Origin: Phycisphaerae bacterium
GTDB lineage: Bacteria > Planctomycetota > Phycisphaerae > Phycisphaerales > UBA1924
Assembly: GCA_030429705.1 (NCBI GenBank)
Contig: JAUIES010000002.1
Location: 726,818-790,817 of the forward strand
Direction: 5' to 3'
Length of the DNA: 64,000 nucleotides
Of this stretch, positions 1-64,000 are shown one piece after another (the stretch's first letter is position 1; the number at the start of each line of letters is the position of its first letter). Under the pieces are notes generated by a model, which was not told the DNA's origin, did not search any database, and saw only the letters and a list, made by a program, of their open reading frames with translations. The translations under genes and the position numbers were made by a program.

Positions 1-3000
1 ATGAACAAGCCACCTCAGAAGCCGAAGAAGCCGATCTCACGCGGTCAGCGCAAACGCCTCAACCGGCGAACGACCAGTTAACGACCGACGGCCTGCCTGA
101 CTCACCGGCCGTTGTAAAACTGCGTGAGCGGGCGGCGGCACAGATCATGCAAGCAACGACTCCGCAGTTCGTTGCGCCAGCGTGGTTACCTCCTTCGACG
201 CATCTTGACCCCGACGAACTCGAACGCGCTCAACAGCCACTTGCCGAAGTTCTCGAACCCATTCGTTCGCAGCCACTCTTTCGTCAGCCGAACATCCCCA
301 CTGTTTCGCCATCGGCTGAAGATCTTGATCGGGCATTGCGTTTGTACACCCGTGGTCGTCTTGCCGCTGGACAAGGCGAAATCAGTCAGGCGATGACTGA
401 CCTCGAAGCGGCTGCAAAACTCGACCCGACATCTGCACAGATCATGCACGAACTTGCCAAGGCGCAGATGGCAGGCGGACTGCGCAATCTGGGCTTGCGC
501 TCTCATCAACGAGCAGCCGAGCTCGGGTTCGATCATGTTCGTGTGTGGGCCATGATTGGACTCGAAGCGATACGACGGCGCGATCTCGAGAACGGGCAAC
601 GATGGCTCGTCGCTGCGTATGACGGCTTGAAGGACGGAGCAGATCCGATCGCGGTCTCCTGGATCGAACTCTCACTCGGCGAGTTGCTGCTCGGTGACAA
701 TCAACATCGATCCGGTGCGTCGTTGATTCGATCCGCCATCACACGACCGATCGCCGAATCTTCTCAATCGAGTTTTCGCGACGAGTATGCGACGCTGATC
801 CGACGAACGCCACAGCTCTGGCTGCGCGTGGGTGATGCCGAAGCACTGATCGGCGACTGGGCAGGCGCCTCGAGCGCGTATGAGTTGGCTCAATCCGGGG
901 CGACCGGGGAGATCGCCGATTCGATCGCGCTTCGTCGCCTTGCGGTCCTTTCTGCGAGCGGCCGAACCGCCGAAGCATCACTCGCCCTGCTCAAGCAACT
1001 CCAAGCAGGCGGATATGTGCCAGACGACGCGCTGCGAACACTGCTCCGTCTCGGTGAGCGCGAGCCGTCTCTTGCGGACGCGATCGGTGAGATCCGTCTC
1101 ACGCTCCCAGCCGCTCATCCAAGCATCAAGTCTCGGCTGTTGACCGCAGAACTTGCTGCTCGTTGGCGTGAGCCGAGCATCAACGATTTTTCTTCGGCGT
1201 TGCCGGTCCGAGCGGAGCACCTCGTGTATTGGCTGCGGTTGGTTGATCGCGATGAGGTTCGATGGACGCTCGTTCGAGCTTTGGCTAAACAACATCCGGC
1301 CTCGGTCCATGAGATCGCTGCAGCACTCGTGCAGGGTGGGTTGATTGCTGGTCCAAACCTCGCGGACTGGACAACTGATGAATCAACTCTCAGCCTCGCA
1401 GTTCGGCTTGCCTTGGGTATGCCCAATCGCGAACTCGAACTGACTGAATCGGGGCACTCGCCCGAACGCGTTGCGGTCTTGATTGAATCGGCTGTCCGGC
1501 TGGGTCGCTGGGATTCTGTCAAATCCTTGCTGACCGGTGTGGAGCCGATAGGGGATGCTGCTCATTTTCAAGTCTTGGCGGCAGCATCCATGCCGAGCCT
1601 CGCGTTGGATGTCTGGAAGCGGTCTGTTCGCGCAGATGCCGACTTGGATCAACAGTTGCTCGCTGCCGATCTGGCGATGAATCTTCGCGACCCAAACCAT
1701 GCGGGTCAGATTTTGCTCAACGCCTGGCGAGATGATCCGTGTGATGAGCGCATCTATCACCGCATGATCGAAGTGGTAACGCATCCGGCGCTCACCGCCA
1801 TGAAATCCGAACTTGAGTCTGCGCTTCGCACGCTGCGCGACCATGTCCCTGGCTCGATCACACTGGAGACATTGGAAGTTTCGGAGATGATCAAGCGTGG
1901 TTTTTTTGCGGAAGCCGAAAGCCGCGCGCGGTCCATCGTGGAACGAACGCCCACACTCAAAGAGACCGACTTTGCTGGTCTGCTCACTCTGTGGCAAGGA
2001 GCGGCCGAGCGCGGCGACACCGCCACACTCGACGCAGCCGCCGCTTGGCTTGACGCCCTCCACGACGACCGTCGACCGATTCAGGCAATTGGTGTGACCA
2101 TTGCCAAAGTTGTTGCGATGCGATCTGGCGCCATCGAAGGACGGCAGGCACTCAATAGTATTGCTCTCGTCAAGACACCTCGACTCGTTGAGGTCGAGTC
2201 ATCGCTGTTGCGGCAGGCCGAACGACATGACGAAGCATTCACGCTGGCCGACAACCTGTTTCGACAGCCGACCCTTTCGGTCGATGATACGCTGCGGCAC
2301 GCACAAGCCCTGCTGCGACACAATCAATCAATCGAAGCGCCACTCGCGCGACTCAGCGATATCCCAGCGACATTTCAACTCAGCAGACATGATGTTCCTT
2401 TGGTGCTTGATGTGTGCAACGGGCTGATGTCGGTCTTGTCCCATTCCAGAGCTGAACAGGCGGTCGAACAGGCACGCAGCCGTGAGTACATTGCGGTTGT
2501 CGGCTTCGCAATTAAACATGGTGCCTGGATTCCCGAGTTGTACCATCGCGTTCGTATGCGTTTGCTGGCGATTTCGCCCGAAACGACGCTCGATGATCTC
2601 AACCTGGCAGCCGGTCAGTTGCACAGTGCAATCGGCGCCATCTCGGACGATGTCTTTGAGGATGTATTCACCACATTGATCGAACAAAGCCGCACACAGG
2701 ATGCTCTGTATTGGAGTGTTGAAACGATCTTGCTCGATGAAGACTTGAACGAGATGCGATTCGGATCAATCGTCTCTCCATTGGCTTCATTGGGCACTGT
2801 GGCCACGGTCGAAGTGACGATGGACCGACTCGAGTCGGCTGACAAACTGTTAGATGCGATTGCGGTGCTTTCCCCACTTGCTCCGGGCGACGAGCGAGAC
2901 AACCTGAACGCGCGTGCGGAGTTGAGTTATATTCTTGCCGGTATAGCTGCATCTCGTGACCGAGGTTCGCAGGCCGAGTTGCTTTATGAACTCGCTCTTC

Positions 3001-3512
3001 GATACCAGCCTGAGCATCCTTGGACATGCAATGACTATGGCTACCTGCTCGCCGATCGCGGTGATGATTTGGTTAAGGCTGAACAACTGATTGAAATCGC
3101 ATTCGAGGCTTTACCAGATCAAGCCAATGTACTCGATACGGTCGGGTGGCTTCGATACAAGCAAGGGCGGTTTGTCGAGCCGGACGGCACTGGCGCGGTT
3201 GGCATGCTCGAACGGACCATCGAAGTCGCGCAGGCGGATGCCAGTCCGGCGATGTACGACCATCTGGGTGATGCGTACTGGATGGTCGGCCGAGAAGATG
3301 ACGCAGTACTCGCCTGGGAAAAAGCAGAAGCCCGGTATCTGCAGCGTGTACGCGATAACAACTCGCCGCAAATGCGAGGCGGACCGCTGTACAACAGTTT
3401 GCAAGCCAGTCTTGGGCAGGTTCGTCAAAAACTTCGAGCCGCTGAGTCACCGGGGATCGAGCCACAGGTCGCGGCGACACTGGGCGAACGGATCGTCGAG
3501 CCGAACAAGTGA
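1..3512 (+). CDS. TPR-repeat protein, 5' end outside window
   Basis: The reading frame is open from base 3 to the TGA at 3510-3512, so the true start lies before the window. The first ATG in frame (147) has no Shine-Dalgarno sequence. The codons before it also read as an ordinary acidic, Ala/Glu-rich segment, so 147 is unlikely to be the start. At least 1,169 residues are visible. Tetratricopeptide-like helices are clear near the start (nt 320-480, ending in LEAAAKLDPTSAQIMHELA) and near the end (nt 2960-3330, with ELALRYQPEHPW and YDHLGDAYWMVGREDDA). The middle looks like degenerate TPR or alpha-solenoid. TPR proteins are scaffolds for protein complexes; no catalytic motif is visible and the partner is unknown. 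It lies 54 bp upstream of yebC on the same strand. Confidence 0.85.
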   Translation, partial: EQATSEAEEADLTRSAQTPQPANDQLTTDGLPDSPAVVKLRERAAAQIMQATTPQFVAPAWLPPSTHLDPDELERAQQPLAEVLEPIRSQPLFRQPNIPTVSPSAEDLDRALRLYTRGRLAAGQGEISQAMTDLEAAAKLDPTSAQIMHELAKAQMAGGLRNLGLRSHQRAAELGFDHVRVWAMIGLEAIRRRDLENGQRWLVAAYDGLKDGADPIAVSWIELSLGELLLGDNQHRSGASLIRSAITRPIAESSQSSFRDEYATLIRRTPQLWLRVGDAEALIGDWAGASSAYELAQSGATGEIADSIALRRLAVLSASGRTAEASLALLKQLQAGGYVPDDALRTLLRLGEREPSLADAIGEIRLTLPAAHPSIKSRLLTAELAARWREPSINDFSSALPVRAEHLVYWLRLVDRDEVRWTLVRALAKQHPASVHEIAAALVQGGLIAGPNLADWTTDESTLSLAVRLALGMPNRELELTESGHSPERVAVLIESAVRLGRWDSVKSLLTGVEPIGDAAHFQVLAAASMPSLALDVWKRSVRADADLDQQLLAADLAMNLRDPNHAGQILLNAWRDDPCDERIYHRMIEVVTHPALTAMKSELESALRTLRDHVPGSITLETLEVSEMIKRGFFAEAESRARSIVERTPTLKETDFAGLLTLWQGAAERGDTATLDAAAAWLDALHDDRRPIQAIGVTIAKVVAMRSGAIEGRQALNSIALVKTPRLVEVESSLLRQAERHDEAFTLADNLFRQPTLSVDDTLRHAQALLRHNQSIEAPLARLSDIPATFQLSRHDVPLVLDVCNGLMSVLSHSRAEQAVEQARSREYIAVVGFAIKHGAWIPELYHRVRMRLLAISPETTLDDLNLAAGQLHSAIGAISDDVFEDVFTTLIEQSRTQDALYWSVETILLDEDLNEMRFGSIVSPLASLGTVATVEVTMDRLESADKLLDAIAVLSPLAPGDERDNLNARAELSYILAGIAASRDRGSQAELLYELALRYQPEHPWTCNDYGYLLADRGDDLVKAEQLIEIAFEALPDQANVLDTVGWLRYKQGRFVEPDGTGAVGMLERTIEVAQADASPAMYDHLGDAYWMVGREDDAVLAWEKAEARYLQRVRDNNSPQMRGGPLYNSLQASLGQVRQKLRAAESPGIEPQVAATLGERIVEPNK

Positions 3513-3566
3513 CTCTGGGTCTGTTCAGGCGAACAATGCAGCATCTTCAAAGAGGAGTGTGTTCTT

Positions 3567-4313
3567 ATGGCCGGTCATAGTAAATGGGCAAACATCCGTC
3601 ATCGTAAAGACCGCCAGGACAAGAAGCGTGGCGTGATGTGGTCGAAGTGTTCGAAAGCGATCATGGCAGCTGCACGACAGGGCGGCCCGGACCCCGATAC
3701 CAACTTGTCGCTTCGCTACGCAATCGACGAAGCCAAGTACGCCAATATGCCCAAGGACACGATCAACCGCGCCATCGACAAGGGTGCCGGGGCAGCCAGC
3801 GGCGAAAACTTCGAAGAGATTACTTACGAAGGATTTGGGCCGTGCGGCGTGGCGGTGCTGATTGATGCACTCACCGACAACAAGAATCGCACCGTCACGG
3901 ACATGCGCACGATCTTCAAGAAAGTCGGCTGTTCTATCGGGACTGCAGGAAGTGTCGCACACATGTTTCAGACCCGTGGGCAGATTTTCCTCGATGGCGA
4001 ACTGGACGAAGAACTCGTGATGGAGCAGGCGCTCGAAGCCGGCGCAGAGGATGTCATCGCACCCGAAGGTGAGGGCGACGCCTGGACCGTTCTCACATCC
4101 CCGACCGAGTTTCAGACCGTCAAAGAAGCGCTCGAGAAAGCGGAACTCAAGATCATCGAAGCACAAATCGCGAAGATTCCGAACGACACGCATGAGTTTA
4201 CCGGTGAAGATGTCGGCAAACTCATGGCGTTCTTTGAAGCGCTTGAAGATAACGATGATGTGCAAAAAGTCTACTGGAACGCTGTCCTTGATGAGTCCGC
4301 GCTTGAGAGTTAG
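3567..4313 (+). CDS. yebC: YebC/PmpR family transcriptional regulator or translation factor
   Basis: 248 residues, the normal family length. It begins with the hallmark MAGHSKWANIRHRK and contains the conserved DTINRAIDKG and YEGFGPCGVAVL segments. Family members are cytoplasmic. They were described as DNA-binding regulators, and more recently some were shown to help ribosomes through proline-rich stretches; the sequence cannot tell which applies here. An AGAGGAG-like Shine-Dalgarno sequence sits about 11 bases before the ATG. It follows the TPR gene by 54 bp and may be cotranscribed with it. The next gene is convergent. Confidence 0.96.
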   Translation: MAGHSKWANIRHRKDRQDKKRGVMWSKCSKAIMAAARQGGPDPDTNLSLRYAIDEAKYANMPKDTINRAIDKGAGAASGENFEEITYEGFGPCGVAVLIDALTDNKNRTVTDMRTIFKKVGCSIGTAGSVAHMFQTRGQIFLDGELDEELVMEQALEAGAEDVIAPEGEGDAWTVLTSPTEFQTVKEALEKAELKIIEAQIAKIPNDTHEFTGEDVGKLMAFFEALEDNDDVQKVYWNAVLDESALES

Positions 4314-4426
4314 TCATCGACAGCGCGAAACACGAACGACACCGGCTGTGTCTATCGTGAGCAATCCAAGATGAGGATCGCCCGGCCAGTCCTCCTTCCT
4401 TGGCGATCGACCGTTTCAGAACTGCA

Positions 4427-5047
4427 TCAGGCACGACGGCATCGGAACGATCCAGCAAATCCGAATCCAACAAGTGCAATCACACCCGGAGCGGGCACGA
4501 CTTGAACATCGTCGATGCCGAGGATCGACTCAAACACGCCGTTTGCGTCCGTCACATTGAACCTGAGCGTGTGTTCACCGGGATCGGTGAATACATGTTC
4601 AATGTGCGTCCACTCGATGTTTTCATTGTCAGCAAGGAATCCGCCCGCGGGGGTGTTGTGCTCTGCGAGCACTGTTTCCCCGCCCGCACCAATGACCGAG
4701 ATCGTAACCGTATCAGGAGAATCGGTGAAGTCGCCGAAGTCGAAGAAATACCAGAAACTCAGTTCAAAACCCGCACCAACTTCAAATGTCGTATCGAGTG
4801 AGCTGGCGCCCACGCCTGCCGAATCGGTCGACCAAAGCGAAGCAAACAGATTGCCATGCGTCGGCAGCCAGTCAGGCGCAACCGGATCGATGAAGTCTCT
4901 GGAAACTTCGGCATCCACAACACTGACGATACCTGTAGACGACCACCCGGTGAGACCGTCCTCAAACGAACCATTGGGAAGGATGTTTTGGGCTCCTGCC
5001 GTCGTGGCGGCGATCGCAGCAACGATGAAGAAAATATTCGTATGCAT
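4427..5047 (-). CDS. Secreted PEP-CTERM-like sorted protein with NGSFE-type beta-sandwich
   Basis: 206 residues from the ATG at 5047, which has an AGGAG ribosome site 7-8 bases upstream. The frame is open further but would overlap the upstream gene. It has a signal peptide (residues 1-19, ending TTAGAQ), then a domain starting NILPNGSFEDGLTGW. That opening is typical of carbohydrate-binding-like beta-sandwiches of extracellular planctomycete proteins. The C-terminus is VPAPG, a hydrophobic stretch and RCRRA, matching the exosortase-type sorting tail of Phycisphaerae. It starts 26 bp after the propeller gene and is probably in its operon, so the two may act together at the cell surface. Ligand unknown. 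Confidence 0.8.
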   Translation of the reverse strand: MHTNIFFIVAAIAATTAGAQNILPNGSFEDGLTGWSSTGIVSVVDAEVSRDFIDPVAPDWLPTHGNLFASLWSTDSAGVGASSLDTTFEVGAGFELSFWYFFDFGDFTDSPDTVTISVIGAGGETVLAEHNTPAGGFLADNENIEWTHIEHVFTDPGEHTLRFNVTDANGVFESILGIDDVQVVPAPGVIALVGFGFAGSFRCRRA

Positions 5048-5073
5048 GTCTTGTCTCCTGACCATGGCGTGTC

Positions 5074-7182
5074 TCATGGCTGCACCAGCACCGAGTCCAT
5101 ACCCAGCGCATCTTCGCACTCGCGGGTGACGCGGAACTCGGCCATCGTGTCTCCAAGAATAAACCCTGCATCGATGGTGCGGAATCCGAACAACGCATCG
5201 ATGTCGCCGTCGCCGTCAATGTCCATAAGTCGGGCAGGAGCAACCGGCGTGGCAGTTGCCGCTCCGGCGCGCCCGAATCGCGGAGCAAGCGCCGCCCAGT
5301 TCACCGTTGCGGGGTCCAGGAAATCGGCGGCATCGGGACGGCCTGCCGGGTTCAGCACCGCAACATAAACTGTATAATCCCTCGACAGTATGATTGGATT
5401 CGGAAAGCGGTTCGGATACACATCAATCAAAAACTGTGGCAACTGCTTCGCGTTAATCGTGAGATCGTATAGCACTGGTGTCACTGCGGGGGGCGCATCC
5501 TGATCTCGGGCGAGTGTTGCTCGCATTTCAATAAATCGACCAGTCACGACTCCGTCGAGTGATTGCCCGTTCGTCACGGGTGTCCAAGGCTCTCCCGTCA
5601 AGTCAATCACCGAGTCTGCTGCCCGAATCGCGACACCGAGCGAAGTCTGACTGGGAACATCTGCGTTCCACGAGATATCGAACCACTCAGAGCCGGGTAC
5701 GCAGCCGTCATGGACGACGCGCCAGAATCCACGCTGATTGAGTACTGCGGTGACTTGCCCGGTCCCATCGTTATAGTTGTATGGCCCGGCCCCACTGCCG
5801 AGGTCCACCGTCGTATCCACGGCATTGGTTGCAGGATCGATGCGCACGGCGGTGTTGCTGCCTTGATTGGTTGCCCACACAAATCCATCGGTGTCGACCC
5901 CAACATTCGTTGGTGCAGAACCAACGACGATTGATGCTTTCAAGGAGCCATCAGTCGGATCGATTCGAGCAACACGCGATTGCGAATTGAGCCCGGTCCA
6001 GAGATCGTTTGGTCCGCTGAAGGCGATGCTGCGATTGTTCGAACCACTGGATGTGAAAGAACGCAGAATCGCGCCGGAATTTTGATCATGCTCATAAAGC
6101 ACGCCGTTGATGCTGACACACCAGATGCGTCCATTTGGAGCTTGCGCCCAGGAAGTCGCTCGTCCGGAATAGCCCCCAATGGAAACACCCGTGTCCGAAC
6201 TGGTGTCGTAGCGAAGTGCGCGGTTGGTATAGCCGCCGCCGGTCCAGAGCACGCCGACATTGTCGATGATGGCGGAGTATCCGCCTTCACCTTGATTACC
6301 GAGATCGGCAATCCGGGAACCGTCGAAACCATCGTACTTGAACAGGGCGTACCCACTGCGAGGATTCATGGCGCTGGCATAGAGATTGTCTTCGCCGTCA
6401 ACAGCAATGGCTGCCCACTCGTTCGTACCTGTGGTCAACATATACACGAGAACGAGCTCGTCTTCGGCATCTTCGACCAGAGCAGGGCCGAATGTTGCGC
6501 CGCCTCCATCCTGATCTGTGACAGCAGGCCAAGGCATGAGGTCGCTGAGCCCGCGCGAGGTTTTGATGAGCCCGTCACCATCGCGATCGACCACACCTGA
6601 TGAGATGTAGTCGAACGGTGGACGGAGGTACGCTCCATCGGGGTCTGGCACGATGTCACCATTGGGTTCCTTACGAACGCGTTCCCCCCCAAGCACAACA
6701 CCGATCTTGACGATGGTTGCTGGCTGATTGGTCGAGTTGTTGCGGTCACAGACCCAGACAGCTCCTTCCGAGTCAACAGCCGTTCGGCACACGCCGTAAT
6801 ACCCGCTCCGATTGATTCCCTCAGGAAAACACCGATACTCGCCGATGACCTCACCCGTGCGTGTGTTAATTCGAATGAGGGTGCCGCGTGATCGGGCGGG
6901 GACATTGAACAGCGGGAATGGTGCGGTGAGGGTCTCTTCGAGTTGCAGCGCACCTGGCTGATCGAGATTGAGATTGATCAGCGTGCCCTCGAGGAAATCG
7001 GCGTCGTCCGTGAAGGTTCGGCTGCGCGTTTCACTCGGGCTGCCAACCGGAGGCCCAACCGGACGACGAATCGGCTGAATCTCTTTCTCATCCAAACCGA
7101 CCCGCACGGGTTGACTCGCCAATGCTGTCAGGCCGACGGCAACGGCGACTGATGCCCCTGCCACGAAGTACTTCTTCAACAT
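5074..7182 (-). CDS. Secreted beta-propeller (Vgb/NHL-like) protein
   Basis: About 702 residues. The ATG at 7182 lies 7 bases after GGAGG; a GTG at 7185 is also in frame but too close to that site. The N-terminus is a signal peptide (MLKKYFVAGASVAVAVGLTA). The body holds repeated propeller blades with the pattern G-x-(I/V)-W-C/A-x-(D/N), for example DSEGAVWVCDRNN, APNGRIWCVSING and DTDGFVWATNQGSN, like virginiamycin-B-lyase or NHL propellers. Near the C-terminus DIDGDGDIDALFGF resembles a calcium-binding or dockerin-like loop. Probably exported. No enzymatic residues can be assigned, so a binding or structural role is as likely as catalysis. Confidence 0.82.
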   Translation of the reverse strand: MLKKYFVAGASVAVAVGLTALASQPVRVGLDEKEIQPIRRPVGPPVGSPSETRSRTFTDDADFLEGTLINLNLDQPGALQLEETLTAPFPLFNVPARSRGTLIRINTRTGEVIGEYRCFPEGINRSGYYGVCRTAVDSEGAVWVCDRNNSTNQPATIVKIGVVLGGERVRKEPNGDIVPDPDGAYLRPPFDYISSGVVDRDGDGLIKTSRGLSDLMPWPAVTDQDGGGATFGPALVEDAEDELVLVYMLTTGTNEWAAIAVDGEDNLYASAMNPRSGYALFKYDGFDGSRIADLGNQGEGGYSAIIDNVGVLWTGGGYTNRALRYDTSSDTGVSIGGYSGRATSWAQAPNGRIWCVSINGVLYEHDQNSGAILRSFTSSGSNNRSIAFSGPNDLWTGLNSQSRVARIDPTDGSLKASIVVGSAPTNVGVDTDGFVWATNQGSNTAVRIDPATNAVDTTVDLGSGAGPYNYNDGTGQVTAVLNQRGFWRVVHDGCVPGSEWFDISWNADVPSQTSLGVAIRAADSVIDLTGEPWTPVTNGQSLDGVVTGRFIEMRATLARDQDAPPAVTPVLYDLTINAKQLPQFLIDVYPNRFPNPIILSRDYTVYVAVLNPAGRPDAADFLDPATVNWAALAPRFGRAGAATATPVAPARLMDIDGDGDIDALFGFRTIDAGFILGDTMAEFRVTRECEDALGMDSVLVQP

Positions 7183-7312
7183 CACCCATCCTCCCTAAAG
7201 AGCACGAAGTCGTCCGAATGATAAATGTACAACAGAATCAAATATCAACCACTATTTTTTTGGCAAATACCCCATCATCCAGCGACTCGACTTTTCATGT
7301 ATCCTGACCACC

Positions 7313-7801
7313 ATGCGTGGCTCTGCCGCATTTGACAAGACACACCGATACCGATACACACTTCACCGTCGGTGGCGCCAAGGCGCGCGCCAACTGTGTT
7401 TCTGTATGTTGAACCCGAGCACCGCCGACGCTACCAAGAACGACCCAACCGTTCGGCGATGTATCGGCTACGCCATGGACTGGGGCTTCGACGCGCTAGA
7501 AGTGGTCAATATTTTTGCTTTTCGTTCAACCGATCCTGCCGGGCTTTTAAATGTGTCTGACCCGATTGGCGTGCGGAACACCCGGGCCATCGTTCGAGCA
7601 GCAAGCCGGGCTGAATTCACCGTCGCCGCCTGGGGTGTCCATGGAGCGATTGGTGGTCGCGGAGACGCTGTCCTGCGACGGCTGTGCCCCGATCACGATG
7701 TCCGATGCCTCGGCTTGACCCGCGAAGGACACCCAAAACACCCTCTCTACCTTCCCCGAACCGCACAACCCATCCCAATCTCACCACATTCGGTGGTGTG
7801 A
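7313..7801 (+). CDS. DUF1643 domain protein
   Basis: 162 residues. The family signature is visible early: FCMLNPSTADATKNDPTVRR, followed by GFDALEVVNIFAFRSTDP. DUF1643 proteins are small, cytoplasmic, of unknown biochemical function, and scattered among bacteria and phages. The ATG follows a poorly conserved ribosome site, so a slightly different start is possible. It is divergent from the beta-propeller gene and starts the plus-strand run leading to lpxK; the 127-bp gap before it is AT-rich and probably carries both promoters. Confidence 0.85.
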   Translation: MRGSAAFDKTHRYRYTLHRRWRQGARQLCFCMLNPSTADATKNDPTVRRCIGYAMDWGFDALEVVNIFAFRSTDPAGLLNVSDPIGVRNTRAIVRAASRAEFTVAAWGVHGAIGGRGDAVLRRLCPDHDVRCLGLTREGHPKHPLYLPRTAQPIPISPHSVV

Positions 7802-7833
7802 TCAGGGTTTTTCGAGTAGGCTAGAGCATCGTG

Positions 7834-8232
7834 ATGCTCTTCGCACCAGATCCGATCCTTCCGGCGTGGTTTGTCCTCCCGCTGGCGGTCCTGACCATGA
7901 TTGTGGTGGGATTCCATATCCAATGGATGCATCGCGTTTCGATGCCGGGCTCACGACGACGCATCAGGACAGCGTCAAACATGGTCAGTCTGCTCGCTAT
8001 TCCGTTGTTTGCGACCGGATTCGGGCTCATTAGCCCGGGTGACCACAGGCTCTTCGTTGGAGTCTGGTTTCTCGCCATGAGCCTGCTTGGGATTATCATC
8101 TTGCTGGCCGGGATCGACATGTTGAATAGTTTCCGACTCCATGCAGCGGAACGGCGTCACCTGCGGTCGCAGATTCGGCGTCTGGAGTCCGAGTTCAAGA
8201 CGCTCATGGCCGAACGCCAGCATTCATCGTAA
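7834..8232 (+). CDS. Small integral membrane protein, unknown function
   Basis: 132 residues from ATG 7834 (a GTG immediately before it, at 7831, is also possible). Three hydrophobic segments are visible: residues about 8-28 (PAWFVLPLAVLTMIVVGFHI), 48-62 and 70-92. A charged C-terminal helix with a coiled-coil look follows (AERRHLRSQIRRLESEFKTL). No family recognised. It sits between DUF1643 and lpxK on the same strand, with a 67-bp gap to lpxK, so a cell-envelope role is plausible but only by position. Confidence 0.65.
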   Translation: MLFAPDPILPAWFVLPLAVLTMIVVGFHIQWMHRVSMPGSRRRIRTASNMVSLLAIPLFATGFGLISPGDHRLFVGVWFLAMSLLGIIILLAGIDMLNSFRLHAAERRHLRSQIRRLESEFKTLMAERQHSS

Positions 8233-8299
8233 GCCTTGATCCAGATCTCTGAACGCGTCTTCGATCACATCGGACAGTCAATGTCGCTATCCTTGCGGC

Positions 8300-9358
8300 G
8301 TGCACCGAGATCACAGGCAAGATCGCTCACCCCCCCTTCCCGGTTTCATCGGCAAGGCGTTCTCGCGTCTGTATCTGACCGAACTCGGACGCCGCAACCG
8401 CCGGTTTGATCGAGGCATCGGGGTCACGCAACTTGATCGCCCTGTTATCAGTGTTGGCAATCTGTCTGTCGGCGGTACGGGCAAGACGCCCATGGTTCGG
8501 CGTGTTTGTGAGTGGCTCGTCGATGCCGATATCAAACCGTGTATCGGCATGCGCGGGTATCGCGCCGGTCCTGAAGGAAGCGACGAAGCGCGGGAATATC
8601 GGGAGACGCTGCCCGGCGTTCCGATCGTGGCGCAAGCCGATCGAAAGACGGGTCTGCAACGGCTGTTTCATAGCGACGAGGGGACGGGTGTACGAGCGGT
8701 TGTTCTTGACGATGGGTTCCAGCATCGCCAGTTGGCCCGGGATCTCGATATCGTCCTGCTCGACGCTACGCGCAGTCCTTTTGATGATGACGCATTGCCG
8801 GCCGGGTGGCTGCGCGAACGACCAACCGCCCTGTCAAGAGCACACGCGATCGTCGTCACACATGCCGAACGGGTGAGCCCCCCGACTGTCGAGCGGATTC
8901 TTGAGGAAACGCGTGATGTCAACGCTGCATTACTTTGTGCGGTCGCACAACATGACTGGTCCGGCTTGCGTGTGGTCGAATGTTCTGCGGCCGAACGAGA
9001 CGAACCGATCAGTTGGCTGACCGGGCAATCGTGTCTGGCGGTGTGTGGACTCGGAAACCCGGAGCCCTTTCTCACAACCGCGGAGAAATCGGCAGGTGGT
9101 CATCTTGCGGGCCGGTTGGTGCTTCGCGACCACGCGACAATCGACCAGGCTCAGGCGGACCGGATCAAGCAATTGGCAAGGACAACCGAAGCATCAGCGA
9201 TCGTGACGACGGGGAAGGATCTCGTAAAAATGCGAAAATGGGCTTCGACGATTGGCGTTCCTATCGCAGCAGCCAAATTGGAGCTCACACTGACTTCGGG
9301 CGGACAAGCCCTGCGAGATGCTGTTCTCGCAGCCGCCCGATCCGACCGGGTACGATGA
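8300..9358 (+). CDS. lpxK: Tetraacyldisaccharide 4'-kinase LpxK
   Basis: 352 residues from a GTG start. The Walker A motif GGTGKTP (residues 58-64), preceded by PVISVGNLSVG, is diagnostic, and VLDDGFQHRQLARDLDIVLLD is the conserved LpxK segment. The enzyme phosphorylates the 4' position of the lipid A disaccharide on the inner membrane, the sixth Raetz-pathway step. The N-terminal hydrophobic/amphipathic anchor (PGFIGKAFSRLYL) is present. Followed within 4 bp by hldE; lpxB lies 22 kb away. The presence of lpxK supports lipid A in this organism. Confidence 0.95.
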   Translation: MHRDHRQDRSPPLPGFIGKAFSRLYLTELGRRNRRFDRGIGVTQLDRPVISVGNLSVGGTGKTPMVRRVCEWLVDADIKPCIGMRGYRAGPEGSDEAREYRETLPGVPIVAQADRKTGLQRLFHSDEGTGVRAVVLDDGFQHRQLARDLDIVLLDATRSPFDDDALPAGWLRERPTALSRAHAIVVTHAERVSPPTVERILEETRDVNAALLCAVAQHDWSGLRVVECSAAERDEPISWLTGQSCLAVCGLGNPEPFLTTAEKSAGGHLAGRLVLRDHATIDQAQADRIKQLARTTEASAIVTTGKDLVKMRKWASTIGVPIAAAKLELTLTSGGQALRDAVLAAARSDRVR

Positions 9359-9362
9359 TCAT

Positions 9363-10850
9363 ATGGATGCGCTGCTCTCACACTTGAACGACTGGAAGCC
9401 TTTCACCGCGCTGGTGGTGGGCGATTTCATGCTCGACCAGTTGGTCTACGGCAACGCCGAGAGACTCAGTGCGGACGCACCGGTCCCGATCTTGCAAGTG
9501 CAGCATCAGGAGAGCAATCCTGGGGGGGCCGCGAATCTTTGCGCCGATCTCGTCGCGATGAAAGGCCGTGTCATCGCGTGCGGTGTCATCGGGCATGACG
9601 CTGATGGCTCAGCGCTCTCGATTGCAATCACCGAGCAAGGCATCGAGACAACAGCACTCGTCACCGACCCAACTCGACCCACCACCGTCAAGCGCAACTT
9701 CATCGGTCTCGCACAGGCGAGGCATCCGCAGAAGATGTTTCGCGTCGATATTGAATCGCGCGAGCCGATTGGTGAGACAATTCAGCGTGATTTGCTGGTT
9801 CATATCGATCGTGCCATCGACGAGGTCGATGTCGTTTGTATCGAAGACTATGGCAAAGGTGTCTGCACGGAGGCCCTGTGCCAGGCTGTCATCGATCGTT
9901 CACGCCGTGCGAACAAGCCTGTCCTGGTTGACCCGGCGAATATGGCCGATTATGCCCGATATCGCGGTGCGACCGCCATCACACCGAATCGATCCGAGGC
10001 TGAGAAAGCGACGGGGTTGCAAACGGACGACCTTGGTGATGGCGAACACAATGCGCAGTTGTCGCAACAACTGCTTGAAGCGCTTGATCTTGATGCGGTT
10101 GTCCTGACGCTGGACCGTCACGGAGCGCTACTGCTTGAGTCTGGGGGGGGTGTGCCGTCGCTGATACCGACTGTTGCCCGCGAGGTGTACGATGTCACCG
10201 GGGCGGGTGATATGATGCTTGCGGCGCTCGCGGCTGCCCGCGCGAATGGCGTACCCTGGGCCGATGCCGTGCGGTTTGCCAACGCAGCGGCCGGGCTTGA
10301 AGTCGAGGTCTTTGGCGCACGCCCGATCCCGCTTGAACGCATCCATCACGCATTGTTGGAAGCAACGGTCTCGCAAACCGGTGGGCTCCGCTCGCTTGAT
10401 GAAGTCATGGTTCAGGTGCGAGCCGTTCGAGCGGACGGCGGTACGGTTGCGTTTACGAACGGCTGCTTCGATGTCATCCATGCGGGGCATATATCGCTGC
10501 TGGAACGGAGCGCCGCCCACGCCGACCTGTTGATCGTCGGTCTGAACTCCGATGCCTCGGTCCGTCGGCTCAAGGGAGAAGAGCGACCGGTCAATACTGA
10601 ACTTGACCGGGGTCGCGTGCTGTCCTCGATTTCGGGTGTCGGGGCGGTCGTGCTGTTTGACGAAGACACACCTTTGAGGTTGATCGAAGTGATCAGGCCT
10701 GATGTGCTGATCAAGGGCGCCGATTATGCAGAGCACGAGGTGGTCGGGGCCGATCTTGTCAAGAGCCACGGCGGTCGGGTGCAACTGATCGACCTGGTCG
10801 AAGGCAAGAGCACCACCGGCACGATCGAACGCATGCGCAACGCACCATGA
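9363..10850 (+). CDS. hldE: Bifunctional heptose 7-phosphate kinase / heptose 1-phosphate adenylyltransferase
   Basis: About 495 residues, close to the E. coli enzyme. The N-terminal PfkB/ribokinase-type kinase runs to about residue 330, with the substrate and anion-hole motif DVTGAGDMM near residue 277. The C-terminal nucleotidyltransferase has the HIGH-type motif GCFDVIHAGH near residue 368. Together the domains make ADP-heptose precursor for the LPS inner core. The ATG at 9363 follows the lpxK stop; an earlier in-frame ATG at 9318 would overlap lpxK by 41 bp and cannot be excluded. The coupling to lpxK places both in one LPS operon. Confidence 0.94.
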   Translation: MDALLSHLNDWKPFTALVVGDFMLDQLVYGNAERLSADAPVPILQVQHQESNPGGAANLCADLVAMKGRVIACGVIGHDADGSALSIAITEQGIETTALVTDPTRPTTVKRNFIGLAQARHPQKMFRVDIESREPIGETIQRDLLVHIDRAIDEVDVVCIEDYGKGVCTEALCQAVIDRSRRANKPVLVDPANMADYARYRGATAITPNRSEAEKATGLQTDDLGDGEHNAQLSQQLLEALDLDAVVLTLDRHGALLLESGGGVPSLIPTVAREVYDVTGAGDMMLAALAAARANGVPWADAVRFANAAAGLEVEVFGARPIPLERIHHALLEATVSQTGGLRSLDEVMVQVRAVRADGGTVAFTNGCFDVIHAGHISLLERSAAHADLLIVGLNSDASVRRLKGEERPVNTELDRGRVLSSISGVGAVVLFDEDTPLRLIEVIRPDVLIKGADYAEHEVVGADLVKSHGGRVQLIDLVEGKSTTGTIERMRNAP

Positions 10851-11365
10851 CCAACCACCCAACGCGAATCCATGTCCCTCCGAAACAACCCGAAGCGACT
10901 GGCGCAACCAAGAACATTCATCTGGCTGTGATTGCACCCAAGTACGCTCGAGCAATCCTGACGGGAACGAAAACGATTGAATCTCGATTGACGATCACGC
11001 GTCGCGTGCCGTTCGGACAGGTTACCGCTGGTGAACGGGTGTATTTTCTCGCGCGGCGGATCGATTTCCTGGTCACCGCAATCATCGGTCGGGTGGAGTC
11101 ACATGAAGCACTATGCCCGAGCGCAATCGAGCAAATTCGTCGCGACCATGGCAGTGCAATCGGTGCCGATGAACTGTACTGGGTTTCCAAGGGCCAATCA
11201 CGGTTCGCAACGCTGATCTGGCTCGATCAAGTTGAGCAGGTGTGGTATGCGCCGGACGATGTCCACGGACGCGAGCGGTCGTATCGATCAGCGTGGTTCG
11301 TCAGACCGGGCGAGCAGTGTGTGTACCCGGCGTGTCTTGAACGACCATGGCGTCAAACGGCGTGA
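10847..11365 (+). CDS. ASCH/PUA-like domain protein
   Basis: 172 residues. Its ATG overlaps the hldE stop by 4 bp, so translation is probably coupled. The segment HLAVIAPKYARAILTGTKTI followed by ESRLTI matches the ASCH-type opening (a K-x-A-x-x-I-L-x-G-x-K-T-I-E-x-R pattern), and VYFLAR and ATLIWLDQVEQV fit the beta-barrel core. ASCH domains are RNA- or nucleotide-binding folds related to PUA; some act as RNA cofactors or hydrolases. Its place in an LPS operon suggests no obvious role and may only reflect operon read-through. The last 25 residues are not conserved-looking. Confidence 0.75.
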   Translation: MTNHPTRIHVPPKQPEATGATKNIHLAVIAPKYARAILTGTKTIESRLTITRRVPFGQVTAGERVYFLARRIDFLVTAIIGRVESHEALCPSAIEQIRRDHGSAIGADELYWVSKGQSRFATLIWLDQVEQVWYAPDDVHGRERSYRSAWFVRPGEQCVYPACLERPWRQTA

Positions 11366-11377
11366 AGGAAGCGCACC

Positions 11378-12424
11378 TCACTCCCGCCAATCGATCACAA
11401 TCTTACCGAACTGATCGCCTGCTTCGAGTCGTTCGTATGCTGCGACGCACGCGCTCGATTTGTAGACTTTGTCGACAACCGGGGCGAGCCGTCCTGATCG
11501 GAAGAGGCTGGTCACCTCTCGAAACTCTTCGTTGGTTCCCATGGTCGAGCCGAGGATGCGAAGTTGGTTCCAGAAAATGCGAGCCAGGTCGGTCGTCGCA
11601 TTCGGGCCGGTGGTGCAACCCGGCGTGACATAGGCACCGCCTCTGCCGAGCGATTTGATGCAGTTGAGGTGCGTGACTTTGCCGACGGAGTCCACAGCCA
11701 TATCAACGCCGCGCCGACCGGTCCAGCTGCGGATATCGCGTGACCAGTCCTGCCCCTCGTCGAGGATGCCGAGTTCAGCACCGAGTTCTCGAGCCTGATC
11801 AAGTTTCCACTGATGACGGCTCGTGACACAGGTCGGGCAGCCCAGGTATCGGGCAATTGAGAGGGCGGCCGTCGCAACCCCCCCACCGATGCCCGGGATG
11901 AGCACGGTCTGACCCGGGCGGAGATCGCCTTTGGTGACCATCATGGAGTATGCTGTCAGGGCGCACAAGCCGAATGCCGCGGCTTGGACAGGGTCGGCCC
12001 CATCGACCGCTGCGAGGTTGTCTGCAGGGCACACGAACCGTTCGGCGTGAGCGCCAAAATGGTGTTCGCCGATTAGTTCATATTCAGGCGCAAGCGTCGA
12101 TCGGGGCGCTTCATCCGGACCGATACCACGGTTGATTTGCACGGCCGCATTGTAAATCACTTGTCGCCCGATCCATGCCGAGTCGACACCGGGACCGATG
12201 GACTCGACAATGCCGCAGCCATCACACCCGGAGACACGCGGGTACGCGAGGTCGAGCCCCGGCACGCCGCGGCCGACCCAGAGGTCCATGTGGTTCAACG
12301 CGGACGCAAGCGTGCGGATCACGACTTCGCCGGGTTTGGTCTCGATTGACGGCTCCCAATCATCACGCAGCGCGATATTGGGTGCGACCGGATTGCCTTG
12401 TTCTGTGACGACAATTGCTTTCAT
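11378..12424 (-). CDS. Zinc-type medium-chain dehydrogenase/reductase (quinone oxidoreductase-like)
   Basis: 348 residues with the MDR layout. The N-terminal catalytic fold contains SALNHMDLWVGRG and YPRVSGCDGCGIVESIGPG. The Rossmann half contains the nucleotide loop GQTVLIPGIGGGVATAALS and later VDMAVDSVGKVT. The four-cysteine structural zinc lobe of alcohol dehydrogenases is not seen, which favours the quinone-reductase/crotonyl-reductase side of the family. NAD(P)H-dependent; substrate unknown. Converges with the ASCH gene, leaving 12 bp between stops. Confidence 0.85.
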   Translation of the reverse strand: MKAIVVTEQGNPVAPNIALRDDWEPSIETKPGEVVIRTLASALNHMDLWVGRGVPGLDLAYPRVSGCDGCGIVESIGPGVDSAWIGRQVIYNAAVQINRGIGPDEAPRSTLAPEYELIGEHHFGAHAERFVCPADNLAAVDGADPVQAAAFGLCALTAYSMMVTKGDLRPGQTVLIPGIGGGVATAALSIARYLGCPTCVTSRHQWKLDQARELGAELGILDEGQDWSRDIRSWTGRRGVDMAVDSVGKVTHLNCIKSLGRGGAYVTPGCTTGPNATTDLARIFWNQLRILGSTMGTNEEFREVTSLFRSGRLAPVVDKVYKSSACVAAYERLEAGDQFGKIVIDWRE

Positions 12425-12469
12425 GCACGAGTTTATGAGTCAAGCCACACGCGGGCGCTTCTGCGCATG

Positions 12470-12496
12470 AAAAACCCCTGGCCGAAACCAGGGGCT
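12470..12496 (-). terminator. Rho-independent terminator after rplS
   Basis: Read on the minus strand, a 7-bp perfect GC stem (CCCCTGG / CCAGGGG, loop 6 nt) is followed by a run of T. It lies 25 bp after the rplS stop and before the oxidoreductase gene. Confidence 0.8.
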
Positions 12497-12520
12497 TGGT
12501 GAGGTTTCTGATGCTCGCGT

Positions 12521-12913
12521 TTACTTCTGAACGGTCGGCTGACCAGCGGTGTGCTTGAGGCCACGACGCTGATCGCGGAGACGACGGCTCTTCCCGACGC
12601 GATCGCGGAGGTAGTACAGTTTGCTGCGTCGAGCGTCGCCCCGGCGAACGACTTCGATCTTGGCGATCATCGGGCTGTTGATCGGCCAGATGCGTTCAAC
12701 GCCCTGGTTGTCAACGATGCGACGAACGCAGATCATCTCGTTCATGCCTCGGCCCTTGCGGCTGATCAGCACGCCTTGGAAGATCTGAACGCGTTCTTTG
12801 GCACCTTCGATAATGCGTGCGTGGACATTGATCGTGTCGCCAACGCCCATGACCGGCAGATCGGTCTTGAGTGCATCGGCGTTCAGGCTTTCGATGAGTT
12901 GTTGCGTGCTCAT
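12521..12913 (-). CDS. rplS: 50S ribosomal protein bL19
   Basis: 130 residues from the ATG at 12913, which has GAGGTG 6 bases upstream; an upstream in-frame extension is not needed. The sequence holds the family's core: GDTINVHARIIEGAKERVQ, FQGVLISRKGRG, NSPMIAKIEVVRRG and KLYYLRDR. bL19 sits at the 30S-50S interface. It follows trmD by 35 bp on the same strand, the usual gene order, and ends in a clear terminator. Confidence 0.97.
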   Translation of the reverse strand: MSTQQLIESLNADALKTDLPVMGVGDTINVHARIIEGAKERVQIFQGVLISRKGRGMNEMICVRRIVDNQGVERIWPINSPMIAKIEVVRRGDARRSKLYYLRDRVGKSRRLRDQRRGLKHTAGQPTVQK

Positions 12914-12948
12914 GGCGCACCTCGTTAAGGGTTGAATCGGAGTGACTT

Positions 12949-13773
12949 CTAGGATAGGCGTGGGCACAGGTCAGTGTCCACTGAGGAACCCGGTGAGCCC
13001 CCCAACAAATCCGGTCTTCTGGCGCGGGTGCGGCTGACCATTTGCTCGAGTCGCCAGCGGGCAACAGCGTCGTGATCGCCGCTCAGCAGCACATCGGGCA
13101 CTGACATGCCCTTCCATTCGCGTGGGCGTGTGTAGTGCGGGCAATCGAGCAAACGGGCATCAGGGGTGATACCCAGGTCTCGGCACCACTTGCGCAAGTG
13201 CTTGGAGTTGATGGGTGAGCCATCCGGGTTATCGGACGGTACTGGCGAGAACGAGTCTTGCACGGCGGACGCCTCATCACCGAGCACACCGGGGAGGAGC
13301 CGAACCACGGCGTCAATAAGGACGAGCGCAGCCAACTCGCCGCTGGAGAGAACGAAATCGCCGACACTAATCTCGAGAGGTTCAAGCCGATCGATCGCTC
13401 GTTGGTCGATGCCCTCGTAATGCCCTGCAATCAGGAGCAACCGAGGCTGCGTCGAAAGCCGTTCGACCAGTGGCTGGGTCAATGGAGTGCCCTGCGGTGT
13501 CAGCAGGATCCGTGTTGCTGGTGCTTCGTGCTGCCGTTCGACCGCCTGGACTGCATCCCAGATCGGTTGACAAGTCATCACCATGCCCGGGCCGCCGCCA
13601 AACGGTCGATCGTCGGTCTTGTCGTGTTTGTTGTGCGTGAAATCACGGATGTTGGTCGGGTGGTAGGAGACTGCCCCGGCTGCAGCTGCGCGGGCGGGAA
13701 TGGACACGCCGAGAACACCGGGTGGATCTGCACTGAATATCTCGGGAAATGTTGTCAGAATATCTATTCGCAT
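12949..13773 (-). CDS. trmD: tRNA (guanine-N1-)-methyltransferase
   Basis: 274 residues. MRIDILTTFPEIF, RPFGGGPGMV, AGHYEGIDQRA and EISVGDFVLSSGELAA are hallmark TrmD segments, the last two lining the trefoil-knot SAM site. It methylates G37 of tRNAs in the cytoplasm to prevent frameshifting. It keeps its usual neighbour rplS downstream. The usual upstream genes rimM and rpsP are not adjacent: a methyltransferase on the other strand separates trmD from rpsP, and rimM is absent from this window. Confidence 0.97.
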   Translation of the reverse strand: MRIDILTTFPEIFSADPPGVLGVSIPARAAAAGAVSYHPTNIRDFTHNKHDKTDDRPFGGGPGMVMTCQPIWDAVQAVERQHEAPATRILLTPQGTPLTQPLVERLSTQPRLLLIAGHYEGIDQRAIDRLEPLEISVGDFVLSSGELAALVLIDAVVRLLPGVLGDEASAVQDSFSPVPSDNPDGSPINSKHLRKWCRDLGITPDARLLDCPHYTRPREWKGMSVPDVLLSGDHDAVARWRLEQMVSRTRARRPDLLGGSPGSSVDTDLCPRLS

Positions 13774-13908
13774 GGACAGGAAACCCTAGCCGATTGATTC
13801 CACCGGGCGCGGGTGTTGCTCCTATGATTCGCTCTGTTCGCGCTTTTTGGAAGTGTGAATCGCGCCAAGCAGCATGCAGCACCAACACGAAGGAAGAGGG
13901 TCAACCGC

Positions 13909-14838
13909 ATGATCGAGCAAACGCTGGACCAAGAACATCAGATCGAAGCCCTCACCGAACGGATCGAATCTCTCGAAAAGCGCAACAGTGAACTGAGCAC
14001 CATGCTCGAATATCTGCACTATTGGACGATTCGCAGCGATGAGAATATGCGTGATGTCATCTCGAAGATCGGCGGCCTGCCTGAAGCCGAGAAGGACACG
14101 CGAAGCATTTTCGAGATCAAATGGCAGAAACTCAACAAAGGTGTCAGCGGGCTTGAAAACCCGGAACATAAAGCCGTGGTTGCGGACACCGTCATGCGTT
14201 GGACCGGATTGCCTGCAGAATGGTTTCAGGGCAAGCGTGCTCTCGATGCTGGTTGCGGCGACGGGCGGCTGAGTTATGGTCTGTGCGAACTTGGTGCGAC
14301 GGTGACCTCGATGGATCAATCGACCAAGGGCGTCGAACGAACCGTCGGCTACTGCAAAGAGTTCCCAGGGCATCGCGGTATCGTGTGGAACCTGCTCGAC
14401 AGGTATACAGAAGAGCCAGAGAGTTTTGACCTCGTGCTCAGTTTCGGCGTCGTGCACTGCACGGGCGATACGCGCAAGGCAATGGCGAATCTGTCATCGC
14501 TGGTCAAGCCGGGCGGGTACCTCGCGTTGATGGTGTACGGCTATCCGAGGCCGGAGAAACCAAACGACTTCCTGCACATGGTGCGGAAGGAGCGCGTACG
14601 TCAAGCGATCCGGCATATGACCGGTGACCAGGCGATTGCGTACATTCAGGACCTGCTCGACGCTGGAGCGATGAAGGGCGATGCGCGAGGCTGGTACGAC
14701 GCGACGGCACCGCGCGTCGAAGACCACTACACCTTTGAGCAGATGCATCTGATGATGCAGGAACTTGGGTATGAGGACATCGAGTTGCTCGATGACAAGA
14801 TCCGCAACATTGCCATTCGTGGCCGCAAACCTGCGTAG
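13909..14838 (+). CDS. SAM-dependent methyltransferase with N-terminal coiled coil
   Basis: 309 residues from ATG 13909 (GAAGAGG upstream); a GTG at 13855 in the same frame lacks a ribosome site. Residues about 3-35 form a charged coiled coil (EALTERIESLEKRNSELST). A class I Rossmann methyltransferase follows, with the SAM motif ALDAGCGDGRLSYGL, then FDLVLSFGVVHC and SSLVKPGGYLALMVYG. Substrate unknown; the coiled coil suggests dimerisation or a partner. It lies alone on the plus strand inside the rpsP-trmD-rplS region. Confidence 0.85.
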   Translation: MIEQTLDQEHQIEALTERIESLEKRNSELSTMLEYLHYWTIRSDENMRDVISKIGGLPEAEKDTRSIFEIKWQKLNKGVSGLENPEHKAVVADTVMRWTGLPAEWFQGKRALDAGCGDGRLSYGLCELGATVTSMDQSTKGVERTVGYCKEFPGHRGIVWNLLDRYTEEPESFDLVLSFGVVHCTGDTRKAMANLSSLVKPGGYLALMVYGYPRPEKPNDFLHMVRKERVRQAIRHMTGDQAIAYIQDLLDAGAMKGDARGWYDATAPRVEDHYTFEQMHLMMQELGYEDIELLDDKIRNIAIRGRKPA

Positions 14839-14872
14839 TCTCGAACTCCATCAAGGGTCCCAAAATCAAAGA

Positions 14873-14912
14873 AGCCCCCGAGTCATTGACTTGGGGGCTA
14901 CTTCTTTTTTTT
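14873..14912. terminator. Bidirectional terminator between methyltransferase gene and rpsP
   Basis: An inverted repeat, AGCCCCCGAGT / ACTTGGGGGCT, with one imperfect pair and a 5-nt loop is followed on the plus strand by a T-rich tract (14901-14913). On the minus strand it is also followed by a weaker T-rich stretch, so it can serve the two convergent genes. Confidence 0.85.
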
Positions 14913-14921
14913 ATTACAGAT

Positions 14922-15542
14922 TTATTCTGAGGCGGCTTCTTCTTCAGCCGGTGCTTCTGCTGCAGCTGCGGCTTCTTCTTCAGCCTTGGCTTTGGCTTCA
15001 GCAGCCGCTTTGGCTGCCTTGGCATCTTCGTCTGCTTTGGTTGCGGCGGCAACTGCTGCGGTTGCCGATTCAGCTGCCTTCGTTGCCTCTGCAACATTCG
15101 CTGCAGCGACGGCCGACTTCACACTTTTCAATGCGTCATTGGCATCGCTCAGGAATGACGACACATCGGCTTCTGAGGAACCGGCGAGTTCACCGATCGT
15201 GGCGACCGCTGCTTCTGCCGTCTTCAAAGATGACTTGGCTTCGACACGAGCGCGGGCTGCAGCGCGACGACGCTCCCAGTCCGCTTTGCGCTTTTCGGGC
15301 AGAAGATCGAGGCGACCGAGCATGTTCTCGACGGTTTCGCTCGGCTGGGCACCTTGGCTGAGCCAGTATTGCACACGCTCGGTGTTCAGTTCGAGTTGCT
15401 TGGATTCATCCTTCTCGACGGGGTTGTACCAGCCCAGGCGCTCAATAACGGCACCGTTGCGGCGGGTGCGTTGGTCGATGGCACAAATACGATAAAAGGG
15501 ACGATGGGTGCGCCCAAGGCGCTGCATACGAAGTCGGACCAT
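14922..15542 (-). CDS. rpsP: 30S ribosomal protein bS16 with long Ala/Glu-rich C-terminal tail
   Basis: 206 residues from the ATG at 15542 (GGAGG 5-6 bases upstream). The first ~80 residues are bS16: MVRLRMQRLGRTHRPFYRI, then GAVIERLGWYNP and YWLSQGAQPSETV. The remaining ~120 residues are a low-complexity Ala/Lys/Glu helix ending AEEEAAAAAEAPAEEEAASE. bS16 is usually 80-100 residues, so this is about twice the normal size. A similar tail occurs on some other bacterial bS16 proteins, but this one is long. Function of the tail is unknown; it should be helical and acidic toward the end. Confidence 0.95.
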   Translation of the reverse strand: MVRLRMQRLGRTHRPFYRICAIDQRTRRNGAVIERLGWYNPVEKDESKQLELNTERVQYWLSQGAQPSETVENMLGRLDLLPEKRKADWERRRAAARARVEAKSSLKTAEAAVATIGELAGSSEADVSSFLSDANDALKSVKSAVAAANVAEATKAAESATAAVAAATKADEDAKAAKAAAEAKAKAEEEAAAAAEAPAEEEAASE

Positions 15543-15723
15543 TGGTCCTCCAGAGGATGTGCGTTCAACGCAGGCGTTGCCTGAGTTGAGACGCCGGCCA
15601 CGCCGCGCGCTTGTGCACGCGGCCGATCGACCAGGCAACCCGCAACGCTGCGGACCCGGTGATCACCGTGAAACGGATTGTTGGCTCCGACTCCGGTCAG
15701 TTCAACCCGGTCGAAAACTGCGA

Positions 15724-18700
15724 TCAGGGGCACCCGGCGGAGAAAATGCCAAGGAACGCCTGCACATCGAAGAAATCGAACACCCCATCTGGCACGATAT
15801 TGGCTGATGGATCCTCAGCGGCGAAGGCCTGCAGGAATGACTGTACATCGAAGAAGTCGACCTGGGTATCGCCGTTGAAGTCGGCAAGGCACGCGTTCAC
15901 GGTTAGTGTGGCTGACTGACTGATGACCTCGCCGCATGGGTTCGACACGACCACATCGTACATGCCAGCGTCGGCCGTCTGGACATCAGTCAAAGTCAGC
16001 GTCGGACTCCCTGCGTTGGGGATTGTGATGCCGTTGCGTCGCCAGGTATAAGCAAGTGGCGAGGAACCACTGGCGGTGACGGCAAACTCGACCGTCGCAC
16101 CAATAGACACCGTCTGATCAAGTGGGTGATCAACAACAGACGGCGCGACCAAACCCGCTGCCCAACAGACGGCGTTCTCGAGCAAATGTTGCCCGTGATG
16201 GGTCGCGGTAAGCCAACTGTTGTCTTCAAAGAACAAGAACACGCGCCTGTCAGGAGCGGTCTGCCCGCCGAGCAACTGTGCCCCCACTTCAGCAGCAATG
16301 ATGGTGGCATCACCTGTTGCACCGGCGCGCGTCGCGAGGACGGTGGCACCGGGAGCGTACTGCGAGAACCCCACACTCATCGTCGATGGTGCACTAAAGA
16401 CACTCAACGCCCCCACCCCGTGACCGGTTGTGATCGGGTGCGTGTTCTCGAGGATAGAGATGGCGGTGACATCGCCGACGGTGTTCCCACTCTCTGCGAG
16501 ACCCATCCGATCAGCACGGAGCAGGGCCTGCTCCCAGAAGACGACCGGGACCGGAACACCGACGAACTCACCTGCGACATTGCCCGAGTTGGTGGTTGAT
16601 GAAATCACAACGATGTCATATTCGGCTGCGAGCGTTGTGGCATTTGGACGATTGCCAGGTTCATCGTCATAAACCAAGACTTCAAAACCAAGTTGACCGA
16701 GGTGTGTCGCGATAGCAGCATCGGATGCAGATGGGCTGGCATTCCCACCGATGATTGCGACGCGCACCGGTACACCAACACGCACGAACCCGGGTTTTTG
16801 TGTCACACGGATACCATGGTCGCCGGTGACGGTCAGGCGGACATCGTAAATTCCGTCGTTGGCATAGGTGTGAGATGGGTGTTGAGCGGTACTGGTGGTG
16901 CCATCACCAAACTCCCAAAGCCACGCTGTCGGATTTGGCACCGTTGATAGATCGGTGAAATCAACCAACAACGGCGCCGCGCCCGTGGTGGGTGTGGCTG
17001 CGAAATCGGCATCGCCTACGAATCGAATGCGAAGCACCTGAGCGCCACGATCAATCGGGCTTGCGTAATCCTGATCTTTGTAGAGGTCTGTGAAGTAGAG
17101 ACCGTCCGGTCCTGCGGCGATCCCGACGGCGGTTGCTTTGCCATTACTGACATACTCGACAAGCGTGTTCGGTCCTGAGATGACGGTGCCGTCCGGTGCG
17201 AGTTCAAACTCGATGACGCGCTTTCCGCGGGACTGCGGCCCGGTTGCGTAGGTCGGACCACTCTCTGTGACGAAAGCGCGGTCCTGTGCCCATGCCGGGA
17301 ACCCTGATCCATCGAAGATGGATGGGTCGACAAAGGTCATGTTGGTCGGCGCGTGGGCGGGGTCCCAGTTGTAGAGCGCGAAGTTGAACATGCTCTCATT
17401 TGAACCGTCCCACAGATAGTTGATGCCTTCATCGATGACCATCATGCGATCAACGCTTGGCCCATTCTCGACAGCGTAGTGTTCGTTGGTCGAGGGTCGC
17501 CATGCCCCCCCGAACGGATTGCGCAGGCCATATGCAAAGATGTAGTCGCGTGAGTCGATCCCATTGCCAGCGTTGTAGAACGGATTGTCGGTAGGAGCCG
17601 AACCATCGAGATTCAGCCGCAGCACTTTGCCTCGATATGAGTTCAGGTTCTGACCCGTCGAGGCATCGAATCCGTCGCCCATGTGAACATACAGCTTCCC
17701 ATCCGGACCGAACGAGAAGTTTGATATCTGGTGTGACTGCCCTTGCGTTTCGCCGAACATGTCGAGGAGGACGGTTTCATTGTCAGCGGTGAGCCCGCCA
17801 TCGGAACTCGAAAACCGTGAGATGCGCGGGTAGTGCGGTCCGCCCGGATCGCGCAAGTACCCGGCAAAGACATCACCCGTGACGGGATCAACAACGATGC
17901 CGGTCAGCCCCTGCTCACCTGATCCAGGGAAGTTACCCGTCGGGTTAAAGTTGAGCAAACCCGTGACATAGTCAGACACCACGCCTGCGTTGGTGACGAC
18001 TTTGATTGTGCCATAGAGTTCGGTGACATAGTAAAGTGGGTCTTCGGGGTTGGGCCCTGGGTTGGGCACAAAAGCGATGTTGACCGGCAGTTGAAAACCA
18101 GAAGCAACGACTTCAACGACATACCCGCTCTGTCGAACAGCCCACGGGACGGGTGCCCCTCGAACCAGATCCGAAAAGTCTGGCTCGGTCTGTCCTTCTG
18201 TCGCGGTGTAGGTTGCACCCGATTCTGCGATCCAATACAGCCGATCAGTTCCCGGTGCGATGCGCACTGACGGGATGTAGACCGTCACTTCGTTGCCTTC
18301 GTCCGTGGTAAAGGTGAGGTCCGTCTCCGGCATCACCAGGTCTTTGCTGAAACTTCCTGGGGAGAGGCGCACACGAGCGGGCTCGTGTGAACCGATCGAT
18401 GCTGGGTTCGTCAAAAAGTTGCTCGACCCGTCAAAGCCGTCGATACGCAAGATTGTCTCGCCAACCGGTGATTCGATGGTGAGGCTCGGTTGCGTTGATG
18501 CGGTCGGCAGGATGTAGGGCAAGCCGGTCGTGTCGTTCCAGGTGGGCGACGGACTGTCGACGATGTCATCGAGTTCGAGCGGATTGATGGCTGTCGGCGA
18601 AGTGGTGGTGAAAAACCGATTTGCCCAGTTGCTCCACTCGGTCGCGCCATCGCCGCTTGAGTCTCGGTGCCGAACACGCAGCAGATAATCGGTGTCATGG

Positions 18701-19020
18701 AGCAACTCGGATCGTCCGGCGTGCGAACCCATGAAGACCCCGTCACCCAGGTGCGTATGCACGCGTTCGACGCCTCCGATACAGTTGATGGTCCAGATGC
18801 GTTCAGCGGGGAACTCGGTCCAGACCTCCCAGTTTGAACACAGGTGTGTGTCGCCGGGGTCTGCGTCCATGAACGGGCCGCACTCCATATGGACATCAGA
18901 CGGGTTGACCAATTGGCCGTCGAACTCGGGTTCATTGATCACGGGGATCGCAGGCGGAACATTTGCGGTTGCCAATGACGCACAGAACACAACCACACTC
19001 AACAGACACAACTTGAACAT
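15724..19020 (-). CDS. Giant secreted glucose/sorbosone-dehydrogenase-like protein with PKD, ThuA-like, Ig and GC-type dockerin domains
   Basis: 1,098 residues from ATG 19020 (GGGAG 7-8 bases upstream; a longer frame exists but lacks a signal peptide at its start). Signal peptide about 1-20 (LLSVVVFCASLATA). An N-terminal beta-rich region reaches about 295. A GSDH/PQQ-dehydrogenase-like six-bladed propeller covers about 297-660 (with GEQGLTGIVVDP and YGLRNPFGGAWRP). A PKD domain follows at about 670-750 (WLWEFGDGTTST, HTYANDGIYDV), then a ThuA/glutamine-amidotransferase-like domain at about 755-940 (VRVAIIGGNASPS, HGQHLLENAVCWAAG), then an Ig-like domain at about 950-1040. The end is a dockerin with two EF-hand-like repeats (FNGDTQVDFFDVQSFL, DGVFDFFDVQAFL) closing in GCP. 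The domain limits are estimates. Likely surface-anchored oxidoreductase or sugar-binding protein. Confidence 0.85.
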   Translation of the reverse strand: MFKLCLLSVVVFCASLATANVPPAIPVINEPEFDGQLVNPSDVHMECGPFMDADPGDTHLCSNWEVWTEFPAERIWTINCIGGVERVHTHLGDGVFMGSHAGRSELLHDTDYLLRVRHRDSSGDGATEWSNWANRFFTTTSPTAINPLELDDIVDSPSPTWNDTTGLPYILPTASTQPSLTIESPVGETILRIDGFDGSSNFLTNPASIGSHEPARVRLSPGSFSKDLVMPETDLTFTTDEGNEVTVYIPSVRIAPGTDRLYWIAESGATYTATEGQTEPDFSDLVRGAPVPWAVRQSGYVVEVVASGFQLPVNIAFVPNPGPNPEDPLYYVTELYGTIKVVTNAGVVSDYVTGLLNFNPTGNFPGSGEQGLTGIVVDPVTGDVFAGYLRDPGGPHYPRISRFSSSDGGLTADNETVLLDMFGETQGQSHQISNFSFGPDGKLYVHMGDGFDASTGQNLNSYRGKVLRLNLDGSAPTDNPFYNAGNGIDSRDYIFAYGLRNPFGGAWRPSTNEHYAVENGPSVDRMMVIDEGINYLWDGSNESMFNFALYNWDPAHAPTNMTFVDPSIFDGSGFPAWAQDRAFVTESGPTYATGPQSRGKRVIEFELAPDGTVISGPNTLVEYVSNGKATAVGIAAGPDGLYFTDLYKDQDYASPIDRGAQVLRIRFVGDADFAATPTTGAAPLLVDFTDLSTVPNPTAWLWEFGDGTTSTAQHPSHTYANDGIYDVRLTVTGDHGIRVTQKPGFVRVGVPVRVAIIGGNASPSASDAAIATHLGQLGFEVLVYDDEPGNRPNATTLAAEYDIVVISSTTNSGNVAGEFVGVPVPVVFWEQALLRADRMGLAESGNTVGDVTAISILENTHPITTGHGVGALSVFSAPSTMSVGFSQYAPGATVLATRAGATGDATIIAAEVGAQLLGGQTAPDRRVFLFFEDNSWLTATHHGQHLLENAVCWAAGLVAPSVVDHPLDQTVSIGATVEFAVTASGSSPLAYTWRRNGITIPNAGSPTLTLTDVQTADAGMYDVVVSNPCGEVISQSATLTVNACLADFNGDTQVDFFDVQSFLQAFAAEDPSANIVPDGVFDFFDVQAFLGIFSAGCP

Positions 19021-19158
19021 ACAGATCTCCCCTTTACACATCGCTGGCGTACGTATCGCCTGCACTGCGACGGTTCAGTGTAGCGAAATCGACAAGATCT
19101 TGAAACTGGTTCTTCGAATTCGGAAGTGACTGCGACAAAGACCGAGACAAAACACCAC

Positions 19159-20625
19159 TCATGACTGCGGCGGTTTCAGCGCTCGACGCAGGATTTTGCC
19201 AGTGCCGTTGCGAGGAAGCGATTCGATGTGTATTGCCCGTTTTGGGACCTTGTAGCCTGCGAGTTTCGTTCGACAGTGGGCGATGATCGACTTGTCGTCG
19301 AACACCGCATCGGCTTCTAACTCGATAAACGCGATTGGCACCTCGCCGCGGACGGGATCAGGTTGCGCAATCACAGCCGATGCGGTGACCGAAGGATGTT
19401 CGTTGAGCACTTCTTCAATCTCACGGGGAAACACATTTTCGCCACCGATGATGAGCATCTCCTTGATGCGTCCGGTGATATAGAGGTGCCCGTCTTCATC
19501 GAACCGAGCCATGTCTCCCGTGCGGAATCGCCCGATCTCGTCGAATGCGGCTGCCGACTCTGAAGGCAGTTTGTAATACCCACGCATGACATTCGGCCCG
19601 GCGATGCGCAGTTCACCTTCATGACCGAGACCGACTTCTTCGCCCGTCTGTTCATGCACGATGTGTTGAACGACACCGGGCAGTGGTTTGCCGACCGATT
19701 TGTGTTTGTACTCTTGCGGCCTGCACCAGTTGGTCACCGGTGAGGTTTCCGTCAAACCATACCCTTCAGCGATTGACACACCGAAGCGTTCTTGGAACCG
19801 CCTGGCCACATCGGCGGGCAGGGGTTCGCCGCCGGAAACTGCGAAGCGCAGTGACGAGAAGTCGTCAGGCTTCGCACTCTTGACCTGCAGTATCGCTGCA
19901 TACATCGACGGAATCGCAACGAACATTGCCGGGCGATGCGTGCGAAACAGGTCGACGATGCGTGTGGGAACGAATCGTGCGGTGTAGACAACCTTGAGCC
20001 CGGCTGTCAACGGCAGGAGTGTCAACACGGTGAGGCCGAACGAGTGGAACTGCGGCAACACACCACAGAACACATCTGATTGTTCGAAGTGGACCCAGTT
20101 AAGCACTTGATTGATATTGGCTGCCAGATTGCCGTGCGTGAGCATGACGCCTTTGGGCTTGCCGCTGGTTCCTGAGGTGTAGAGGATAACAGCGAGGTCA
20201 CCGGGCTCTGCAGATGCCGGCCAACGCGGGCTGGGGATGCCATCGAGTTTCAATGACTCAAGCGTGACGAGATGATCGACCCTCGGCGGCTCGGAGAGAA
20301 ACTCGAGCATCGGTTCTGCAGTCAGGATGATGTCGGTCTCACAATCATCGACGACATATTGCAGTTCATCGGGCTTGAGCAGGTAGTTGAGTGGTACCAA
20401 TGTTCGGCCCAGCATCCAGCAGGCCAGAGCCGCGATGGGGAACGCCCCACTTGTCGGCAGCATCACCCCGACATGAGGGGTCTTGGACCTGGCCTCGATG
20501 GCATCGGCGAGATTCATGGCTGCAACCAGAATCTCGATCCCCCGGTACGATCGCCTGTCGTCGACGACCGTGGTTTTGGTTGGATGCGTGATGAGTCTTC
20601 GAATGATGGGCCAGTGAACGCTCAT
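19159..20625 (-). CDS. AMP-binding acyl-CoA ligase / acyl-activating enzyme
   Basis: 488 residues from ATG 20625; an upstream extension would run into the divergent lipoprotein gene. Adenylate-forming motifs are in order: LYTSGTSGKPKGVMLTHGNL (A3), YGLTETSPV (A5), RFRTGDMARFDEDGHLYITG (A7), GRIKEMLIIGGENVFPREIE (A8), and PRNGTGKILRR with the catalytic lysine (A10). It activates a carboxylic acid as an acyl-adenylate and probably transfers it to CoA; the substrate chain length cannot be read. It resembles long-chain fatty-acid-CoA ligases. No obvious pathway partner is adjacent. Confidence 0.92.
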   Translation of the reverse strand: MSVHWPIIRRLITHPTKTTVVDDRRSYRGIEILVAAMNLADAIEARSKTPHVGVMLPTSGAFPIAALACWMLGRTLVPLNYLLKPDELQYVVDDCETDIILTAEPMLEFLSEPPRVDHLVTLESLKLDGIPSPRWPASAEPGDLAVILYTSGTSGKPKGVMLTHGNLAANINQVLNWVHFEQSDVFCGVLPQFHSFGLTVLTLLPLTAGLKVVYTARFVPTRIVDLFRTHRPAMFVAIPSMYAAILQVKSAKPDDFSSLRFAVSGGEPLPADVARRFQERFGVSIAEGYGLTETSPVTNWCRPQEYKHKSVGKPLPGVVQHIVHEQTGEEVGLGHEGELRIAGPNVMRGYYKLPSESAAAFDEIGRFRTGDMARFDEDGHLYITGRIKEMLIIGGENVFPREIEEVLNEHPSVTASAVIAQPDPVRGEVPIAFIELEADAVFDDKSIIAHCRTKLAGYKVPKRAIHIESLPRNGTGKILRRALKPPQS

Positions 20626-20670
20626 GTGGTGTGCAGCTTCCTGATAGAGTGATTCGGACGGAGTGATGAT

Positions 20671-21279
20671 ATGAGACAGTCCGACTGGCTGCACAGATGG
20701 CGATTGACCGACCGGCATGGGTCTGCAGGGCTCGTGTTCGGCGTGGTTGCCTTTGGTCTCGGCTGCGGACCTTCCACGCCGACGGAGACGGTCCCGCCGC
20801 AGGAATCTTCGCAAACCGACACAGACGAAATAGGGACGACAGACCAACCAGATGTGGATGAAACCCCGGTTGTCGAGCCGAAACCGGTCGCTGTCGAACC
20901 GGCGTTGGCGGATGAGTCAACTTCTCCTGACAAGCCCGCCGAGCCGCAGGTCGCTGATGGACCGGTGGCGGGTGACCTCGACGGCCAACGCTTCGATCTT
21001 GCCCAAGCGTCACTCAACGATACGACGCTGGCGTTTACCGATTCGACAGGGCGTGTTGTGACGGTGGCGATCTTCGGATCGACAACGGATGCCATGCGGC
21101 TCATCGACGATGTCATCCCATTCGGTTCGCCGCATATCTATGTGAAGCCTGGCCGCGACGCCCCCCCGGCCGCGTACACAGAAGGATACCGGATGCTGCT
21201 TGATGTGCCCGCCGGCACGATCTGGCTCGAATTGCCTGACGAGCGCGGGCTGATTTCAGGACACTTTGTCATTGATTAA
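20671..21279 (+). CDS. Putative lipoprotein with acidic linker, unknown function
   Basis: 202 residues. The N-terminus is basic, then hydrophobic (GLVFGVVAFGLGCG), with a Cys at residue 32 fitting a loose lipobox. A Pro/Thr/Glu-rich, mostly disordered linker covers residues about 35-95. A compact C-terminal domain of about 100 residues follows, beginning DLDGQRFDLAQASLNDTTLA and ending GTIWLELPDERGLISG. No family recognised. It is divergent from the acyl-CoA ligase gene with a 45-bp gap. Confidence 0.65.
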   Translation: MRQSDWLHRWRLTDRHGSAGLVFGVVAFGLGCGPSTPTETVPPQESSQTDTDEIGTTDQPDVDETPVVEPKPVAVEPALADESTSPDKPAEPQVADGPVAGDLDGQRFDLAQASLNDTTLAFTDSTGRVVTVAIFGSTTDAMRLIDDVIPFGSPHIYVKPGRDAPPAAYTEGYRMLLDVPAGTIWLELPDERGLISGHFVID

Positions 21280-21430
21280 CGAAGCGGCGTGTGTGAACTT
21301 TACACGGTCTGCCCGCACTGAACATGACTTCGTGCCGGGCAAGATGTGAACTGGTGATTTGCGATACGCATGGATCGAGCCTGCGATGTAGAATCATCCA
21401 TTCACCTGTTTCGATTCAAGGAGCATCACC

Positions 21431-22669
21431 ATGCCATTTGATCCGATCGAGTCGTACGCCAACAGCCGACATGAGTTTGGAGAACATGGCGGTGTGAACA
21501 TGTCGATCGAGGCATCGACGACTTTTACCGTCATGGAAGCCGAATTGATGCCCGAGATCTTTCAGGGCAGGCTCGGGCCCGGCGACCAGAAGACCGGCGG
21601 CGGCGGGTGCTATCTCTATTCACGGCACTTCAACCCGACGGTCTACACACTCGGGCGAGCCATCGCCGCGATCGAGGGGACCGAAGCGGGGTATTGCACA
21701 GCGTCTGGGATGGCGGCGATCGCGACAACACTCATGCAGATCTGCCACCCCGGCGATGAGATCGTCAGTGCGGCTGCGGTCTATGGCGGGACCTTTGCTC
21801 TGCTCAAAGAATACCTCCCGGCCAAATGCACCATCAACACCCGGTTCGTTGATATCACCGATCTTGACGCGGTCAAGGCGGCGGTCAACGAACGAACCAA
21901 AGTCATCTACTGCGAGACTCTGTCCAACCCGACGCTGGCGATTGCGGATATCCCTGCTTTGGCCGAGATCGCTCATGAAGCCGGGGCGATGCTGGTGGTT
22001 GACAATACCTTCAGCCCATTGATTGTTTCGCCGGCCCAACACGGAGCGGATGTGGTCGTGCACTCGATCACGAAGTTTCTCGGGGGGGCGAGCGACATCA
22101 TCGCGGGTGCTGTGTGCGCGAGTAACGACTTCATTTCGAGCCTGATGGATCTGCATATGGGGTCCGTGATGTTGCTCGGGCCGACCATGGACCCACAAAC
22201 GGCGTTTCAACTGTCGCTTCGGCTGCCGCACCTGGGGCTTCGGATGGCCGAGCACAGCCGGCGGGCTCAGTTCATGGCCGAGCGGCTCGCCGAGCACGGT
22301 GTCAAGGTCGATTATCCCGGCCTGCCCGGCTTTGGGCACCGAGCGACTTTCGACCGCATTCGCAACGACGGCTTTGGCGCCGGGGGCTTGCTCACGCTCG
22401 ATGTCGGGTCCAGCGAGACCGCGAGCGAACTGATGACCTTGCTGCAGAACGAGTACCGATTCGGCTACATGGCGGTCAGTCTTGGCTATTTTGACACGCT
22501 GATGAGTTGTTCGGCGAGCAGCACATCGAGTGAACTCGACGATGACGACCTGCGGCGGGCGGGCATCGCGCCCGGGCTGGTCCGCATGTCGATCGGATAC
22601 ACCGGTTCGGTCGAACAGCGGTGGGAACAGCTTGAGTCAGCCCTGCGCGATGTCGGTGTGATCACCTAA
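21431..22669 (+). CDS. Trans-sulfuration family PLP enzyme (methionine gamma-lyase / cystathionine gamma-synthase-like)
   Basis: 412 residues with a strong AAGGAG ribosome site. Cys/Met metabolism PLP-family segments are present: YSRHFNPTVYTLGRAIAAIE, the CETLSNPTLAIADIP loop, VVDNTFSPLIVSPAQHGADV, and the PLP-lysine region VVHSITKFLGGASDI. It is a cytoplasmic homotetrameric lyase or synthase. Unusually, the N-terminal region carries a Gly-rich insert (QKTGGGGCYLYSR), and the C-terminal segment LMSCSASSTSSEL is characteristic of the methionine-gamma-lyase-like subgroup. No sulfur-metabolism partner is adjacent, so the exact reaction is uncertain. Its stop overlaps the convergent transporter by 4 bp. 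Confidence 0.9.
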   Translation: MPFDPIESYANSRHEFGEHGGVNMSIEASTTFTVMEAELMPEIFQGRLGPGDQKTGGGGCYLYSRHFNPTVYTLGRAIAAIEGTEAGYCTASGMAAIATTLMQICHPGDEIVSAAAVYGGTFALLKEYLPAKCTINTRFVDITDLDAVKAAVNERTKVIYCETLSNPTLAIADIPALAEIAHEAGAMLVVDNTFSPLIVSPAQHGADVVVHSITKFLGGASDIIAGAVCASNDFISSLMDLHMGSVMLLGPTMDPQTAFQLSLRLPHLGLRMAEHSRRAQFMAERLAEHGVKVDYPGLPGFGHRATFDRIRNDGFGAGGLLTLDVGSSETASELMTLLQNEYRFGYMAVSLGYFDTLMSCSASSTSSELDDDDLRRAGIAPGLVRMSIGYTGSVEQRWEQLESALRDVGVIT

Positions 22670-23811
22670 CGATCGCTCGGCGCGGGCTGATTGTCGGGCG
22701 TTTCGCGTTCATCCACCACCGAGGCCACGACCGCGTCGACCGGCAGGTCGGCGAACTCTTCTGGTTTGGCTTCAAGCGGCGGCGTGCCGGGGCGTTCGCG
22801 CATCTTGTGCTGCACCCAGATACACATGGCGGCACCCGCGATCGCGACGAAGCCGCACGCCCATTGCGGGATGGTCAGCACCTCGCCGAGCGCGAAATAC
22901 GCGATGATCCCGACGCCGAGCGGCTGGAGCTGCAGGACCGCTGTGCTGACCGCGACGCCGATGCGCTGGATGGCGATGTAGTAGAGCACATGGCTGCCGG
23001 CAATGCCGGTGTAGGTCGAGATGAACAGGATGAACAGCAGCCCCCCCGAAAGCGAGGGCACGGTCATGCCCCGTGAACTGCTCAGCGTCACCATCATGAT
23101 GATCATCGCGACGGCGGTGTATTGGCTGATCGCGGCAAAGGCGAGGGGCGACGAGATGCCGCGCATGTACTTGCGGACAGACAGGGCGTAGCCGCCGTAG
23201 CCCACGCCGGCGGCCATGGCGAGGAGAACGCCCCCGACCAGATGCTCGCTCTCGCCCGCACCGCGGTCGATGAGCTTGAGGATCAGGACACCCATGATGC
23301 CGAGCGTGGCGAGTGTCGCGCCGATGATGAAGAACCGCGTGCGGATGATCAGGCGTTCGCTCGCGAACATGATGGCGGCCCCGATCGCGACGGCGACGAT
23401 CTGGAACCGCAGCGCGATCACCACCAGTGTCGGATCGATCAGGTAGAAGGCGTAGGTGAACGCCGACTGGCTGATGGCGTTGATGCACGCGGGCACGAAC
23501 GCTTTTTTCATGATGCCCTCGGGCAGTTTGCCGCGTCTTCTGGCGATGAGCAGGAACGGCAGCCAGGTCAGTGCGGCCAGGCCGTAGCGCCAGCCGTTGC
23601 TGGTCCACGCGTCGATGTGGTCGACGAGCATGCCGATGAAGACCGGCGTGACCGACCAGCCGCCGAGGGTGAGGATCGCGCACGCGATGCCGACCAGTTG
23701 GAACGAGCGTGTTGGCAAGAGGCGAGTGATTCCTTTCGTGCCCGCAGCGGGGGCGGATGCTAGACTCGTTTGGCAGGCGTACGCACTGTTGCGGCACGCT
23801 TTCCTGATCAC
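22666..23811 (-). CDS. EamA/DMT-family transporter
   Basis: 381 residues with ten hydrophobic segments in two repeated five-helix halves, the DMT/EamA layout (for example VGIACAILTLGGWSVTPVFI, ALRFQIVAVAIGAAIMF and YTGIAGSHVLYYIAIQ). It is an inner-membrane drug/metabolite exporter-type protein; substrate unknown. The start is uncertain because the first 30 residues are atypical and no clear ribosome site is seen. An internal start is possible. It is divergent from crcB. Confidence 0.86.
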   Translation of the reverse strand: MIRKACRNSAYACQTSLASAPAAGTKGITRLLPTRSFQLVGIACAILTLGGWSVTPVFIGMLVDHIDAWTSNGWRYGLAALTWLPFLLIARRRGKLPEGIMKKAFVPACINAISQSAFTYAFYLIDPTLVVIALRFQIVAVAIGAAIMFASERLIIRTRFFIIGATLATLGIMGVLILKLIDRGAGESEHLVGGVLLAMAAGVGYGGYALSVRKYMRGISSPLAFAAISQYTAVAMIIMMVTLSSSRGMTVPSLSGGLLFILFISTYTGIAGSHVLYYIAIQRIGVAVSTAVLQLQPLGVGIIAYFALGEVLTIPQWACGFVAIAGAAMCIWVQHKMRERPGTPPLEAKPEEFADLPVDAVVASVVDERETPDNQPAPSDR

Positions 23812-23852
23812 GCCACCCTTGTTTTTCGCCCCAGCACGCGCTGTTCAGACCC

Positions 23853-24281
23853 ATGTCGAGCCCCATGTCGAGCCCAATTCTTGCGACCATCCTGATCTTT
23901 CTCGGCGGCGGCACGGGGACCCTGGCCCGGTACGGGACTTCGGTTGGTCTGCGCAGCCTCGGGTGGTCCAGCGGGTCGTTTCCCACGGCGACGCTGGCGG
24001 TCAATCTGATCGGGTGCTTTACGATCGGGCTCATTGCGCACGCGGCGCTGACCGGCTGGGGCGTGCGCGAGGAGTTGCGGCTGGCGCTGATTGTCGGTCT
24101 GCTCGGCGGGCTGACCACCTTTTCGAGTTTCGGCTACGAGACCGTGTCGATGTGGAATGACGGGCACCAGGCGCGGGCGATTGGCTATGTTCTTGCGAGC
24201 AACATCGGCGGCTTGGCTGCGGCCGGGCTCGGGCTGCTCGTTGCCGGTTCAATGGCAGGCTCAGAAGGAGCGGCATCATGA
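23853..24281 (+). CDS. crcB: Fluoride ion transporter CrcB/Fluc
   Basis: 142 residues with four transmembrane helices. Family signatures are present: FLGGGTGTLARYG, LAVNLIGCFTIGLIA, and the helix-break motif GLLGGLTTFSSFGYE with the channel Phe and Ser residues. It is a dual-topology homodimeric fluoride channel that protects cells from toxic fluoride. Two in-frame ATGs (23853 and 23865) are both plausible. No fluoride riboswitch could be recognised in the short upstream gap. Its stop overlaps the next gene, sixA, by 4 bp. Confidence 0.93.
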   Translation: MSSPMSSPILATILIFLGGGTGTLARYGTSVGLRSLGWSSGSFPTATLAVNLIGCFTIGLIAHAALTGWGVREELRLALIVGLLGGLTTFSSFGYETVSMWNDGHQARAIGYVLASNIGGLAAAGLGLLVAGSMAGSEGAAS

Positions 24282-24757
24282 TGGTCTTTATTGCCCGGCA
24301 CGGCAAGGCGCACCGCGACTCGGCGAGCGGGACGGACCGCGACCGGGCGCTCAAGCCGCGCGGCCGGCGGCAGGCGGCGTTTCTGGGTGAACAACTCGCG
24401 GCACTGGTCGAACGGCCGGGTGCCGTCCTCATGAGCCCGTTCGTTCGTACGGTTGAGACCGCGACCATCATCGCGGATGCGCTCGACCTCGAAGCGCTCG
24501 TCGACGAACGGTTGATTTGTGACGCCCCCCCGGACGCGGCGATTGACTTGATTGCTGAATACACCTCGCTCGGCGTGGTGCCGTGCCTTGTCGGGCACAA
24601 CCCGCAGGTCTCGGTGGTGGTCAGCGCGCTCCTCGGCGGGGTCGCGGGGATGCCCGTTGGCATGCGGACGGGCGAACTGGCAGCGCTGGCGAGTGATGCG
24701 CCGCAGCCGATCGGCACCTGCCGCCTGGTGCACCGTCTGCGGCTGGAGAAGGACTGA
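24278..24757 (+). CDS. sixA: SixA-like phosphohistidine phosphatase
   Basis: 159 residues starting with the catalytic MMVFIARHGKAHRD; the His of the RHG motif is the phospho-acceptor. MSPFVRTVETATIIADAL and VGHNPQVSVVV are the remaining histidine-phosphatase-family pieces. SixA removes phosphate from histidine-containing phosphotransfer domains in the cytoplasm; the substrate here is unknown. It starts with AAGGAG 8 bases upstream, inside the end of crcB, so translation is coupled. Confidence 0.86.
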   Translation: MMVFIARHGKAHRDSASGTDRDRALKPRGRRQAAFLGEQLAALVERPGAVLMSPFVRTVETATIIADALDLEALVDERLICDAPPDAAIDLIAEYTSLGVVPCLVGHNPQVSVVVSALLGGVAGMPVGMRTGELAALASDAPQPIGTCRLVHRLRLEKD

Positions 24758-24801
24758 GTCATGCGGCAGCCGGGCGGACGAATCGGTCAGGAGGCACCCC
24801 G

Positions 24802-25176
24802 TTGAGCCGGATGACCCGACAGCGCGCGGCGATCGAAGCGGCGTTCAAGACCGCCGGTCGGCCGTTGAGCCCGACCGAGATCCATGCTTCCGCGGTCAAG
24901 CAGATCGAGAACCTCGGGCTCTCGACCGTGTATCGCACGCTGCGCCGGCTCGAAGACGAAGGCGTGATCGCTCCGGTCACCGTGCCTGATGAACCCCCCC
25001 GCTACGAACTGGCGCATGTGGCCGAGCACCACCATCACCATTTTCATTGCCGAAAGTGCGGGCGTGTCTATGACATTGATGGCTGCCCGACGGGTCTGAA
25101 GAAGATGACCCCGCCGGGTTTTACGGTCGAAGAGCACACGCTGGTCTTGCACGGCCTGTGCGACCGGTGCGGGTGA
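24802..25176 (+). CDS. Fur-family metalloregulator
   Basis: 124 residues. TTG 24802 is the likely start because AGGAGG lies 7-8 bases before it; an ATG at 24811 is also in frame. The winged-helix domain includes LSPTEIHASAVKQ and LSTVYRTLRRLEDEG. The histidine cluster HHHHHFHC leads to C83xxC86, and C120xxC123 closes the protein, giving the structural Zn site. The metal-sensing side cannot be assigned as iron, zinc or peroxide from sequence. It follows sixA by 44 bp on the same strand. Confidence 0.9.
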   Translation: MSRMTRQRAAIEAAFKTAGRPLSPTEIHASAVKQIENLGLSTVYRTLRRLEDEGVIAPVTVPDEPPRYELAHVAEHHHHHFHCRKCGRVYDIDGCPTGLKKMTPPGFTVEEHTLVLHGLCDRCG

Positions 25177-25303
25177 GGCGTTGGTTGACGCGCTCTGGCC
25201 TGATGGGGAGCGTACGCGGAGCACGCGGAGAGGCGCGGAGGCCGCGGAGTGATGGCAGGGACTGGATGGCGGAGATTGGATGGCAGGGATGGTGCTCCAT
25301 GAG

Positions 25304-25357
25304 CCCCCTCCCCCGCGCCCGCGGGGGAGGTGCCCGAGTCCGCGAGGGCGGAGGGGG
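25304..25357. repeat. GC-rich REP-like hairpin element
   Basis: An internal inverted repeat, CTCCCCCGCG / CGCGGGGGAG, is followed by a linker and a purine-rich end (GGCGGAGGGGG) complementary to the C-rich start. It lies in the fur-to-nuclease gap, 127 bp after the fur stop. It may act in transcript termination or be a mobile REP-type unit; no coding signal is seen. Confidence 0.5.
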
Positions 25358-25483
25358 TTCGGTCGCGTTCGAGACTTGCGTGGTGCTCGACTTCTGGAGG
25401 TGGCGGCCCGATCGGCGATCGTTTGGATCGATGCTGATTCGGCGTTGATCGAATCGGCTCTTGAAGGGGCGACACCTGTTCTT

Positions 25484-25707
25484 GCGTCGATCAAATCTGG
25501 TCTTGAACAGGTCAATTCTGGTCTTGAATGGATCAATTCTGCTCTGGAATTGGCCAATTGTGCTTCTGCATCGATCAATTCTGTTGTTGAATTGATCAAT
25601 TCTGTTCTTGCATCGATCAATTCTGCTCTTGAATTGGCCAATTCTGTTCCTGAATTGGTCAATTGTGCTTCTGAATTGGCCAATTGTGGTGTTGCATCGA
25701 TCAATTC
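25484..25707. repeat. 21-bp tandem array of AT-rich palindromes (array 1)
   Basis: Eleven units start exactly every 21 bp at 25484, 25505, 25526, 25547, 25568, 25589, 25610, 25631, 25652, 25673 and 25694. Each has a 14-bp core of the type GAATTGATCAATTC, GAATTGGCCAATTC or GCATCGATCAATTC; the copies at 25589 and 25631 are perfect palindromes. The plus strand is open through the array (frame of 25280-25879) with heptads like SALELIN, and the minus strand is also open, giving AELIDAR-like heptads. No ribosome site or ATG clearly starts either frame. The codon choice (AAT, TCT, TTG) is unlike the neighbours. Whether the array codes for a coiled coil or is a non-coding binding array is unresolved. 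The rest of the gap 25177-26039 holds no recognisable gene. Confidence 0.75.
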
Positions 25708-26039
25708 TGCTCTGTCATCGAGCGATCAACATGCAACATCGGCCCCCCCATCGCTTGCGCCGCCCGGCCCGATCGTGGCTCACGCGTCATCACGCAAGTT
25801 TTTATTCGAGACCACACCGATTGTGGTGGGTGGTGTAGTGCAGCCAATCTACAAACTCTGGCATTTGATCCAGTTATGAGTCAAGTAGTCGGTAACCGAA
25901 CCGCCACTGCCGGGTGGTCATCGCCCACACCGGTGCGCACGTCAATTCTCTCGCTATACTGAATCTCGCCCAGCGCGGTCCAGAGCCTTGGATACAGGAA
26001 ATCCTGTTCAGTAATACGTTAAGTGACTTGAGGTGAATC

Positions 26040-26744
26040 GTGGCCGCTGAGAACGAGATCCTTTCATACTTCGATATGTGCCAGAGGGAAGGCACTTCAC
26101 TCCAACGCGGCATGAATTTCCGACTCCATGGCGGGCATTCCGTCTTGCTGATGTCAGTTCGGCGAAATGCGCCTTATCAAGATAAAGTGCGAGATGATGG
26201 TGCAGTTCTGATTTACGAAGGCCATGATCATCCTCGGACACCTGAAACACCAAATCCAAAGATTCTGGATCAGCCTGAGTTTTTGCCAGGTGGCGGCCCC
26301 ACGGAGAATGGAAAGTTCCATCATGCAGCTCAGGAATTCAAAGCCGGGCGTAAAGCGCCGGACCTGATCCGTGTGTATGAGAAACTCCGAAAAGGCATCT
26401 GGAGCTACAACGGGTTTTTTCACCTCGTCGATTCGTGGCTTCAATCCGACGGCTCACGTCAGGTCTTTAGATTTCGATTGGAGGCAATCGAGGAAGCCCA
26501 GGATGAATCTGCAGCGGTGGATACTTTGTACCGCGAAGTGAAGCATCGACGTATAATTCCAACTCATGTCAAGTTGGAGGTTTGGCAACGAGATGGTGGT
26601 AAGTGTACTATGTGTGGCTCTACGAACGAACTTCATTTCGATCACATTTTGCCATACTCCAAAGGAGGTACATCGCTCAAAGTTGAAAATATTCAACTGC
26701 TATGTGCCAGGCACAACCTTCTGAAAAGTGCTCGAATAGAGTAG
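26040..26744 (+). CDS. SRA/YDG-like plus HNH nuclease (modification-dependent restriction type)
   Basis: 234 residues from GTG 26040 (GAGGTG upstream). The N-terminal half resembles an SRA/YDG domain, which reads modified bases in flipped-out form: GTSLQRGMNFRLHGG and DDGAVLIYEGHD. The C-terminal HNH nuclease is clear: a CxxC pair (CTMCGSTNE), LHFDHILPYSKGGTSL with the catalytic His, then ENIQLLCARHN. Such proteins cut DNA carrying modified cytosines (type IV-like). No methyltransferase partner is adjacent. Gene and downstream DNA are AT-richer than the surrounding chromosome, suggesting acquisition. An orphan HNH with another ligand domain is the alternative. Confidence 0.72.
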   Translation: MAAENEILSYFDMCQREGTSLQRGMNFRLHGGHSVLLMSVRRNAPYQDKVRDDGAVLIYEGHDHPRTPETPNPKILDQPEFLPGGGPTENGKFHHAAQEFKAGRKAPDLIRVYEKLRKGIWSYNGFFHLVDSWLQSDGSRQVFRFRLEAIEEAQDESAAVDTLYREVKHRRIIPTHVKLEVWQRDGGKCTMCGSTNELHFDHILPYSKGGTSLKVENIQLLCARHNLLKSARIE

Positions 26745-27364
26745 AAATCGAACTCATTTTTGAAGTATGTGTTCTACCCATTCATCGTATATCTCATACA
26801 AAGTAACTGTCATCTTAAGCATTGTTGAATTTTGGCAATCAAGTGTATTGATCGAAAATATCGCTGCGTATCGACTTACACTTAGTAGGGCATCACAGGG
26901 CGTGAACCTCGCCATGCCAAGCATGAGCCTGTCATGCTACCGCTCCGATGATGATCAGACTCTCCATCAAATGCAAGTACCGTCATACAGCACAATCTGT
27001 GGCATCGCAGCTTCCTGCGCCACACGTTGCTGACGCTGAATCCCACGAAGGTCGCTTTAGCGAGGACATCCTTACTCGCTACGACATCCATGGGCGGCCT
27101 TAAGACTGATTTGTAGCCACTGAGGATCGTTAGTATAAATGAGAAGACGGCTCCAAAATAGCGCGGAATCTGCGCGAGAGCACTTCTTTCCTCGATGAAC
27201 GTTCATATTTTCAACGCTCAATCATTGTGGGCCGATACCTCCACCCGGCGTCTGAGCGCTCGGCCATCGTGGCTGGCGGGGGCGCTGTGTGTTGTATCGC
27301 AGTCACTGTTGCTGGCGGCCGCTGCAAAAGCCCGGCAGGCAACACCATCAAACAAGGAGCCGTT
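26745..27364. other. AT-rich intergenic stretch, no gene recognised
   Basis: About 620 bp between the nuclease and the fibronectin-like gene. It is clearly richer in A+T than the flanks up to about 27130. Around 27029-27103 a short plus-strand frame ends RYDIHGRP at a TAA; it looks like a leftover gene fragment but is too short to identify. A longer open frame feeds into the next gene from 27227 but lacks coding character; the likely real start of that gene is at 27365. Confidence 0.5.
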
Positions 27365-28012
27365 ATGGCCAGTGTTCTTCCGAACTCACGCGAACAAACC
27401 ATCTCATGGTTCACCGAACGCATCGACGAATGGGCCGCCAAAGCCTCGGCCATCGGCCTCACCGCAGCCCAGGTCACGGAACTTGCCACCCGCCTCGCCG
27501 CCGCCGAAGCCTCGTTCGATACCGCGGTCGCCAGCCGCATCGCCTCCAAAAACGCAACCGTCAACTTCTACAACGACACCGACGATCTCAAAAGCTACGG
27601 GGCCGACCTGATCAAGGTCATCAAAGCGTTCGCCGAGTCGTCCGACGACCCGAGCGTGTACGCGACGGCCTCGGTCCCGCCGCCGGCCCCCCCGACCCCG
27701 GCCGGCGCCCCGCCGCAACCGACCGAACTGACCGCGACGCTCATGCCCGGCGGCTCGCTCCGCCTCGGCTGGAAGGGCACGGTGAGCCAGTCGGCCTACT
27801 TCAGCATCTTCCGCAAGGCCGAGGGCGAAACCTCGTTCACCATGCTCGACTCGACCGACGAGAAGTTCTTTGAAGACTCCTCGATCCCCGCCGGGGCGAA
27901 CACGGTCGTCTATTACATCCAGGCTCGCCGCGATGAGTTCCGCGTCGACTCAAACTGGTTCCAGGTGTCGTTCGGCGCGACCGGTGCGACGAGCATCGCG
28001 CTGGCCGCCTGA
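27365..28012 (+). CDS. Helical plus fibronectin-type-III-like protein, unknown function
   Basis: 215 residues from ATG 27365 with a strong AAGGAGCC site; the longer frame upstream is rejected. No signal peptide. Residues about 1-90 are mostly helical (ISWFTERIDEWAAKASAIGL). A Pro-rich linker of about 20 residues follows (PPPAPPTPAGAPPQP). The C-terminal ~95 residues look like a fibronectin-III or Ig-like beta-sandwich (LRLGWKGTVSQSAYFSIFRK, then VVYYIQARRDE). Role unknown; it is GC-rich like the native genes. Followed by a strong terminator. Confidence 0.7.
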   Translation: MASVLPNSREQTISWFTERIDEWAAKASAIGLTAAQVTELATRLAAAEASFDTAVASRIASKNATVNFYNDTDDLKSYGADLIKVIKAFAESSDDPSVYATASVPPPAPPTPAGAPPQPTELTATLMPGGSLRLGWKGTVSQSAYFSIFRKAEGETSFTMLDSTDEKFFEDSSIPAGANTVVYYIQARRDEFRVDSNWFQVSFGATGATSIALAA

Positions 28013-28042
28013 GTCTGTCATAACACAAAGCACGGTGGCCAT

Positions 28043-28085
28043 GAGGGCGGTGTCAGGAGGTGACGCCGCCCTCGGGCTTTTTGTT
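28043..28085 (+). terminator. Rho-independent terminator
   Basis: A long hairpin, GAGGGCGGTGTCA / TGACGCCGCCCTC (12 of 13 pairs, 5-nt loop), is followed by GGGCTTTTT. It lies 30 bp after the fibronectin-like gene. Confidence 0.9.
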
Positions 28086-28200
28086 GTTGAACAACCAGAC
28101 ACCGCCTCAAATCGATCGCCTGGGCGCCCAGCCCCGCCCGCCGACCGACTAAACTCACACGCCGGGCCTGAAGCCCGCGCGATTGGTCGAGGAGGTCGAT

Positions 28201-30840
28201 TTGTCCATTTCTGCATTTGCCCGCATCGTGGGCCGCGACCGCCGACCCAAGCCCGCTTTCGACTTCTCACGCTGCAATCTGCTCAGCGACCTTCCATTTA
28301 CGCACCTCAATGTGCCAAACCCCGAGCAGCGGGCCGCGTGGCTCAGCCAACTTGACGAGATGGGTGTGCGGCTGTTCCCACCCCCCTTCGGCCATGCGGT
28401 CGCCATCCTCAGCGATATCGACGATGCCGACCGGACGCGGACCGACGCCTATCACACGCAACTCGTCACCGAGCACGGGCTCGACTTTGGCGACTCGATG
28501 TGGCTGTACGGACGGACCTATGCACTCGAAGAATCGAATCCGGCTCGGACGCAGCCGCTGCACACGATCCCAGGACTCGGCATCATCCATCCGAGCGGTG
28601 ACCCTGATGCCTGGACCAAATCCGACCTGAGCGTCATCCGCTCGTACCGCGAGATGATCGCCGGGTGTCTGCGCGGCCAGTACGATCATTTCCACGCGTT
28701 CCTGCCCGCGGGCTCGCGGATCGCCTGGCTCAGGAATCCGACCGTCTGCGGGGCTGACGCGGTGTTCACACCCGGCGCACTCGAACACGAAGGGCTCGGC
28801 ACGACGGCCGAGATGCGCGTCGCCGGCCTGGGTGTGGTTGGCACCCTGGCTGCGACCCGAGCCGTCCGCTGTGCGTCGGTCACGGGGCGCGACCCTTCGA
28901 CTTTTGATACGACCCCCCCGAGGCATGTGATGGACTTTGCCCCTGGTAGCGACGACGGGGCACAACCCACATTTGGCGATGAGAGCGAACAAAGTGTCTG
29001 GTTGACACCCGCGCGAAGCATCGGTGCGACCAACACGCTCAATCATCTCTGGCTGACCGACGAGATTCGCATTGTGTGCGAAACGCCCGAAGCGGCGGCT
29101 CAGGTCCGAGCGCTCGCGGTCGCCAATGTCAATCGATCGATGGTGCTCGACACGCTACGCGAACTGCGCCAGACCTGGAACATCGAAACGAGCCTGATCA
29201 CCGAGCACTCGGGGTATTGTTTCTTCAACGAGAGATCACTCGAATACCACACGAGACTGGCTGGCGAACAATGGGCCAAAGCGTGCACCGACAAACCAGA
29301 CACCGTTGCAGCCACACGGATCGGCAACGCTGAAGGACCAGACCACTTCGTGGCGATCGCTGATGATCCTGGCTCGTTTGCCTGCTTCTTGCCCGAACTG
29401 ACGAACGAAATTGGTTTCCGGTTCGTCAATGCGGGGGGGCTGACGGGCTCGCCCGATTACAGCTATGATGCGTCTGATATCGTTGCTCCTTCTCGCACAC
29501 GCAGCGACGCAGGTCTCTATATCTGCCGGCGCACCATGCCAAATCTGCCCGATGATGTTGATCATCAGGATCGTGTCCTCAAACCGAACCGCGCCCCGAG
29601 TTTTGGGCACCGTCTCCGCCGCTTGTACGAACTCATGGCAGACCACGAGCGACGCATCTGGCCGATCTACACGCACCTCGGTAGCGTTCAGCCAATGACC
29701 GAGTTACCCGAGCCCTATCTCGATCAGGATCCAATCCGCGAACTACAGGATCGTGTCTATGGCATCACTGGCACCCACAATCCTTCGAGCCGGTGCTGGT
29801 TCACGCGTGGCACGGGGCTTTGTGAACATGCGCTCCTCATGCAACGCATCGCCTCGCACATCGATCAACCCGATGCAGACTCGATCATCATCCGCAAATG
29901 GCACGATGATGTACTCGGTACAGACCTGCCGGTCAGCATCAACCAGACTTATGGCCTGACCTTTCTCGTCGATAACTTGTCGAAGGCTCAGGTCATGCTT
30001 GAAGACAAGACAGTCCTGGAACTTGCGCGATTTGATCATCCGGACGGGCGATGGGTCACGCTGATGCCGTCGATCATTCGTGAAGTTGTGTTCAATCGTG
30101 TGAACCCATTCGAGCGAGCAGACTCGCAAGCGAGCACGACAAGTGTTCGAGTGATTGCGCCTGACGATCTTGCGTTTCTTCGTTTGGAAAGCGAAGACGA
30201 TGCCATCGGAACAGCGGCATTCAAAGTCTCTTGGATCAACCCGGCCGGCATGCAAGGGTTTACTTATCATGCTGAGGCTCATGGGGAAGGCGACGGTCTC
30301 GCATGGCTCGTCGAAACGAACGACCGCGGGCGATTCGCCTGGGGCGATGCAGCGATTGTCGATTCGCTCGACGACCTGACCGCGTGGCGGCATGAGGTGA
30401 TGCCAGCGAGCGGCCAGATCACAGTGCCCTTCTGGGATATGGTGTGGTCGGCGGATGCGAGCCCCGGAGGACCGCTCCCAAACCGAGCCGTCAAACGCAT
30501 GAGCATGCTGGTGCGAGGCCGCGTGAGCGTGATGCAGGCGTCATTCATCCGGCCCAGTGCTGCCCAGTCTGATGTGCCAGCGAATGGAACAGTTGTGGCT
30601 GGCCGGGTCCCGAATCCGCGCTGGACCGTCTGGTTGCAGGATGAAGCCGAGAAGGAGCCGCGATCGACATCGCCCGACCCGATCGGGTGGTTTGCATTCA
30701 GCGGGGTCGATCATTCACGCTGCAGAGTCTGGGCGGAAACTGACACTGGTGAACGGATCGCTCCGCTGGGCGGTGAAGCGGTTGAGTCGGCCTGGAATCA
30801 AACGGCTCTGACCTTCCATTCACTCAATCAGTTGGGCTGA
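28201..30840 (+). CDS. Large uncharacterised protein, linked to a sulfotransferase
   Basis: About 879 residues. The preferred start is TTG 28201, which has AGGAGG 4-5 bases upstream; another in-frame TTG at 28183 is less well placed. No signal peptide. The N-terminal ~180 residues include AVAILSDIDDADRTRTDAY, GLDFGDSMWLYG and YREMIAGCLRGQYDHFHAFL, which faintly recall polysaccharide-deacetylase-like barrels with conserved acidic and His residues. The middle has CRRTMPNLPDDVDHQDRVL and an aromatic, His-rich segment (WFTRGTGLCEHALLMQRIAS). The end is beta-rich. No family is recognised with confidence. It precedes a sulfotransferase by 62 bp on the same strand, suggesting a role in modifying a carbohydrate, but this is inference. 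Confidence 0.75.
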   Translation: MSISAFARIVGRDRRPKPAFDFSRCNLLSDLPFTHLNVPNPEQRAAWLSQLDEMGVRLFPPPFGHAVAILSDIDDADRTRTDAYHTQLVTEHGLDFGDSMWLYGRTYALEESNPARTQPLHTIPGLGIIHPSGDPDAWTKSDLSVIRSYREMIAGCLRGQYDHFHAFLPAGSRIAWLRNPTVCGADAVFTPGALEHEGLGTTAEMRVAGLGVVGTLAATRAVRCASVTGRDPSTFDTTPPRHVMDFAPGSDDGAQPTFGDESEQSVWLTPARSIGATNTLNHLWLTDEIRIVCETPEAAAQVRALAVANVNRSMVLDTLRELRQTWNIETSLITEHSGYCFFNERSLEYHTRLAGEQWAKACTDKPDTVAATRIGNAEGPDHFVAIADDPGSFACFLPELTNEIGFRFVNAGGLTGSPDYSYDASDIVAPSRTRSDAGLYICRRTMPNLPDDVDHQDRVLKPNRAPSFGHRLRRLYELMADHERRIWPIYTHLGSVQPMTELPEPYLDQDPIRELQDRVYGITGTHNPSSRCWFTRGTGLCEHALLMQRIASHIDQPDADSIIIRKWHDDVLGTDLPVSINQTYGLTFLVDNLSKAQVMLEDKTVLELARFDHPDGRWVTLMPSIIREVVFNRVNPFERADSQASTTSVRVIAPDDLAFLRLESEDDAIGTAAFKVSWINPAGMQGFTYHAEAHGEGDGLAWLVETNDRGRFAWGDAAIVDSLDDLTAWRHEVMPASGQITVPFWDMVWSADASPGGPLPNRAVKRMSMLVRGRVSVMQASFIRPSAAQSDVPANGTVVAGRVPNPRWTVWLQDEAEKEPRSTSPDPIGWFAFSGVDHSRCRVWAETDTGERIAPLGGEAVESAWNQTALTFHSLNQLG

Positions 30841-30902
30841 ACCGCGCCCGGCTAGACTTGTTTGGAACAACCGTCCGGGCACGACTCGTCATCGGAGAGA
30901 CC

Positions 30903-31781
30903 ATGGGCATCTTGAGCAAACTGACAGGGCGCAACGAACAAGTGGAAGCCAAACCAATATCCAAAACGGGAAAAGCGACGCGTCCCAACTTTGTCATCTG
31001 CGGCGCCCCGCGAAGCGGCACCTCTTCACTGCGGTACTACATGCGCGAACACCCCGATCTCGAATTCATCGGCGGCAAGGACTTTGAACCGATCGGCGGG
31101 GAAGAGGTCGGGCTGCCATTTAACAGCCCGTTCGTTGCCCACACCCATCGAGCAGCAACGCTCGATGCCTATGACAAGGTCTGCACGCGCGCTGCAGGCA
31201 AGTATGACTACATTGGTCTGTCGGTGCGATACGCGTTGTACTACCCGCATCTCATGCACAATCTCAAGGACCATCTGCCGGGCGCGAAATTGCTGTTTAT
31301 CTTACGGAATCCGATCGATCGCGCGCGGTCGTCTTACACATACCTGGCGCCTGAGAAACGGAAGAAGACTTTCGACGAGCTCATTCGACTCGAACAGGCC
31401 GATGCCCAAGAGCAGGCGAAGTTTGTGAATCGCGGCCAATGGAAGAATCTGTTCAAACCAGGCGGGGAAACCAATGCCGTCATTGACCGCGGTATCTACG
31501 CCCCCTGCATGAAACGGATCTTTGACATCTTCCCCCGCGAGCAGATCCACATCATCAAGTTTGAAGATTTCAAAGCCGATCCCAACGCCGAGTTGAACCG
31601 CGTTTGCGAGTGGCTTGATCTCAAGCCACACACATTCGAGCGAGTCTCCGAGGTCAAAGGCAAAAGTGTCGAGACCGATGTCATCTCGCCTGAAACCCGT
31701 CAGTATCTCAGCGAGTATTACGCTGAATTCAATCAGCAACTCTGGGACCTGCTCGGCTGGGAAGGCGAGCCTTGGAGTTAG
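30903..31781 (+). CDS. Sulfotransferase
   Basis: 292 residues from ATG 30903 (GGAGAG upstream; an earlier in-frame start is not supported). The PAPS 5'-phosphosulfate loop FVICGAPRSGTSSL (about 30-43) and the 3'-phosphate motif LFILRNPIDRARSSYTY are diagnostic. It transfers sulfate from PAPS to an acceptor, most often a carbohydrate in heparan-type relatives such as this one. No signal peptide; acts in the cytoplasm or at the membrane. Probably cotranscribed with the large protein upstream. Converges with lpxB. Confidence 0.92.
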   Translation: MGILSKLTGRNEQVEAKPISKTGKATRPNFVICGAPRSGTSSLRYYMREHPDLEFIGGKDFEPIGGEEVGLPFNSPFVAHTHRAATLDAYDKVCTRAAGKYDYIGLSVRYALYYPHLMHNLKDHLPGAKLLFILRNPIDRARSSYTYLAPEKRKKTFDELIRLEQADAQEQAKFVNRGQWKNLFKPGGETNAVIDRGIYAPCMKRIFDIFPREQIHIIKFEDFKADPNAELNRVCEWLDLKPHTFERVSEVKGKSVETDVISPETRQYLSEYYAEFNQQLWDLLGWEGEPWS

Positions 31782-31809
31782 AACCGGTCGGATTCGTCAA
31801 CAAGGCCGA

Positions 31810-32994
31810 CTAAGTCGAACTGGGTACCGGGACGGGGGTGAACGGTTCTTTCTGCGTCAGTCCGGCGATGCTCTCGATCACATCGGCTGCACCTTCAGCG
31901 GCGTTCTTGCCCTCGAAGAGCTTGGCGATCTGCCTCAAGGCCTCGCGTTGTTTCTCCGCGAGTTCGGGGCGTTCGAGCAGACCGACCGCTTCATCGACGA
32001 TGCGGTCCGCCCCCCCGAAGTGCGGAATGAGTTCCGGGACGATCTGTTGACCTGCGATGAGATTCGGCAGGCTGAAGAACTTGGTCTTGACCAACCAACG
32101 CCCCAGCAGGTTGTACATCAAGCGACTGAGTTTGTACACGATCACCATCGGCTTGGCTTGACGAGCGATCTGCAACGTGACCGTACCCGACACAACCAGA
32201 CACAGATCGGCCCAGCGAATGGCAGCATCCGTCTGCTTGCTGACAAACCGGAGCGATTCCGGCCAGGGTTCACCGGCAAGTTCGCGAATGGTCGATTCGA
32301 GATCAGGCCTGGTTGCCGCGACGACACCGGCGATGTGTGGGTGCTCCGCTGCAAGCCGGCGATACGCCGCCATAAGGAGCGGGAAATTCTTCCTGATCTC
32401 AGCCGGGCGCGATCCCGGCAGAAGAGCAATCTGCGGCGACCCGTTCGGCCAATCGGCAATCTGTTCATCGAGCACACTGAGGTCGAGAGGCTGATCGAAG
32501 AGCGGATGACCGACGAACCGTGACCGCACATTGTGCTCGCGAAACCAATCTTCCTCGAACGGCAGAACACAACAGACGAAATTGCTCAGCCGGCGCAATT
32601 TCTTTACGCGCCAACTCGCCCATGCCCAGACCTGCGGCGCGACCAGGTGCACGACCTTGGCTCCTCGTTCACGGGCCATTTTGCAGATCGGGAAGTTCGC
32701 TGCTGGTGAATCGACTGGCACATGCACCGTAATGGGGTGTTCATCAAGCCACGCGGCGATGCGGGCGTTGATCTTCTTGTGCTCGCGAATTTTGTCAATG
32801 CCGGGCACGCCCATGACCGCATCACGACCGGTTTCTTCGACGATTGTTGCGCCGGCGGCTCCCATATTCGGGCCGCCCCACGCATACATCGCCAGATCAG
32901 GATGACGACGACGCAACTCGGCGATAACCGCTGCAGCATGGTCGTCGCCTGAGGGCTCGAATCCGGTCAACAGAATCGCAGGTGATTCGCTCAC
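31810..32994 (-). CDS. lpxB: Lipid-A-disaccharide synthase
   Basis: 394 residues from GTG 32994. GT-B fold with LpxB segments: ILLTGFEPSGDDHAAAVIAE, VHLVAPQVWAWASWRVKKLR, CCVLPFEEDWF, FVGHPLFDQ, IALLPGSRPAEIRKN, CLVVSGTVTLQIA and the membrane-binding NLIAGQQIVPELI. It condenses UDP-2,3-diacylglucosamine with lipid X on the inner membrane face, giving the substrate for LpxK. It stands alone on the minus strand between a sulfotransferase and galE. Confidence 0.95.
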   Translation of the reverse strand: MSESPAILLTGFEPSGDDHAAAVIAELRRRHPDLAMYAWGGPNMGAAGATIVEETGRDAVMGVPGIDKIREHKKINARIAAWLDEHPITVHVPVDSPAANFPICKMARERGAKVVHLVAPQVWAWASWRVKKLRRLSNFVCCVLPFEEDWFREHNVRSRFVGHPLFDQPLDLSVLDEQIADWPNGSPQIALLPGSRPAEIRKNFPLLMAAYRRLAAEHPHIAGVVAATRPDLESTIRELAGEPWPESLRFVSKQTDAAIRWADLCLVVSGTVTLQIARQAKPMVIVYKLSRLMYNLLGRWLVKTKFFSLPNLIAGQQIVPELIPHFGGADRIVDEAVGLLERPELAEKQREALRQIAKLFEGKNAAEGAADVIESIAGLTQKEPFTPVPVPSST

Positions 32995-33123
32995 GCGGCA
33001 TCGAAGACGCTCAAACGCACCAAGTCAATCTCATCGCACCCGCAGAGTGCCGACATTGACCTATCGTCCTGAACCTGAACCGGACTTGACGACCACCTGA
33101 TCCGGAGATTTGGAGGCCCCTCG

Positions 33124-34173
33124 ATGAACATTCTGATCACCGGTGGCGCAGGCTACATCGGCTCGCATGCGGTTCAACGACTCCTCCGAGAAGGGCACAC
33201 AGCAATCGTTGTCGACGACCTTTCACGCGGCCACCGTGAGGCTGTCAATCAGCTCGACGCGCACGCTGACGGTCGGCTCTACTTCTATGAATCCTCGGTC
33301 GGCGATGGGACGCGCATGGAGCGGCTCATGCTCGACCATGACATCGATACGGTCATGCACTTCGCCGCCCTGGCCTATGTCGGTGAGAGTGTCGAGCAGC
33401 CGTTGCGCTATTACCACAACAATGTTTCGTGTGGCATCGAGTTGCTTGCTGCCTGCGACCGCGCGGCTGTAAGCCGATTTGTATTCAGTTCAAGTTGCGC
33501 GACCTACGGCGAACCGGGCGACGAACACATACCGCTGACCGAAGAGTGCCCCCAGTCACCGGTCAGTCCGTACGGCCAGACGAAACTGGACTTCGAACGC
33601 ATCCTCGCAGCATGGTCGACATCTCGTCAGATCGCGAATGAACCGGTAGCTGTTGCCATGCTTCGATACTTCAATGTCGCAGGTGCCGATCGTTCAGGAA
33701 CACTCGGCGAGGACCATGCGCCTGAGACGCATCTCATCCCTGTCGCGATTGAAGCCGCTCTTGGCAAGCGAGACGGCATGGCGGTCTTCGGCACCGATTA
33801 CCCCACCCCAGATGGCACCTGCATTCGCGACTATGTGCATGTCGAGGATCTCGTGGATGCCCATGTTCGTGCGATGGATCGCATGCAACTGGGAACACCA
33901 CGAGCCTACAACATCGGTATGGGACGCGGATTCTCTGTCCGAGAGGTCTTGGCAGCAGTCAAGCGTGTGACGAATGTTTCGTTTCCAGTCCGCGAGGAAC
34001 CACGCCGAGCGGGCGACCCTGCTCGGCTGTTCGCGTGTGCCGATCGAGCACGCAACGAACTTGAGTGGAACACCACAGTCAACGATCTTGAAACCGTGGT
34101 TGAATCGGTCTGGCATTGGATGCAGCAGCATCCAGATGGTTATGCATCTGTGGCAGCATCCACAAAATCCTAG
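33124..34173 (+). CDS. galE: UDP-glucose 4-epimerase
   Basis: 349 residues with GGAGG upstream. The NAD-binding motif ITGGAGYIGSHAVQ opens the protein; the SDR catalytic Ser-Tyr-Lys set is in FVFSSSCATYGEPGD and SPYGQTKLDFER; AMLRYFNVAGAD and GTCIRDYVHVEDLVDAH follow. It interconverts UDP-glucose and UDP-galactose for surface glycans. It is divergent from lpxB, and its stop overlaps the convergent next gene by 4 bp. Confidence 0.95.
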   Translation: MNILITGGAGYIGSHAVQRLLREGHTAIVVDDLSRGHREAVNQLDAHADGRLYFYESSVGDGTRMERLMLDHDIDTVMHFAALAYVGESVEQPLRYYHNNVSCGIELLAACDRAAVSRFVFSSSCATYGEPGDEHIPLTEECPQSPVSPYGQTKLDFERILAAWSTSRQIANEPVAVAMLRYFNVAGADRSGTLGEDHAPETHLIPVAIEAALGKRDGMAVFGTDYPTPDGTCIRDYVHVEDLVDAHVRAMDRMQLGTPRAYNIGMGRGFSVREVLAAVKRVTNVSFPVREEPRRAGDPARLFACADRARNELEWNTTVNDLETVVESVWHWMQQHPDGYASVAASTKS

Positions 34174-35090
34174 TGCGTGCCGATGACCCGGACGACGAGC
34201 GATCTCGTCCGCCCTGCTGCAACGCGAAGACCGGTCAAAGTGCTTTGTGTTCGCACGCGAGCCAGCGAATGCGTTGCCTGTTCACTTGCAAGCAAGACAG
34301 CATCACTCGAAAGCTCGACGAGTCGCACGGACACCTCGCCGGTCACGACGCGCATTTCATCGACATCATCTTCCTCAAATGCGTGTCGATTTGCATCAAA
34401 CGCCTGTCGATAGGTTGACGCTGCATTGCGCAGGCTGTCGACTGAATCGTCGATTGCTGCCGAGTTAATCGCGTCACGAACACCATTCAGTTCGCTCTCA
34501 AGCGATTCACGCGCGTCGAGGATGCGCTCGCTTCGTCCCTGCAGTAGCACCGGTATCGTGACGCCAGCGAGCGGGCGGACCGACCGCATTTCATGTTTCT
34601 GAGCAATCGAACTGGGCGCAGACCGCACAACCATGGCGTCATGCCGTGCAGCGAATCGGTCCATGCCTGCTGCGACGGGAATGGTCAGCGCCGGATCAGG
34701 CCCGCCGCGCAAAAGGTCATGCGCGAGCGCTTCGAGATAGGCGGACTCCGACTCGTGCTGACCCTGCTCGAGCAGAATCCTCAGCGTGGACCACAATGGA
34801 GACGAGAAAATCTCGGCGTGTGCTTCTGAAACATCTGTGGTCGGTACATCGCCGTCGAGATCTGCCCCGATTATGCCCGCCGTCCAAAGCGGAATCGACC
34901 AACGCCACTGATCGACCAGCGAAGCATATCGCGGAGCATGTTCGACGAGTTGCTCGGCGCGCGAACGCGCTCGCGGACCGACGGGTGCAGGCGCCATCGT
35001 GACCGCGCGATCGGCAAGCAACAAGGCGACCATCGCTGGCGCCTCGCGGGTGGTCATGTGATAGGGGCTGACGACGAGGTCAAGACTCAT
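34170..35090 (-). CDS. Uncharacterised alpha-helical protein paired with a hydrolase lipoprotein
   Basis: 306 residues; its ATG overlaps the stop of the hydrolase gene by 4 bp (translational coupling). No signal peptide or membrane span is evident. It is mostly helical and Ala/Glu/Arg rich, with segments such as SERILDARESLESELNGVRD and EMRVVTGEVSVRLVELSS. No family is recognised. The tight coupling suggests it works with the upstream hydrolase. Confidence 0.65.
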   Translation of the reverse strand: MSLDLVVSPYHMTTREAPAMVALLLADRAVTMAPAPVGPRARSRAEQLVEHAPRYASLVDQWRWSIPLWTAGIIGADLDGDVPTTDVSEAHAEIFSSPLWSTLRILLEQGQHESESAYLEALAHDLLRGGPDPALTIPVAAGMDRFAARHDAMVVRSAPSSIAQKHEMRSVRPLAGVTIPVLLQGRSERILDARESLESELNGVRDAINSAAIDDSVDSLRNAASTYRQAFDANRHAFEEDDVDEMRVVTGEVSVRLVELSSDAVLLASEQATHSLARVRTQSTLTGLRVAAGRTRSLVVRVIGTH

Positions 35091-36439
35091 GGCCGCGTCA
35101 CCGACGCTGCATCAGGCTTTGGTTCCGGCTCTGAATCGACCGAATGGTCCGGCTCGACGAGATGTTCATCGAGCCAGCGCATGACACGCACCGTTTGTGC
35201 GTTGAGCGTGATGAAGAGCAACTCATGACCGACCGGGAACACCCATCGTTCTGGTTCTCCCAGGCGGCTCCACAATTGGTCGCCGTATTGTGCAGGCACA
35301 GCCTTGTCTGTCGAACCGTGCAGCATCAAGATCTTCTTATCACGCATCTGCGGCGCAAGGTTGTACGCATCCAGATGAGCGTGTTCGAGATAGGCCTCGT
35401 TGAGTGCAGCCATGAACTCTTCTCGCTCTGCTCGGTCTGGAATATCGTTGCCCCAGTCAAACTGAATCGCCTTCACCCACGATGCGTAGTTGCTTTCTTC
35501 ATTGGTCATAAGAAAGTTTGACCCGCCAGCGATATAGACAATCGCGTCGTACAGATCGGGCGTTCTCGTGGCGATTGTTGTTGCAGCAATCGCCCCCCCG
35601 CTCATGCCGACCAGAACATGTTGCCGCTCAGCGAGCTCCGGACGCAGTGCGTGCACGCGCTGAACACCGGCTTCGATTGCATACGCTGTTTCTGCGGCTC
35701 GATCACCGAGTTCATGAGCGATCGCCTGGGCTGCGATCGACAGGTCTTGACGATCAATCTCGAACTTGGTGTGCTCGGTGAATCGGCTCGGGGGTGCCAA
35801 GAGCCGCAAGACCGACCAGCCATGCTGTTGGCTGATCTCGACGAAACGATCGTTGACCGGTTCTGGCACGCCGAACAACCCCGGCGCAACGACGAGAAGC
35901 CCTCGCGATTCATCGGTCGTCGCGTCGTAATACGCAAACCAACTGCGCTCGATCTTGACAACCGTGAAACCTTGTTTTTCGCGAACCTCTCGTCCCGAGA
36001 CGAACTTGAACATCTCGTTCGGCGTCGAACTGGTCGATCGCGCCGAACGGCCGTCATCGGACCGTTGCAAGATGAAGCAACCCGGCCCTTCGAGCACATA
36101 CTGATACCCTTCTTCTGCACCGGCGATACGAGCAACTGCCTGCGCATCAGCCCGATCGTCCGGATCTCCACGCAAAAAGTGATCAGCGCCCAGCCGAACG
36201 CCAGCCCACGCACTCAGTGGTCCCTCGATCGGGACGATCGCGCCCATCGCTTCGCCGTCGGACCACCTTACGGGCCAGATTGACCCCGACGGAACCGCAT
36301 CGTGCTCACGACTCGATGGCGTTGCATCTGGCTGAACGAATCGTTGCGGACTCGCGGTTTCGATCCGCAAGCAACCGGCGGACGCCACAGCGACGACCAA
36401 TAACAACGACAACCTGACCAGGCGTTGGGACGCATTCAT
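35087..36439 (-). CDS. Alpha/beta-hydrolase lipoprotein
   Basis: 450 residues from ATG 36439. The longer frame that runs on to 37003 is rejected because it overlaps the DUF368 gene and lacks coding character. The signal peptide ends in the lipobox VASAGC (Cys 23), predicting a lipoprotein. The hydrolase fold carries the nucleophile elbow VGMSGGAIAATT, then LMLHGSTDKAVP with the acidic residue and FPVGHELLF with the catalytic His. Substrate unknown; acts at the outer or inner membrane. Coupled to the following gene. Confidence 0.8.
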   Translation of the reverse strand: MNASQRLVRLSLLLVVAVASAGCLRIETASPQRFVQPDATPSSREHDAVPSGSIWPVRWSDGEAMGAIVPIEGPLSAWAGVRLGADHFLRGDPDDRADAQAVARIAGAEEGYQYVLEGPGCFILQRSDDGRSARSTSSTPNEMFKFVSGREVREKQGFTVVKIERSWFAYYDATTDESRGLLVVAPGLFGVPEPVNDRFVEISQQHGWSVLRLLAPPSRFTEHTKFEIDRQDLSIAAQAIAHELGDRAAETAYAIEAGVQRVHALRPELAERQHVLVGMSGGAIAATTIATRTPDLYDAIVYIAGGSNFLMTNEESNYASWVKAIQFDWGNDIPDRAEREEFMAALNEAYLEHAHLDAYNLAPQMRDKKILMLHGSTDKAVPAQYGDQLWSRLGEPERWVFPVGHELLFITLNAQTVRVMRWLDEHLVEPDHSVDSEPEPKPDAASVTRP

Positions 36440-36485
36440 TGCGAAGATCGTATAGTGGCGGCGACACTGAACCGATTCATCTCTC

Positions 36486-37517
36486 GTGAAAACTGAACCC
36501 GCACCAAACTCGAACCCCTCCATGCCCAGCATACCCACGCTGCTGCGTTGTTTGCTCGGCGGCGTGCTCATGGGTCTCGCCAACCTCGTCCCCGGCATCA
36601 GCGGCGGGACGATGTTGGTCGCAGCAGGTGTATATCGCCGGTTCATTGATGCTGTTTCGGATGTTTCGAGGCTCCGGTTTCGTCTCGACACGCTGATGGT
36701 GCTCGGTTCAGTCGTGTTCGGTGCTGTAGTCGCGATCGGTGCCGGATCAGGGCTCATCAGCCTCGCTCTTGAACACGCCCGCTGGGTTGCGTTCAGCGTC
36801 TTCATCGGCTTGACCTTGGGCGGGGCACCAATCCTGTGGGCCATGCTTCGGCCTTTGAACGCCCGCAGCGGGCTCGCTCTGTTGCTTGGATTCGCCGCGA
36901 TGGGTGCATTGGTTTTTTTCCAAACCAGCAATACCGCAACTGGCCCGGTTGATGCGGGCGCTTTTCGACTGTCACTTGCCGGTGCGGCTGCGGCTTCAGC
37001 CATGATATTGCCCGGAGTCAGCGGCGCCTACCTGCTCCTCTTGCTCGGGGTCTACGAAACAGTCATCAACGCGATCAAGGAGACCGTCAAAGCAGCAGCC
37101 GCGCTTGATCTGGAGGGCATGACCGCACAACTCGGTGTCGTGATCCCGATCGGCATCGGCGTTTTGATCGGTGTCGTCGGCGTGAGCAACTTTCTTCGAA
37201 TCGTCCTGCACCGCTATGAACAGGCAACCCTCGCGTTTCTGCTCGGGTTGTTGCTGGCTGCCCCCCTCGGTCTTTATCCGTTCGTGCGTGGTGTGCCTCC
37301 CGAGATCGGTCAGACTGTTCAAGGTGAACTGGTCACTGAAGAAAATCTGGCTGCGTTTGAAGCCAAAGACTGGAACACTGAACGGTTCAGCCCAGGTGCT
37401 GGCCAATTGGCAGGTGCCTTTGGCTTGGTCATTGTCGGCATCGGTCTGACACTCGGTATTGCTCGACTTGGTGGACCCGAAGAGAGGGATCAACAACCCG
37501 CGACAACCGACGACTGA
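36486..37517 (+). CDS. DUF368 / PopT-like undecaprenyl-phosphate translocase
   Basis: 343 residues; GTG 36486 or a later ATG at 36522 could start it, with neither having a good ribosome site. About 9-10 membrane segments. The DUF368 signature is LLRCLLGGVLMGLANLVPGI followed by SGGTM, repeated in the second half as ASAMILPGVSGAYLLLLLGV. Members of this family (PopT) have been reported to recycle undecaprenyl phosphate across the inner membrane for cell-wall and surface-polymer synthesis. Divergent from the hydrolase lipoprotein; stops 1 bp from convergent ftsY. Confidence 0.88.
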   Translation: MKTEPAPNSNPSMPSIPTLLRCLLGGVLMGLANLVPGISGGTMLVAAGVYRRFIDAVSDVSRLRFRLDTLMVLGSVVFGAVVAIGAGSGLISLALEHARWVAFSVFIGLTLGGAPILWAMLRPLNARSGLALLLGFAAMGALVFFQTSNTATGPVDAGAFRLSLAGAAAASAMILPGVSGAYLLLLLGVYETVINAIKETVKAAAALDLEGMTAQLGVVIPIGIGVLIGVVGVSNFLRIVLHRYEQATLAFLLGLLLAAPLGLYPFVRGVPPEIGQTVQGELVTEENLAAFEAKDWNTERFSPGAGQLAGAFGLVIVGIGLTLGIARLGGPEERDQQPATTDD

Positions 37518-37518
37518 C

Positions 37519-38442
37519 TCACTCGTCTTCAGCGAACATCGCGTCAATGAACTGATCAGGATCGAACGGCTGAACATCGGCTGGCGTTTCGCCGACACCT
37601 ACAAACTTGACCGGCAGATCGCACGATTCGCGAACAGCGATCACGATGCCACCCTTGGCGGTCCCGTCGAGTTTGCTCAGAAAGATCCCGGTGACACCAG
37701 CAGACTTGCCAAACTCTTCCGCCTGACGCAGCGCGTTTTGGCCGCTGGTTGCATCCAGCACAAGCAATACTTCGTGTGGCGCCCCCTCGATCTGCTTGGC
37801 AACGACGCTCCGCAGTTTGCTCAGTTGCCGCATGAGTGGGTCTTGTGTGTGCAATCGACCGGCGGTATCGAGAATGAGGACATCAACGCCGCGGGCTTTG
37901 GCGGCTGCACACGCATCAAATGCGACGGCCGCGGGGTCACCGCCCTGCATGCCTTTCACCACTTCGACACCGAGGCGTTCAGCCCAGATCTCCAGTTGGC
38001 GGACGGCTCCTGCTCGGAAGGTGTCACACGCACCGAGCATAACCGTCTTGCCCTCGTCTCGCATCGCGCCACAGAGTTTGGCGATGCTCGTGGTCTTGCC
38101 CACGCCGTTTACACCGGTCACCAATATGACCGTCGGCCCTTGTTCGGCGAGATGGAGTGCCCGGTCGGCGTGCGGCCACATGGACTTCAACTCACGCTTC
38201 AGATAATCGAGAACATCTTCACCCTTGGTCAGTTTGCCCGCTCGAAAGTCAGTCCGAACGCCATCGATCAGGCGGGCCGTCGCCTGAACTCCCACATCTG
38301 ATTCAATCAATCGTTGTTCAAGTTCACCGATGAGGGCTTCGTCGAGTTTGCGCCCGGTCAAGAGTGACCGCAGTTGCCCGACGAAACTCTCGCGCGTTCG
38401 CCCGAGCCCCTTCTTCAGTTTTGAGAACACGGATTTGATCAC
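37519..38442 (-). CDS. ftsY: Signal recognition particle receptor FtsY
   Basis: 307 residues, the NG-domain-only size without a long acidic A-domain. N-domain helices lead to the GTPase: G1 VTGVNGVGKTTSIAKL, CDTFRAGAVRQLEIW, LDTAGRLHTQ and G4 SKLDGTAKGG. It docks SRP-ribosome complexes at the membrane for cotranslational insertion. The last gene of the ribH-nusB-ftsY run, 3 bp after nusB. Confidence 0.97.
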   Translation of the reverse strand: MIKSVFSKLKKGLGRTRESFVGQLRSLLTGRKLDEALIGELEQRLIESDVGVQATARLIDGVRTDFRAGKLTKGEDVLDYLKRELKSMWPHADRALHLAEQGPTVILVTGVNGVGKTTSIAKLCGAMRDEGKTVMLGACDTFRAGAVRQLEIWAERLGVEVVKGMQGGDPAAVAFDACAAAKARGVDVLILDTAGRLHTQDPLMRQLSKLRSVVAKQIEGAPHEVLLVLDATSGQNALRQAEEFGKSAGVTGIFLSKLDGTAKGGIVIAVRESCDLPVKFVGVGETPADVQPFDPDQFIDAMFAEDE

Positions 38443-38445
38443 GAA

Positions 38446-38919
38446 TCAGGCCTCGCTGTCTTTCGCCAGAGATGCTGCCACGCGCTTGTGAATAGCCGAG
38501 AGCAGGCCGTTCACGAAACTTGGCGACTTGTCGGTGCTGAATGCCTTGGCGAGTTCCACAGCCTCATTGATCGCAGCCCGAGGGGGGGTTTTGCCTTCGA
38601 TCAACTCGTGAAACCCGAGGCGCAGAATCGCCCGATCAATCGCCGCCTGCCGATGGGCCGGCCACTCGGGTGCCAGTTCCTGCATCATACGATCCGCCTC
38701 GTCGCGGCCCGCATAGGCAGCCAGCGCCAGATCGATGGCTTTGGCGTACTCCTTGTCCTTGAACGAACCATTCTTCTGATCAAACTGCGGGTCATAGTCT
38801 TCGAGCCGAGGCGCATCTTCGATCGACGCTCGTATCGACTCGAGATCGCTCTCGCCGCGTGCATCCAGTTGATACAACGCCAGAAGGGCCAGCCGACGAA
38901 TATCACGGGGTGATGCCAT
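38446..38919 (-). CDS. nusB: Transcription antitermination factor NusB
   Basis: 157 residues, all-helical. RRLALLALYQLDARG at the start and IDRAILRLGFHELI, AINEAVELAKAFS and FVNGLLSAIHK toward the end are the NusB core. Acts with NusE (S10) on boxA of rRNA operons. Its start overlaps the ribH stop, so the two are translationally coupled. Confidence 0.96.
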   Translation of the reverse strand: MASPRDIRRLALLALYQLDARGESDLESIRASIEDAPRLEDYDPQFDQKNGSFKDKEYAKAIDLALAAYAGRDEADRMMQELAPEWPAHRQAAIDRAILRLGFHELIEGKTPPRAAINEAVELAKAFSTDKSPSFVNGLLSAIHKRVAASLAKDSEA

Positions 38920-39452
38920 CAGCCTTGCGCTCCGGTCTTGTCGTTGGGATGAATCGAAAGTCGGTGAACGAGTCCTGCCGCGGTCTGCGGCGACTGGGCT
39001 CCGGCTTCGATCAGGTCGATCGCCCGGATCGACTCGATGACGGCGAGCATGGCGTCGGCGCCCTTGTTGCCTTTGGTGCCGCCCGCACGCTCTTCTGCCT
39101 GGGCCCGCGTGTCAACGGTTAGCAGCCCAAAGGCGACCGGGACTCCTGTCGAACCAGTCACACTCGTCAGTCCGCGAGCAACCGCTTCGTTGATGTATCG
39201 ATCGTGACTCGTGTTCCCTCGAATAACACAGCCGAGTGCGACCACGCCGCGATACAACCCGCTTTGGGCGGCTGCATGACTGATCGCGGTCAACTCGTAC
39301 GCGCCCGCTGTCTCGAAGATCCCGAGGGTCGAGGCATCGCCGCCGGCCTCGGCATAAGCCCGCACGGCTCCCTCTTCGAGGGCGCGCGTGATCGAGTCGT
39401 TGTAACGGCTCACAACGATCGCGATGGGCGGCATGGGTTGATTGGTCATCAT
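38919..39452 (-). CDS. ribH: 6,7-dimethyl-8-ribityllumazine synthase
   Basis: 177 residues, slightly longer than usual. AIVVSRYNDSITRALEEGA and ETAGAYELTAISHAAAQSG line the active site, and GCVIRGNTSHDRYINEAVARG is the phosphate-loop/catalytic segment. It catalyses the penultimate step of riboflavin synthesis; members form large capsid-like shells or pentamers. First gene in ribH-nusB-ftsY. The tail after residue about 155 is not conserved-looking. Confidence 0.95.
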   Translation of the reverse strand: MMTNQPMPPIAIVVSRYNDSITRALEEGAVRAYAEAGGDASTLGIFETAGAYELTAISHAAAQSGLYRGVVALGCVIRGNTSHDRYINEAVARGLTSVTGSTGVPVAFGLLTVDTRAQAEERAGGTKGNKGADAMLAVIESIRAIDLIEAGAQSPQTAAGLVHRLSIHPNDKTGAQG

Positions 39453-39483
39453 CGGTCCGCGATGGTAGTGCCCCGCGCTGGCA

Positions 39484-40518
39484 ATGTCTGCACAAACCGC
39501 CCCGCTGTTGGGCGGCTTGGTGCTCTACCATCCGCCCGTGCGAACCAATGTGCTGCGCATCGCGTCCGTCCTTCGTCTCACGCGGGTATCCACGGCCTTC
39601 GCGGCGGTTGCCGATGTGTGGTTTGTGATCCTGTGGTCGCGGCACGGGCAGGGTGAATTGCCGTCGCCGGCGCTCGCCGACACCAACCTCTGGATTCTGC
39701 TCGGCGGCGGAGCCTTGGCTGCTGCCGGGCTGTACGCCTTCGGCACCTGCCTGAACGATATCTTTGACCAGCACCGCGATGCGCAGCTCCGGCCGGGCCG
39801 ACCGCTCGCGTCCGGGCATCTGCAATATGAAACCGCGGTTGTTGCGACCGCGGTCACCATGATCGCAGCCGTCCTGGGCGCGGCGACCTTCGGGACGGTC
39901 GGTGTCGTTCTGACGCTGACGCTGCTCCTGGCGATTCTTGTGCTTTCTGCAACGGGCAAGTTCATTCCCGGGATCGGCCTGGTCCTGCTGAGCCTGATCT
40001 ATGCGGGGCACATGTTTGTCCCCAACATCAACCTTGTGTTTGTGTGGCCGGTGTGGCTGGTCATGACCCACGCATTGGTGGTGGCCGGGCTCGCGCATGT
40101 GCTCGGTCGCAAGACCCCCCCGCTGACGCGCCGGGCGATTGCCTTTGCCGCGGGCGGCTGGGTGCTTGCCACGATCGGCCTGTTTTCATTGGCATCGATG
40201 GAGACCGGGATGCGTGGCCTGAGCCCATTCGCCCACGGCGCGGTCGGCCCGATCGCATGCGTGGTGCTCATCGCGATCTACACAACCATCGTGGTGCGCC
40301 GGGCGCGGGCGGTCGGGCGCGGGCCGCGGCTTGACGAGAAGATCAAACGGTACGGCTCGATCTGGCTGAGCCTGTATGCGTGCGCGTGGCTCTTTGGTGC
40401 AGGGCTGACGGGCCCCGGGTTCATCATGGCGGGTCTTGCCACGACTGGCATTGTCGGGATGGTGGTGCTGCGTGAACTCTACGGCCTGGTCGAACATCCG
40501 GTGGGATACCGGCACTAG
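39484..40518 (+). CDS. UbiA-family prenyltransferase-like membrane protein
   Basis: 344 residues; a start at GTG 39538 instead of ATG 39484 would give more room for the ribH promoter. About 8 membrane helices. The prenyl-diphosphate motif NDIFDQHRDAQLRPGRPLAS is the classic UbiA NDxxDxxxD signature. The second aspartate-rich motif is less clear. Such proteins attach isoprenoid chains to aromatic rings for quinones, chlorophyll or haem, or act as related synthases; the substrate is not determinable. Isolated on the plus strand between ribH and a repeat patch. Confidence 0.85.
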   Translation: MSAQTAPLLGGLVLYHPPVRTNVLRIASVLRLTRVSTAFAAVADVWFVILWSRHGQGELPSPALADTNLWILLGGGALAAAGLYAFGTCLNDIFDQHRDAQLRPGRPLASGHLQYETAVVATAVTMIAAVLGAATFGTVGVVLTLTLLLAILVLSATGKFIPGIGLVLLSLIYAGHMFVPNINLVFVWPVWLVMTHALVVAGLAHVLGRKTPPLTRRAIAFAAGGWVLATIGLFSLASMETGMRGLSPFAHGAVGPIACVVLIAIYTTIVVRRARAVGRGPRLDEKIKRYGSIWLSLYACAWLFGAGLTGPGFIMAGLATTGIVGMVVLRELYGLVEHPVGYRH

Positions 40519-40605
40519 GCACCCGACTTGTTTTACCATCGCCAAGTTATTCTCAGAGGTCCGCTTTCATGTGTTCGGGCCTTGCCAGCGTGCGCCTGTA
40601 CTCTT

Positions 40606-40745
40606 CATCCGCGCGGATGAGCTCTGCACTCGCGCGAGTGGAGCGTTCATCCGCGCGCGTGCGCTCTTCATTCGCGCGAGTCGAGTGTTCCTCCGCGCGT
40701 GTCGAGCCTCCATCCGCGCACTTGGAGAGCACATTCGTGCGGATC
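40606..40745. repeat. 21-bp tandem array of GC-rich palindromes (array 2)
   Basis: Seven units start exactly every 21 bp at 40606, 40627, 40648, 40669, 40690, 40711 and 40732. Cores are CATCCGCGCGGATG and CACTCGCGCGAGTG (the first two are perfect 14-bp palindromes), and variants. Degenerate units lie at about 40585 and 40753. Two plus frames and the minus frame stay open; the frame starting at ATG 40569 (AGAGG upstream) gives heptads like ARVERSS and runs to 41003 with a non-repeated tail. Coding status is unresolved. It follows the UbiA gene by 87 bp, and the remaining part of the 40519-41201 gap holds hairpins and a gene remnant. Confidence 0.75.
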
Positions 40746-40993
40746 AGGAGCGCAATTATGCACCTCGAACCCCGCTGCAAGCGTCTGAAAGCAGTTGACG
40801 CGCGTTTGTGCGACTTATCTGACCAAGCAAACGGGCCTTGGCCAATTGCGCCCCTGCCGTCCCCCCCCACCAATCAGGCCTGCGCAATAACCGCATGGCC
40901 CGCCGCCTTGCTCCAATGCGGACCTTGTTGGAAGGGGACAGAAGAGACCAGGGTTCAGGCACTTGACATGGGGCGTTCGGAGCCCGGTCTGCC

Positions 40994-41069
40994 GTGCCAC
41001 TGACCTGTCTTCAGGACAGTGCTCAGGCGGATAGTGAACACAGTGACGCGAAGACGGGGTCAGTGGCAC
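40994..41069. repeat. REP-like palindromic element, copy A
   Basis: A 12-bp terminal inverted repeat, GTGCCACTGACC / GGTCAGTGGCAC, bounds the unit. Inside, a hairpin at 40998-41021 (CACTG-CCTG / CAGG-CAGTG, loop TCTT) is the same type as the hairpin at 42661-42686, with matching flanks CCGTGCCACTGA and CAGTGCT. Probably a mobile REP-type unit. Confidence 0.6.
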
Positions 41070-41111
41070 ATGTCACGGGCACCCGGCACGGGAGCCCGAG
41101 CCATACGAGAC

Positions 41112-41168
41112 TCAGGGAACTTTGGTGCCACCCCGCCCGAGTGCATTTGCAAGGACGGTCTTCTTCAT
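41112..41168 (-). pseudogene. Truncated third copy of the sorted-protein gene (signal-peptide start only)
   Basis: An 18-residue frame, MKKTVLANALGRGGTKVP, starts at ATG 41168 behind CAGGAGACAGACACC. This leader resembles the start regions of the two full paralogues downstream on the same strand (MKNIILATAL behind GGGAGAAAGACACC, and MKRIILGTAV). After MKKTVLANAL the sequence turns into GTGCCACC-type palindromic DNA and hits a stop. The rest of the gene is missing. Confidence 0.5.
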
Positions 41169-41201
41169 GGTGTCTGTCTCCTGAATGCGTGATCTGATGG
41201 A

Positions 41202-41753
41202 CTACGCACGCCTGCGGCGCACCGCCGCGAACCCGGCCACGCCCGCCAGCGCCAGCGCGCCCGGGGTCGGGATGTTGATCGTGAAGGAGTCGGTGCCCCC
41301 GCTCGCGGTATCCCACGTCCAGGTGTATGTGCCCTCGGCGAGGCCGAGGGATGCGAAGCTATGCCCGACATACGTCGCGGACCCGGCGAGCGCGTCGCCC
41401 GAGGCGTAGCCCGCGGGCGTGACCAGGACGGCGAAGTCCCAATCCAGTCCGAAAGCATCCGTGAAACCGATATCGGCAAAGAACGACGCGCCGGAGCCGA
41501 CCGACGCCGGGCCGGCAAAGCCGGACGGACTGTCGTAGAGGTCCACGTTCACCGCCGGCCCGACGACCATGTGCCCTGAGGGCAACATCCTGGGTGTCAT
41601 CGGGAGGGTTGCGGCCAGCGTCCACGCGGAGGTATCGAGCGTGCCGGCACCGGTCATGACGACGTTTCCCCCCGTCTCACTGACGTTGATGACGACGTCG
41701 CCCGAGGCGGATGAGGCGAGGGTGACGGCTGTTCCGAGGATGATCCGCTTCAT
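41202..41753 (-). CDS. PEP-CTERM-like sorted protein, paralogue 1
   Basis: 183 residues with a short signal peptide (MKRIILGTAVTLASSASGDV), a beta-rich body, and a sorting tail PTPGALALAGVAGFAAVRRRR. It is a close paralogue of the next gene upstream on the same strand: both share VINVSETGGNVVMTGAGTLD-like and GLAEGTYTWTWDTASGGTD segments. Exported and probably anchored or released at the surface. No function recognised. Confidence 0.82.
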   Translation of the reverse strand: MKRIILGTAVTLASSASGDVVINVSETGGNVVMTGAGTLDTSAWTLAATLPMTPRMLPSGHMVVGPAVNVDLYDSPSGFAGPASVGSGASFFADIGFTDAFGLDWDFAVLVTPAGYASGDALAGSATYVGHSFASLGLAEGTYTWTWDTASGGTDSFTINIPTPGALALAGVAGFAAVRRRRA

Positions 41754-41804
41754 GGTTCCAGCTCTTTCTTGTGCTTGTGTGTGTTGGAAAGTGGTTCGAT
41801 GGGA

Positions 41805-42365
41805 TCACGCGCGCCGCCGCCGAGCGGCTGCGAGGGCCGCGAAACCGGCCATCGCCATCACGCCGGGCGCGGGCACGTTGATCGTGAAGAAGTCGGTGCC
41901 CCCGCTCGCGGTATCCCAGGTCCAGGTGTAGCTGCCCTCGGCCAGTCCGATCGACGCGAAGGTGTGCCCCGCGAACGTCCCCGACTGCGTGAGCGGGTCG
42001 CCGGAGCTGTAGCCGCCGGGAACAAAGACGAGTGCGTTCAAGAAGTTCAATCCGAAATGATCGCCCGAAGAGCTGGTCGAGAACGTCGTTGTACCGCCCG
42101 GGCCGATGCCAGGCGGCCCTGAGAATCCGGAAGTGAACTGGTATAGATCTTGCGTTGCAACCGGTCCGAACTGGATCCACTGATTGGGCGTAACGCCGCT
42201 GTTCTGGTTGGGAGACGTGCTCCAGTAGTTGGCCAGCGAGATGTCGAGCGTGCCGCCGCCCGAGATGACGACGTTGCCGCCGGTCTCCACAGCGTTGAGG
42301 ACGACGCCGGCGGAGGATGGTGATGCGATGGCCGCGAGTGCTGTTGCGAGGATGATGTTCTTCAT
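41805..42365 (-). CDS. PEP-CTERM-like sorted protein, paralogue 2
   Basis: 186 residues from ATG 42365 (GGGAG upstream; the longer frame is rejected). Signal peptide about 1-20 (MKNIILATALAAIASPSSAG), beta-rich body with GLAEGSYTWTWDTASGGTDF, and tail PAPGVMAMAGFAALAAARRRR. A tandem paralogue of the 41202-41753 gene, 51 bp apart. The DNA upstream (42420-42530) is markedly AT-rich and likely holds its promoter. Function unknown. Confidence 0.84.
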   Translation of the reverse strand: MKNIILATALAAIASPSSAGVVLNAVETGGNVVISGGGTLDISLANYWSTSPNQNSGVTPNQWIQFGPVATQDLYQFTSGFSGPPGIGPGGTTTFSTSSSGDHFGLNFLNALVFVPGGYSSGDPLTQSGTFAGHTFASIGLAEGSYTWTWDTASGGTDFFTINVPAPGVMAMAGFAALAAARRRRA

Positions 42366-42538
42366 GGTGTCTTTCTCCCGTTGGATTCGTGTGAGGAACA
42401 CGGAGCCCGAACTCTCTCTGGCATGCACTTTACAGATTTCCGCTGAAATATGGAGGCTTATTTCATTATTTCGTGAAAAATATCTGCTATTGCGTTGCAA
42501 AGTCGTAAATTCGCATTTTGTGAGGAATAGCAAGTGAG

Positions 42539-42625
42539 TCGATGCCAGCCGGGTGCCATGGTCATGGCTCTGCATGGCCATGATCGAACACCCCAGACTC
42601 TCCGTCTATGGCGGGGTGGCATCGA
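42539..42625. repeat. REP-like palindromic element, copy B
   Basis: Ends in a perfect 9-bp inverted repeat, TCGATGCCA / TGGCATCGA. Inside is a TCATGG-(10 nt)-CCATGA hairpin. The segment GCCGGGTGCCATGG occurs again exactly at 63875-63888, and its central GGTCATGGCTCTGCATGGCC is similar to DNA at 63696-63731. Confidence 0.6.
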
Positions 42626-42660
42626 TTTCCATTGGTACCCAATGACTCATTGACCCGTGC

Positions 42661-42686
42661 CACTGATGTCGTCTTCGACATCAGTG
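42661..42686. repeat. Perfect hairpin, REP-like copy A type
   Basis: A perfect 11-bp stem, CACTGATGTCG / CGACATCAGTG, with a TCTT loop, preceded by CCGTGC as in the copy at 40994. No T-tract follows, so it is not a typical terminator. Upstream of the mlaE stop and not within any gene. Confidence 0.6.
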
Positions 42687-42747
42687 CTTCTTCATGTCCA
42701 TGACAGGAATCGCCTGGCATGCCGGGCGTTCTCTCATTGCAAGATCA

Positions 42748-43602
42748 TCACACCAGATCGAGTGCGTAGAAGATCGCGGTAAACACGAGGTCGGCCAGCA
42801 CAATCGCAACCACGCACTGAACAACGGTGCGTGTCGTCGCCAAACCCACACCCGCCGCACCGCCCGTGACCTTCAAACCATTGCCGCAGGCAATCACGCC
42901 GATGAGCATGCCGAAGATCGTGCCCTTTGAAAGGCCGGTTAAAAAATCGACCATCTTGGTCTGCGATTCCATATTGGCAAAGTAGGTCTCGAACGGGATG
43001 TCGAGAATGACGACACTGATCCCGATTGAGGCCGAGATCGCCACGAAACTCGACAGCACGCCCAGCCCGGTCATGGCCACGATCGTGGCGGCGAGCCGAG
43101 GCACCACCAGAAACCGCACCGGGTTCAGGGCCGACGCTTCGAGGGCTTCGATCTCTTCACTGACCACCATCGTCCCGATCTCAGCAGCGATGGCTGCTCC
43201 GGCAAAACCCGTGAGCACAATCGCGCCGATGAGTGGCCCGAGCTCACGCAAGACCGCGACCCCGATGATGTTGGCAATCAGGGCCCGCTGACCGAACTGA
43301 TCGAGCGGCGGCGCAAGTTGGAGCGACAAAATCAACCCGACCGAGCCCGACACCAGCGACACGATGAACATGCTCCGCACGCCAACGCGCACGAGCTGCG
43401 ACACGATCGCCGATCGCCCAAGCCGAATCTTTCGATTGGTGGCGGCCCGCCAGACCCAACCCGCTGCTTCGAGGAACAAGTAGAGCAAAGAGCCAACATG
43501 CGCGAGGGCTTCGATCGAACGCCGACCGACAAAATCGATCGGCCACAACAGTGATGACAGCAGACCACCACGCGTCGGTTGTTCGCCGGTTGTGTCAGCC
43601 AT
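42748..43602 (-). CDS. mlaE: ABC transporter permease MlaE
   Basis: 284 residues with five to six membrane helices and MlaE/DUF140 segments: FIVSLVSGSVGLILSLQLAP, IGVAVLRELGPLIGAIVLTG and GAAIAAEIGTMVVSEEIEAL. It is the permease of the Mla system, which moves phospholipids between the inner and outer membranes. The ATPase (mlaF) and MCE protein (mlaD) are not adjacent. An STAS protein, the fold of MlaB, lies 81 bp upstream on the same strand. Confidence 0.92.
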   Translation of the reverse strand: MADTTGEQPTRGGLLSSLLWPIDFVGRRSIEALAHVGSLLYLFLEAAGWVWRAATNRKIRLGRSAIVSQLVRVGVRSMFIVSLVSGSVGLILSLQLAPPLDQFGQRALIANIIGVAVLRELGPLIGAIVLTGFAGAAIAAEIGTMVVSEEIEALEASALNPVRFLVVPRLAATIVAMTGLGVLSSFVAISASIGISVVILDIPFETYFANMESQTKMVDFLTGLSKGTIFGMLIGVIACGNGLKVTGGAAGVGLATTRTVVQCVVAIVLADLVFTAIFYALDLV

Positions 43603-43683
43603 GCCGTTGCCCCATCACTCGCGCTCATCACGGACGCCAACTCGCCCGATTGGCCTTCTACACCTGCCCGTCGCTCAATCGCA

Positions 43684-44028
43684 TCACGCCGACCGAGCGG
43701 CTTCTAGCTCATCAACAATGACAAAGAACTGATCGAGCCGCGCAATCTCAAAAATTGCGCGCACCTTTTCGTTCATTGCGCACAGAACCATGCGCGTCCC
43801 GGTTCGTTTCGCCGATCGCATCGCTTCGACCAGCGTCGCAAGTCCGGAACTGTCCATGTACCCGACTTCACTCAGGTCAACAATCAGTCGCTGCAACTTC
43901 TTTGACTGTGAATCGCGCAGCGCCGATCGCAACTGCGGGCTTCGGCTCATGTCGACATCGGCCATCGGGCGCACGATCACCGTCTCGCCCGAATCCCCTC
44001 GCTCGATCTGAATCAGATCATCCGCCAT
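43684..44028 (-). CDS. STAS-domain protein (anti-sigma antagonist or MlaB-like)
   Basis: 114 residues, a single STAS domain. The phospho-switch site is GYMDSSGLATLVEAM with Ser 60/61, as in anti-anti-sigma factors of the SpoIIAA/RsbV type. It lies between an RsbW-like kinase upstream and mlaE downstream, so two roles compete: partner switching with the kinase, or an MlaB-type subunit of the transporter. The DSSG motif favours the first. Both could be true. Confidence 0.85.
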   Translation of the reverse strand: MADDLIQIERGDSGETVIVRPMADVDMSRSPQLRSALRDSQSKKLQRLIVDLSEVGYMDSSGLATLVEAMRSAKRTGTRMVLCAMNEKVRAIFEIARLDQFFVIVDELEAARSA

Positions 44029-44046
44029 CCACGCTCCCTGCTGGGC

Positions 44047-44517
44047 CTACTCTGTGGCCTCTTTTGCCAACCGTGCCGGCATCGCCGGCCTCGGAATGCG
44101 CTTGACCAGTGTCAACCGCATCCCCTTCCCTTCCCGTGCCTCATACGAAACTTCATCCATGACATCACGAATGATGTGAACGCCCAACCCGCCGGGTTTG
44201 ACATCTTCCAGTTCGCGACCCTTCATGTGCGTCGGATCGACCTGGTCTGCCTCGTCTTCGATGACAAGCCGAATGCCATCGACCTCACCATCACTCATCA
44301 GCGGCCAGAGGCTCATCCAGATCGGTTTCCCCTCTTCATACTTGTACCCATGACGAATCACATTGCAGAGCGCTTCATCAACCGCGAGCGCCACTTTGGA
44401 GCAGGTCAGATCGTCAAATCCGAGCCTCTTGCACACCGAACTGATGAGTTCGCGCGCACCACTGAGATACGCCGGGTTGCTCGAAAGTTCGATCCGAATA
44501 TCTGGCTTGTCACTCAT
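44047..44517 (-). CDS. RsbW-like anti-sigma factor/serine kinase (HATPase)
   Basis: 156 residues from ATG 44517 (a TTG before it is also in frame). The GHKL ATPase motifs are present: LAVDEALCNVIRHGYKYEEG (N-box) and VKPGGLGVHIIRDVMDEVSY (G-box). Kinases of this type phosphorylate an STAS partner on Ser/Thr and hold a sigma factor when free. The STAS gene follows after 18 bp. No sigma factor or PP2C phosphatase is seen nearby. Its start overlaps the end of the lipoprotein gene. Confidence 0.88.
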   Translation of the reverse strand: MSDKPDIRIELSSNPAYLSGARELISSVCKRLGFDDLTCSKVALAVDEALCNVIRHGYKYEEGKPIWMSLWPLMSDGEVDGIRLVIEDEADQVDPTHMKGRELEDVKPGGLGVHIIRDVMDEVSYEAREGKGMRLTLVKRIPRPAMPARLAKEATE

Positions 44518-44872
44518 CAACAGTCCCCGCGTGCGCTGAAGACGGATTGCCTTCAGCCGGGTAAGTCTCGTGATACCACGCTACCCATCGCTCGACCGCA
44601 AGGTTGCGATCCCAGTCCGGTGCTGTTGTATCGTATCCAAGTGTTTGTCCTGTCAGCCGTTCGAGCGTGCGGATTGACAGCATTCGCATCGCCGGGTCAA
44701 AACTGTCGAGTTGCTCGATGAGGCTCCGGATCGTTGCGGGGCTTTGATCGTTCTTGGCCGCAGCCTCGACCACAGCGTCCATTCGGCGAAACTCCGACGG
44801 GGCATCGAACCCGATGGGGACCGGTTTGCACCCAACCAGACACGCCAACATGAGAATGACGATCGTTCGCAC
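44510..44872 (-). CDS. Small lipoprotein, helical-repeat-like
   Basis: 120 residues from GTG 44872. Signal peptide ends in lipobox ACLVGC (Cys 15), predicting a lipoprotein. The rest has helical segments ([34 protein letters not shown]) like a short HEAT-like repeat, then a Trp-rich end ([11 protein letters not shown]). No family recognised. Its 3' end overlaps the anti-sigma gene start, so it is coupled to the partner-switch genes; it could be an envelope sensor, but this is speculation. Confidence 0.75.
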
Positions 44873-44977
44873 GACACTACTCTAGCGAACCGGGCAGCCC
44901 CGCGCAGGTCGACCGGTCGCGTGGGAGGCTGGGCTCTCCCCGCCTACACTCCCGTTTGGCCCTCACAGGATGCCGCT

Positions 44978-46540
44978 ATGGACCAAAGACCAGACCAGGA
45001 AGTCGTCCCCATTCTCGACTTCGGATCGCAGACCGCTCAACTGATTGCCAGGCGTGTGCGCGAGGCCGGTGCCTATAGCGTGCTTGTGAGCCCGGACATC
45101 ACACCCGCCGAACTCCGCGCCATGAACCCTAAGGGGATCATCTTTTCAGGCGGCCCGTCCAGCACGCTCGAAGAAGGCGCACCGCGATGCGACCCCGAGA
45201 TTCTGCATATGGGCATCCCCGTCCTCGGCATTTGCTATGGCATGCAACTCGCATGCAGCATGCTCGGTGCGACAATTCAGCCATCGAGCAGGCGTGAGTT
45301 CGGTCGAGCCAATCTGCACATCATCAATCACGCGCAATTTCTCAACGCGATACCTGAACGAACCGCCGTCTGGATGTCGCATGGTGATCAGGTCGAGAAA
45401 CTCGACCCGGAACGATTTGAAACACTCGCAACGACTGACACCTGCCCGCATGCCGTCGTGCGATATGAACACGGTGGACAACGATTCTTCGGCGTGTTGT
45501 TTCACCCGGAAGTCACCCATACGCCACACGGCATCGACATCATTCGCAATTTCCTGTACGAAGTGTGCAACTGCAGCGGGACTTGGCGCATGGCCAGTTT
45601 TGCTCAGACAGCCATCGAACGAATTCGAGAGCAAGTCGGCACCGACCGCGTCGTGTGCGGCCTATCGGGGGGCGTGGATTCATCAGTCGCTGCCGTCCTG
45701 CTCCACAAGGCGATCGGCGATCAACTGACATGCGTCTTCGTCGACAACGGCTTGCTTCGTAAAAAAGAACGCGACCTCGTCGAATCAACCTTTCGCGACT
45801 CGTTCTCCATCGACCTGCGCGTGGTCAACGCTGAGGAAGAGTTCCTCGGTGACCTCGCCGGCGTTGTCGATCCTCAAGAGAAGCGCCGCCTGATCGGTCA
45901 CCGTTTCATCGATGTGTTCAAATCAACAACGAGTGACCTCGTCGATGCAAAGTTTCTCGCCCAGGGGACGCTGTACCCGGATGTCATCGAATCAGGGCAT
46001 GGACACGCTGGCAACAGCGCCAATATCAAGTTGCATCATAATGTGGGCGGCTTGCCTGAAGACCTCGGATTCGACCTCATCGAGCCGCTCCGTGACCTGT
46101 TCAAAGATGAGGTCAGGAAACTCGGCGAAGTGCTCGGCCTGCCCGACCAGATCATCTGGCGCCACCCGTTCCCCGGACCCGGGCTCGCGGTCCGCGTCCT
46201 CGGCGACATCACGCGCACCAAACTCGACCTGCTCCGTGATTGCGATGAGATTCTCCTCGAAGAGATCGTGGCCAACCAACTGTACCGACGAACGAGCCAG
46301 GTCTTTGCGGTCCTTCTTCCCGTGCAGTCGGTCGGGGTCATGGGCGACGGCCGGACCTACGAAAGTGTGGTGGCGATCCGAGCGGTCGAATCGCAAGATT
46401 TCATGACAGCCGACTGGGCGAGGCTCCCCTTTGATGTGCTGGCCACAATCTCGAATCGCATCATCAACGAGGTGCGAGGCGTGAATCGCGTGGTCTACGA
46501 CATCTCGTCGAAGCCACCCGCCACGATCGAATGGGAGTAG
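44978..46540 (+). CDS. guaA: GMP synthase (glutamine-hydrolysing)
   Basis: 520 residues from ATG 44978, the normal size; earlier in-frame starts are not needed. The glutaminase has Cys 86 in [15 protein letters not shown] and the His/Glu of [12 protein letters not shown]. The ATP-pyrophosphatase loop is [15 protein letters not shown] near residue 228, with the dimerisation domain ending KPPATIEWE. Converts XMP to GMP in the cytoplasm. Divergent from the lipoprotein and partner-switch genes. Confidence 0.97.
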
Positions 46541-46855
46541 TGGCTCGGCTCGTACTGGCAGGACACGCATTTACGAATCAAGCCTGCAAAGGGTGTTGAC
46601 AACGGACTCATGGTCCATTTAGCAAGATAATGCACAAAACTGAGTGAGTGGCAGGACGCGTTCACGCTTGTCAATGGACACACTTGGCCGGCCTGAGGAG
46701 AGATTGGCTGAGTGCGTCCATCGGGGCCTTCCAAGGCCCCCGTCCACGCCCTTGCGGGCCACCCCGCGCCGTCGATTTGTTCCCACAAGGGCAATCCGGC
46801 ATCGGTCCGCAAGTTTCCCCGAACGACCGGGCGGCCGATCCGTCGCCCGGTCGAT
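46541..46855. other. Intergenic stretch, nothing recognised
   Basis: About 315 bp between guaA and the convergent phytase-like gene. Short open frames exist but have no ribosome sites or coding character. A few GC-rich inverted stretches occur (for example GGGGCCTTCCAAGGCCCC, 46725-46742, a perfect palindrome without a loop), with no clear terminator. Confidence 0.4.
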
Positions 46856-48043
46856 TTATTGTGTCTGTCCGTCTATCGCTGAACGCGCCCGATCAAAGCG
46901 TTCATGTCGGCGCAGATATGACTCCAACAATCTCCGATCGAGATAATCGGTCGCGCCGTCTGCATCGATATCGATCGGTTGACGGTACAACTGGTGGAGA
47001 TCATCCACATCAACCGAGCCATCGACATTCGCATCGACCGCTTGAGCATTCAGCCCACTCAAGCGAAAGACAACGATTGCGTTTGAACTGACCGGATCGC
47101 CGTCATCGACCACGCCAACCAGCGCAAACTGCGTCGGCGTGAGTCGTGCACCAAGACAAAGCCCTTCAAGATTGGCATGCCCACCCTGATACAGAAGTTC
47201 CTTTTCGACAGGCTCGACATCAACTCCATCGAGTGCCTTCAACGCAGACACATCCGTTGCAGCGGTTGCGTTGATCGCGTAAATCCGCGTCAGGAATAGT
47301 GGATCGACAAAGGCGAGCGACCGTTCGACTGCGAGCAGTGTTCCGTCAGGGAGCGCGACCAGATCTGACAAGCCGCTCTGACCTGGGTTACCGAAGGGGA
47401 TCTCGGGTCCGTGCATGGGCTCGACCCGATAGGCGAACTGACTGCACATGGTTGCTGCCAATAGATCGAACTGCTGCAACCTCACCAGCGCCCCTTGTTT
47501 TGGTGATGAACGCCCGCCATCCACAGTGAGTGCTTCTTCGTTGGCTGTCCATGAATACTGCGCGTCGAACGCCAGTGACTCGAGACCGAGATTGTTTCGA
47601 CGCGTGTCAAACACAGAAGGCACCGTCACGGTACTCAGCCATGAACCGTCAGTCATCAAAAATGCTCGAATATCCATCGCGCCTTCATGGCTGATATAAA
47701 CAATATTCCCCCCCGCTGTCGCAATCCCTTCATGATCACCCGTCCGGCTCAAAGTCAAACCACGAACATCGGACAATGCTTGAATCGACCCATCTTCATG
47801 CAGTACGAGATCGAAGAAGACCACCTTGTCGCTTCGATCCATGACAGCGGCGTAGGTCTCGTCTTCGATCCGGGTGATGCCACTGAGACCTGAGATCGCA
47901 AACGAAACACCATGTTGATCGACGGCCGATGCTGGCAATTCGATGGTGCTGGCGTAGGCAATCGACAACTGGGCAGATGCCGCCGTTGCAAGCACCGCAC
48001 CAAGACACCCACCGACGACTTGACAGAGTCGTTCTGACACCAA
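46856..48043 (-). CDS. Secreted esterase-like phytase-family protein with dockerin-like C-terminus
   Basis: 395 residues from TTG 48043 (GAGGTG 7 bases upstream). A signal peptide is at 1-24 (GGCLGAVLATAASAQ). The main domain has the pattern of phytase-like/esterase-like propellers: FAISGLSGITRIEDETYAAV, DHEGIATAGGNIVYISHEG and ANLEGLCLGARLTPTQFALV. The end holds two EF-hand-like repeats (DANVDGSVDVDDLHQLY, DIDADGATDYLDRRLLESYL), which suggests a dockerin-like module. Exported; substrate unknown. Confidence 0.8.
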   Translation of the reverse strand: MVSERLCQVVGGCLGAVLATAASAQLSIAYASTIELPASAVDQHGVSFAISGLSGITRIEDETYAAVMDRSDKVVFFDLVLHEDGSIQALSDVRGLTLSRTGDHEGIATAGGNIVYISHEGAMDIRAFLMTDGSWLSTVTVPSVFDTRRNNLGLESLAFDAQYSWTANEEALTVDGGRSSPKQGALVRLQQFDLLAATMCSQFAYRVEPMHGPEIPFGNPGQSGLSDLVALPDGTLLAVERSLAFVDPLFLTRIYAINATAATDVSALKALDGVDVEPVEKELLYQGGHANLEGLCLGARLTPTQFALVGVVDDGDPVSSNAIVVFRLSGLNAQAVDANVDGSVDVDDLHQLYRQPIDIDADGATDYLDRRLLESYLRRHERFDRARSAIDGQTQ

Positions 48044-48256
48044 TGCACTTCACCTCTTCAGATTCGCAGTTACAATTATTGACTCCAAGGCGTGGTGGCT
48101 CGAAGTCCATCCACGCTGCGAGCGTACTGCAAGTCGAAATGTCACTCAATACTGAACTTTCAAGTTTGCGCAGATACATTCAGACAACTGATGCATGTCT
48201 CCACAATTGAGCAGACTCTTTCGAACCAAGGCAGTCTGAAACCGCATCGGGCGACG

Positions 48257-49090
48257 CTATGCAGAGTGGCTTGCGCGTGCTACTTTTCGACGAGCGCCCG
48301 CTTTGAGGTTGATAAGTTCGACACCCAATGCGAACGCCATCGCGAAGTAGACATATCCTCGGCTGAGATGTTGATGTAACCCGTCAGCCACCAGCAAGAC
48401 ACCGATAAGTACAAGAAAGGCCAAGGCCAAAGTTTTGAGTGACGGGTGCTTTTCGACGAACCGTGCGATCGGACCGGCAAAAACCATCATGACAGTCACG
48501 GCAATGATCACAGCTGTCGCCATGATCCAGTAGTTACTCGTCATACCCACAGCCGTAATCACGCTGTCGAGGCTGAAAACCAGATCAAGCAGCAAGACCT
48601 GTGTCAAGACGGCCGCGACTGTGACCACCTTCTTCCCCACGCCATCGCTCTTTTCGTGGTTGTTATTTTCCACCAGGTGGTGAATCTCATAAGTCGCTTT
48701 CGCGATCAAAAAGAGACCGCCGACCAAGAGAAGCAGATCTTTCCCGCTGATACCAATTGGAATCGTCGTAACCTCATGCGTTTCTGGATTGGTGACCTGC
48801 TCGGTGAGAAAGGGCAATTCAAAGAGCGGCTTTTGCAACTTCATGACGAGCCAAGCGAGCGCTAGAAGCACGAGCCGCATGATCATCGCCCCAAGCAAGC
48901 CAATCGTCCGCGTGCGTGCCTGTTGTTCTTCCGGGAGTCGCCCGCTGAGAATGGCAATGAAGATCACATTGTCAATGCCCAGCACAATCTCGAGCATCGT
49001 CAGCGTGCCCAGCGCGATTAAACCTGTCATGCTCCAGAATGCGACAGTTTCAGGGGCGACTTCAACAACAGCAAGTAAAAACGATTCCAT
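48257..49090 (-). CDS. TerC-family membrane protein
   Basis: 277 residues, about 7-8 membrane helices. The two TerC acidic helices are clear: LEIVLGIDNVIFIAILSGRL and LLLDLVFSLDSVITAVGM. TerC/YoaE/Alx relatives handle metal ions such as manganese, often linked to export of secreted enzymes. No tellurite genes are nearby. Separated from the phytase-like gene by 213 bp with no other gene. Confidence 0.9.
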   Translation of the reverse strand: MESFLLAVVEVAPETVAFWSMTGLIALGTLTMLEIVLGIDNVIFIAILSGRLPEEQQARTRTIGLLGAMIMRLVLLALAWLVMKLQKPLFELPFLTEQVTNPETHEVTTIPIGISGKDLLLLVGGLFLIAKATYEIHHLVENNNHEKSDGVGKKVVTVAAVLTQVLLLDLVFSLDSVITAVGMTSNYWIMATAVIIAVTVMMVFAGPIARFVEKHPSLKTLALAFLVLIGVLLVADGLHQHLSRGYVYFAMAFALGVELINLKAGARRKVARASHSA

Positions 49091-49128
49091 GGTGCGTCAG
49101 CATAGCCGAATGACGACACATGTCGCAA

Positions 49129-50334
49129 CTAGTGATCGTCGAAATACCCCGGAAGACGACGAAATGGCCCAGCCTTGACACCGGCGAGCATTTCAAGCCC
49201 AAGCCGCCTGGTCGGCCCGAATCGACATGCCGGGCCGAGTAGAAGATCGCGAACCCCCCCTACCAACGGCCAATCGCTTTGAAACACCGGTGTCAGCCAT
49301 CGCGATGCGAACTGATACAGCCAGATGTGTCTTCGGCGAGCCCGTTCGAACGATCGCAGCGCAACCTCAAGCGACGAATGGCTGTCGATCGATTCGGCGA
49401 GCGCCCAGCCATCCATCATGCCCAGGTTCGCCCCCTGCCCCAGTTGCGGACTCATCGCGTGGGCAGCATCACCGACAAAAACAATGCGTCCGACCGAGGA
49501 CCGATGTAGTACGACATCCGCATATGCAGCAAAGATCAGTTGGTCCGCTGTCGTGATTTGTGCAAGAAAGCACTCGGCGAACGGAGCGAGCCTGATCGCC
49601 CGCTCCTTCCAAGCGCGGACATCAAAATCAGCAGGACCGGTCCACTGGACCGTTTTGAGGCTCCAGAACATGTTGACCAACGGCTCTGATCCTGGAGCTA
49701 TCACACCAGTTGGAAGGAACCCGATCATGGATTGCGTGCTGTGATAGACCTGTCGAAGGGTCCCGCTCAACGCTCCATCATGATCAGAGCCGACAAACCA
49801 CAACGCACCCCACGGGTACGCCCGGTCGCGTTTCACAAGACCGGACTGCTGGCGTAACTTGCTACGCGCTCCGTTCGCAGCGACCGCCAGATCGAATGCT
49901 CCGTGATGATTGCCTTCGCTGTCAGTCAACACGATGCCATTGGTGTGCTCTTCGAATCGGATGATCTCGATCCCAAACTGGACATCGACGCCGCCTGCGT
50001 TCACCGCTCGTGCCAGCAATTCAGCAAGGGCCGCCCGGTGGACACCCCGTCCGACCGCTGCACTGTGGAGATCGCGATAGTGCAGGTCGAGCACCACTCT
50101 ATTGCGATGATTGGTGCCCAGCAGTCGTTCAACCGGAGCGGATATTGAAGAAAACGCATCCGCGACACCAAGGTCTGCAAGCACGCGTTGACCGGTTGGT
50201 TGAATCAGGATGCCCGCACCGACAGCCCCGAGCGCATCTGCCCGCTCGAACAAAACGACATCGTGTCCTGTTTGTGCAAGCCGCGCCGCGCACACCTGTC
50301 CGCAAGGCCCACTCCCGATGACAGCGATTCGCAT
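49129..50334 (-). CDS. FAD-dependent monooxygenase (PHBH family)
   Basis: 401 residues. The dinucleotide motif MRIAVIGSGPCGQVCAARLA is at the start, the DG-like segment FDLAVAANGARSKLR in the middle, and the GD motif VFVGDAAHAMSPQLGQGANL toward the end, in the flavoprotein-hydroxylase order. Such enzymes hydroxylate aromatic or other substrates with NAD(P)H. It stands between TerC and HtrA with no pathway partner, so the substrate is unknown. Confidence 0.9.
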   Translation of the reverse strand: MRIAVIGSGPCGQVCAARLAQTGHDVVLFERADALGAVGAGILIQPTGQRVLADLGVADAFSSISAPVERLLGTNHRNRVVLDLHYRDLHSAAVGRGVHRAALAELLARAVNAGGVDVQFGIEIIRFEEHTNGIVLTDSEGNHHGAFDLAVAANGARSKLRQQSGLVKRDRAYPWGALWFVGSDHDGALSGTLRQVYHSTQSMIGFLPTGVIAPGSEPLVNMFWSLKTVQWTGPADFDVRAWKERAIRLAPFAECFLAQITTADQLIFAAYADVVLHRSSVGRIVFVGDAAHAMSPQLGQGANLGMMDGWALAESIDSHSSLEVALRSFERARRRHIWLYQFASRWLTPVFQSDWPLVGGVRDLLLGPACRFGPTRRLGLEMLAGVKAGPFRRLPGYFDDH

Positions 50335-50384
50335 GTCGTCAGCCTAGCCGATCTACGAGAACCCCGATGCGCAGCGGTCGCTGT

Positions 50385-51803
50385 CTATGGGTAGATGCGC
50401 ACCGGAACCGTTTGCCGCGATCGACCGGGGTTATCAAGATTGGAAACAACGAACCCCAATTCGCCCCGACTCAAGAGCCCTTGTCCGTACACCGCTTCGT
50501 AGAGATCGATGCCGGATGAAACCCGCTGCGAACCAACGCGCTCAACCAACTGGCCCGGCCGCAAGCCAGCGCGATCACCAATTGATCCATCGCGAACACT
50601 CATTATCGCCACACCACGACCGCCATCGTCTTTGTACACAGTGTGAACACGGATACCGAGTTGCCGATCAAGTTGACCAGCAATTCGTTCGAGCATGTTT
50701 TCGATGGGCATTTCGCCGAGCCGAATCGTAATGGGCAGCAACTCACCCGCTCGCATTGCTTCGATGCCAATTTCATCTCCGGCTCGTCCTGAACTGATCA
50801 GGGATGACAGTGCGTCAGACCCCGTCACCGGGTAACCCTGAATGCGCACGATGGTGTCCCCTGACTGAAGACCAGCCTTTGATGCGGGTCCTTCAGCGAT
50901 CACCTCGGTCACGCGCACGCCTCGCAACTCTCGGCCATCCGGCAGCGAAAGCCAGTCGGCACCTTCTTGAAAACGCACACCAACGAACCCGCGCGAGATG
51001 CCGCCGGTTTCGATCAACTGGTCCACAATCGGACCGATCGTGCCCACGGGGATTGCAAAGCTGATGCCCGCCGAATCGCCTGTTTCTTGCGTGCCTTGTG
51101 AGTCCTTCCCCGTTGCAATGGCGACATTCATGCCGACCAACTCGCCGCGAATGTTGACGAGTGGTCCACCGGAATTGCCCGGGTTGACCGCGGCATCGGT
51201 CTGAATGAAATTTGTGTAGCCGCCGAGCCCGAGTGAACCCTGCGGGTTTCGGCCCAGCCCTGACACGATGCCTTCACTCATGGAAAATTTGAACCCGAAT
51301 GGCGAGCCGAACGCAAAGACGCGCTCGCCCTTGTGTGGCAAGGTTCCGATTGCCATGTTCACGGGGAACAAGCCATCTGTCACAGCGACTTTCAAGACCG
51401 CAATATCGGTAAATGGATCCGCACCGACGACGACCGCGCGTTCGACCCGACCGTCATAAAACTCGACGCGAACCTGCTCAGCGCCGCGCACCACATGCGA
51501 GTTCGTCACGATGTGCCCATTGGTATCGAAGATCCACCCCGAGCCCGTCGTCGAACGACCTGCATCGGGCGTGCGCACATCGATATGGACAACCGAAGGC
51601 TCGACCGCTTGAGCAATCGCACCGACCGCACGATCGAGGCGAGCGAGAATATCGTCTTCTTCAATCGTCTGGCGTGCGAACGCAACTTCGACAGCCGTAT
51701 TGGCGTGACCAATACGCCGCACTGCTGCGGGCGCAACCAACAGAACGGTCACCGTCGTCGCCATCACAACAAAGGCCGGAGCAAGCGTGACAAATCGTCT
51801 CAT
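50385..51803 (-). CDS. HtrA/DegP-like serine protease with two PDZ domains
   Basis: 472 residues from ATG 51803 (GGAGG 5 bases upstream; the GTG just before it overlaps that site). An uncleaved or cleaved N-terminal signal/anchor precedes the trypsin-like domain. The triad is His 103 (GHIVTNSHVV), Asp 133 (DPFTDIAVLKV) and Ser 211 (VNPGNSGGPLVN). Two C-terminal PDZ domains follow (VTEVIAEGPASKAGLQSGDT, MSVRDGSIGDRAGLRPGQLV). A periplasmic quality-control protease and chaperone. Confidence 0.94.
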   Translation of the reverse strand: MRRFVTLAPAFVVMATTVTVLLVAPAAVRRIGHANTAVEVAFARQTIEEDDILARLDRAVGAIAQAVEPSVVHIDVRTPDAGRSTTGSGWIFDTNGHIVTNSHVVRGAEQVRVEFYDGRVERAVVVGADPFTDIAVLKVAVTDGLFPVNMAIGTLPHKGERVFAFGSPFGFKFSMSEGIVSGLGRNPQGSLGLGGYTNFIQTDAAVNPGNSGGPLVNIRGELVGMNVAIATGKDSQGTQETGDSAGISFAIPVGTIGPIVDQLIETGGISRGFVGVRFQEGADWLSLPDGRELRGVRVTEVIAEGPASKAGLQSGDTIVRIQGYPVTGSDALSSLISSGRAGDEIGIEAMRAGELLPITIRLGEMPIENMLERIAGQLDRQLGIRVHTVYKDDGGRGVAIMSVRDGSIGDRAGLRPGQLVERVGSQRVSSGIDLYEAVYGQGLLSRGELGFVVSNLDNPGRSRQTVPVRIYP

Positions 51804-51904
51804 AGACACCTCCGAGGCGAACTCATGGTTCGCGTCTCCCCACTCATCGGTTCAACGCACTGTACCAACAAATGATTCCAGATTCGAGGGTATTGTTTGT
51901 CCGC

Positions 51905-52798
51905 TCAAGATCCGATGGGTTTCCCGTCGCACCGGTCGGCATCCAGCGCACGGGCGAGTTGTTCGGCGTCCCCTTCACTCATCGCGTAACCACGACCGCC
52001 GATATCCCGGGCTGCGACCGCTTTGATCCAAGCCGATCCGGCCTCCTGGATGGACTCACCCAATTTCGCCACAGGAGCAGCAAACCGGGGCGGTGCATCG
52101 GTCAACCCAAGCAAGTCGTCAACGACCAAGATCTGCCCGTGGCACGCGGGACCGGCTCCGATGCCGATAACGGGAACGGACACGCGTTCGACCACCGCTT
52201 CAGCGACTTGAGCCGGGACCGCTTCGATCAAGATCATGATCGCACCAGCCCTCGCGAGTTCCACCGCGTCAGTGATCACCCGAATCGCATCATCAACGGT
52301 TCGTCCTGCTGCGAGATAGGTCCCATCGAGCCCCACACTCTGTGGCTTGAGCCCAATATGCGCACAGACCGGTATCCCCGCTCGAGACATTTTTTCGACG
52401 AGTCCTGCCTGGGTCTTATCAACTTCGATTTTGACGACATCCGCAAGCCCGTCTGTCATGAAGCGTCCGGCGTTTCGAATCGCTTCCGCGTCATCTGCCT
52501 GATAGGACAGAAACGGCATGTCCGCCATGATGAGTGCGGATTGTGCGCCGCGACGCAACGCAGCTGTCATTTCGATCGCGTACTCGAGCGGCATATCGAT
52601 TGTTCGTTCATACCCGAGGACGACCTGAGCAGCCGAATCGCCGGCAAGCAGGACATGCACACCGGCTCGATCCAGCCACCGAGCGGTGGTCGCGTCGTAG
52701 GCCGCGAGACAGGCAAACGGCTCACCGCGCGAAGCCATACTCCGCAATGTCCGGATCGTCACACGCTTGGGAGAGGTCGGTTCGACATGGGCGCTCAT
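51905..52798 (-). CDS. panB: 3-methyl-2-oxobutanoate hydroxymethyltransferase
   Basis: 297 residues from ATG 52798; the frame runs further but overlaps the divergent gene. TIM-barrel PanB segments: CLAAYDATTARWLDRAG, HVLLAGDSAAQVVLGYERT, MADMPFLSYQ, VKIEVDKTQA, VCAHIGLKPQSVG and PVIGIGAGPACHGQILVVDD. It makes ketopantoate with methylenetetrahydrofolate for pantothenate and CoA. The C-terminus is about 20 residues longer than usual. The ribosome site is weak. Confidence 0.95.
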   Translation of the reverse strand: MSAHVEPTSPKRVTIRTLRSMASRGEPFACLAAYDATTARWLDRAGVHVLLAGDSAAQVVLGYERTIDMPLEYAIEMTAALRRGAQSALIMADMPFLSYQADDAEAIRNAGRFMTDGLADVVKIEVDKTQAGLVEKMSRAGIPVCAHIGLKPQSVGLDGTYLAAGRTVDDAIRVITDAVELARAGAIMILIEAVPAQVAEAVVERVSVPVIGIGAGPACHGQILVVDDLLGLTDAPPRFAAPVAKLGESIQEAGSAWIKAVAARDIGGRGYAMSEGDAEQLARALDADRCDGKPIGS

Positions 52799-53416
52799 GC
52801 ACAGACTATAGAGGTGCGAACCGCCCGAGCCGGAATCCCGCGAGCCGAGTACCATGTCCTTGTGACTCACGCCGTCCCAGATCCTGGTACCCCGTATGCT
52901 GCTGCGCTGGCCGTGCGAAGGCTGGATCGATGGCTGAAGGACCGACCGATTGGTGAGCCGGTCACACTTCTGGACACCGGTCTTGGTTCTTGCAATGCGT
53001 GCGCGGATCTGCTTCGGGCAGCCCGCACCCGTGGGCACGCTCTGCGCGTCGTGACGATTGTCGAACCCGGTGCACCGGACCCAGAAATCCCCAATGACCT
53101 TGAGGCGATGGAATTGGTGCGGGCAGATCCATTTGCACTTGTCGAGCAGTTTGGACCGGGTTCGTTTGATTTCGTTCTGACGCAATTCCGAGTCGCCAAC
53201 TTGCGTGAGGTTCCACGATTGACCTGGCTGCGTGTTGTGGATCGACTCGCGCTCAGTGGGGTCGTATGGATCGAACGGGCCGGTTCGCAAGGGCTCACCA
53301 AACAACGCATCCTCGACATGATCGAACGGGTGGGTGCGTCCTACCTGCAAGTCGGTCGGCCTTTGGCAAGTCCATATTTTGTCATTCGAGGCCTCAAACC
53401 AGTCGCCGGAAGTTGA
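52787..53416 (+). CDS. Methyltransferase-fold protein, divergent from panB
   Basis: 209 residues from ATG 52787, which has GGGAGAGG 9 bases upstream. The start overlaps that of panB, divergently, by 12 bp; GTG 52814 is an alternative. The Rossmann-like core shows LLDTGLGSCNACADLLRAA (SAM-loop position), LRVVTIVEPGAPDPEI and FDFVLTQFRVANLREV. The classical GxGxG is altered, so SAM binding is not certain. Function unknown. Confidence 0.7.
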   Translation: MGAHAQTIEVRTARAGIPRAEYHVLVTHAVPDPGTPYAAALAVRRLDRWLKDRPIGEPVTLLDTGLGSCNACADLLRAARTRGHALRVVTIVEPGAPDPEIPNDLEAMELVRADPFALVEQFGPGSFDFVLTQFRVANLREVPRLTWLRVVDRLALSGVVWIERAGSQGLTKQRILDMIERVGASYLQVGRPLASPYFVIRGLKPVAGS

Positions 53417-53470
53417 ATCAATCCCGGGTCTCCGACAGATTGTCGCAGGTCAACCTGATATCCTACCGGC

Positions 53471-54673
53471 ATGACTATTTGCTCACGCTCCGTCTTGTGT
53501 GGACTCGTCCTCGGCCTCGCGACCTGTTCGATGGCCACGGCGCAGTCTTTCCAACTTGTCACCAAAGGCCTCACCAAGCCGGTCGACTTTGCGGCTGACC
53601 CGAACGACGATGACCGCTTCTACATCGTTGAACAAACGGGGACCATTCGCATTGTTGAAAACGGCGAACTCAAACTCTCTCCGTTCTTCAAAGCCCCCGT
53701 TGATAACTTCACCGACAAGAATTGGGAACAAGGACTGCTCGGACTCGCGTTCGATCCGAACTATGCGGACAACAAGTACTTCTATGTAAACTACACCGGC
53801 GAAGGCGGGACGACCCATGTCAGCCGATTCACAGCCACCACACCCGACAAGGCCGATCTGCGCAGCGAAGAAGTGATCATCACGATTGATCAACCTTTCG
53901 GCAACCACAATGGTGGCGGTATCGCGTTCGGTCCGGATGGCATGCTGTACATCGGTATGGGTGACGGCGGCGCTGCCAACGACCCTTACAAGCATGGCCA
54001 AAACCTCGACACGTTGCTCGGTGCGATGCTGCGCATTGATGTATCTGGGAAGCCCGATGAAGGCAAGGCGTATGCCATCCCCGACGACAACCCGTTTGTC
54101 GATACCGAGGGCGCACGCCCGGAGATCTGGTCATACGGCCTGCGCAATCCGTGGCGGTTCAGTTTCGATTCAAAGGGCCGCATGTGGATCGGTGATGTCG
54201 GACAGAATCGACACGAAGAGATCCACCTGCAGGAAGAGGGCTCGACCGGCGGCGAAAACTATGGCTGGGCCATCATGGAAGGGCCGGGCGAGTTTCGCCC
54301 AGGCCGAAAGCAGAGTGACGACCCCAAGGAACTGAAGCCTGCCGAGCACAAAGAACGCGGCTTTGAGCCCCCCCTGTGGTCCTATCGCCAGGATCCGGAT
54401 GGAAGTGTCACTGGCGGGTTTTTCTATGAGGGCACCGCTGTGCCATCGCTGACCAATCGCTATATCTGCGCCGAGTTCCAGCAGGGCAATGTCTGGTCAT
54501 TCCGCTTGAAGAATGGCAAAGTTGATGACCTCGCCGAGCATACAGCGGCGTTCAAGTCAGCACTTGCCGGACAAAGCGCAAAACAACGCGTGTCCTCGTT
54601 CGGACGCGGAAACGACGGCGAATTGTATATGCTCGACCTCAAGGGCGGAGCCGTGTACAAGATCGTCGAGTAG
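53471..54673 (+). CDS. Secreted PQQ-dependent sugar dehydrogenase-like protein
   Basis: 400 residues. Signal peptide about 1-24 (LCGLVLGLATCSMATAQ). GSDH-type propeller segments: VDNFTDKNWEQGLLGLAFDP, NHNGGGIAFGPDGMLYIGMG, ARPEIWSYGLRNPWRFSFD, IGDVGQNRHEEI and GGENYGWAIMEG. Soluble aldose/sorbosone dehydrogenases of this fold oxidise sugars with PQQ and Ca2+ in the periplasm. No PQQ synthesis genes are seen here, and members of this family can also be non-enzymatic. Followed by a sulfatase after 51 bp on the same strand. Confidence 0.92.
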   Translation: MTICSRSVLCGLVLGLATCSMATAQSFQLVTKGLTKPVDFAADPNDDDRFYIVEQTGTIRIVENGELKLSPFFKAPVDNFTDKNWEQGLLGLAFDPNYADNKYFYVNYTGEGGTTHVSRFTATTPDKADLRSEEVIITIDQPFGNHNGGGIAFGPDGMLYIGMGDGGAANDPYKHGQNLDTLLGAMLRIDVSGKPDEGKAYAIPDDNPFVDTEGARPEIWSYGLRNPWRFSFDSKGRMWIGDVGQNRHEEIHLQEEGSTGGENYGWAIMEGPGEFRPGRKQSDDPKELKPAEHKERGFEPPLWSYRQDPDGSVTGGFFYEGTAVPSLTNRYICAEFQQGNVWSFRLKNGKVDDLAEHTAAFKSALAGQSAKQRVSSFGRGNDGELYMLDLKGGAVYKIVE

Positions 54674-54724
54674 CCAAAGGCCCAGACAACGAGCGAGCAA
54701 CAGCGATTCTGATACGATTGTGTG

Positions 54725-56443
54725 ATGATCAAACATCATTCGTTTGCTGTCATCGCTGTCTGCGTCGTGCTCTTGTGTTTGCATTCGTGCGCACACGCCC
54801 AAACTGATCAGCCAGTTCGCCAACCTGCCCGACCCAACATCGTGTGGATTGTCGCGGAAGACATGAGCCCGTGGCTTGGTTGCTACGGCGACACCACCGT
54901 TCGCACGCCCAACATTGATCGACTCGCTGCGAGCGGCAGACGATACACGAACGCCTTCGCGACCTCGCCTGTGTGCGCCCCTGCACGATCGACGCTGATT
55001 ACTGGGCAGTACGCCACAGCCATCGGATCGATGCATATGCGTACCGGCAACCCGTCGAAAGCAGCAATAGAGAGGAATCCCGAAGCCTACCAGAACATTC
55101 CAACCTACGAAGCATCCCCCCCGGATGGGCTTGGCGGTCCGCTCGGCGTTCGCTGCTTTCCTGAACACCTTCGCGCCGCCGGCTACTACACCAGCAATCG
55201 ATCAAAGGAAGACTACCAGTTCAAAGTGCCGGTCACGGTGTGGGATGACAGTTCCGGGAGGGCCCACTGGAAGAACCGGACCGATGGGCAACCGTTCTTC
55301 GCTGTCTTCAATTTTGGCGTGACGCACGAGAGCGGCACCTTTGCCAGCCGCAAGCCGCCCGCGCAGGTTGCAAACCCAAGCGCCGTGCCGATACCGCCCT
55401 ATTACCCCGATACGCCAACCGTTCGTCAGGACATCGCACGCACCTATGACAACATCGCGGCTCTCGATTCACAAGTCGGTCGACTACTTGACGAGTTGCG
55501 ACAAGCCGACCTGCTCGCATCGACCTACATCTTTTTTTATAGCGATCACGGCGTCGGCTTGCCGCGCGGCAAACGGTGTCTGTACGACTCGGGGACGCGC
55601 GTGCCGTTGATCGTTGCTGGTCCTGGTATCGAGCCGGGTGGAGTTTCAGATCAGCTCGTCAGTTTCATCGACTTCGCGCCAACGGTGTTGTCACTGGCAT
55701 CAAGCCCAGCGGATGCTCGCATCCAGGCAACCCTCGATGCTATGCCTGGCGTGCCGTTTCTTGCTGATCGACCGGAACCCGCTCGCGCGTGGGTCTTTGG
55801 TCACGCCGACCGCATGGACAGCGTGCTCGATCGAACACGATCCGTCACGGATGGCCGGTACAAGTTGATTCTCAATTTCATGCCGGATCGGCCGCACATC
55901 TACCCCGTCGCTTACGCAGAGAACATACCGATGACCACCGATCTTCAATCGATGCGTCCGGAGAACGCGACACCCGAGCAATGGCAAATCGTCGCACGAC
56001 ATAAGCCGCCGGTCGAATTCTATGACACACTGACCGACCCGCATGAGGTCGTCAATCTTGCGAGTGAATCTGACCATGCTGAACGCATCGCGCGCATGAA
56101 GACCGCGCTCCACGAATGGATGGCATCAACGAACGATCTTGGATTGATCCCGGAAGGCGAGATGGTGCGCACCCGGCTCTGGCCACCGGACGGCCTACAG
56201 CCAGACAGCGGGCAACTATCCATCACCACTCGGGGGGGTGAGCGGCAAAATGGATTTATTGACCTGATGGTCACGGCGAGTGATCCATCGGCTTCGATCG
56301 GGTACCGATTTGAAGAGAGCGAACGCTGGCACCTCTATACCAAGCCCCTGCGCGTACCGGCTCATGCTCGAGTGTGGCTTCGGGCTCACCGAATTGGTCA
56401 TGTTCCGACAGAGGAGGTTTGGACCATTGACACAGACGATTAA
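54725..56443 (+). CDS. Secreted formylglycine-dependent sulfatase
   Basis: 572 residues from ATG 54725 (a GTG directly before it is also in frame). Signal peptide about 1-26 (CVVLLCLHSCAHAQ). The active-site motif is C84-A-P-A-R in SPVCAPARSTLITGQYA; the Cys is converted to formylglycine. Metal ligands include the Asp of VAEDM (residue 46) and the DHG of FFYSDHGVGLPRG. Probably periplasmic or extracellular. Removes sulfate from polysaccharides or aryl/steroid sulfates; the subfamily cannot be fixed. The C-terminal extension (from about 480) is beta-rich. Confidence 0.93.
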   Translation: MIKHHSFAVIAVCVVLLCLHSCAHAQTDQPVRQPARPNIVWIVAEDMSPWLGCYGDTTVRTPNIDRLAASGRRYTNAFATSPVCAPARSTLITGQYATAIGSMHMRTGNPSKAAIERNPEAYQNIPTYEASPPDGLGGPLGVRCFPEHLRAAGYYTSNRSKEDYQFKVPVTVWDDSSGRAHWKNRTDGQPFFAVFNFGVTHESGTFASRKPPAQVANPSAVPIPPYYPDTPTVRQDIARTYDNIAALDSQVGRLLDELRQADLLASTYIFFYSDHGVGLPRGKRCLYDSGTRVPLIVAGPGIEPGGVSDQLVSFIDFAPTVLSLASSPADARIQATLDAMPGVPFLADRPEPARAWVFGHADRMDSVLDRTRSVTDGRYKLILNFMPDRPHIYPVAYAENIPMTTDLQSMRPENATPEQWQIVARHKPPVEFYDTLTDPHEVVNLASESDHAERIARMKTALHEWMASTNDLGLIPEGEMVRTRLWPPDGLQPDSGQLSITTRGGERQNGFIDLMVTASDPSASIGYRFEESERWHLYTKPLRVPAHARVWLRAHRIGHVPTEEVWTIDTDD

Positions 56444-56493
56444 TCCGAACAAACGCATTGAGAGACCTCGTGTGGAGCACTTGTTTAAATGAT

Positions 56494-56522
56494 CAAGGCC
56501 GACCCCTGTGGGATCGGCCTTG
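56494..56522. terminator. Probable terminator between sulfatase and sorted-protein gene
   Basis: A hairpin, CAAGGCCGA / TCGGCCTTG, with internal CCC/GGG pairing and a 4-nt loop. It lies between two convergent genes. The T-tracts on both strands are short, so it is only a moderate terminator. Confidence 0.6.
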
Positions 56523-56549
56523 AATCAAACATCGGTCGATTGACATCAA

Positions 56550-57278
56550 TCAACGCTCACGGCGACGACGCACCGCGACGAGTCCTGCGAGGCCGAGGAC
56601 CGCCGCCCCGCCCGGTGCAGGCACGCCCTTGACGCGGAAGATCAGGAACTCGTCATGATTCGCACCATAGAACGGATTCCCTGATCCGGTGTTGTGCCAG
56701 ATCCACTCGGCGTTGGCGTCGATCCCTGCAAAGTGTCCCCAGGTGGTGATGTTGCCTGTCACGCGGTTATCCCAGTTGAGATACTGCGATGGTGTGACCC
56801 ACGCCGAAGTATTGGTCGAGGCCCATGCGAGCGTCTGATCAACCTGCGACTGGGTCGGCATTGTGAGGTACGGCCAGGTCGTGGGCCAACTCGCATCGAT
56901 CTGCTGCAGATAAGCCCCCACCGGGAGGACTTCCCACGCGGCGCTACCGGTGTTGAAATTAAGCGACTGGGTCACATTGTTAAACTCGCCGAGGAAGCCT
57001 TGAGCCCCGCTGAAATCGCTGGCGGTGGCAACATAGAAGTAGTCGCTCGCCGACATACCGCTCACGGTGAAACTCTCGACATTGGTCCAGTTGGTGTCGG
57101 CCTGCACCGCCGCCCCCACCGTCGCCGAACTCGTCCCGACATAGGCAGCGTACTGATTGTCCACCGTCATGTTGATCTGCCAGGTGTCGAGCGCGTGGGC
57201 ATGCGCAGCCAGACCGGCAGCCACCGTCAGAGCAGGGATGATGGACGAAAAACGGGTCAATTGAGACATCGAACGCAT
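56550..57278 (-). CDS. PEP-CTERM-like sorted protein
   Basis: 242 residues with CAGGAG 8 bases upstream of the ATG. Signal peptide about 1-29 (LTVAAGLAAHAHAL). A beta-rich body (NMTVDNQYAAYVGTSS, ASDYFYVATASDFSGAQ) of unknown family. The tail is VPAPGGAAVLGLAGLVAVRRRR, a clear sorting tail. Exported. No exosortase gene is present in this window, so the sorting enzyme is encoded elsewhere. Confidence 0.87.
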   Translation of the reverse strand: MRSMSQLTRFSSIIPALTVAAGLAAHAHALDTWQINMTVDNQYAAYVGTSSATVGAAVQADTNWTNVESFTVSGMSASDYFYVATASDFSGAQGFLGEFNNVTQSLNFNTGSAAWEVLPVGAYLQQIDASWPTTWPYLTMPTQSQVDQTLAWASTNTSAWVTPSQYLNWDNRVTGNITTWGHFAGIDANAEWIWHNTGSGNPFYGANHDEFLIFRVKGVPAPGGAAVLGLAGLVAVRRRRER

Positions 57279-57439
57279 GGTGCGTCTCCTGTAGAAAGGC
57301 AGGCTGAAGCCCGCGAGATGTAGATCGCGATGACATCAGTTCATCGCTTGAAGTGATCGACCGCAATCGGTCAGGATACCGGTGTGTAGATCGAACCCAG
57401 CATCCAACCATCCGAGCGAGCGGAAAGAGCGAACACTCA

Positions 57440-57476
57440 CGCCAAAACAAAAAAAAGCCCCGACTTCACGGGGCTT
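57440..57476 (-). terminator. Rho-independent terminator after the DUF1579 pair
   Basis: A perfect 8-bp stem, AAGCCCCG / CGGGGCTT, with a 6-nt loop is followed on the minus strand by TTTTTTTTG. It lies 31 bp after the stop of the second DUF1579 gene. Confidence 0.9.
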
Positions 57477-57506
57477 GAAATCGATTCACTTGTTGGACAG
57501 GTCCGA

Positions 57507-58073
57507 TTACTTCTTGCGGGTGTAGGTGATTTCCATCGCCTTGGACTCGGGTTGGCCCTCGGCTTTGAAGTACATCTCCATAACATGCTGATCGAGACTA
57601 TCGATGCGCAAGACCGTCCGCTTGGCCATCGGCTCCTTGGACATCGGGCAGAGCATCTCGCTCGTCATGTTGAATGTCTTCGTCGCCTCGTCATAGTCAC
57701 CGACCTCGGTCTGCATGAATGTGCTCATGGTGTCAATCCAGAAGCCTTCATACTTGCCGATGGTCTTGTTGAAACCCATGAATCCAGAGCCGGTGAACCC
57801 GTTGTCGCCGTCAAACTCATGGCGGAGCCACTTGTTGCCCAGCGTGAGTTCGTTGACCATCACGCCACCGGACACCATTGGTTCACCCGGACCCATCCAC
57901 ATTTTGACGACGGAATCCCAAGTGCCGACAAGCGGTGCCAGATTGGCGTGCTCCGAAGCGGGTTTGCTCATTTCAGCCATCGCTGCCATGCATTCATCAT
58001 GATCAGTCGATGCTTCGATGGTTGCCTGGGCATTGCCGCCGTCACAACCACATTCGTCTTTTCCGCATCCCAT
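57507..58073 (-). CDS. DUF1579 family protein, Cys-rich N-terminus
   Basis: 188 residues. The DUF1579 core is a lipocalin-like beta barrel: LAPLVGTWDSVVKMWMGPGE, FDGDNGFTGSGFMGFNKTIG and YEGFWIDTMSTFM. The N-terminus is unusual: MGCGKDECGCDGG has four cysteines and could bind a metal. No signal peptide. It lies 3 bp after the related gene upstream. Function of the family is unknown. Confidence 0.85.
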   Translation of the reverse strand: MGCGKDECGCDGGNAQATIEASTDHDECMAAMAEMSKPASEHANLAPLVGTWDSVVKMWMGPGEPMVSGGVMVNELTLGNKWLRHEFDGDNGFTGSGFMGFNKTIGKYEGFWIDTMSTFMQTEVGDYDEATKTFNMTSEMLCPMSKEPMAKRTVLRIDSLDQHVMEMYFKAEGQPESKAMEITYTRKK

Positions 58074-58076
58074 GAT

Positions 58077-58739
58077 TTACCCCTTCTTGGTGTATTTGAT
58101 CCAGCCGATCTTCATCAGTTCGTCAGTGCCGGGCATGCCCTGCCAGAACTCCATCGTATGAGCCTTGTCACTTTCAATGATGTACACATTCTTCATGGGC
58201 ACTTCACCCATCGGTGACGAAGACATACCTGTCAGCGACAGGCGTTTGGCATCGTCGCCTGGTTTTCCTGTGCTGACAAGCAGGTTGGTGGACATCGAGT
58301 CACACCATGTCGAGACGAACTCACCCTTTTCCTTGCCATAGCCCATGAGGCCGAACCCGCTGAATGCCACCTTGTCACCGAACATGTTGATTTCAGCTTT
58401 GAAGTCTGATTTCATGAATCGGCCGCCGAGGATCATGGTGTTGACACACACGCCCTTTGAGACTTCGGGCTCGCCGCCCGGCTCCATCAGAAAACTCAAC
58501 TCGGCATCCCAGGTTCCCACCATGGGCAGCAGGTGTTTGTGTTCTGGTGCGAGTTTGGCTTGTTCAGCCATCATCTGCTTCATCATGTCCTGTGTGGGCG
58601 CTGCACCTTCAGGTTGTGCAACCGTCGCAATGGATGACTGCATTGGTGCACTGTGATGACCAACTGCGAAACCAACAACGCCGACCGCGCACATTGCTCC
58701 ACCCGCCAGCGAAACCAGAATCGTTTGTTTGATTGACAT
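58077..58739 (-). CDS. DUF1579 family protein, secreted
   Basis: 220 residues from ATG 58739 (AGGAG 8 bases upstream; a longer frame is not needed). Signal or anchor at residues 5-27 (LVSLAGGAMCAVGVVGFAVG). The DUF1579 barrel follows: HLLPMVGTWDAELSFLMEPG, FSGFGLMGYGKEKGEFVSTW. It is paralogous to the next gene and cotranscribed with it (3-bp gap); one copy looks exported and one cytoplasmic. Confidence 0.86.
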   Translation of the reverse strand: MSIKQTILVSLAGGAMCAVGVVGFAVGHHSAPMQSSIATVAQPEGAAPTQDMMKQMMAEQAKLAPEHKHLLPMVGTWDAELSFLMEPGGEPEVSKGVCVNTMILGGRFMKSDFKAEINMFGDKVAFSGFGLMGYGKEKGEFVSTWCDSMSTNLLVSTGKPGDDAKRLSLTGMSSSPMGEVPMKNVYIIESDKAHTMEFWQGMPGTDELMKIGWIKYTKKG

Positions 58740-58847
58740 GCCAAGTTCTCCTGAATGAGGTATCTGCCCGTGAGGCACCCACCCTGAGCGTCTCCGACAG
58801 CGTGTCATATCATGACACAGAAAAGTGCAAAAGTCCAGCGTGAATAC

Positions 58848-60659
58848 CTAACGATTTGCGTACCCAGGCCACGCATCGAGCCTGATCGCCACCCGACCGG
58901 GTTCGCGTTGCCCCGGCAGCAATCGGCGAGGCCAGGCCGAGCGCTGCCCACACGAATCTTGCCTCAAGACACCCAGACGCACCAGTTGGCCGGGTTCGAT
59001 CACACTCGTCGGGAGGTTCAGCCGGGCAATCCAGCGGTCGGCAAGACGGACCACTTCGATCGATTCGCCCGCAGCGATCTCGCCCGTCAAAACACTGACC
59101 AACCGACCGTCACGATGCACACGCAACGCTTTGGAAGGTTCGCCGAAGGGACCGAACCAGAGTTCGACAAAGTCATCTTGATCAAACTGCGAGACGGATT
59201 TTGCTTCGATATAAAGTGTCCAAGCTTCGCGATCGATGACTTCGCCGCCAGCCCAGTTGAACGCGGCGCCTTCCTCATCGCCGATCGGGCGACGGTACAG
59301 CAAAACAGCAGCCGCTCGATCGGATGCAACATCGGCTTGCTGCGCTTCATCGTGTGACTGCCACGCATCGAGTGTCCACGAGGCTCGCAACGGGCCGAGT
59401 GCAAACCCGGGCGGCGATGCCGGTATCGCAACCCCGACCGAAGGCAGATAGCCTGACCAATCCCCCACCTGTACCTCAACACCGGCTCCAGATGCCGGGC
59501 GACGCAGATCAGCGGGCAGGACTTCGCCGCGCAATCGCTGCACGCGGCGTGGGGGCAGCGGCGCCAAATCAGATGGTGTCGACGCATCCGACGCCCGGGC
59601 CCACGCCAGAACCGACCGCTGCGCAATATTGACAACCCCGATCGTCGGTATGTACTCGCCCGAGATCGCGTGTTGCCGACCGGTGTCGTCAACCACCCAT
59701 GCGATCGCATCGTCAAAGCCTTCGAGCCACGCCTTCGCATGGGCAGCGCGGCGCTCGTCAGTCCCGCGTGGGTCGAGTAGCGCATCGAGCAGGTCGTCAT
59801 AGTCATATTGATCCGTCGCCCACGCCGGCAGGTACCCGCCCGGCGTGAGGACCGCACCGACGAGCCTTTCACGGATTGGCAATGAGAGCGTTGGTTCCGC
59901 ATTCCAGAGACGAGCCAGCGCAACCTGCCATCGCGCCCGCTCGAGTCGCCCGAGTTCGCGGGTGATTGGGTCAAATGGATCCGGCTTGTCGATCTCAGCA
60001 GCAAGAGCGTCGAGGTCTAGTATCGGTCCGCCGTCTTCCGGCTGACTGAACTCGACCCCAGGCTCAAAGACATCCATCGCAAGGTCAAACCGCCATCCGT
60101 ATAACGGGTGGTCTCGATACGGTTCGATCAACCGCGTGTACAACGGATCGACTTTTTGATCTTCGGTTAACGGCGAACTCCACGCACGACCAACGACACC
60201 TTGCGCCACGAGCCGCCGGGGGTCTGGCAACCAGTTGGGATCGTACCGGACCCCCCCCATCCAGAACCCCTGACCCGAACTTGTCAGCGGATACTCCAGA
60301 CGCATCATCCACGAACCAACGCCCGAGCCCGCACCCGGCTCACCGGGGTCGATCGCTTCGAAACCGGGCGGTACTGGCAACCACAACGGCGCGGTGCAAT
60401 CTCGCTCGGCCCCAGAGAGAACCCGCACCCATTGAATCTCGCCGACGACAGTTCGGCCGTCGTCCAGTTTGACTTCGATCGTCGCAGGCATCCGCTCGCC
60501 GGTCGGCTGCACACGAAACACAACCGGGCGACCGAACACCGCGTCCATTCGCGTCTCGGTTGGTTCGACGAGGCTGCGGGTCTGTCCGAATGCGATCGCG
60601 ACACACGACATCATCACGCAATATCCAACAAGATGAGTTGTGCGTCTCCAGATGCCCAT
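58848..60659 (-). CDS. Large secreted protein, unknown function
   Basis: 603 residues with a signal peptide about 1-25 (GYCVMMSCVAIAFGQ). Segments include VFRVQPTGERMPATIEVKLD and FALGPLRASWTLDAWQSHDE. The C-terminal part has a beta-sandwich look (WTLYIEAKSVSQFDQDDFVE). No family recognised. Charged and Pro-rich; exported to the periplasm or surface. Isolated between DUF1579 genes and PepSY. Confidence 0.7.
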   Translation of the reverse strand: MGIWRRTTHLVGYCVMMSCVAIAFGQTRSLVEPTETRMDAVFGRPVVFRVQPTGERMPATIEVKLDDGRTVVGEIQWVRVLSGAERDCTAPLWLPVPPGFEAIDPGEPGAGSGVGSWMMRLEYPLTSSGQGFWMGGVRYDPNWLPDPRRLVAQGVVGRAWSSPLTEDQKVDPLYTRLIEPYRDHPLYGWRFDLAMDVFEPGVEFSQPEDGGPILDLDALAAEIDKPDPFDPITRELGRLERARWQVALARLWNAEPTLSLPIRERLVGAVLTPGGYLPAWATDQYDYDDLLDALLDPRGTDERRAAHAKAWLEGFDDAIAWVVDDTGRQHAISGEYIPTIGVVNIAQRSVLAWARASDASTPSDLAPLPPRRVQRLRGEVLPADLRRPASGAGVEVQVGDWSGYLPSVGVAIPASPPGFALGPLRASWTLDAWQSHDEAQQADVASDRAAAVLLYRRPIGDEEGAAFNWAGGEVIDREAWTLYIEAKSVSQFDQDDFVELWFGPFGEPSKALRVHRDGRLVSVLTGEIAAGESIEVVRLADRWIARLNLPTSVIEPGQLVRLGVLRQDSCGQRSAWPRRLLPGQREPGRVAIRLDAWPGYANR

Positions 60660-60769
60660 GCATCAAGCCTTTCCGCGTCTGGTCGAAATCGGTTGCACCG
60701 CATGGCGACGACCTTGACCCCCTACCGAAGGCCTCGACACGCCGCCCGCGAACGCGATAGGCTAGGACC

Positions 60770-61342
60770 ATGCCCGAGCACGCCGCATCAACGCACCGCC
60801 GCCCTTTGCGCCGATGGTGCAATATTTGGTCGCGTCGACTACATCGTTGGGCGGCTATTGCTGCGATGCTCCCGTTGTTGCTGGTAATCTGTACCGGTCT
60901 TCTGCTGCAACTCAAGAAACAACTCGCCTGGGTTCAGCCACCCGAACAACGGGGCACCGGCACCGTGCCTTCAATCGATATGTCGGCCGTTCTTGCTGCT
61001 GCCCGTTCGGTCGACGAGGCCAGTGTCGAATCATGGGACGACATTGATCGGCTCGATGTTCGGCCGAGCAAGGGGCTCATCAAAGTCAGGGCGGAAAGCG
61101 GATACGAGATTCAGATCGATGCCCAGACCGGCGAAGTGCTTCAGTCGGCGGTCCGACGATCAGACTTCATCGAGTCGCTCCACGACGGCTCGTTCTTTGG
61201 TCAGTTCGCCAAACTCGGCGTGTTTCTCCCGGCAGCCATTCTCCTGCTCGGACTCTGGGCGACGGGGATGTACTTGTGGCTGCTGCCCATCCTCGCCAAA
61301 CGCAACGGGCGAAAAAGACGCTCGCGACAATCGGGCCAATGA
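60770..61342 (+). CDS. PepSY-domain membrane protein
   Basis: 190 residues. A first membrane helix at about 27-47 (HRWAAIAAMLPLLLVICTGL) carries the PepSY_TM-type motif RLHRW, a periplasmic PepSY domain follows (LDVRPSKGLIKVRAESGYEI, then IDAQTGEVLQ), and a second helix is at about 150-170. The short form resembles a truncated PepSY-associated transporter or reductase protein involved in iron or redox handling. Divergent from the large secreted protein and convergent with the VOC gene. Confidence 0.82.
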   Translation: MPEHAASTHRRPLRRWCNIWSRRLHRWAAIAAMLPLLLVICTGLLLQLKKQLAWVQPPEQRGTGTVPSIDMSAVLAAARSVDEASVESWDDIDRLDVRPSKGLIKVRAESGYEIQIDAQTGEVLQSAVRRSDFIESLHDGSFFGQFAKLGVFLPAAILLLGLWATGMYLWLLPILAKRNGRKRRSRQSGQ

Positions 61343-61347
61343 GTAGC

Positions 61348-61911
61348 CTATTTGTCTGAGCCGGCTCGCGGCACATGCTGATCGATCAGAATCTGATTGC
61401 CATCAGGATCGACAAACACCAGACTCGCCGGACCGGTCGTTGCTTCATCCGCCTCCATCATCATGGCGATGCCTTGCGACTTGAGATGTCGTTGAATATC
61501 GCGGACATCGTCAAACGCGGGCAGCGTGTTTGAGTTGCGGTCCCAGCCGGGGTTGAAGGTCATGATATTGCCCTCGAACATGCCGTAGAACAGCCCGATG
61601 GTCGCGGTCTGATTCTGCATGATGAGGTAGCCGGTGCCATCGCCCCCCACCTGCTTGAAGCCAAGTGTTTCATAGAACGCTCGTGAGGCCGCCAGGTCTT
61701 TGACCGACAGGCTCACCGAAAAGTTGCCAAGTTGCATCGTGTCCGCCTCCTGTAGTGTCGCAGCCTCCGTTGTCAGACGATCAGCGGCGCAGCAACTGGT
61801 TGCGCTGCGATCGGTGGAGCTGCATTCAGCCGTTCGGCAGTTCAATGTGCCGCAGCCACCGAGCGAGCCTGAGATCGCCAGAACGGTCGCCAAAGTCAAG
61901 TATCGAGTCAT
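61348..61911 (-). CDS. Lipoprotein-type glyoxalase/VOC protein
   Basis: 187 residues from the third of three adjacent ATGs (61911), which has CAGGAG 6 bases upstream. The N-terminus is a signal peptide ending in lipobox SLGGC (Cys 20), then a Cys/Thr-rich linker. A VOC domain follows: FSVSLSVKDLAASRAFYETL, GTGYLIMQNQTATIGLFYG and SLVFVDPDGNQILIDQH. VOC proteins are usually cytoplasmic, so an exported, lipid-anchored version is uncommon. Reaction unknown. Confidence 0.82.
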   Translation of the reverse strand: MTRYLTLATVLAISGSLGGCGTLNCRTAECSSTDRSATSCCAADRLTTEAATLQEADTMQLGNFSVSLSVKDLAASRAFYETLGFKQVGGDGTGYLIMQNQTATIGLFYGMFEGNIMTFNPGWDRNSNTLPAFDDVRDIQRHLKSQGIAMMMEADEATTGPASLVFVDPDGNQILIDQHVPRAGSDK

Positions 61912-61976
61912 CATCATCTCCTGCAAGAGTCAGTCACAAATGTGTCCAGAATAGTCGAGCGTTGCACACATTCGTG

Positions 61977-62444
61977 TCACAGTAACACGAGTATCGCTTC
62001 TTCGCATTCAGGAAATCGACCATCTGCCGGCGAGACACGATACGCGGTAACGACGAAGCCGTTCTTCTCCAGCACGCGGATCGATGCAGCGTTGCTCCGG
62101 GCGACGCGGGCGTGCAGCGGGCGTTTGGGAATCTCGGCCAGTAGCAGTGCCACGGCTCGGGTGGCGATGCCCCGGCCCCAGTGCTCGCGTGCGATCCAGT
62201 ACCCAACCGATCGCAAGCCGTCCATCTCGAAACAGGAGGCCGAGCCTGCGAGTTCATCGTCAGCGATGACGGCCCGCGCGATGACGGACGGATCGGCGAG
62301 GATCTTCGTCCAATGCGCGGCGAACGCCTCGGCATCGCGCGGGAAGACCACCGCCATATTGACCGACGCTGGGTCGGCTTGGTGCTCGAAGAGAGCAGGC
62401 AGATCATCAGTTTGGACAGGGCGCAGCTGAACGAGCGGCGACAT
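61977..62444 (-). CDS. GNAT N-acetyltransferase
   Basis: 155 residues from ATG 62444 (an earlier ATG at 62483 is possible). GNAT fold: LVQLRPVQTDDLPALFEHQA at the start, SVGYWIAREHWGRGIATRAV with the acetyl-CoA pyrophosphate loop, and HARVARSNAASIRVLEKNGF near the end. Typical of RimJ/RimL-like acetyltransferases; the acceptor is unknown. Confidence 0.9.
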   Translation of the reverse strand: MSPLVQLRPVQTDDLPALFEHQADPASVNMAVVFPRDAEAFAAHWTKILADPSVIARAVIADDELAGSASCFEMDGLRSVGYWIAREHWGRGIATRAVALLLAEIPKRPLHARVARSNAASIRVLEKNGFVVTAYRVSPADGRFPECEEAILVLL

Positions 62445-62577
62445 TGACCTGGAACATGACGATCTGACTTCTTGATCTGACATGGGAAGATCGTATCCGC
62501 ACGCTCGATCTCGCCGCCGTACCGCCTGCTCGCGAGGTCTTGGTGCGTCGGCGCTTTCAAACCGGTGACAGTCCATG

Positions 62578-62603
62578 AAAAAACCGGGCTCAAGTCCCGG
62601 CTC
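62578..62603 (-). terminator. Rho-independent terminator after the small lipoprotein gene
   Basis: Minus-strand hairpin with stem GAGCCGGG / CCCGGTTT (CCGGG-CCCGG core) followed by TTTTTT. It lies 33 bp after the stop of the 62636-62827 gene. Confidence 0.8.
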
Positions 62604-62635
62604 ATCAATTCGTTAAAAGGTGGTTTTGCGTATGC

Positions 62636-62827
62636 TCACCCGTCGATGTCGTCAATCGCGTCATCAACAGCGTCGGCGGCATCTTCAGCCGAATCGCCGA
62701 TGTCGTCAACGACATCTTCGATGTCATCCGGCCCGTCATCGCAGCCCGTCAATGCAATTGGCATCACGCCAATGCTGATCGCAGCGAGACCGGTTACAAG
62801 TCGACTCTTCCATTTGTGGACTGACAT
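62636..62827 (-). CDS. Small acidic lipoprotein
   Basis: 63 residues from ATG 62827 with AAGGAG 7-8 bases upstream. Signal peptide ends in lipobox ALTGC (Cys 29). The mature part is almost only acidic and Ala residues (DDGPDDIEDVVDDIGDSAED). Such small acidic lipoproteins often accompany stress genes. It lies in a run of three tiny minus-strand genes with DUF1328 and entericidin, and ends in a good terminator. Confidence 0.8.
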   Translation of the reverse strand: MSVHKWKSRLVTGLAAISIGVMPIALTGCDDGPDDIEDVVDDIGDSAEDAADAVDDAIDDIDG

Positions 62828-62895
62828 TTGAAGCTCCTTTTCAGCACACATACCAGCGGCATGTTGCAAAATGGTGTGGTGTGGTCGTTCAAGGA

Positions 62896-63078
62896 TCAGA
62901 TCCTGATGTTGGTTTTTCCACGGCTGAACAGACCGAAGACCAAAGAGAGTAGGAACAAGATAACAAATACGAAAAACAGGATCTTCGCAATCGAAGCCGC
63001 ACCGGCAGCGATTCCGGTATACCCAAAGATGGCAGCGATGATCGCGATGACAAAAAACCCGAGTGCCCAGCGTAACAA
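62896..63078 (-). CDS. DUF1328 small membrane protein
   Basis: 60 residues from TTG 63078 (AAGGGG 8 bases upstream); this gives the family N-terminus [14 protein letters not shown]. Two membrane helices and a Gly/Ala-rich turn ([20 protein letters not shown]) match YtjA/DUF1328. The family is often induced in general stress responses; its biochemical role is unknown. Confidence 0.88.
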
Positions 63079-63216
63079 GTGAAACGCCCCTTTCTATGAA
63101 TCGAGACTCAGTGAGACCACTGCAAGCAAAGAGGCTTGATGGCGCGATCTCAATTTGAACAAATCAATCGACGATCAAACTCAACACGAATGGAGTCTGA
63201 TGTCGGAACGGTTGTG

Positions 63217-63369
63217 TTAGTCAGCAGCGTCTTGGATGCCGTCGCCGGCGGCTTCAATATCACGACCTGCGCCTTCGATGGTGTTGCATCCAGCGATGAT
63301 CATACAGGCTGCACACAGGACAACGATAGATAGAAGCGACTGTAAACGATTCTGATTCTCAAGTTTCAT
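63217..63369 (-). CDS. Entericidin-family lipoprotein
   Basis: 50 residues. Signal peptide ends in lipobox IAGC (Cys 28), followed by the entericidin signature NTIEGAGRDIEAAGDGIQ and DAAD. Start at ATG 63369 with a weak GAAAGAG site. Entericidins are small cell-envelope lipoproteins of toxin-antidote pairs in E. coli, but single copies are common in other bacteria as stress proteins. A 138-bp gap separates it from DUF1328. Confidence 0.88.
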   Translation of the reverse strand: MKLENQNRLQSLLSIVVLCAACMIIAGCNTIEGAGRDIEAAGDGIQDAAD

Positions 63370-63393
63370 GTGCTCTTTCTTCACGATTCATTT

Positions 63394-63422
63394 CATATAA
63401 ACAGTGCCGCTTGACGCAGCAA
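63394..63422 (-). promoter_or_regulatory. Possible promoter for the entericidin gene
   Basis: Read on the minus strand: TTGCTG, a 17-bp spacer, then TATATG, upstream of the entericidin ATG. The match to the sigma-70 consensus is fair (four of six at each box). The implied leader is short (about 20 nt), so the call is tentative. Confidence 0.35.
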
Positions 63423-63896
63423 AGTCTTTATACTATAGGCACTTGTGTCGCCGTATTCAAATGCGGACTCTTTTTGCCCACATTGATCGTTCGCCGCAAC
63501 CGGCACTTGCGACCTAGCGAAACACTGCCATCTACCTGTCCATGCTTTTGAAATCGGCATTGTTTTTCTTGTTGTCAACAGATGAGTGGTGCAGGGTCAA
63601 AACAATCTTAGTTTCACTAATCACGATTGTGTTGTCACCAGTGTGCGGTGCTGTTCTGGTTGCAGGCACATTCGTCAATCAAAAACCACGAACGGGCGGG
63701 TGGCGTGGTCACGGCTCTGCATGGCCTTGATCTCTCGTATGAAGCAATCGACTGTGCGAGTCTGGACGCACACATGCGGGGGAAGTTTCCCCCACACCCA
63801 CACTTCTTGTGATGCGAAGATTGTCTCGGGTGATCGGCACAAGGTCATTGTATGGCTGCCAGTTCTTGATTGAGGCCGGGTGCCATGGAGGATTTC
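63423..63896. repeat. Intergenic stretch with REP-like remnants
   Basis: No gene is recognised. The DNA at 63696-63731 resembles the centre of copy B (CACGGCTCTGCATGGCC versus CATGGCTCTGCATGGCC), and 63875-63888 (GCCGGGTGCCATGG) is identical to 42547-42560. The second lies directly after the stop of the gene entering from the right edge. Two short frames of 60-90 codons in between lack ribosome sites. Confidence 0.45.
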
Positions 63897-64000
63897 TCAT
63901 GAAGGGGTGTTTTTGAGGAGGACTCTGGCGTTGTAGAGGGCGACTTTGGCGGTGACCCAGCGGTCGACGCGTTCGAGTCGACGGACCCAGGCGGGCAGTG
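63897..64000 (-). CDS. C-terminal end of an unidentified protein, continues past the window
   Basis: The last 33 codons and TGA of a minus-strand gene are visible, ending WVTAKVALYNARVLLKNTPS. The fragment is basic and helical. Family unknown. It ends beside REP-like DNA, so a REP-associated transposase or a surface-glycan enzyme are both open possibilities; the sequence is too short to decide. Confidence 0.6.
   Translation of the reverse strand, partial: LPAWVRRLERVDRWVTAKVALYNARVLLKNTPS

Follow-up and report, generated by a model that had tools for sequence, protein, structure and literature searches.

Tandem arrays with an exact period of 21 bp, which is the defining trait of the class described here, recur across nine genera, each array with a core sequence of its own, and are found predominantly upstream of the members of a single undescribed family of orphan genes. 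Two of them, arrays A and B, lie in a stretch of 64,000 nt (the window) from a Phycisphaerae bacterium (Phycisphaerales; UBA1924; GCA_030429705.1, contig JAUIES010000002.1, 726,818-790,817 of the forward strand), and by their geometry they are members of this wider class rather than a pair. A literature search covering titles and abstract openings returned no description of such arrays. The features of interest, with array and gene coordinates counted from window position 1, are as follows.

24802..25176, plus strand: Fur-like regulator gene (Pfam FUR, 6.5e-23), upstream of array A
25475..25720, no strand assigned: array A, about 11.7 units of 21 bp with an AT-rich core, the best units being GAATTGATCAATTC or GAATTGGCCAATTC plus a 7-bp spacer
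26040..26744, plus strand: HNH nuclease gene (Pfam HNH, 1.4e-8; a weak SAD_SRA match, 1.4e-4, is under the cut-off), between array A and the orphan gene
27211..27236, plus strand: flagellin-type promoter-like element TCAA-N18-CGAT, a pattern match in the window's copy (L094), 129 bp before the start of fam
27365..28012, plus strand: orphan gene fam, 215 aa, one of 12 matches in its own genome
39484..40518, plus strand: UbiA-like gene (match under the Pfam cut-off), preceding array B
40601..40768, no strand assigned: array B, 8 units of 21 bp with the GC-rich core CATCCGCGCGGATG plus 7 bp

The 21-bp period that the first-pass annotation had reported for both arrays was confirmed at these positions, with matching at 42 bp slightly better than at 21 bp (0.77 and 0.75 in array A, 0.68 and 0.62 in array B). 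Each array does follow a plus-strand gene, the Fur-like gene for A and the UbiA-like gene for B, and the two are indeed of opposite base composition, A being AT-rich (GC 0.42) and B GC-rich (GC 0.63). The description of the unit as a 14-bp palindrome plus a 7-bp spacer holds for the best units and fails for the rest: the share of perfect 14-bp palindromes is 2 of 10 units in A and 2 of 7 in B, and the mean number of paired positions per unit is 5.5 of 7 in A and 5.0 of 7 in B. Dyad symmetry exceeds that of column permutations in both (p=0.015 for A, p=0.017 for B). Array A shows the full layout of array, HNH gene, flagellin-type promoter and orphan gene. Array B shows the geometry only: it lies downstream of its nearest orphan gene, about 12.6 kb beyond the end of that gene, and like array C (C7:623.7 kb) it has no orphan gene adjoining it. 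It may be what is left of an array, or an array that has been displaced. No Rfam family reached its gathering score anywhere in the window, which leaves a tmRNA call overlapping array B unsupported. Descent from an ancestral site beside fur was also considered and rejected, as three loci (L010-L012) retain fur yet carry no 21-bp array at z>=9.

The conservation of geometry without sequence, proposed from these two arrays, is borne out by many more 21-bp arrays with differing cores in the sampled stretches of the same genome and in targeted loci of its relatives. The first 823 kb of the genome contain six 21-bp arrays at z>10 (among them A, B and one at L004, a locus fetched for its likeness to A), a further 400 kb contain five more at z>=9.7, and 288 kb of the relative G029 contain two. 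For the orphan gene, 118 copies in 19 genomes, one genome per species, were scanned out of 145 matches, a search taking in no more than 30 loci, with 66 of the 118 loci coming from G023, G010 and G029; 110 copies were placed, while 8 with an unmatched N-terminus were dropped. Start codons were set by tblastn alignments, the placing of array ends carries an uncertainty of about one unit, and an array was called at z>=9 within 700 bp. The best period was 21 in all 51 array-bearing upstream regions. Of the upstream regions, 54% reached z>=7 at period 21, compared with 1% at 20 and 4% at 22; the median z upstream was 8.7 at 21, 3.0 at 20 and 2.8 at 22, against 4.4 downstream at 21. Hits with other periods upstream of orphan-gene loci numbered 3, and across the nine genera periods of 20 and 22, and the other multiples of 3, gave no comparable signal.

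The period is constant and the letters are not. The core differs in every array (GC 0.50-0.88 in the upstream set), and a consensus 10-mer is common to just 4 of the 1275 pairs among 51 arrays. It is the whole 21-bp unit that repeats, with a lag-21 match of 0.66 over all positions (a unit likeness of about 66%), a match at 42 bp that exceeds that at 63 bp, and 6 to 14 units per array. A search for a shared core motif returned only mild CG/GC enrichment; TA steps are depleted (3 vs 14.4 expected), and there is no strand skew. That every array is bound by a private cognate protein is made unlikely by related gene copies whose cores have changed: the proteins of L157 and L219 are 88% identical and their array cores share one 8-mer, while those of L141 and L155 are 67% identical and their cores share none. 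Homology between the arrays of related copies was supported by profile comparison for one pair of the two, L141/L155 ranking 1st of 1275 pairs and L157/L219 199th.

The arrays lie on one side of the orphan gene. Within 700 bp upstream, 52 arrays were found at 51 of the 110 loci, and downstream a single 21-bp array was found in 151 kb. At the other 59 loci no array within 700 bp reached z>=9. Five such copies from G023 were searched further out, and four of them have an upstream array and none a downstream one; one of these arrays is weak and lies at 350 bp, and the other three are 3-4.5 kb off, behind other genes. The fifth copy showed none in the 4.1 kb that remained to the contig end. In the window's own genome, 7 of 10 arrays have an orphan gene at most 5 kb away (mean under the null 0.65; reached in 0 of 5000 draws) and 9 of 10, from their coordinates, lie on the upstream side of the gene; these ten include A and B, which had been picked in the first-pass annotation, and arrays and orphan genes are clustered, mostly on one contig. 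The link of the arrays to one gene family had been missed by that annotation.

The orphan protein has no Pfam or NCBIfam match above cut-off. A structure model places helices at residues 9-25 and 34-93, followed by a fibronectin-III-like sandwich and a C-terminus ending in -LAA; with a pTM of 0.51, how the two domains pack against each other is uncertain. A single genome can contain as many as 41 matches to the gene. The element T[CG]AA-N18-CGAT is present in 38 of 110 orphan-gene leaders (0.45 in shuffled sequence) and at 7 of 20 Flagellin_N-domain loci (0.0 shuffled; 20 of 24 matches were fetched), and FliA was above cut-off in all six genomes searched. Judged by sequence, the orphan gene is a candidate member of the sigma-28 (FliA) regulon, having a flagellin-like promoter element in genomes where FliA is present. 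The E. coli sigma-28 (FliA) consensus, as quoted in PMC2859248, is TAAAGTTT-n11-GCCGATAA, with a spacing one base shorter than that of the element here (PMC2859248). At the 20 loci with both an array and the element, 7 arrays end 9-29 bp before the element, 12 end 133-274 bp away and one overlaps it. The arrays do not appear to be multiple sigma-28 sites themselves, the promoter core being absent from the most enriched k-mers, and a stricter element, T[CG]AAG[TC]-N16-CGAT, was found within 700 bp of only array K of 15 listed arrays (the sequence searched takes in 13 of the 15).

The genes that separate an array from its orphan gene have a low GC content, and several loci carry accessory genes there, including an HNH nuclease and a Pycsar system (at L261, cyclase 1.6e-79 and TIR effector 1.9e-96). 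In the window, GC is 0.504 in the region 25740-27300 vs 0.586 overall, and at 51 loci without a near array it is 0.617 on the upstream side vs 0.673 downstream (p=2e-8). Low GC extends beyond the proposed slot as well: at near-array loci, DNA past the array is also low (0.662 vs 0.690 on the downstream side, p=9e-4). Defence genes are a minority, amounting to a handful of 54 upstream ORFs vs 1 of 47 downstream, a difference whose significance is not established. At eight loci, no clear array remnants were found between the inserted genes and the orphan gene; the best remnant scores, 19.1 (G) and 14.8 (D), are above shuffles yet fall well short of real units, which score 26-33, and control regions score up to 17.3. 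The idea of an array split by inserted genes was set aside, since insertion inside the array is unsupported where clear remnants beyond the inserted genes are missing, and the slot may simply lie next to the array and make no use of it.

Across the class, dyad symmetry is a tendency that is clear yet partial: it reaches significance in 24 of 52 arrays under column permutation (combined z 11.7) and in 15 of 52 against flanking 21-mers (Fisher 1.6e-8). Unit-by-unit selection on symmetry is not shown, because covariation within units does not exceed that in the neighbouring-unit control (complementary double changes 40/77 vs 35/78). The suggestion that a symmetric 21-bp lattice is what is maintained stands for the period, which is held, and does not fully hold for the symmetry.

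Our tentative explanation, which we hold with some reserve, is that the arrays are a sequence-tolerant lattice for a symmetric, cooperatively binding protein, marking the outer edge of a slot for foreign genes upstream of the orphan gene. On this view a step of 21 bp would matter as two helical turns of B-DNA, which would set all units on one face; what the protein reads would be shape, symmetry or spacing and not the exact letters, and the cores would drift in concert under a constant period. Beyond merely bordering the slot, the array may take part in gene insertion. A bolder and rather doubtful extension is that this is a new insertion platform, in which a fixed-period, sequence-free lattice and a flagellum-regulon fibronectin-III-like protein, paired in up to about 40 copies per chromosome, would frame slots for foreign genes such as anti-phage systems, selection acting on geometry and the letters being rewritten in concert.

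The main rival is that the array tunes the orphan gene's flagellin-type promoter from upstream, setting its level or switching, with the two-turn step keeping rotational phase as the number of units changes. The element in more than a third of leaders, the window's copy included, the 7 of 20 arrays that end just before it, the variable unit number and a parallel with the GAA arrays of mycoplasma vlhA promoters, as described in PMC6258824, all point this way. Kilobases of other genes part array from promoter at several loci, where tuning would break, and the remaining 13 of the 20 arrays end far from the element or overlap it. None of the 20 Flagellin_N-domain loci has an array that reaches z>=9, which also speaks against the arrays as an accompaniment of flagellin-type promoters in general, and units only about 66% alike mean that most arrays are not slippage-prone; tuning is a possible but somewhat unlikely account. 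It is also unlikely, though worth weighing, that the arrays are functionless by-products, minisatellites arising and decaying in accessory regions that hold few genes and in which copies of the orphan gene build up too, with a 21-bp step of mutational origin. Cores that differ at all loci, the clustering of arrays and orphan genes mostly in one contig, and the excess of 42-bp over 63-bp matching, which fits unequal exchange, would agree with this; neither one period across nine genera nor the one-sidedness of 52 arrays upstream to 1 downstream is expected from neutral slippage.

Transcription of the arrays into RNA hairpins, one per unit, that end or block read-through into the orphan gene would account for the dyad symmetry, for the depletion of TA steps and for one-sided changes that on the sense strand favour G.T over A.C (99 vs 69), a ratio that is weak given that units are not independent. 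Many arrays lack a loop-forming centre (best loop 0-2 in 39 of 52) and strand skew is absent, leaving this account quite improbable. Less credible again, to the point of being very improbable, is that the arrays encode unrelated coiled-coil or heptad proteins, 21 bp being seven codons. Several reading frames, counted over both strands, stay open through most arrays, slightly more than in column shuffles (3.90 open frames per array vs 3.23, 52 arrays), and array A, alone among 15 arrays, has a codon-phase bias (p=0.017; array B, 0.51). Across the class such bias reaches p<=0.05 in just 4 of 52 arrays (KS p=0.17), there is no lag-3 or lag-7 peak, and the minus-strand heptad translation of A has no relative at E<=1e-5 (0 of 7 candidates, 5.8 billion proteins searched). 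The first-pass annotation had allowed that unrelated protein homologues would reduce the shared geometry to heptad coding; neither the codon-phase result for the class nor the search with A's translation bore this out. Its remark on codon phase carries little weight, because the class has no codon-phase bias though A alone is biased.

An element recognisable by its period and not by its sequence escapes similarity searches, and the tie to one gene family in nine genera makes this one testable. If the arrays border gene-insertion slots, they would give a way to study how defence genes enter planctomycete genomes, and whether proteins are able to recognise a helical lattice instead of a sequence.

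Several known systems share part of this design. REP/BIME elements are a shared palindromic sequence dispersed as hairpins; the present arrays do not belong with them, as their cores differ from one array to the next. CRISPR and TIGR arrays are regular arrays of partly palindromic repeats adjoining a gene, as here, but the 7-bp stretch between palindromes is in our case itself repeated, with no unique spacers, and no nuclease partner was identified. Integrons and other insertion hotspots keep variable accessory genes, some for defence, at a set position next to a conserved element, and the present loci resemble them in this; the border element here is instead a fixed-period tandem array. Iterons of plasmid origins are direct repeats near two helical turns, with a private sequence per system and beside a gene. 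The exact 21-bp step agrees with them, whereas the adjacent gene, with its long helix and fibronectin-III-like fold and its up to 41 matches per genome, does not look like a replication initiator. In Mycoplasma gallisepticum, GAA repeats lie about 40 nt upstream of the vlhA start site, and vlhA promoters were considered active only with exactly 12 of them, as described in PMC6258824. Like that system, the present one combines a large dispersed gene family with tandem arrays on the upstream side of many of its members, where geometry and copy number are suspected to be important; unlike it, as far as the account in PMC6258824 goes, the repeat is not one trinucleotide at every gene but a 21-bp unit that differs per locus, sometimes with genes between array and gene.

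Arrays with a period of 21 bp, each with a private core (its own repeat-unit sequence), are linked, mostly on the upstream side, to an orphan family of fibronectin-III-like genes. The window holds two arrays and one family member with its promoter-like element:

25475-25720, array A, AT-rich tandem array, period 21 bp, GC 0.42
40601-40768, array B, GC-rich tandem array, period 21 bp, GC 0.63
27211-27236, T[CG]AA-N18-CGAT element of the window's orphan-gene copy
27365-28012, plus strand, orphan gene

The first-pass annotation had described two 21-bp arrays of opposite base composition, each following a gene; both points were confirmed, with a fur-like gene preceding array A and a UbiA-like gene preceding array B. 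Its unit of a 14-bp palindrome plus a 7-bp spacer held only in part. In array A (p=0.015) and array B (p=0.017), the strongest dyad in the unit profile exceeded column permutation, but 14-bp palindromes without mismatch were found in only 2/10 and 2/7 units, respectively, so that even in these two arrays the palindrome amounts to a tendency. In both arrays, the match at a lag of 42 bp was slightly above that at 21. A permuted tmRNA predicted by ARAGORN on the minus strand (40665-41020) overlaps array B, has no Rfam match, and is probably false. At 14932-15040, the window also has roughly six copies of an 18-bp repeat.

Conservation of geometry without sequence, also proposed earlier, was borne out by further 21-bp arrays with differing cores in this genome (3.49 Mb, 8 contigs) and its relatives. 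The window covers 726818-790817 of contig C7. A single sequence elsewhere in the genome is related to array A: array C at 623.7 kb of contig C7 (L004:7609-7920), which has the same core (79%). Array C is flanked by a pair of convergent ORFs, without an orphan gene in the vicinity, and is a displaced copy or else a remnant. The suggested scan for 21-bp periodicity, applied to sampled stretches of this genome, revealed many arrays with diverse cores beyond A and B: three strong period-21/42 arrays in 731 kb and five more in another 400 kb (z>=9.7, z being the strength of periodicity). The rest of the matches with z>10 comprised two low-complexity GA tracts and two repeats of other periods, one of 15 bp inside a probable gene and one of 18 bp. 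In the relative G029, one array was found through similarity and two more by scanning 288 kb. Four other relatives (60-160 kb sampled each) gave a single 21-bp match of comparable strength, a candidate periodic stretch in G010 (L064:18375-18500, z 10.3), and their many weaker multiples-of-three periods look like ordinary coding periodicity. At L081:11997-17179, a long ORF, which we take to encode a HAF-repeat protein, has a GC-rich 21-bp array on either side (GC 0.72 and 0.77); this locus lies 8-11 kb upstream of a further copy of the orphan gene.

Orphan-family members lie directly downstream of two arrays, and the window's member lies 1.6 kb downstream of array A. Three members searched against Pfam gave no match at E<=0.01, and the family has no NCBIfam match above cut-off; the protein has 77 relatives at E<=0.001, with Phycisphaerales accounting for three of the six with a named organism. 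Gene matches numbered 12 in this genome and 145 across 19/61 genomes (maximum 41 per genome). The N-terminus was matched in 110 of 118 loci scanned, and 51 of these 110 carry a 21-bp array within 700 bp upstream (a near array; 52 arrays in total, of 6-14 units, GC 0.50-0.88, each with a private core), in nine genomes from nine different genera. Elsewhere at these loci, such arrays were found once in 151 kb downstream, three times further upstream, and once within the gene. The best period was 21 in 51/51 array-bearing upstream regions and was most commonly 21 in loci lacking a near array (11/21 with z>=5.5); upstream, z>=7 was reached in 54% at period 21, 1% at 20, and 4% at 22. For ten arrays of this genome (eight from sampled stretches, plus A and B), the nearest orphan gene was 0.3-13.3 kb off, and under 5 kb in seven (0.65 expected); by coordinates, all but array B lie upstream of it. 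With targeted stretches included, an array lies no more than 5 kb upstream of 9/12 of this genome's orphan genes, in one case at z 8.2. Re-examination of about 8 kb either side of five orphan genes without a strong near array in the relative G023 gave an upstream array in four (midpoints 350, 3084, 3596, and 4470 bp; that at 350 bp weak, z 8.8) and a downstream array in none; the fifth had no upstream array in the 4.1 kb before the contig end.

Coding is not supported for the arrays as a class. In most of them, several reading frames stay open across the two strands (3.90 per array, slightly above the 3.23 of column shuffles), which is why they resemble heptad genes; the first-pass annotation had named heptad coding as the explanation of the geometry should arrays A and B have clear, unrelated protein homologues. 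Codon-phase bias, however, was seen only in array A among 15 arrays and reached p<=0.05 in 4/52 upstream arrays (three shared with the 15), with p-values consistent with uniform; a protein search with the minus-strand heptad translation of array A found no relative at E<=1e-5. Lag profiles of the upstream arrays peaked at 21, 42, and 63, with no peak at 3, 7, 10, or 11.

Dyad symmetry reached p<=0.05 in 24/52 upstream arrays against column permutation (combined z 11.7) and in 15/52 against same-flank 21-mers (Fisher 1.6e-8). Two-sided pair changes were complementary in 40/77 cells within units and 35/78 between neighbouring units, which supports symmetry as a property of the array but not its upkeep unit by unit. 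One-sided changes on the sense strand favoured G.T (99) over A.C (69), a weak comparison as units are not independent, and TA dinucleotides were depleted in consensus units (3 vs 14.4 expected from flanks). A two-unit super-period is supported only in part: the match at lag 42 exceeded that at lag 63 in 39/52 arrays (p=2e-4) and, slightly, that at lag 21 (p=0.04), whereas lag 84 did not improve on lag 63 (p=0.37). Two pairs of related loci bear on how cores change. The orphan-family members of the G023 pair are 67% identical and their array consensuses have no common 8-mer; those of a pair in the relative G020 are 88% identical with one common 8-mer. Among 1275 profile comparisons with a median of 0.400, the G023 pair ranked 1st at 0.549 and the G020 pair 199th at 0.440, which supports apparently homologous arrays with a rewritten core in the former and not in the latter. 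The G020 loci are clearly homologous over the gene with about 15 bp of DNA ahead of it and about 50 bp behind it, and again in a separate 36-bp piece beyond. Other related pairs have 230-510 bp of upstream DNA in common.

We propose that the array is a lattice stepping two helical turns, which a symmetric protein would read through shape and spacing, and that it may border a slot, between array and orphan gene, taking in foreign genes. In the window, this stretch holds an HNH nuclease gene (GC 0.504 vs 0.586 for the window). In G023, it holds a Pycsar anti-phage system (L261:8708-12466; PycC 1.6e-79, PycTIR effector 1.9e-96, and two more genes, one a weak PycC match; GC 0.604 vs 0.706 around), and G023 also has there a gene for a 1001-aa pentapeptide-repeat protein and genes without assignment. 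Among the matches listed (25 of 94 family rows), a few of 54 upstream ORFs, each from a different one of the 59 loci without a near array, matched defence families at E<=1e-10 (a type I restriction enzyme, the PycC already named, a type II/III methyltransferase, and a kinase), compared with 1/47 downstream, an enrichment that is suggestive but not significant.

In 20 loci, the array ends 9-29 bp before the promoter-like element in seven, 133-274 bp before it in twelve, and overlaps it in one. At other loci, genes intervene between array and promoter, which argues against simple promoter tuning by the array. Insertion of genes into the array itself is disfavoured by the lack of remnants on the gene side: eight loci gave no clear units, with best scores of 19.1 and 14.8 above their own shuffles and little beyond controls (<=17.3), real units scoring 26-33. 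It is possible that the arrays are a by-product of accessory regions. GC was lower upstream than downstream in 51 loci without a near array (0.617 vs 0.673, p=2e-8) and also beyond the array in 47 loci with one (0.662 vs 0.690, p=9e-4), so low GC extends outside the slot.

The model of the orphan protein (mean pLDDT 89, pTM 0.51) shows two helices, one short and one of 60 residues, together with a fibronectin-III-like sandwich whose fold also matches phage tail proteins. After a low-confidence tail, 80/105 translated copies end in AA (33 LAA, 17 MAA), resembling the ssrA degradation tag. T[CG]AA-N18-CGAT occurs in 38/110 orphan-gene leaders (0.45 in shuffles), with none at spacing 17 and one at 19, and upstream in 7/20 Flagellin_N-domain loci (L245, L246, and L248-L252; one or two per genome, six genomes and genera); FliA was above cut-off in 6/6 genomes. 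This element, shared with flagellin genes, and the presence of FliA make it likely that the orphan gene belongs to the flagellar regulon. PMC2859248 gives the sigma-28 consensus of E. coli as TAAAGTTT-n11-GCCGATAA, in which the spacing between the same elements is one base shorter than in T[CG]AA-N18-CGAT.
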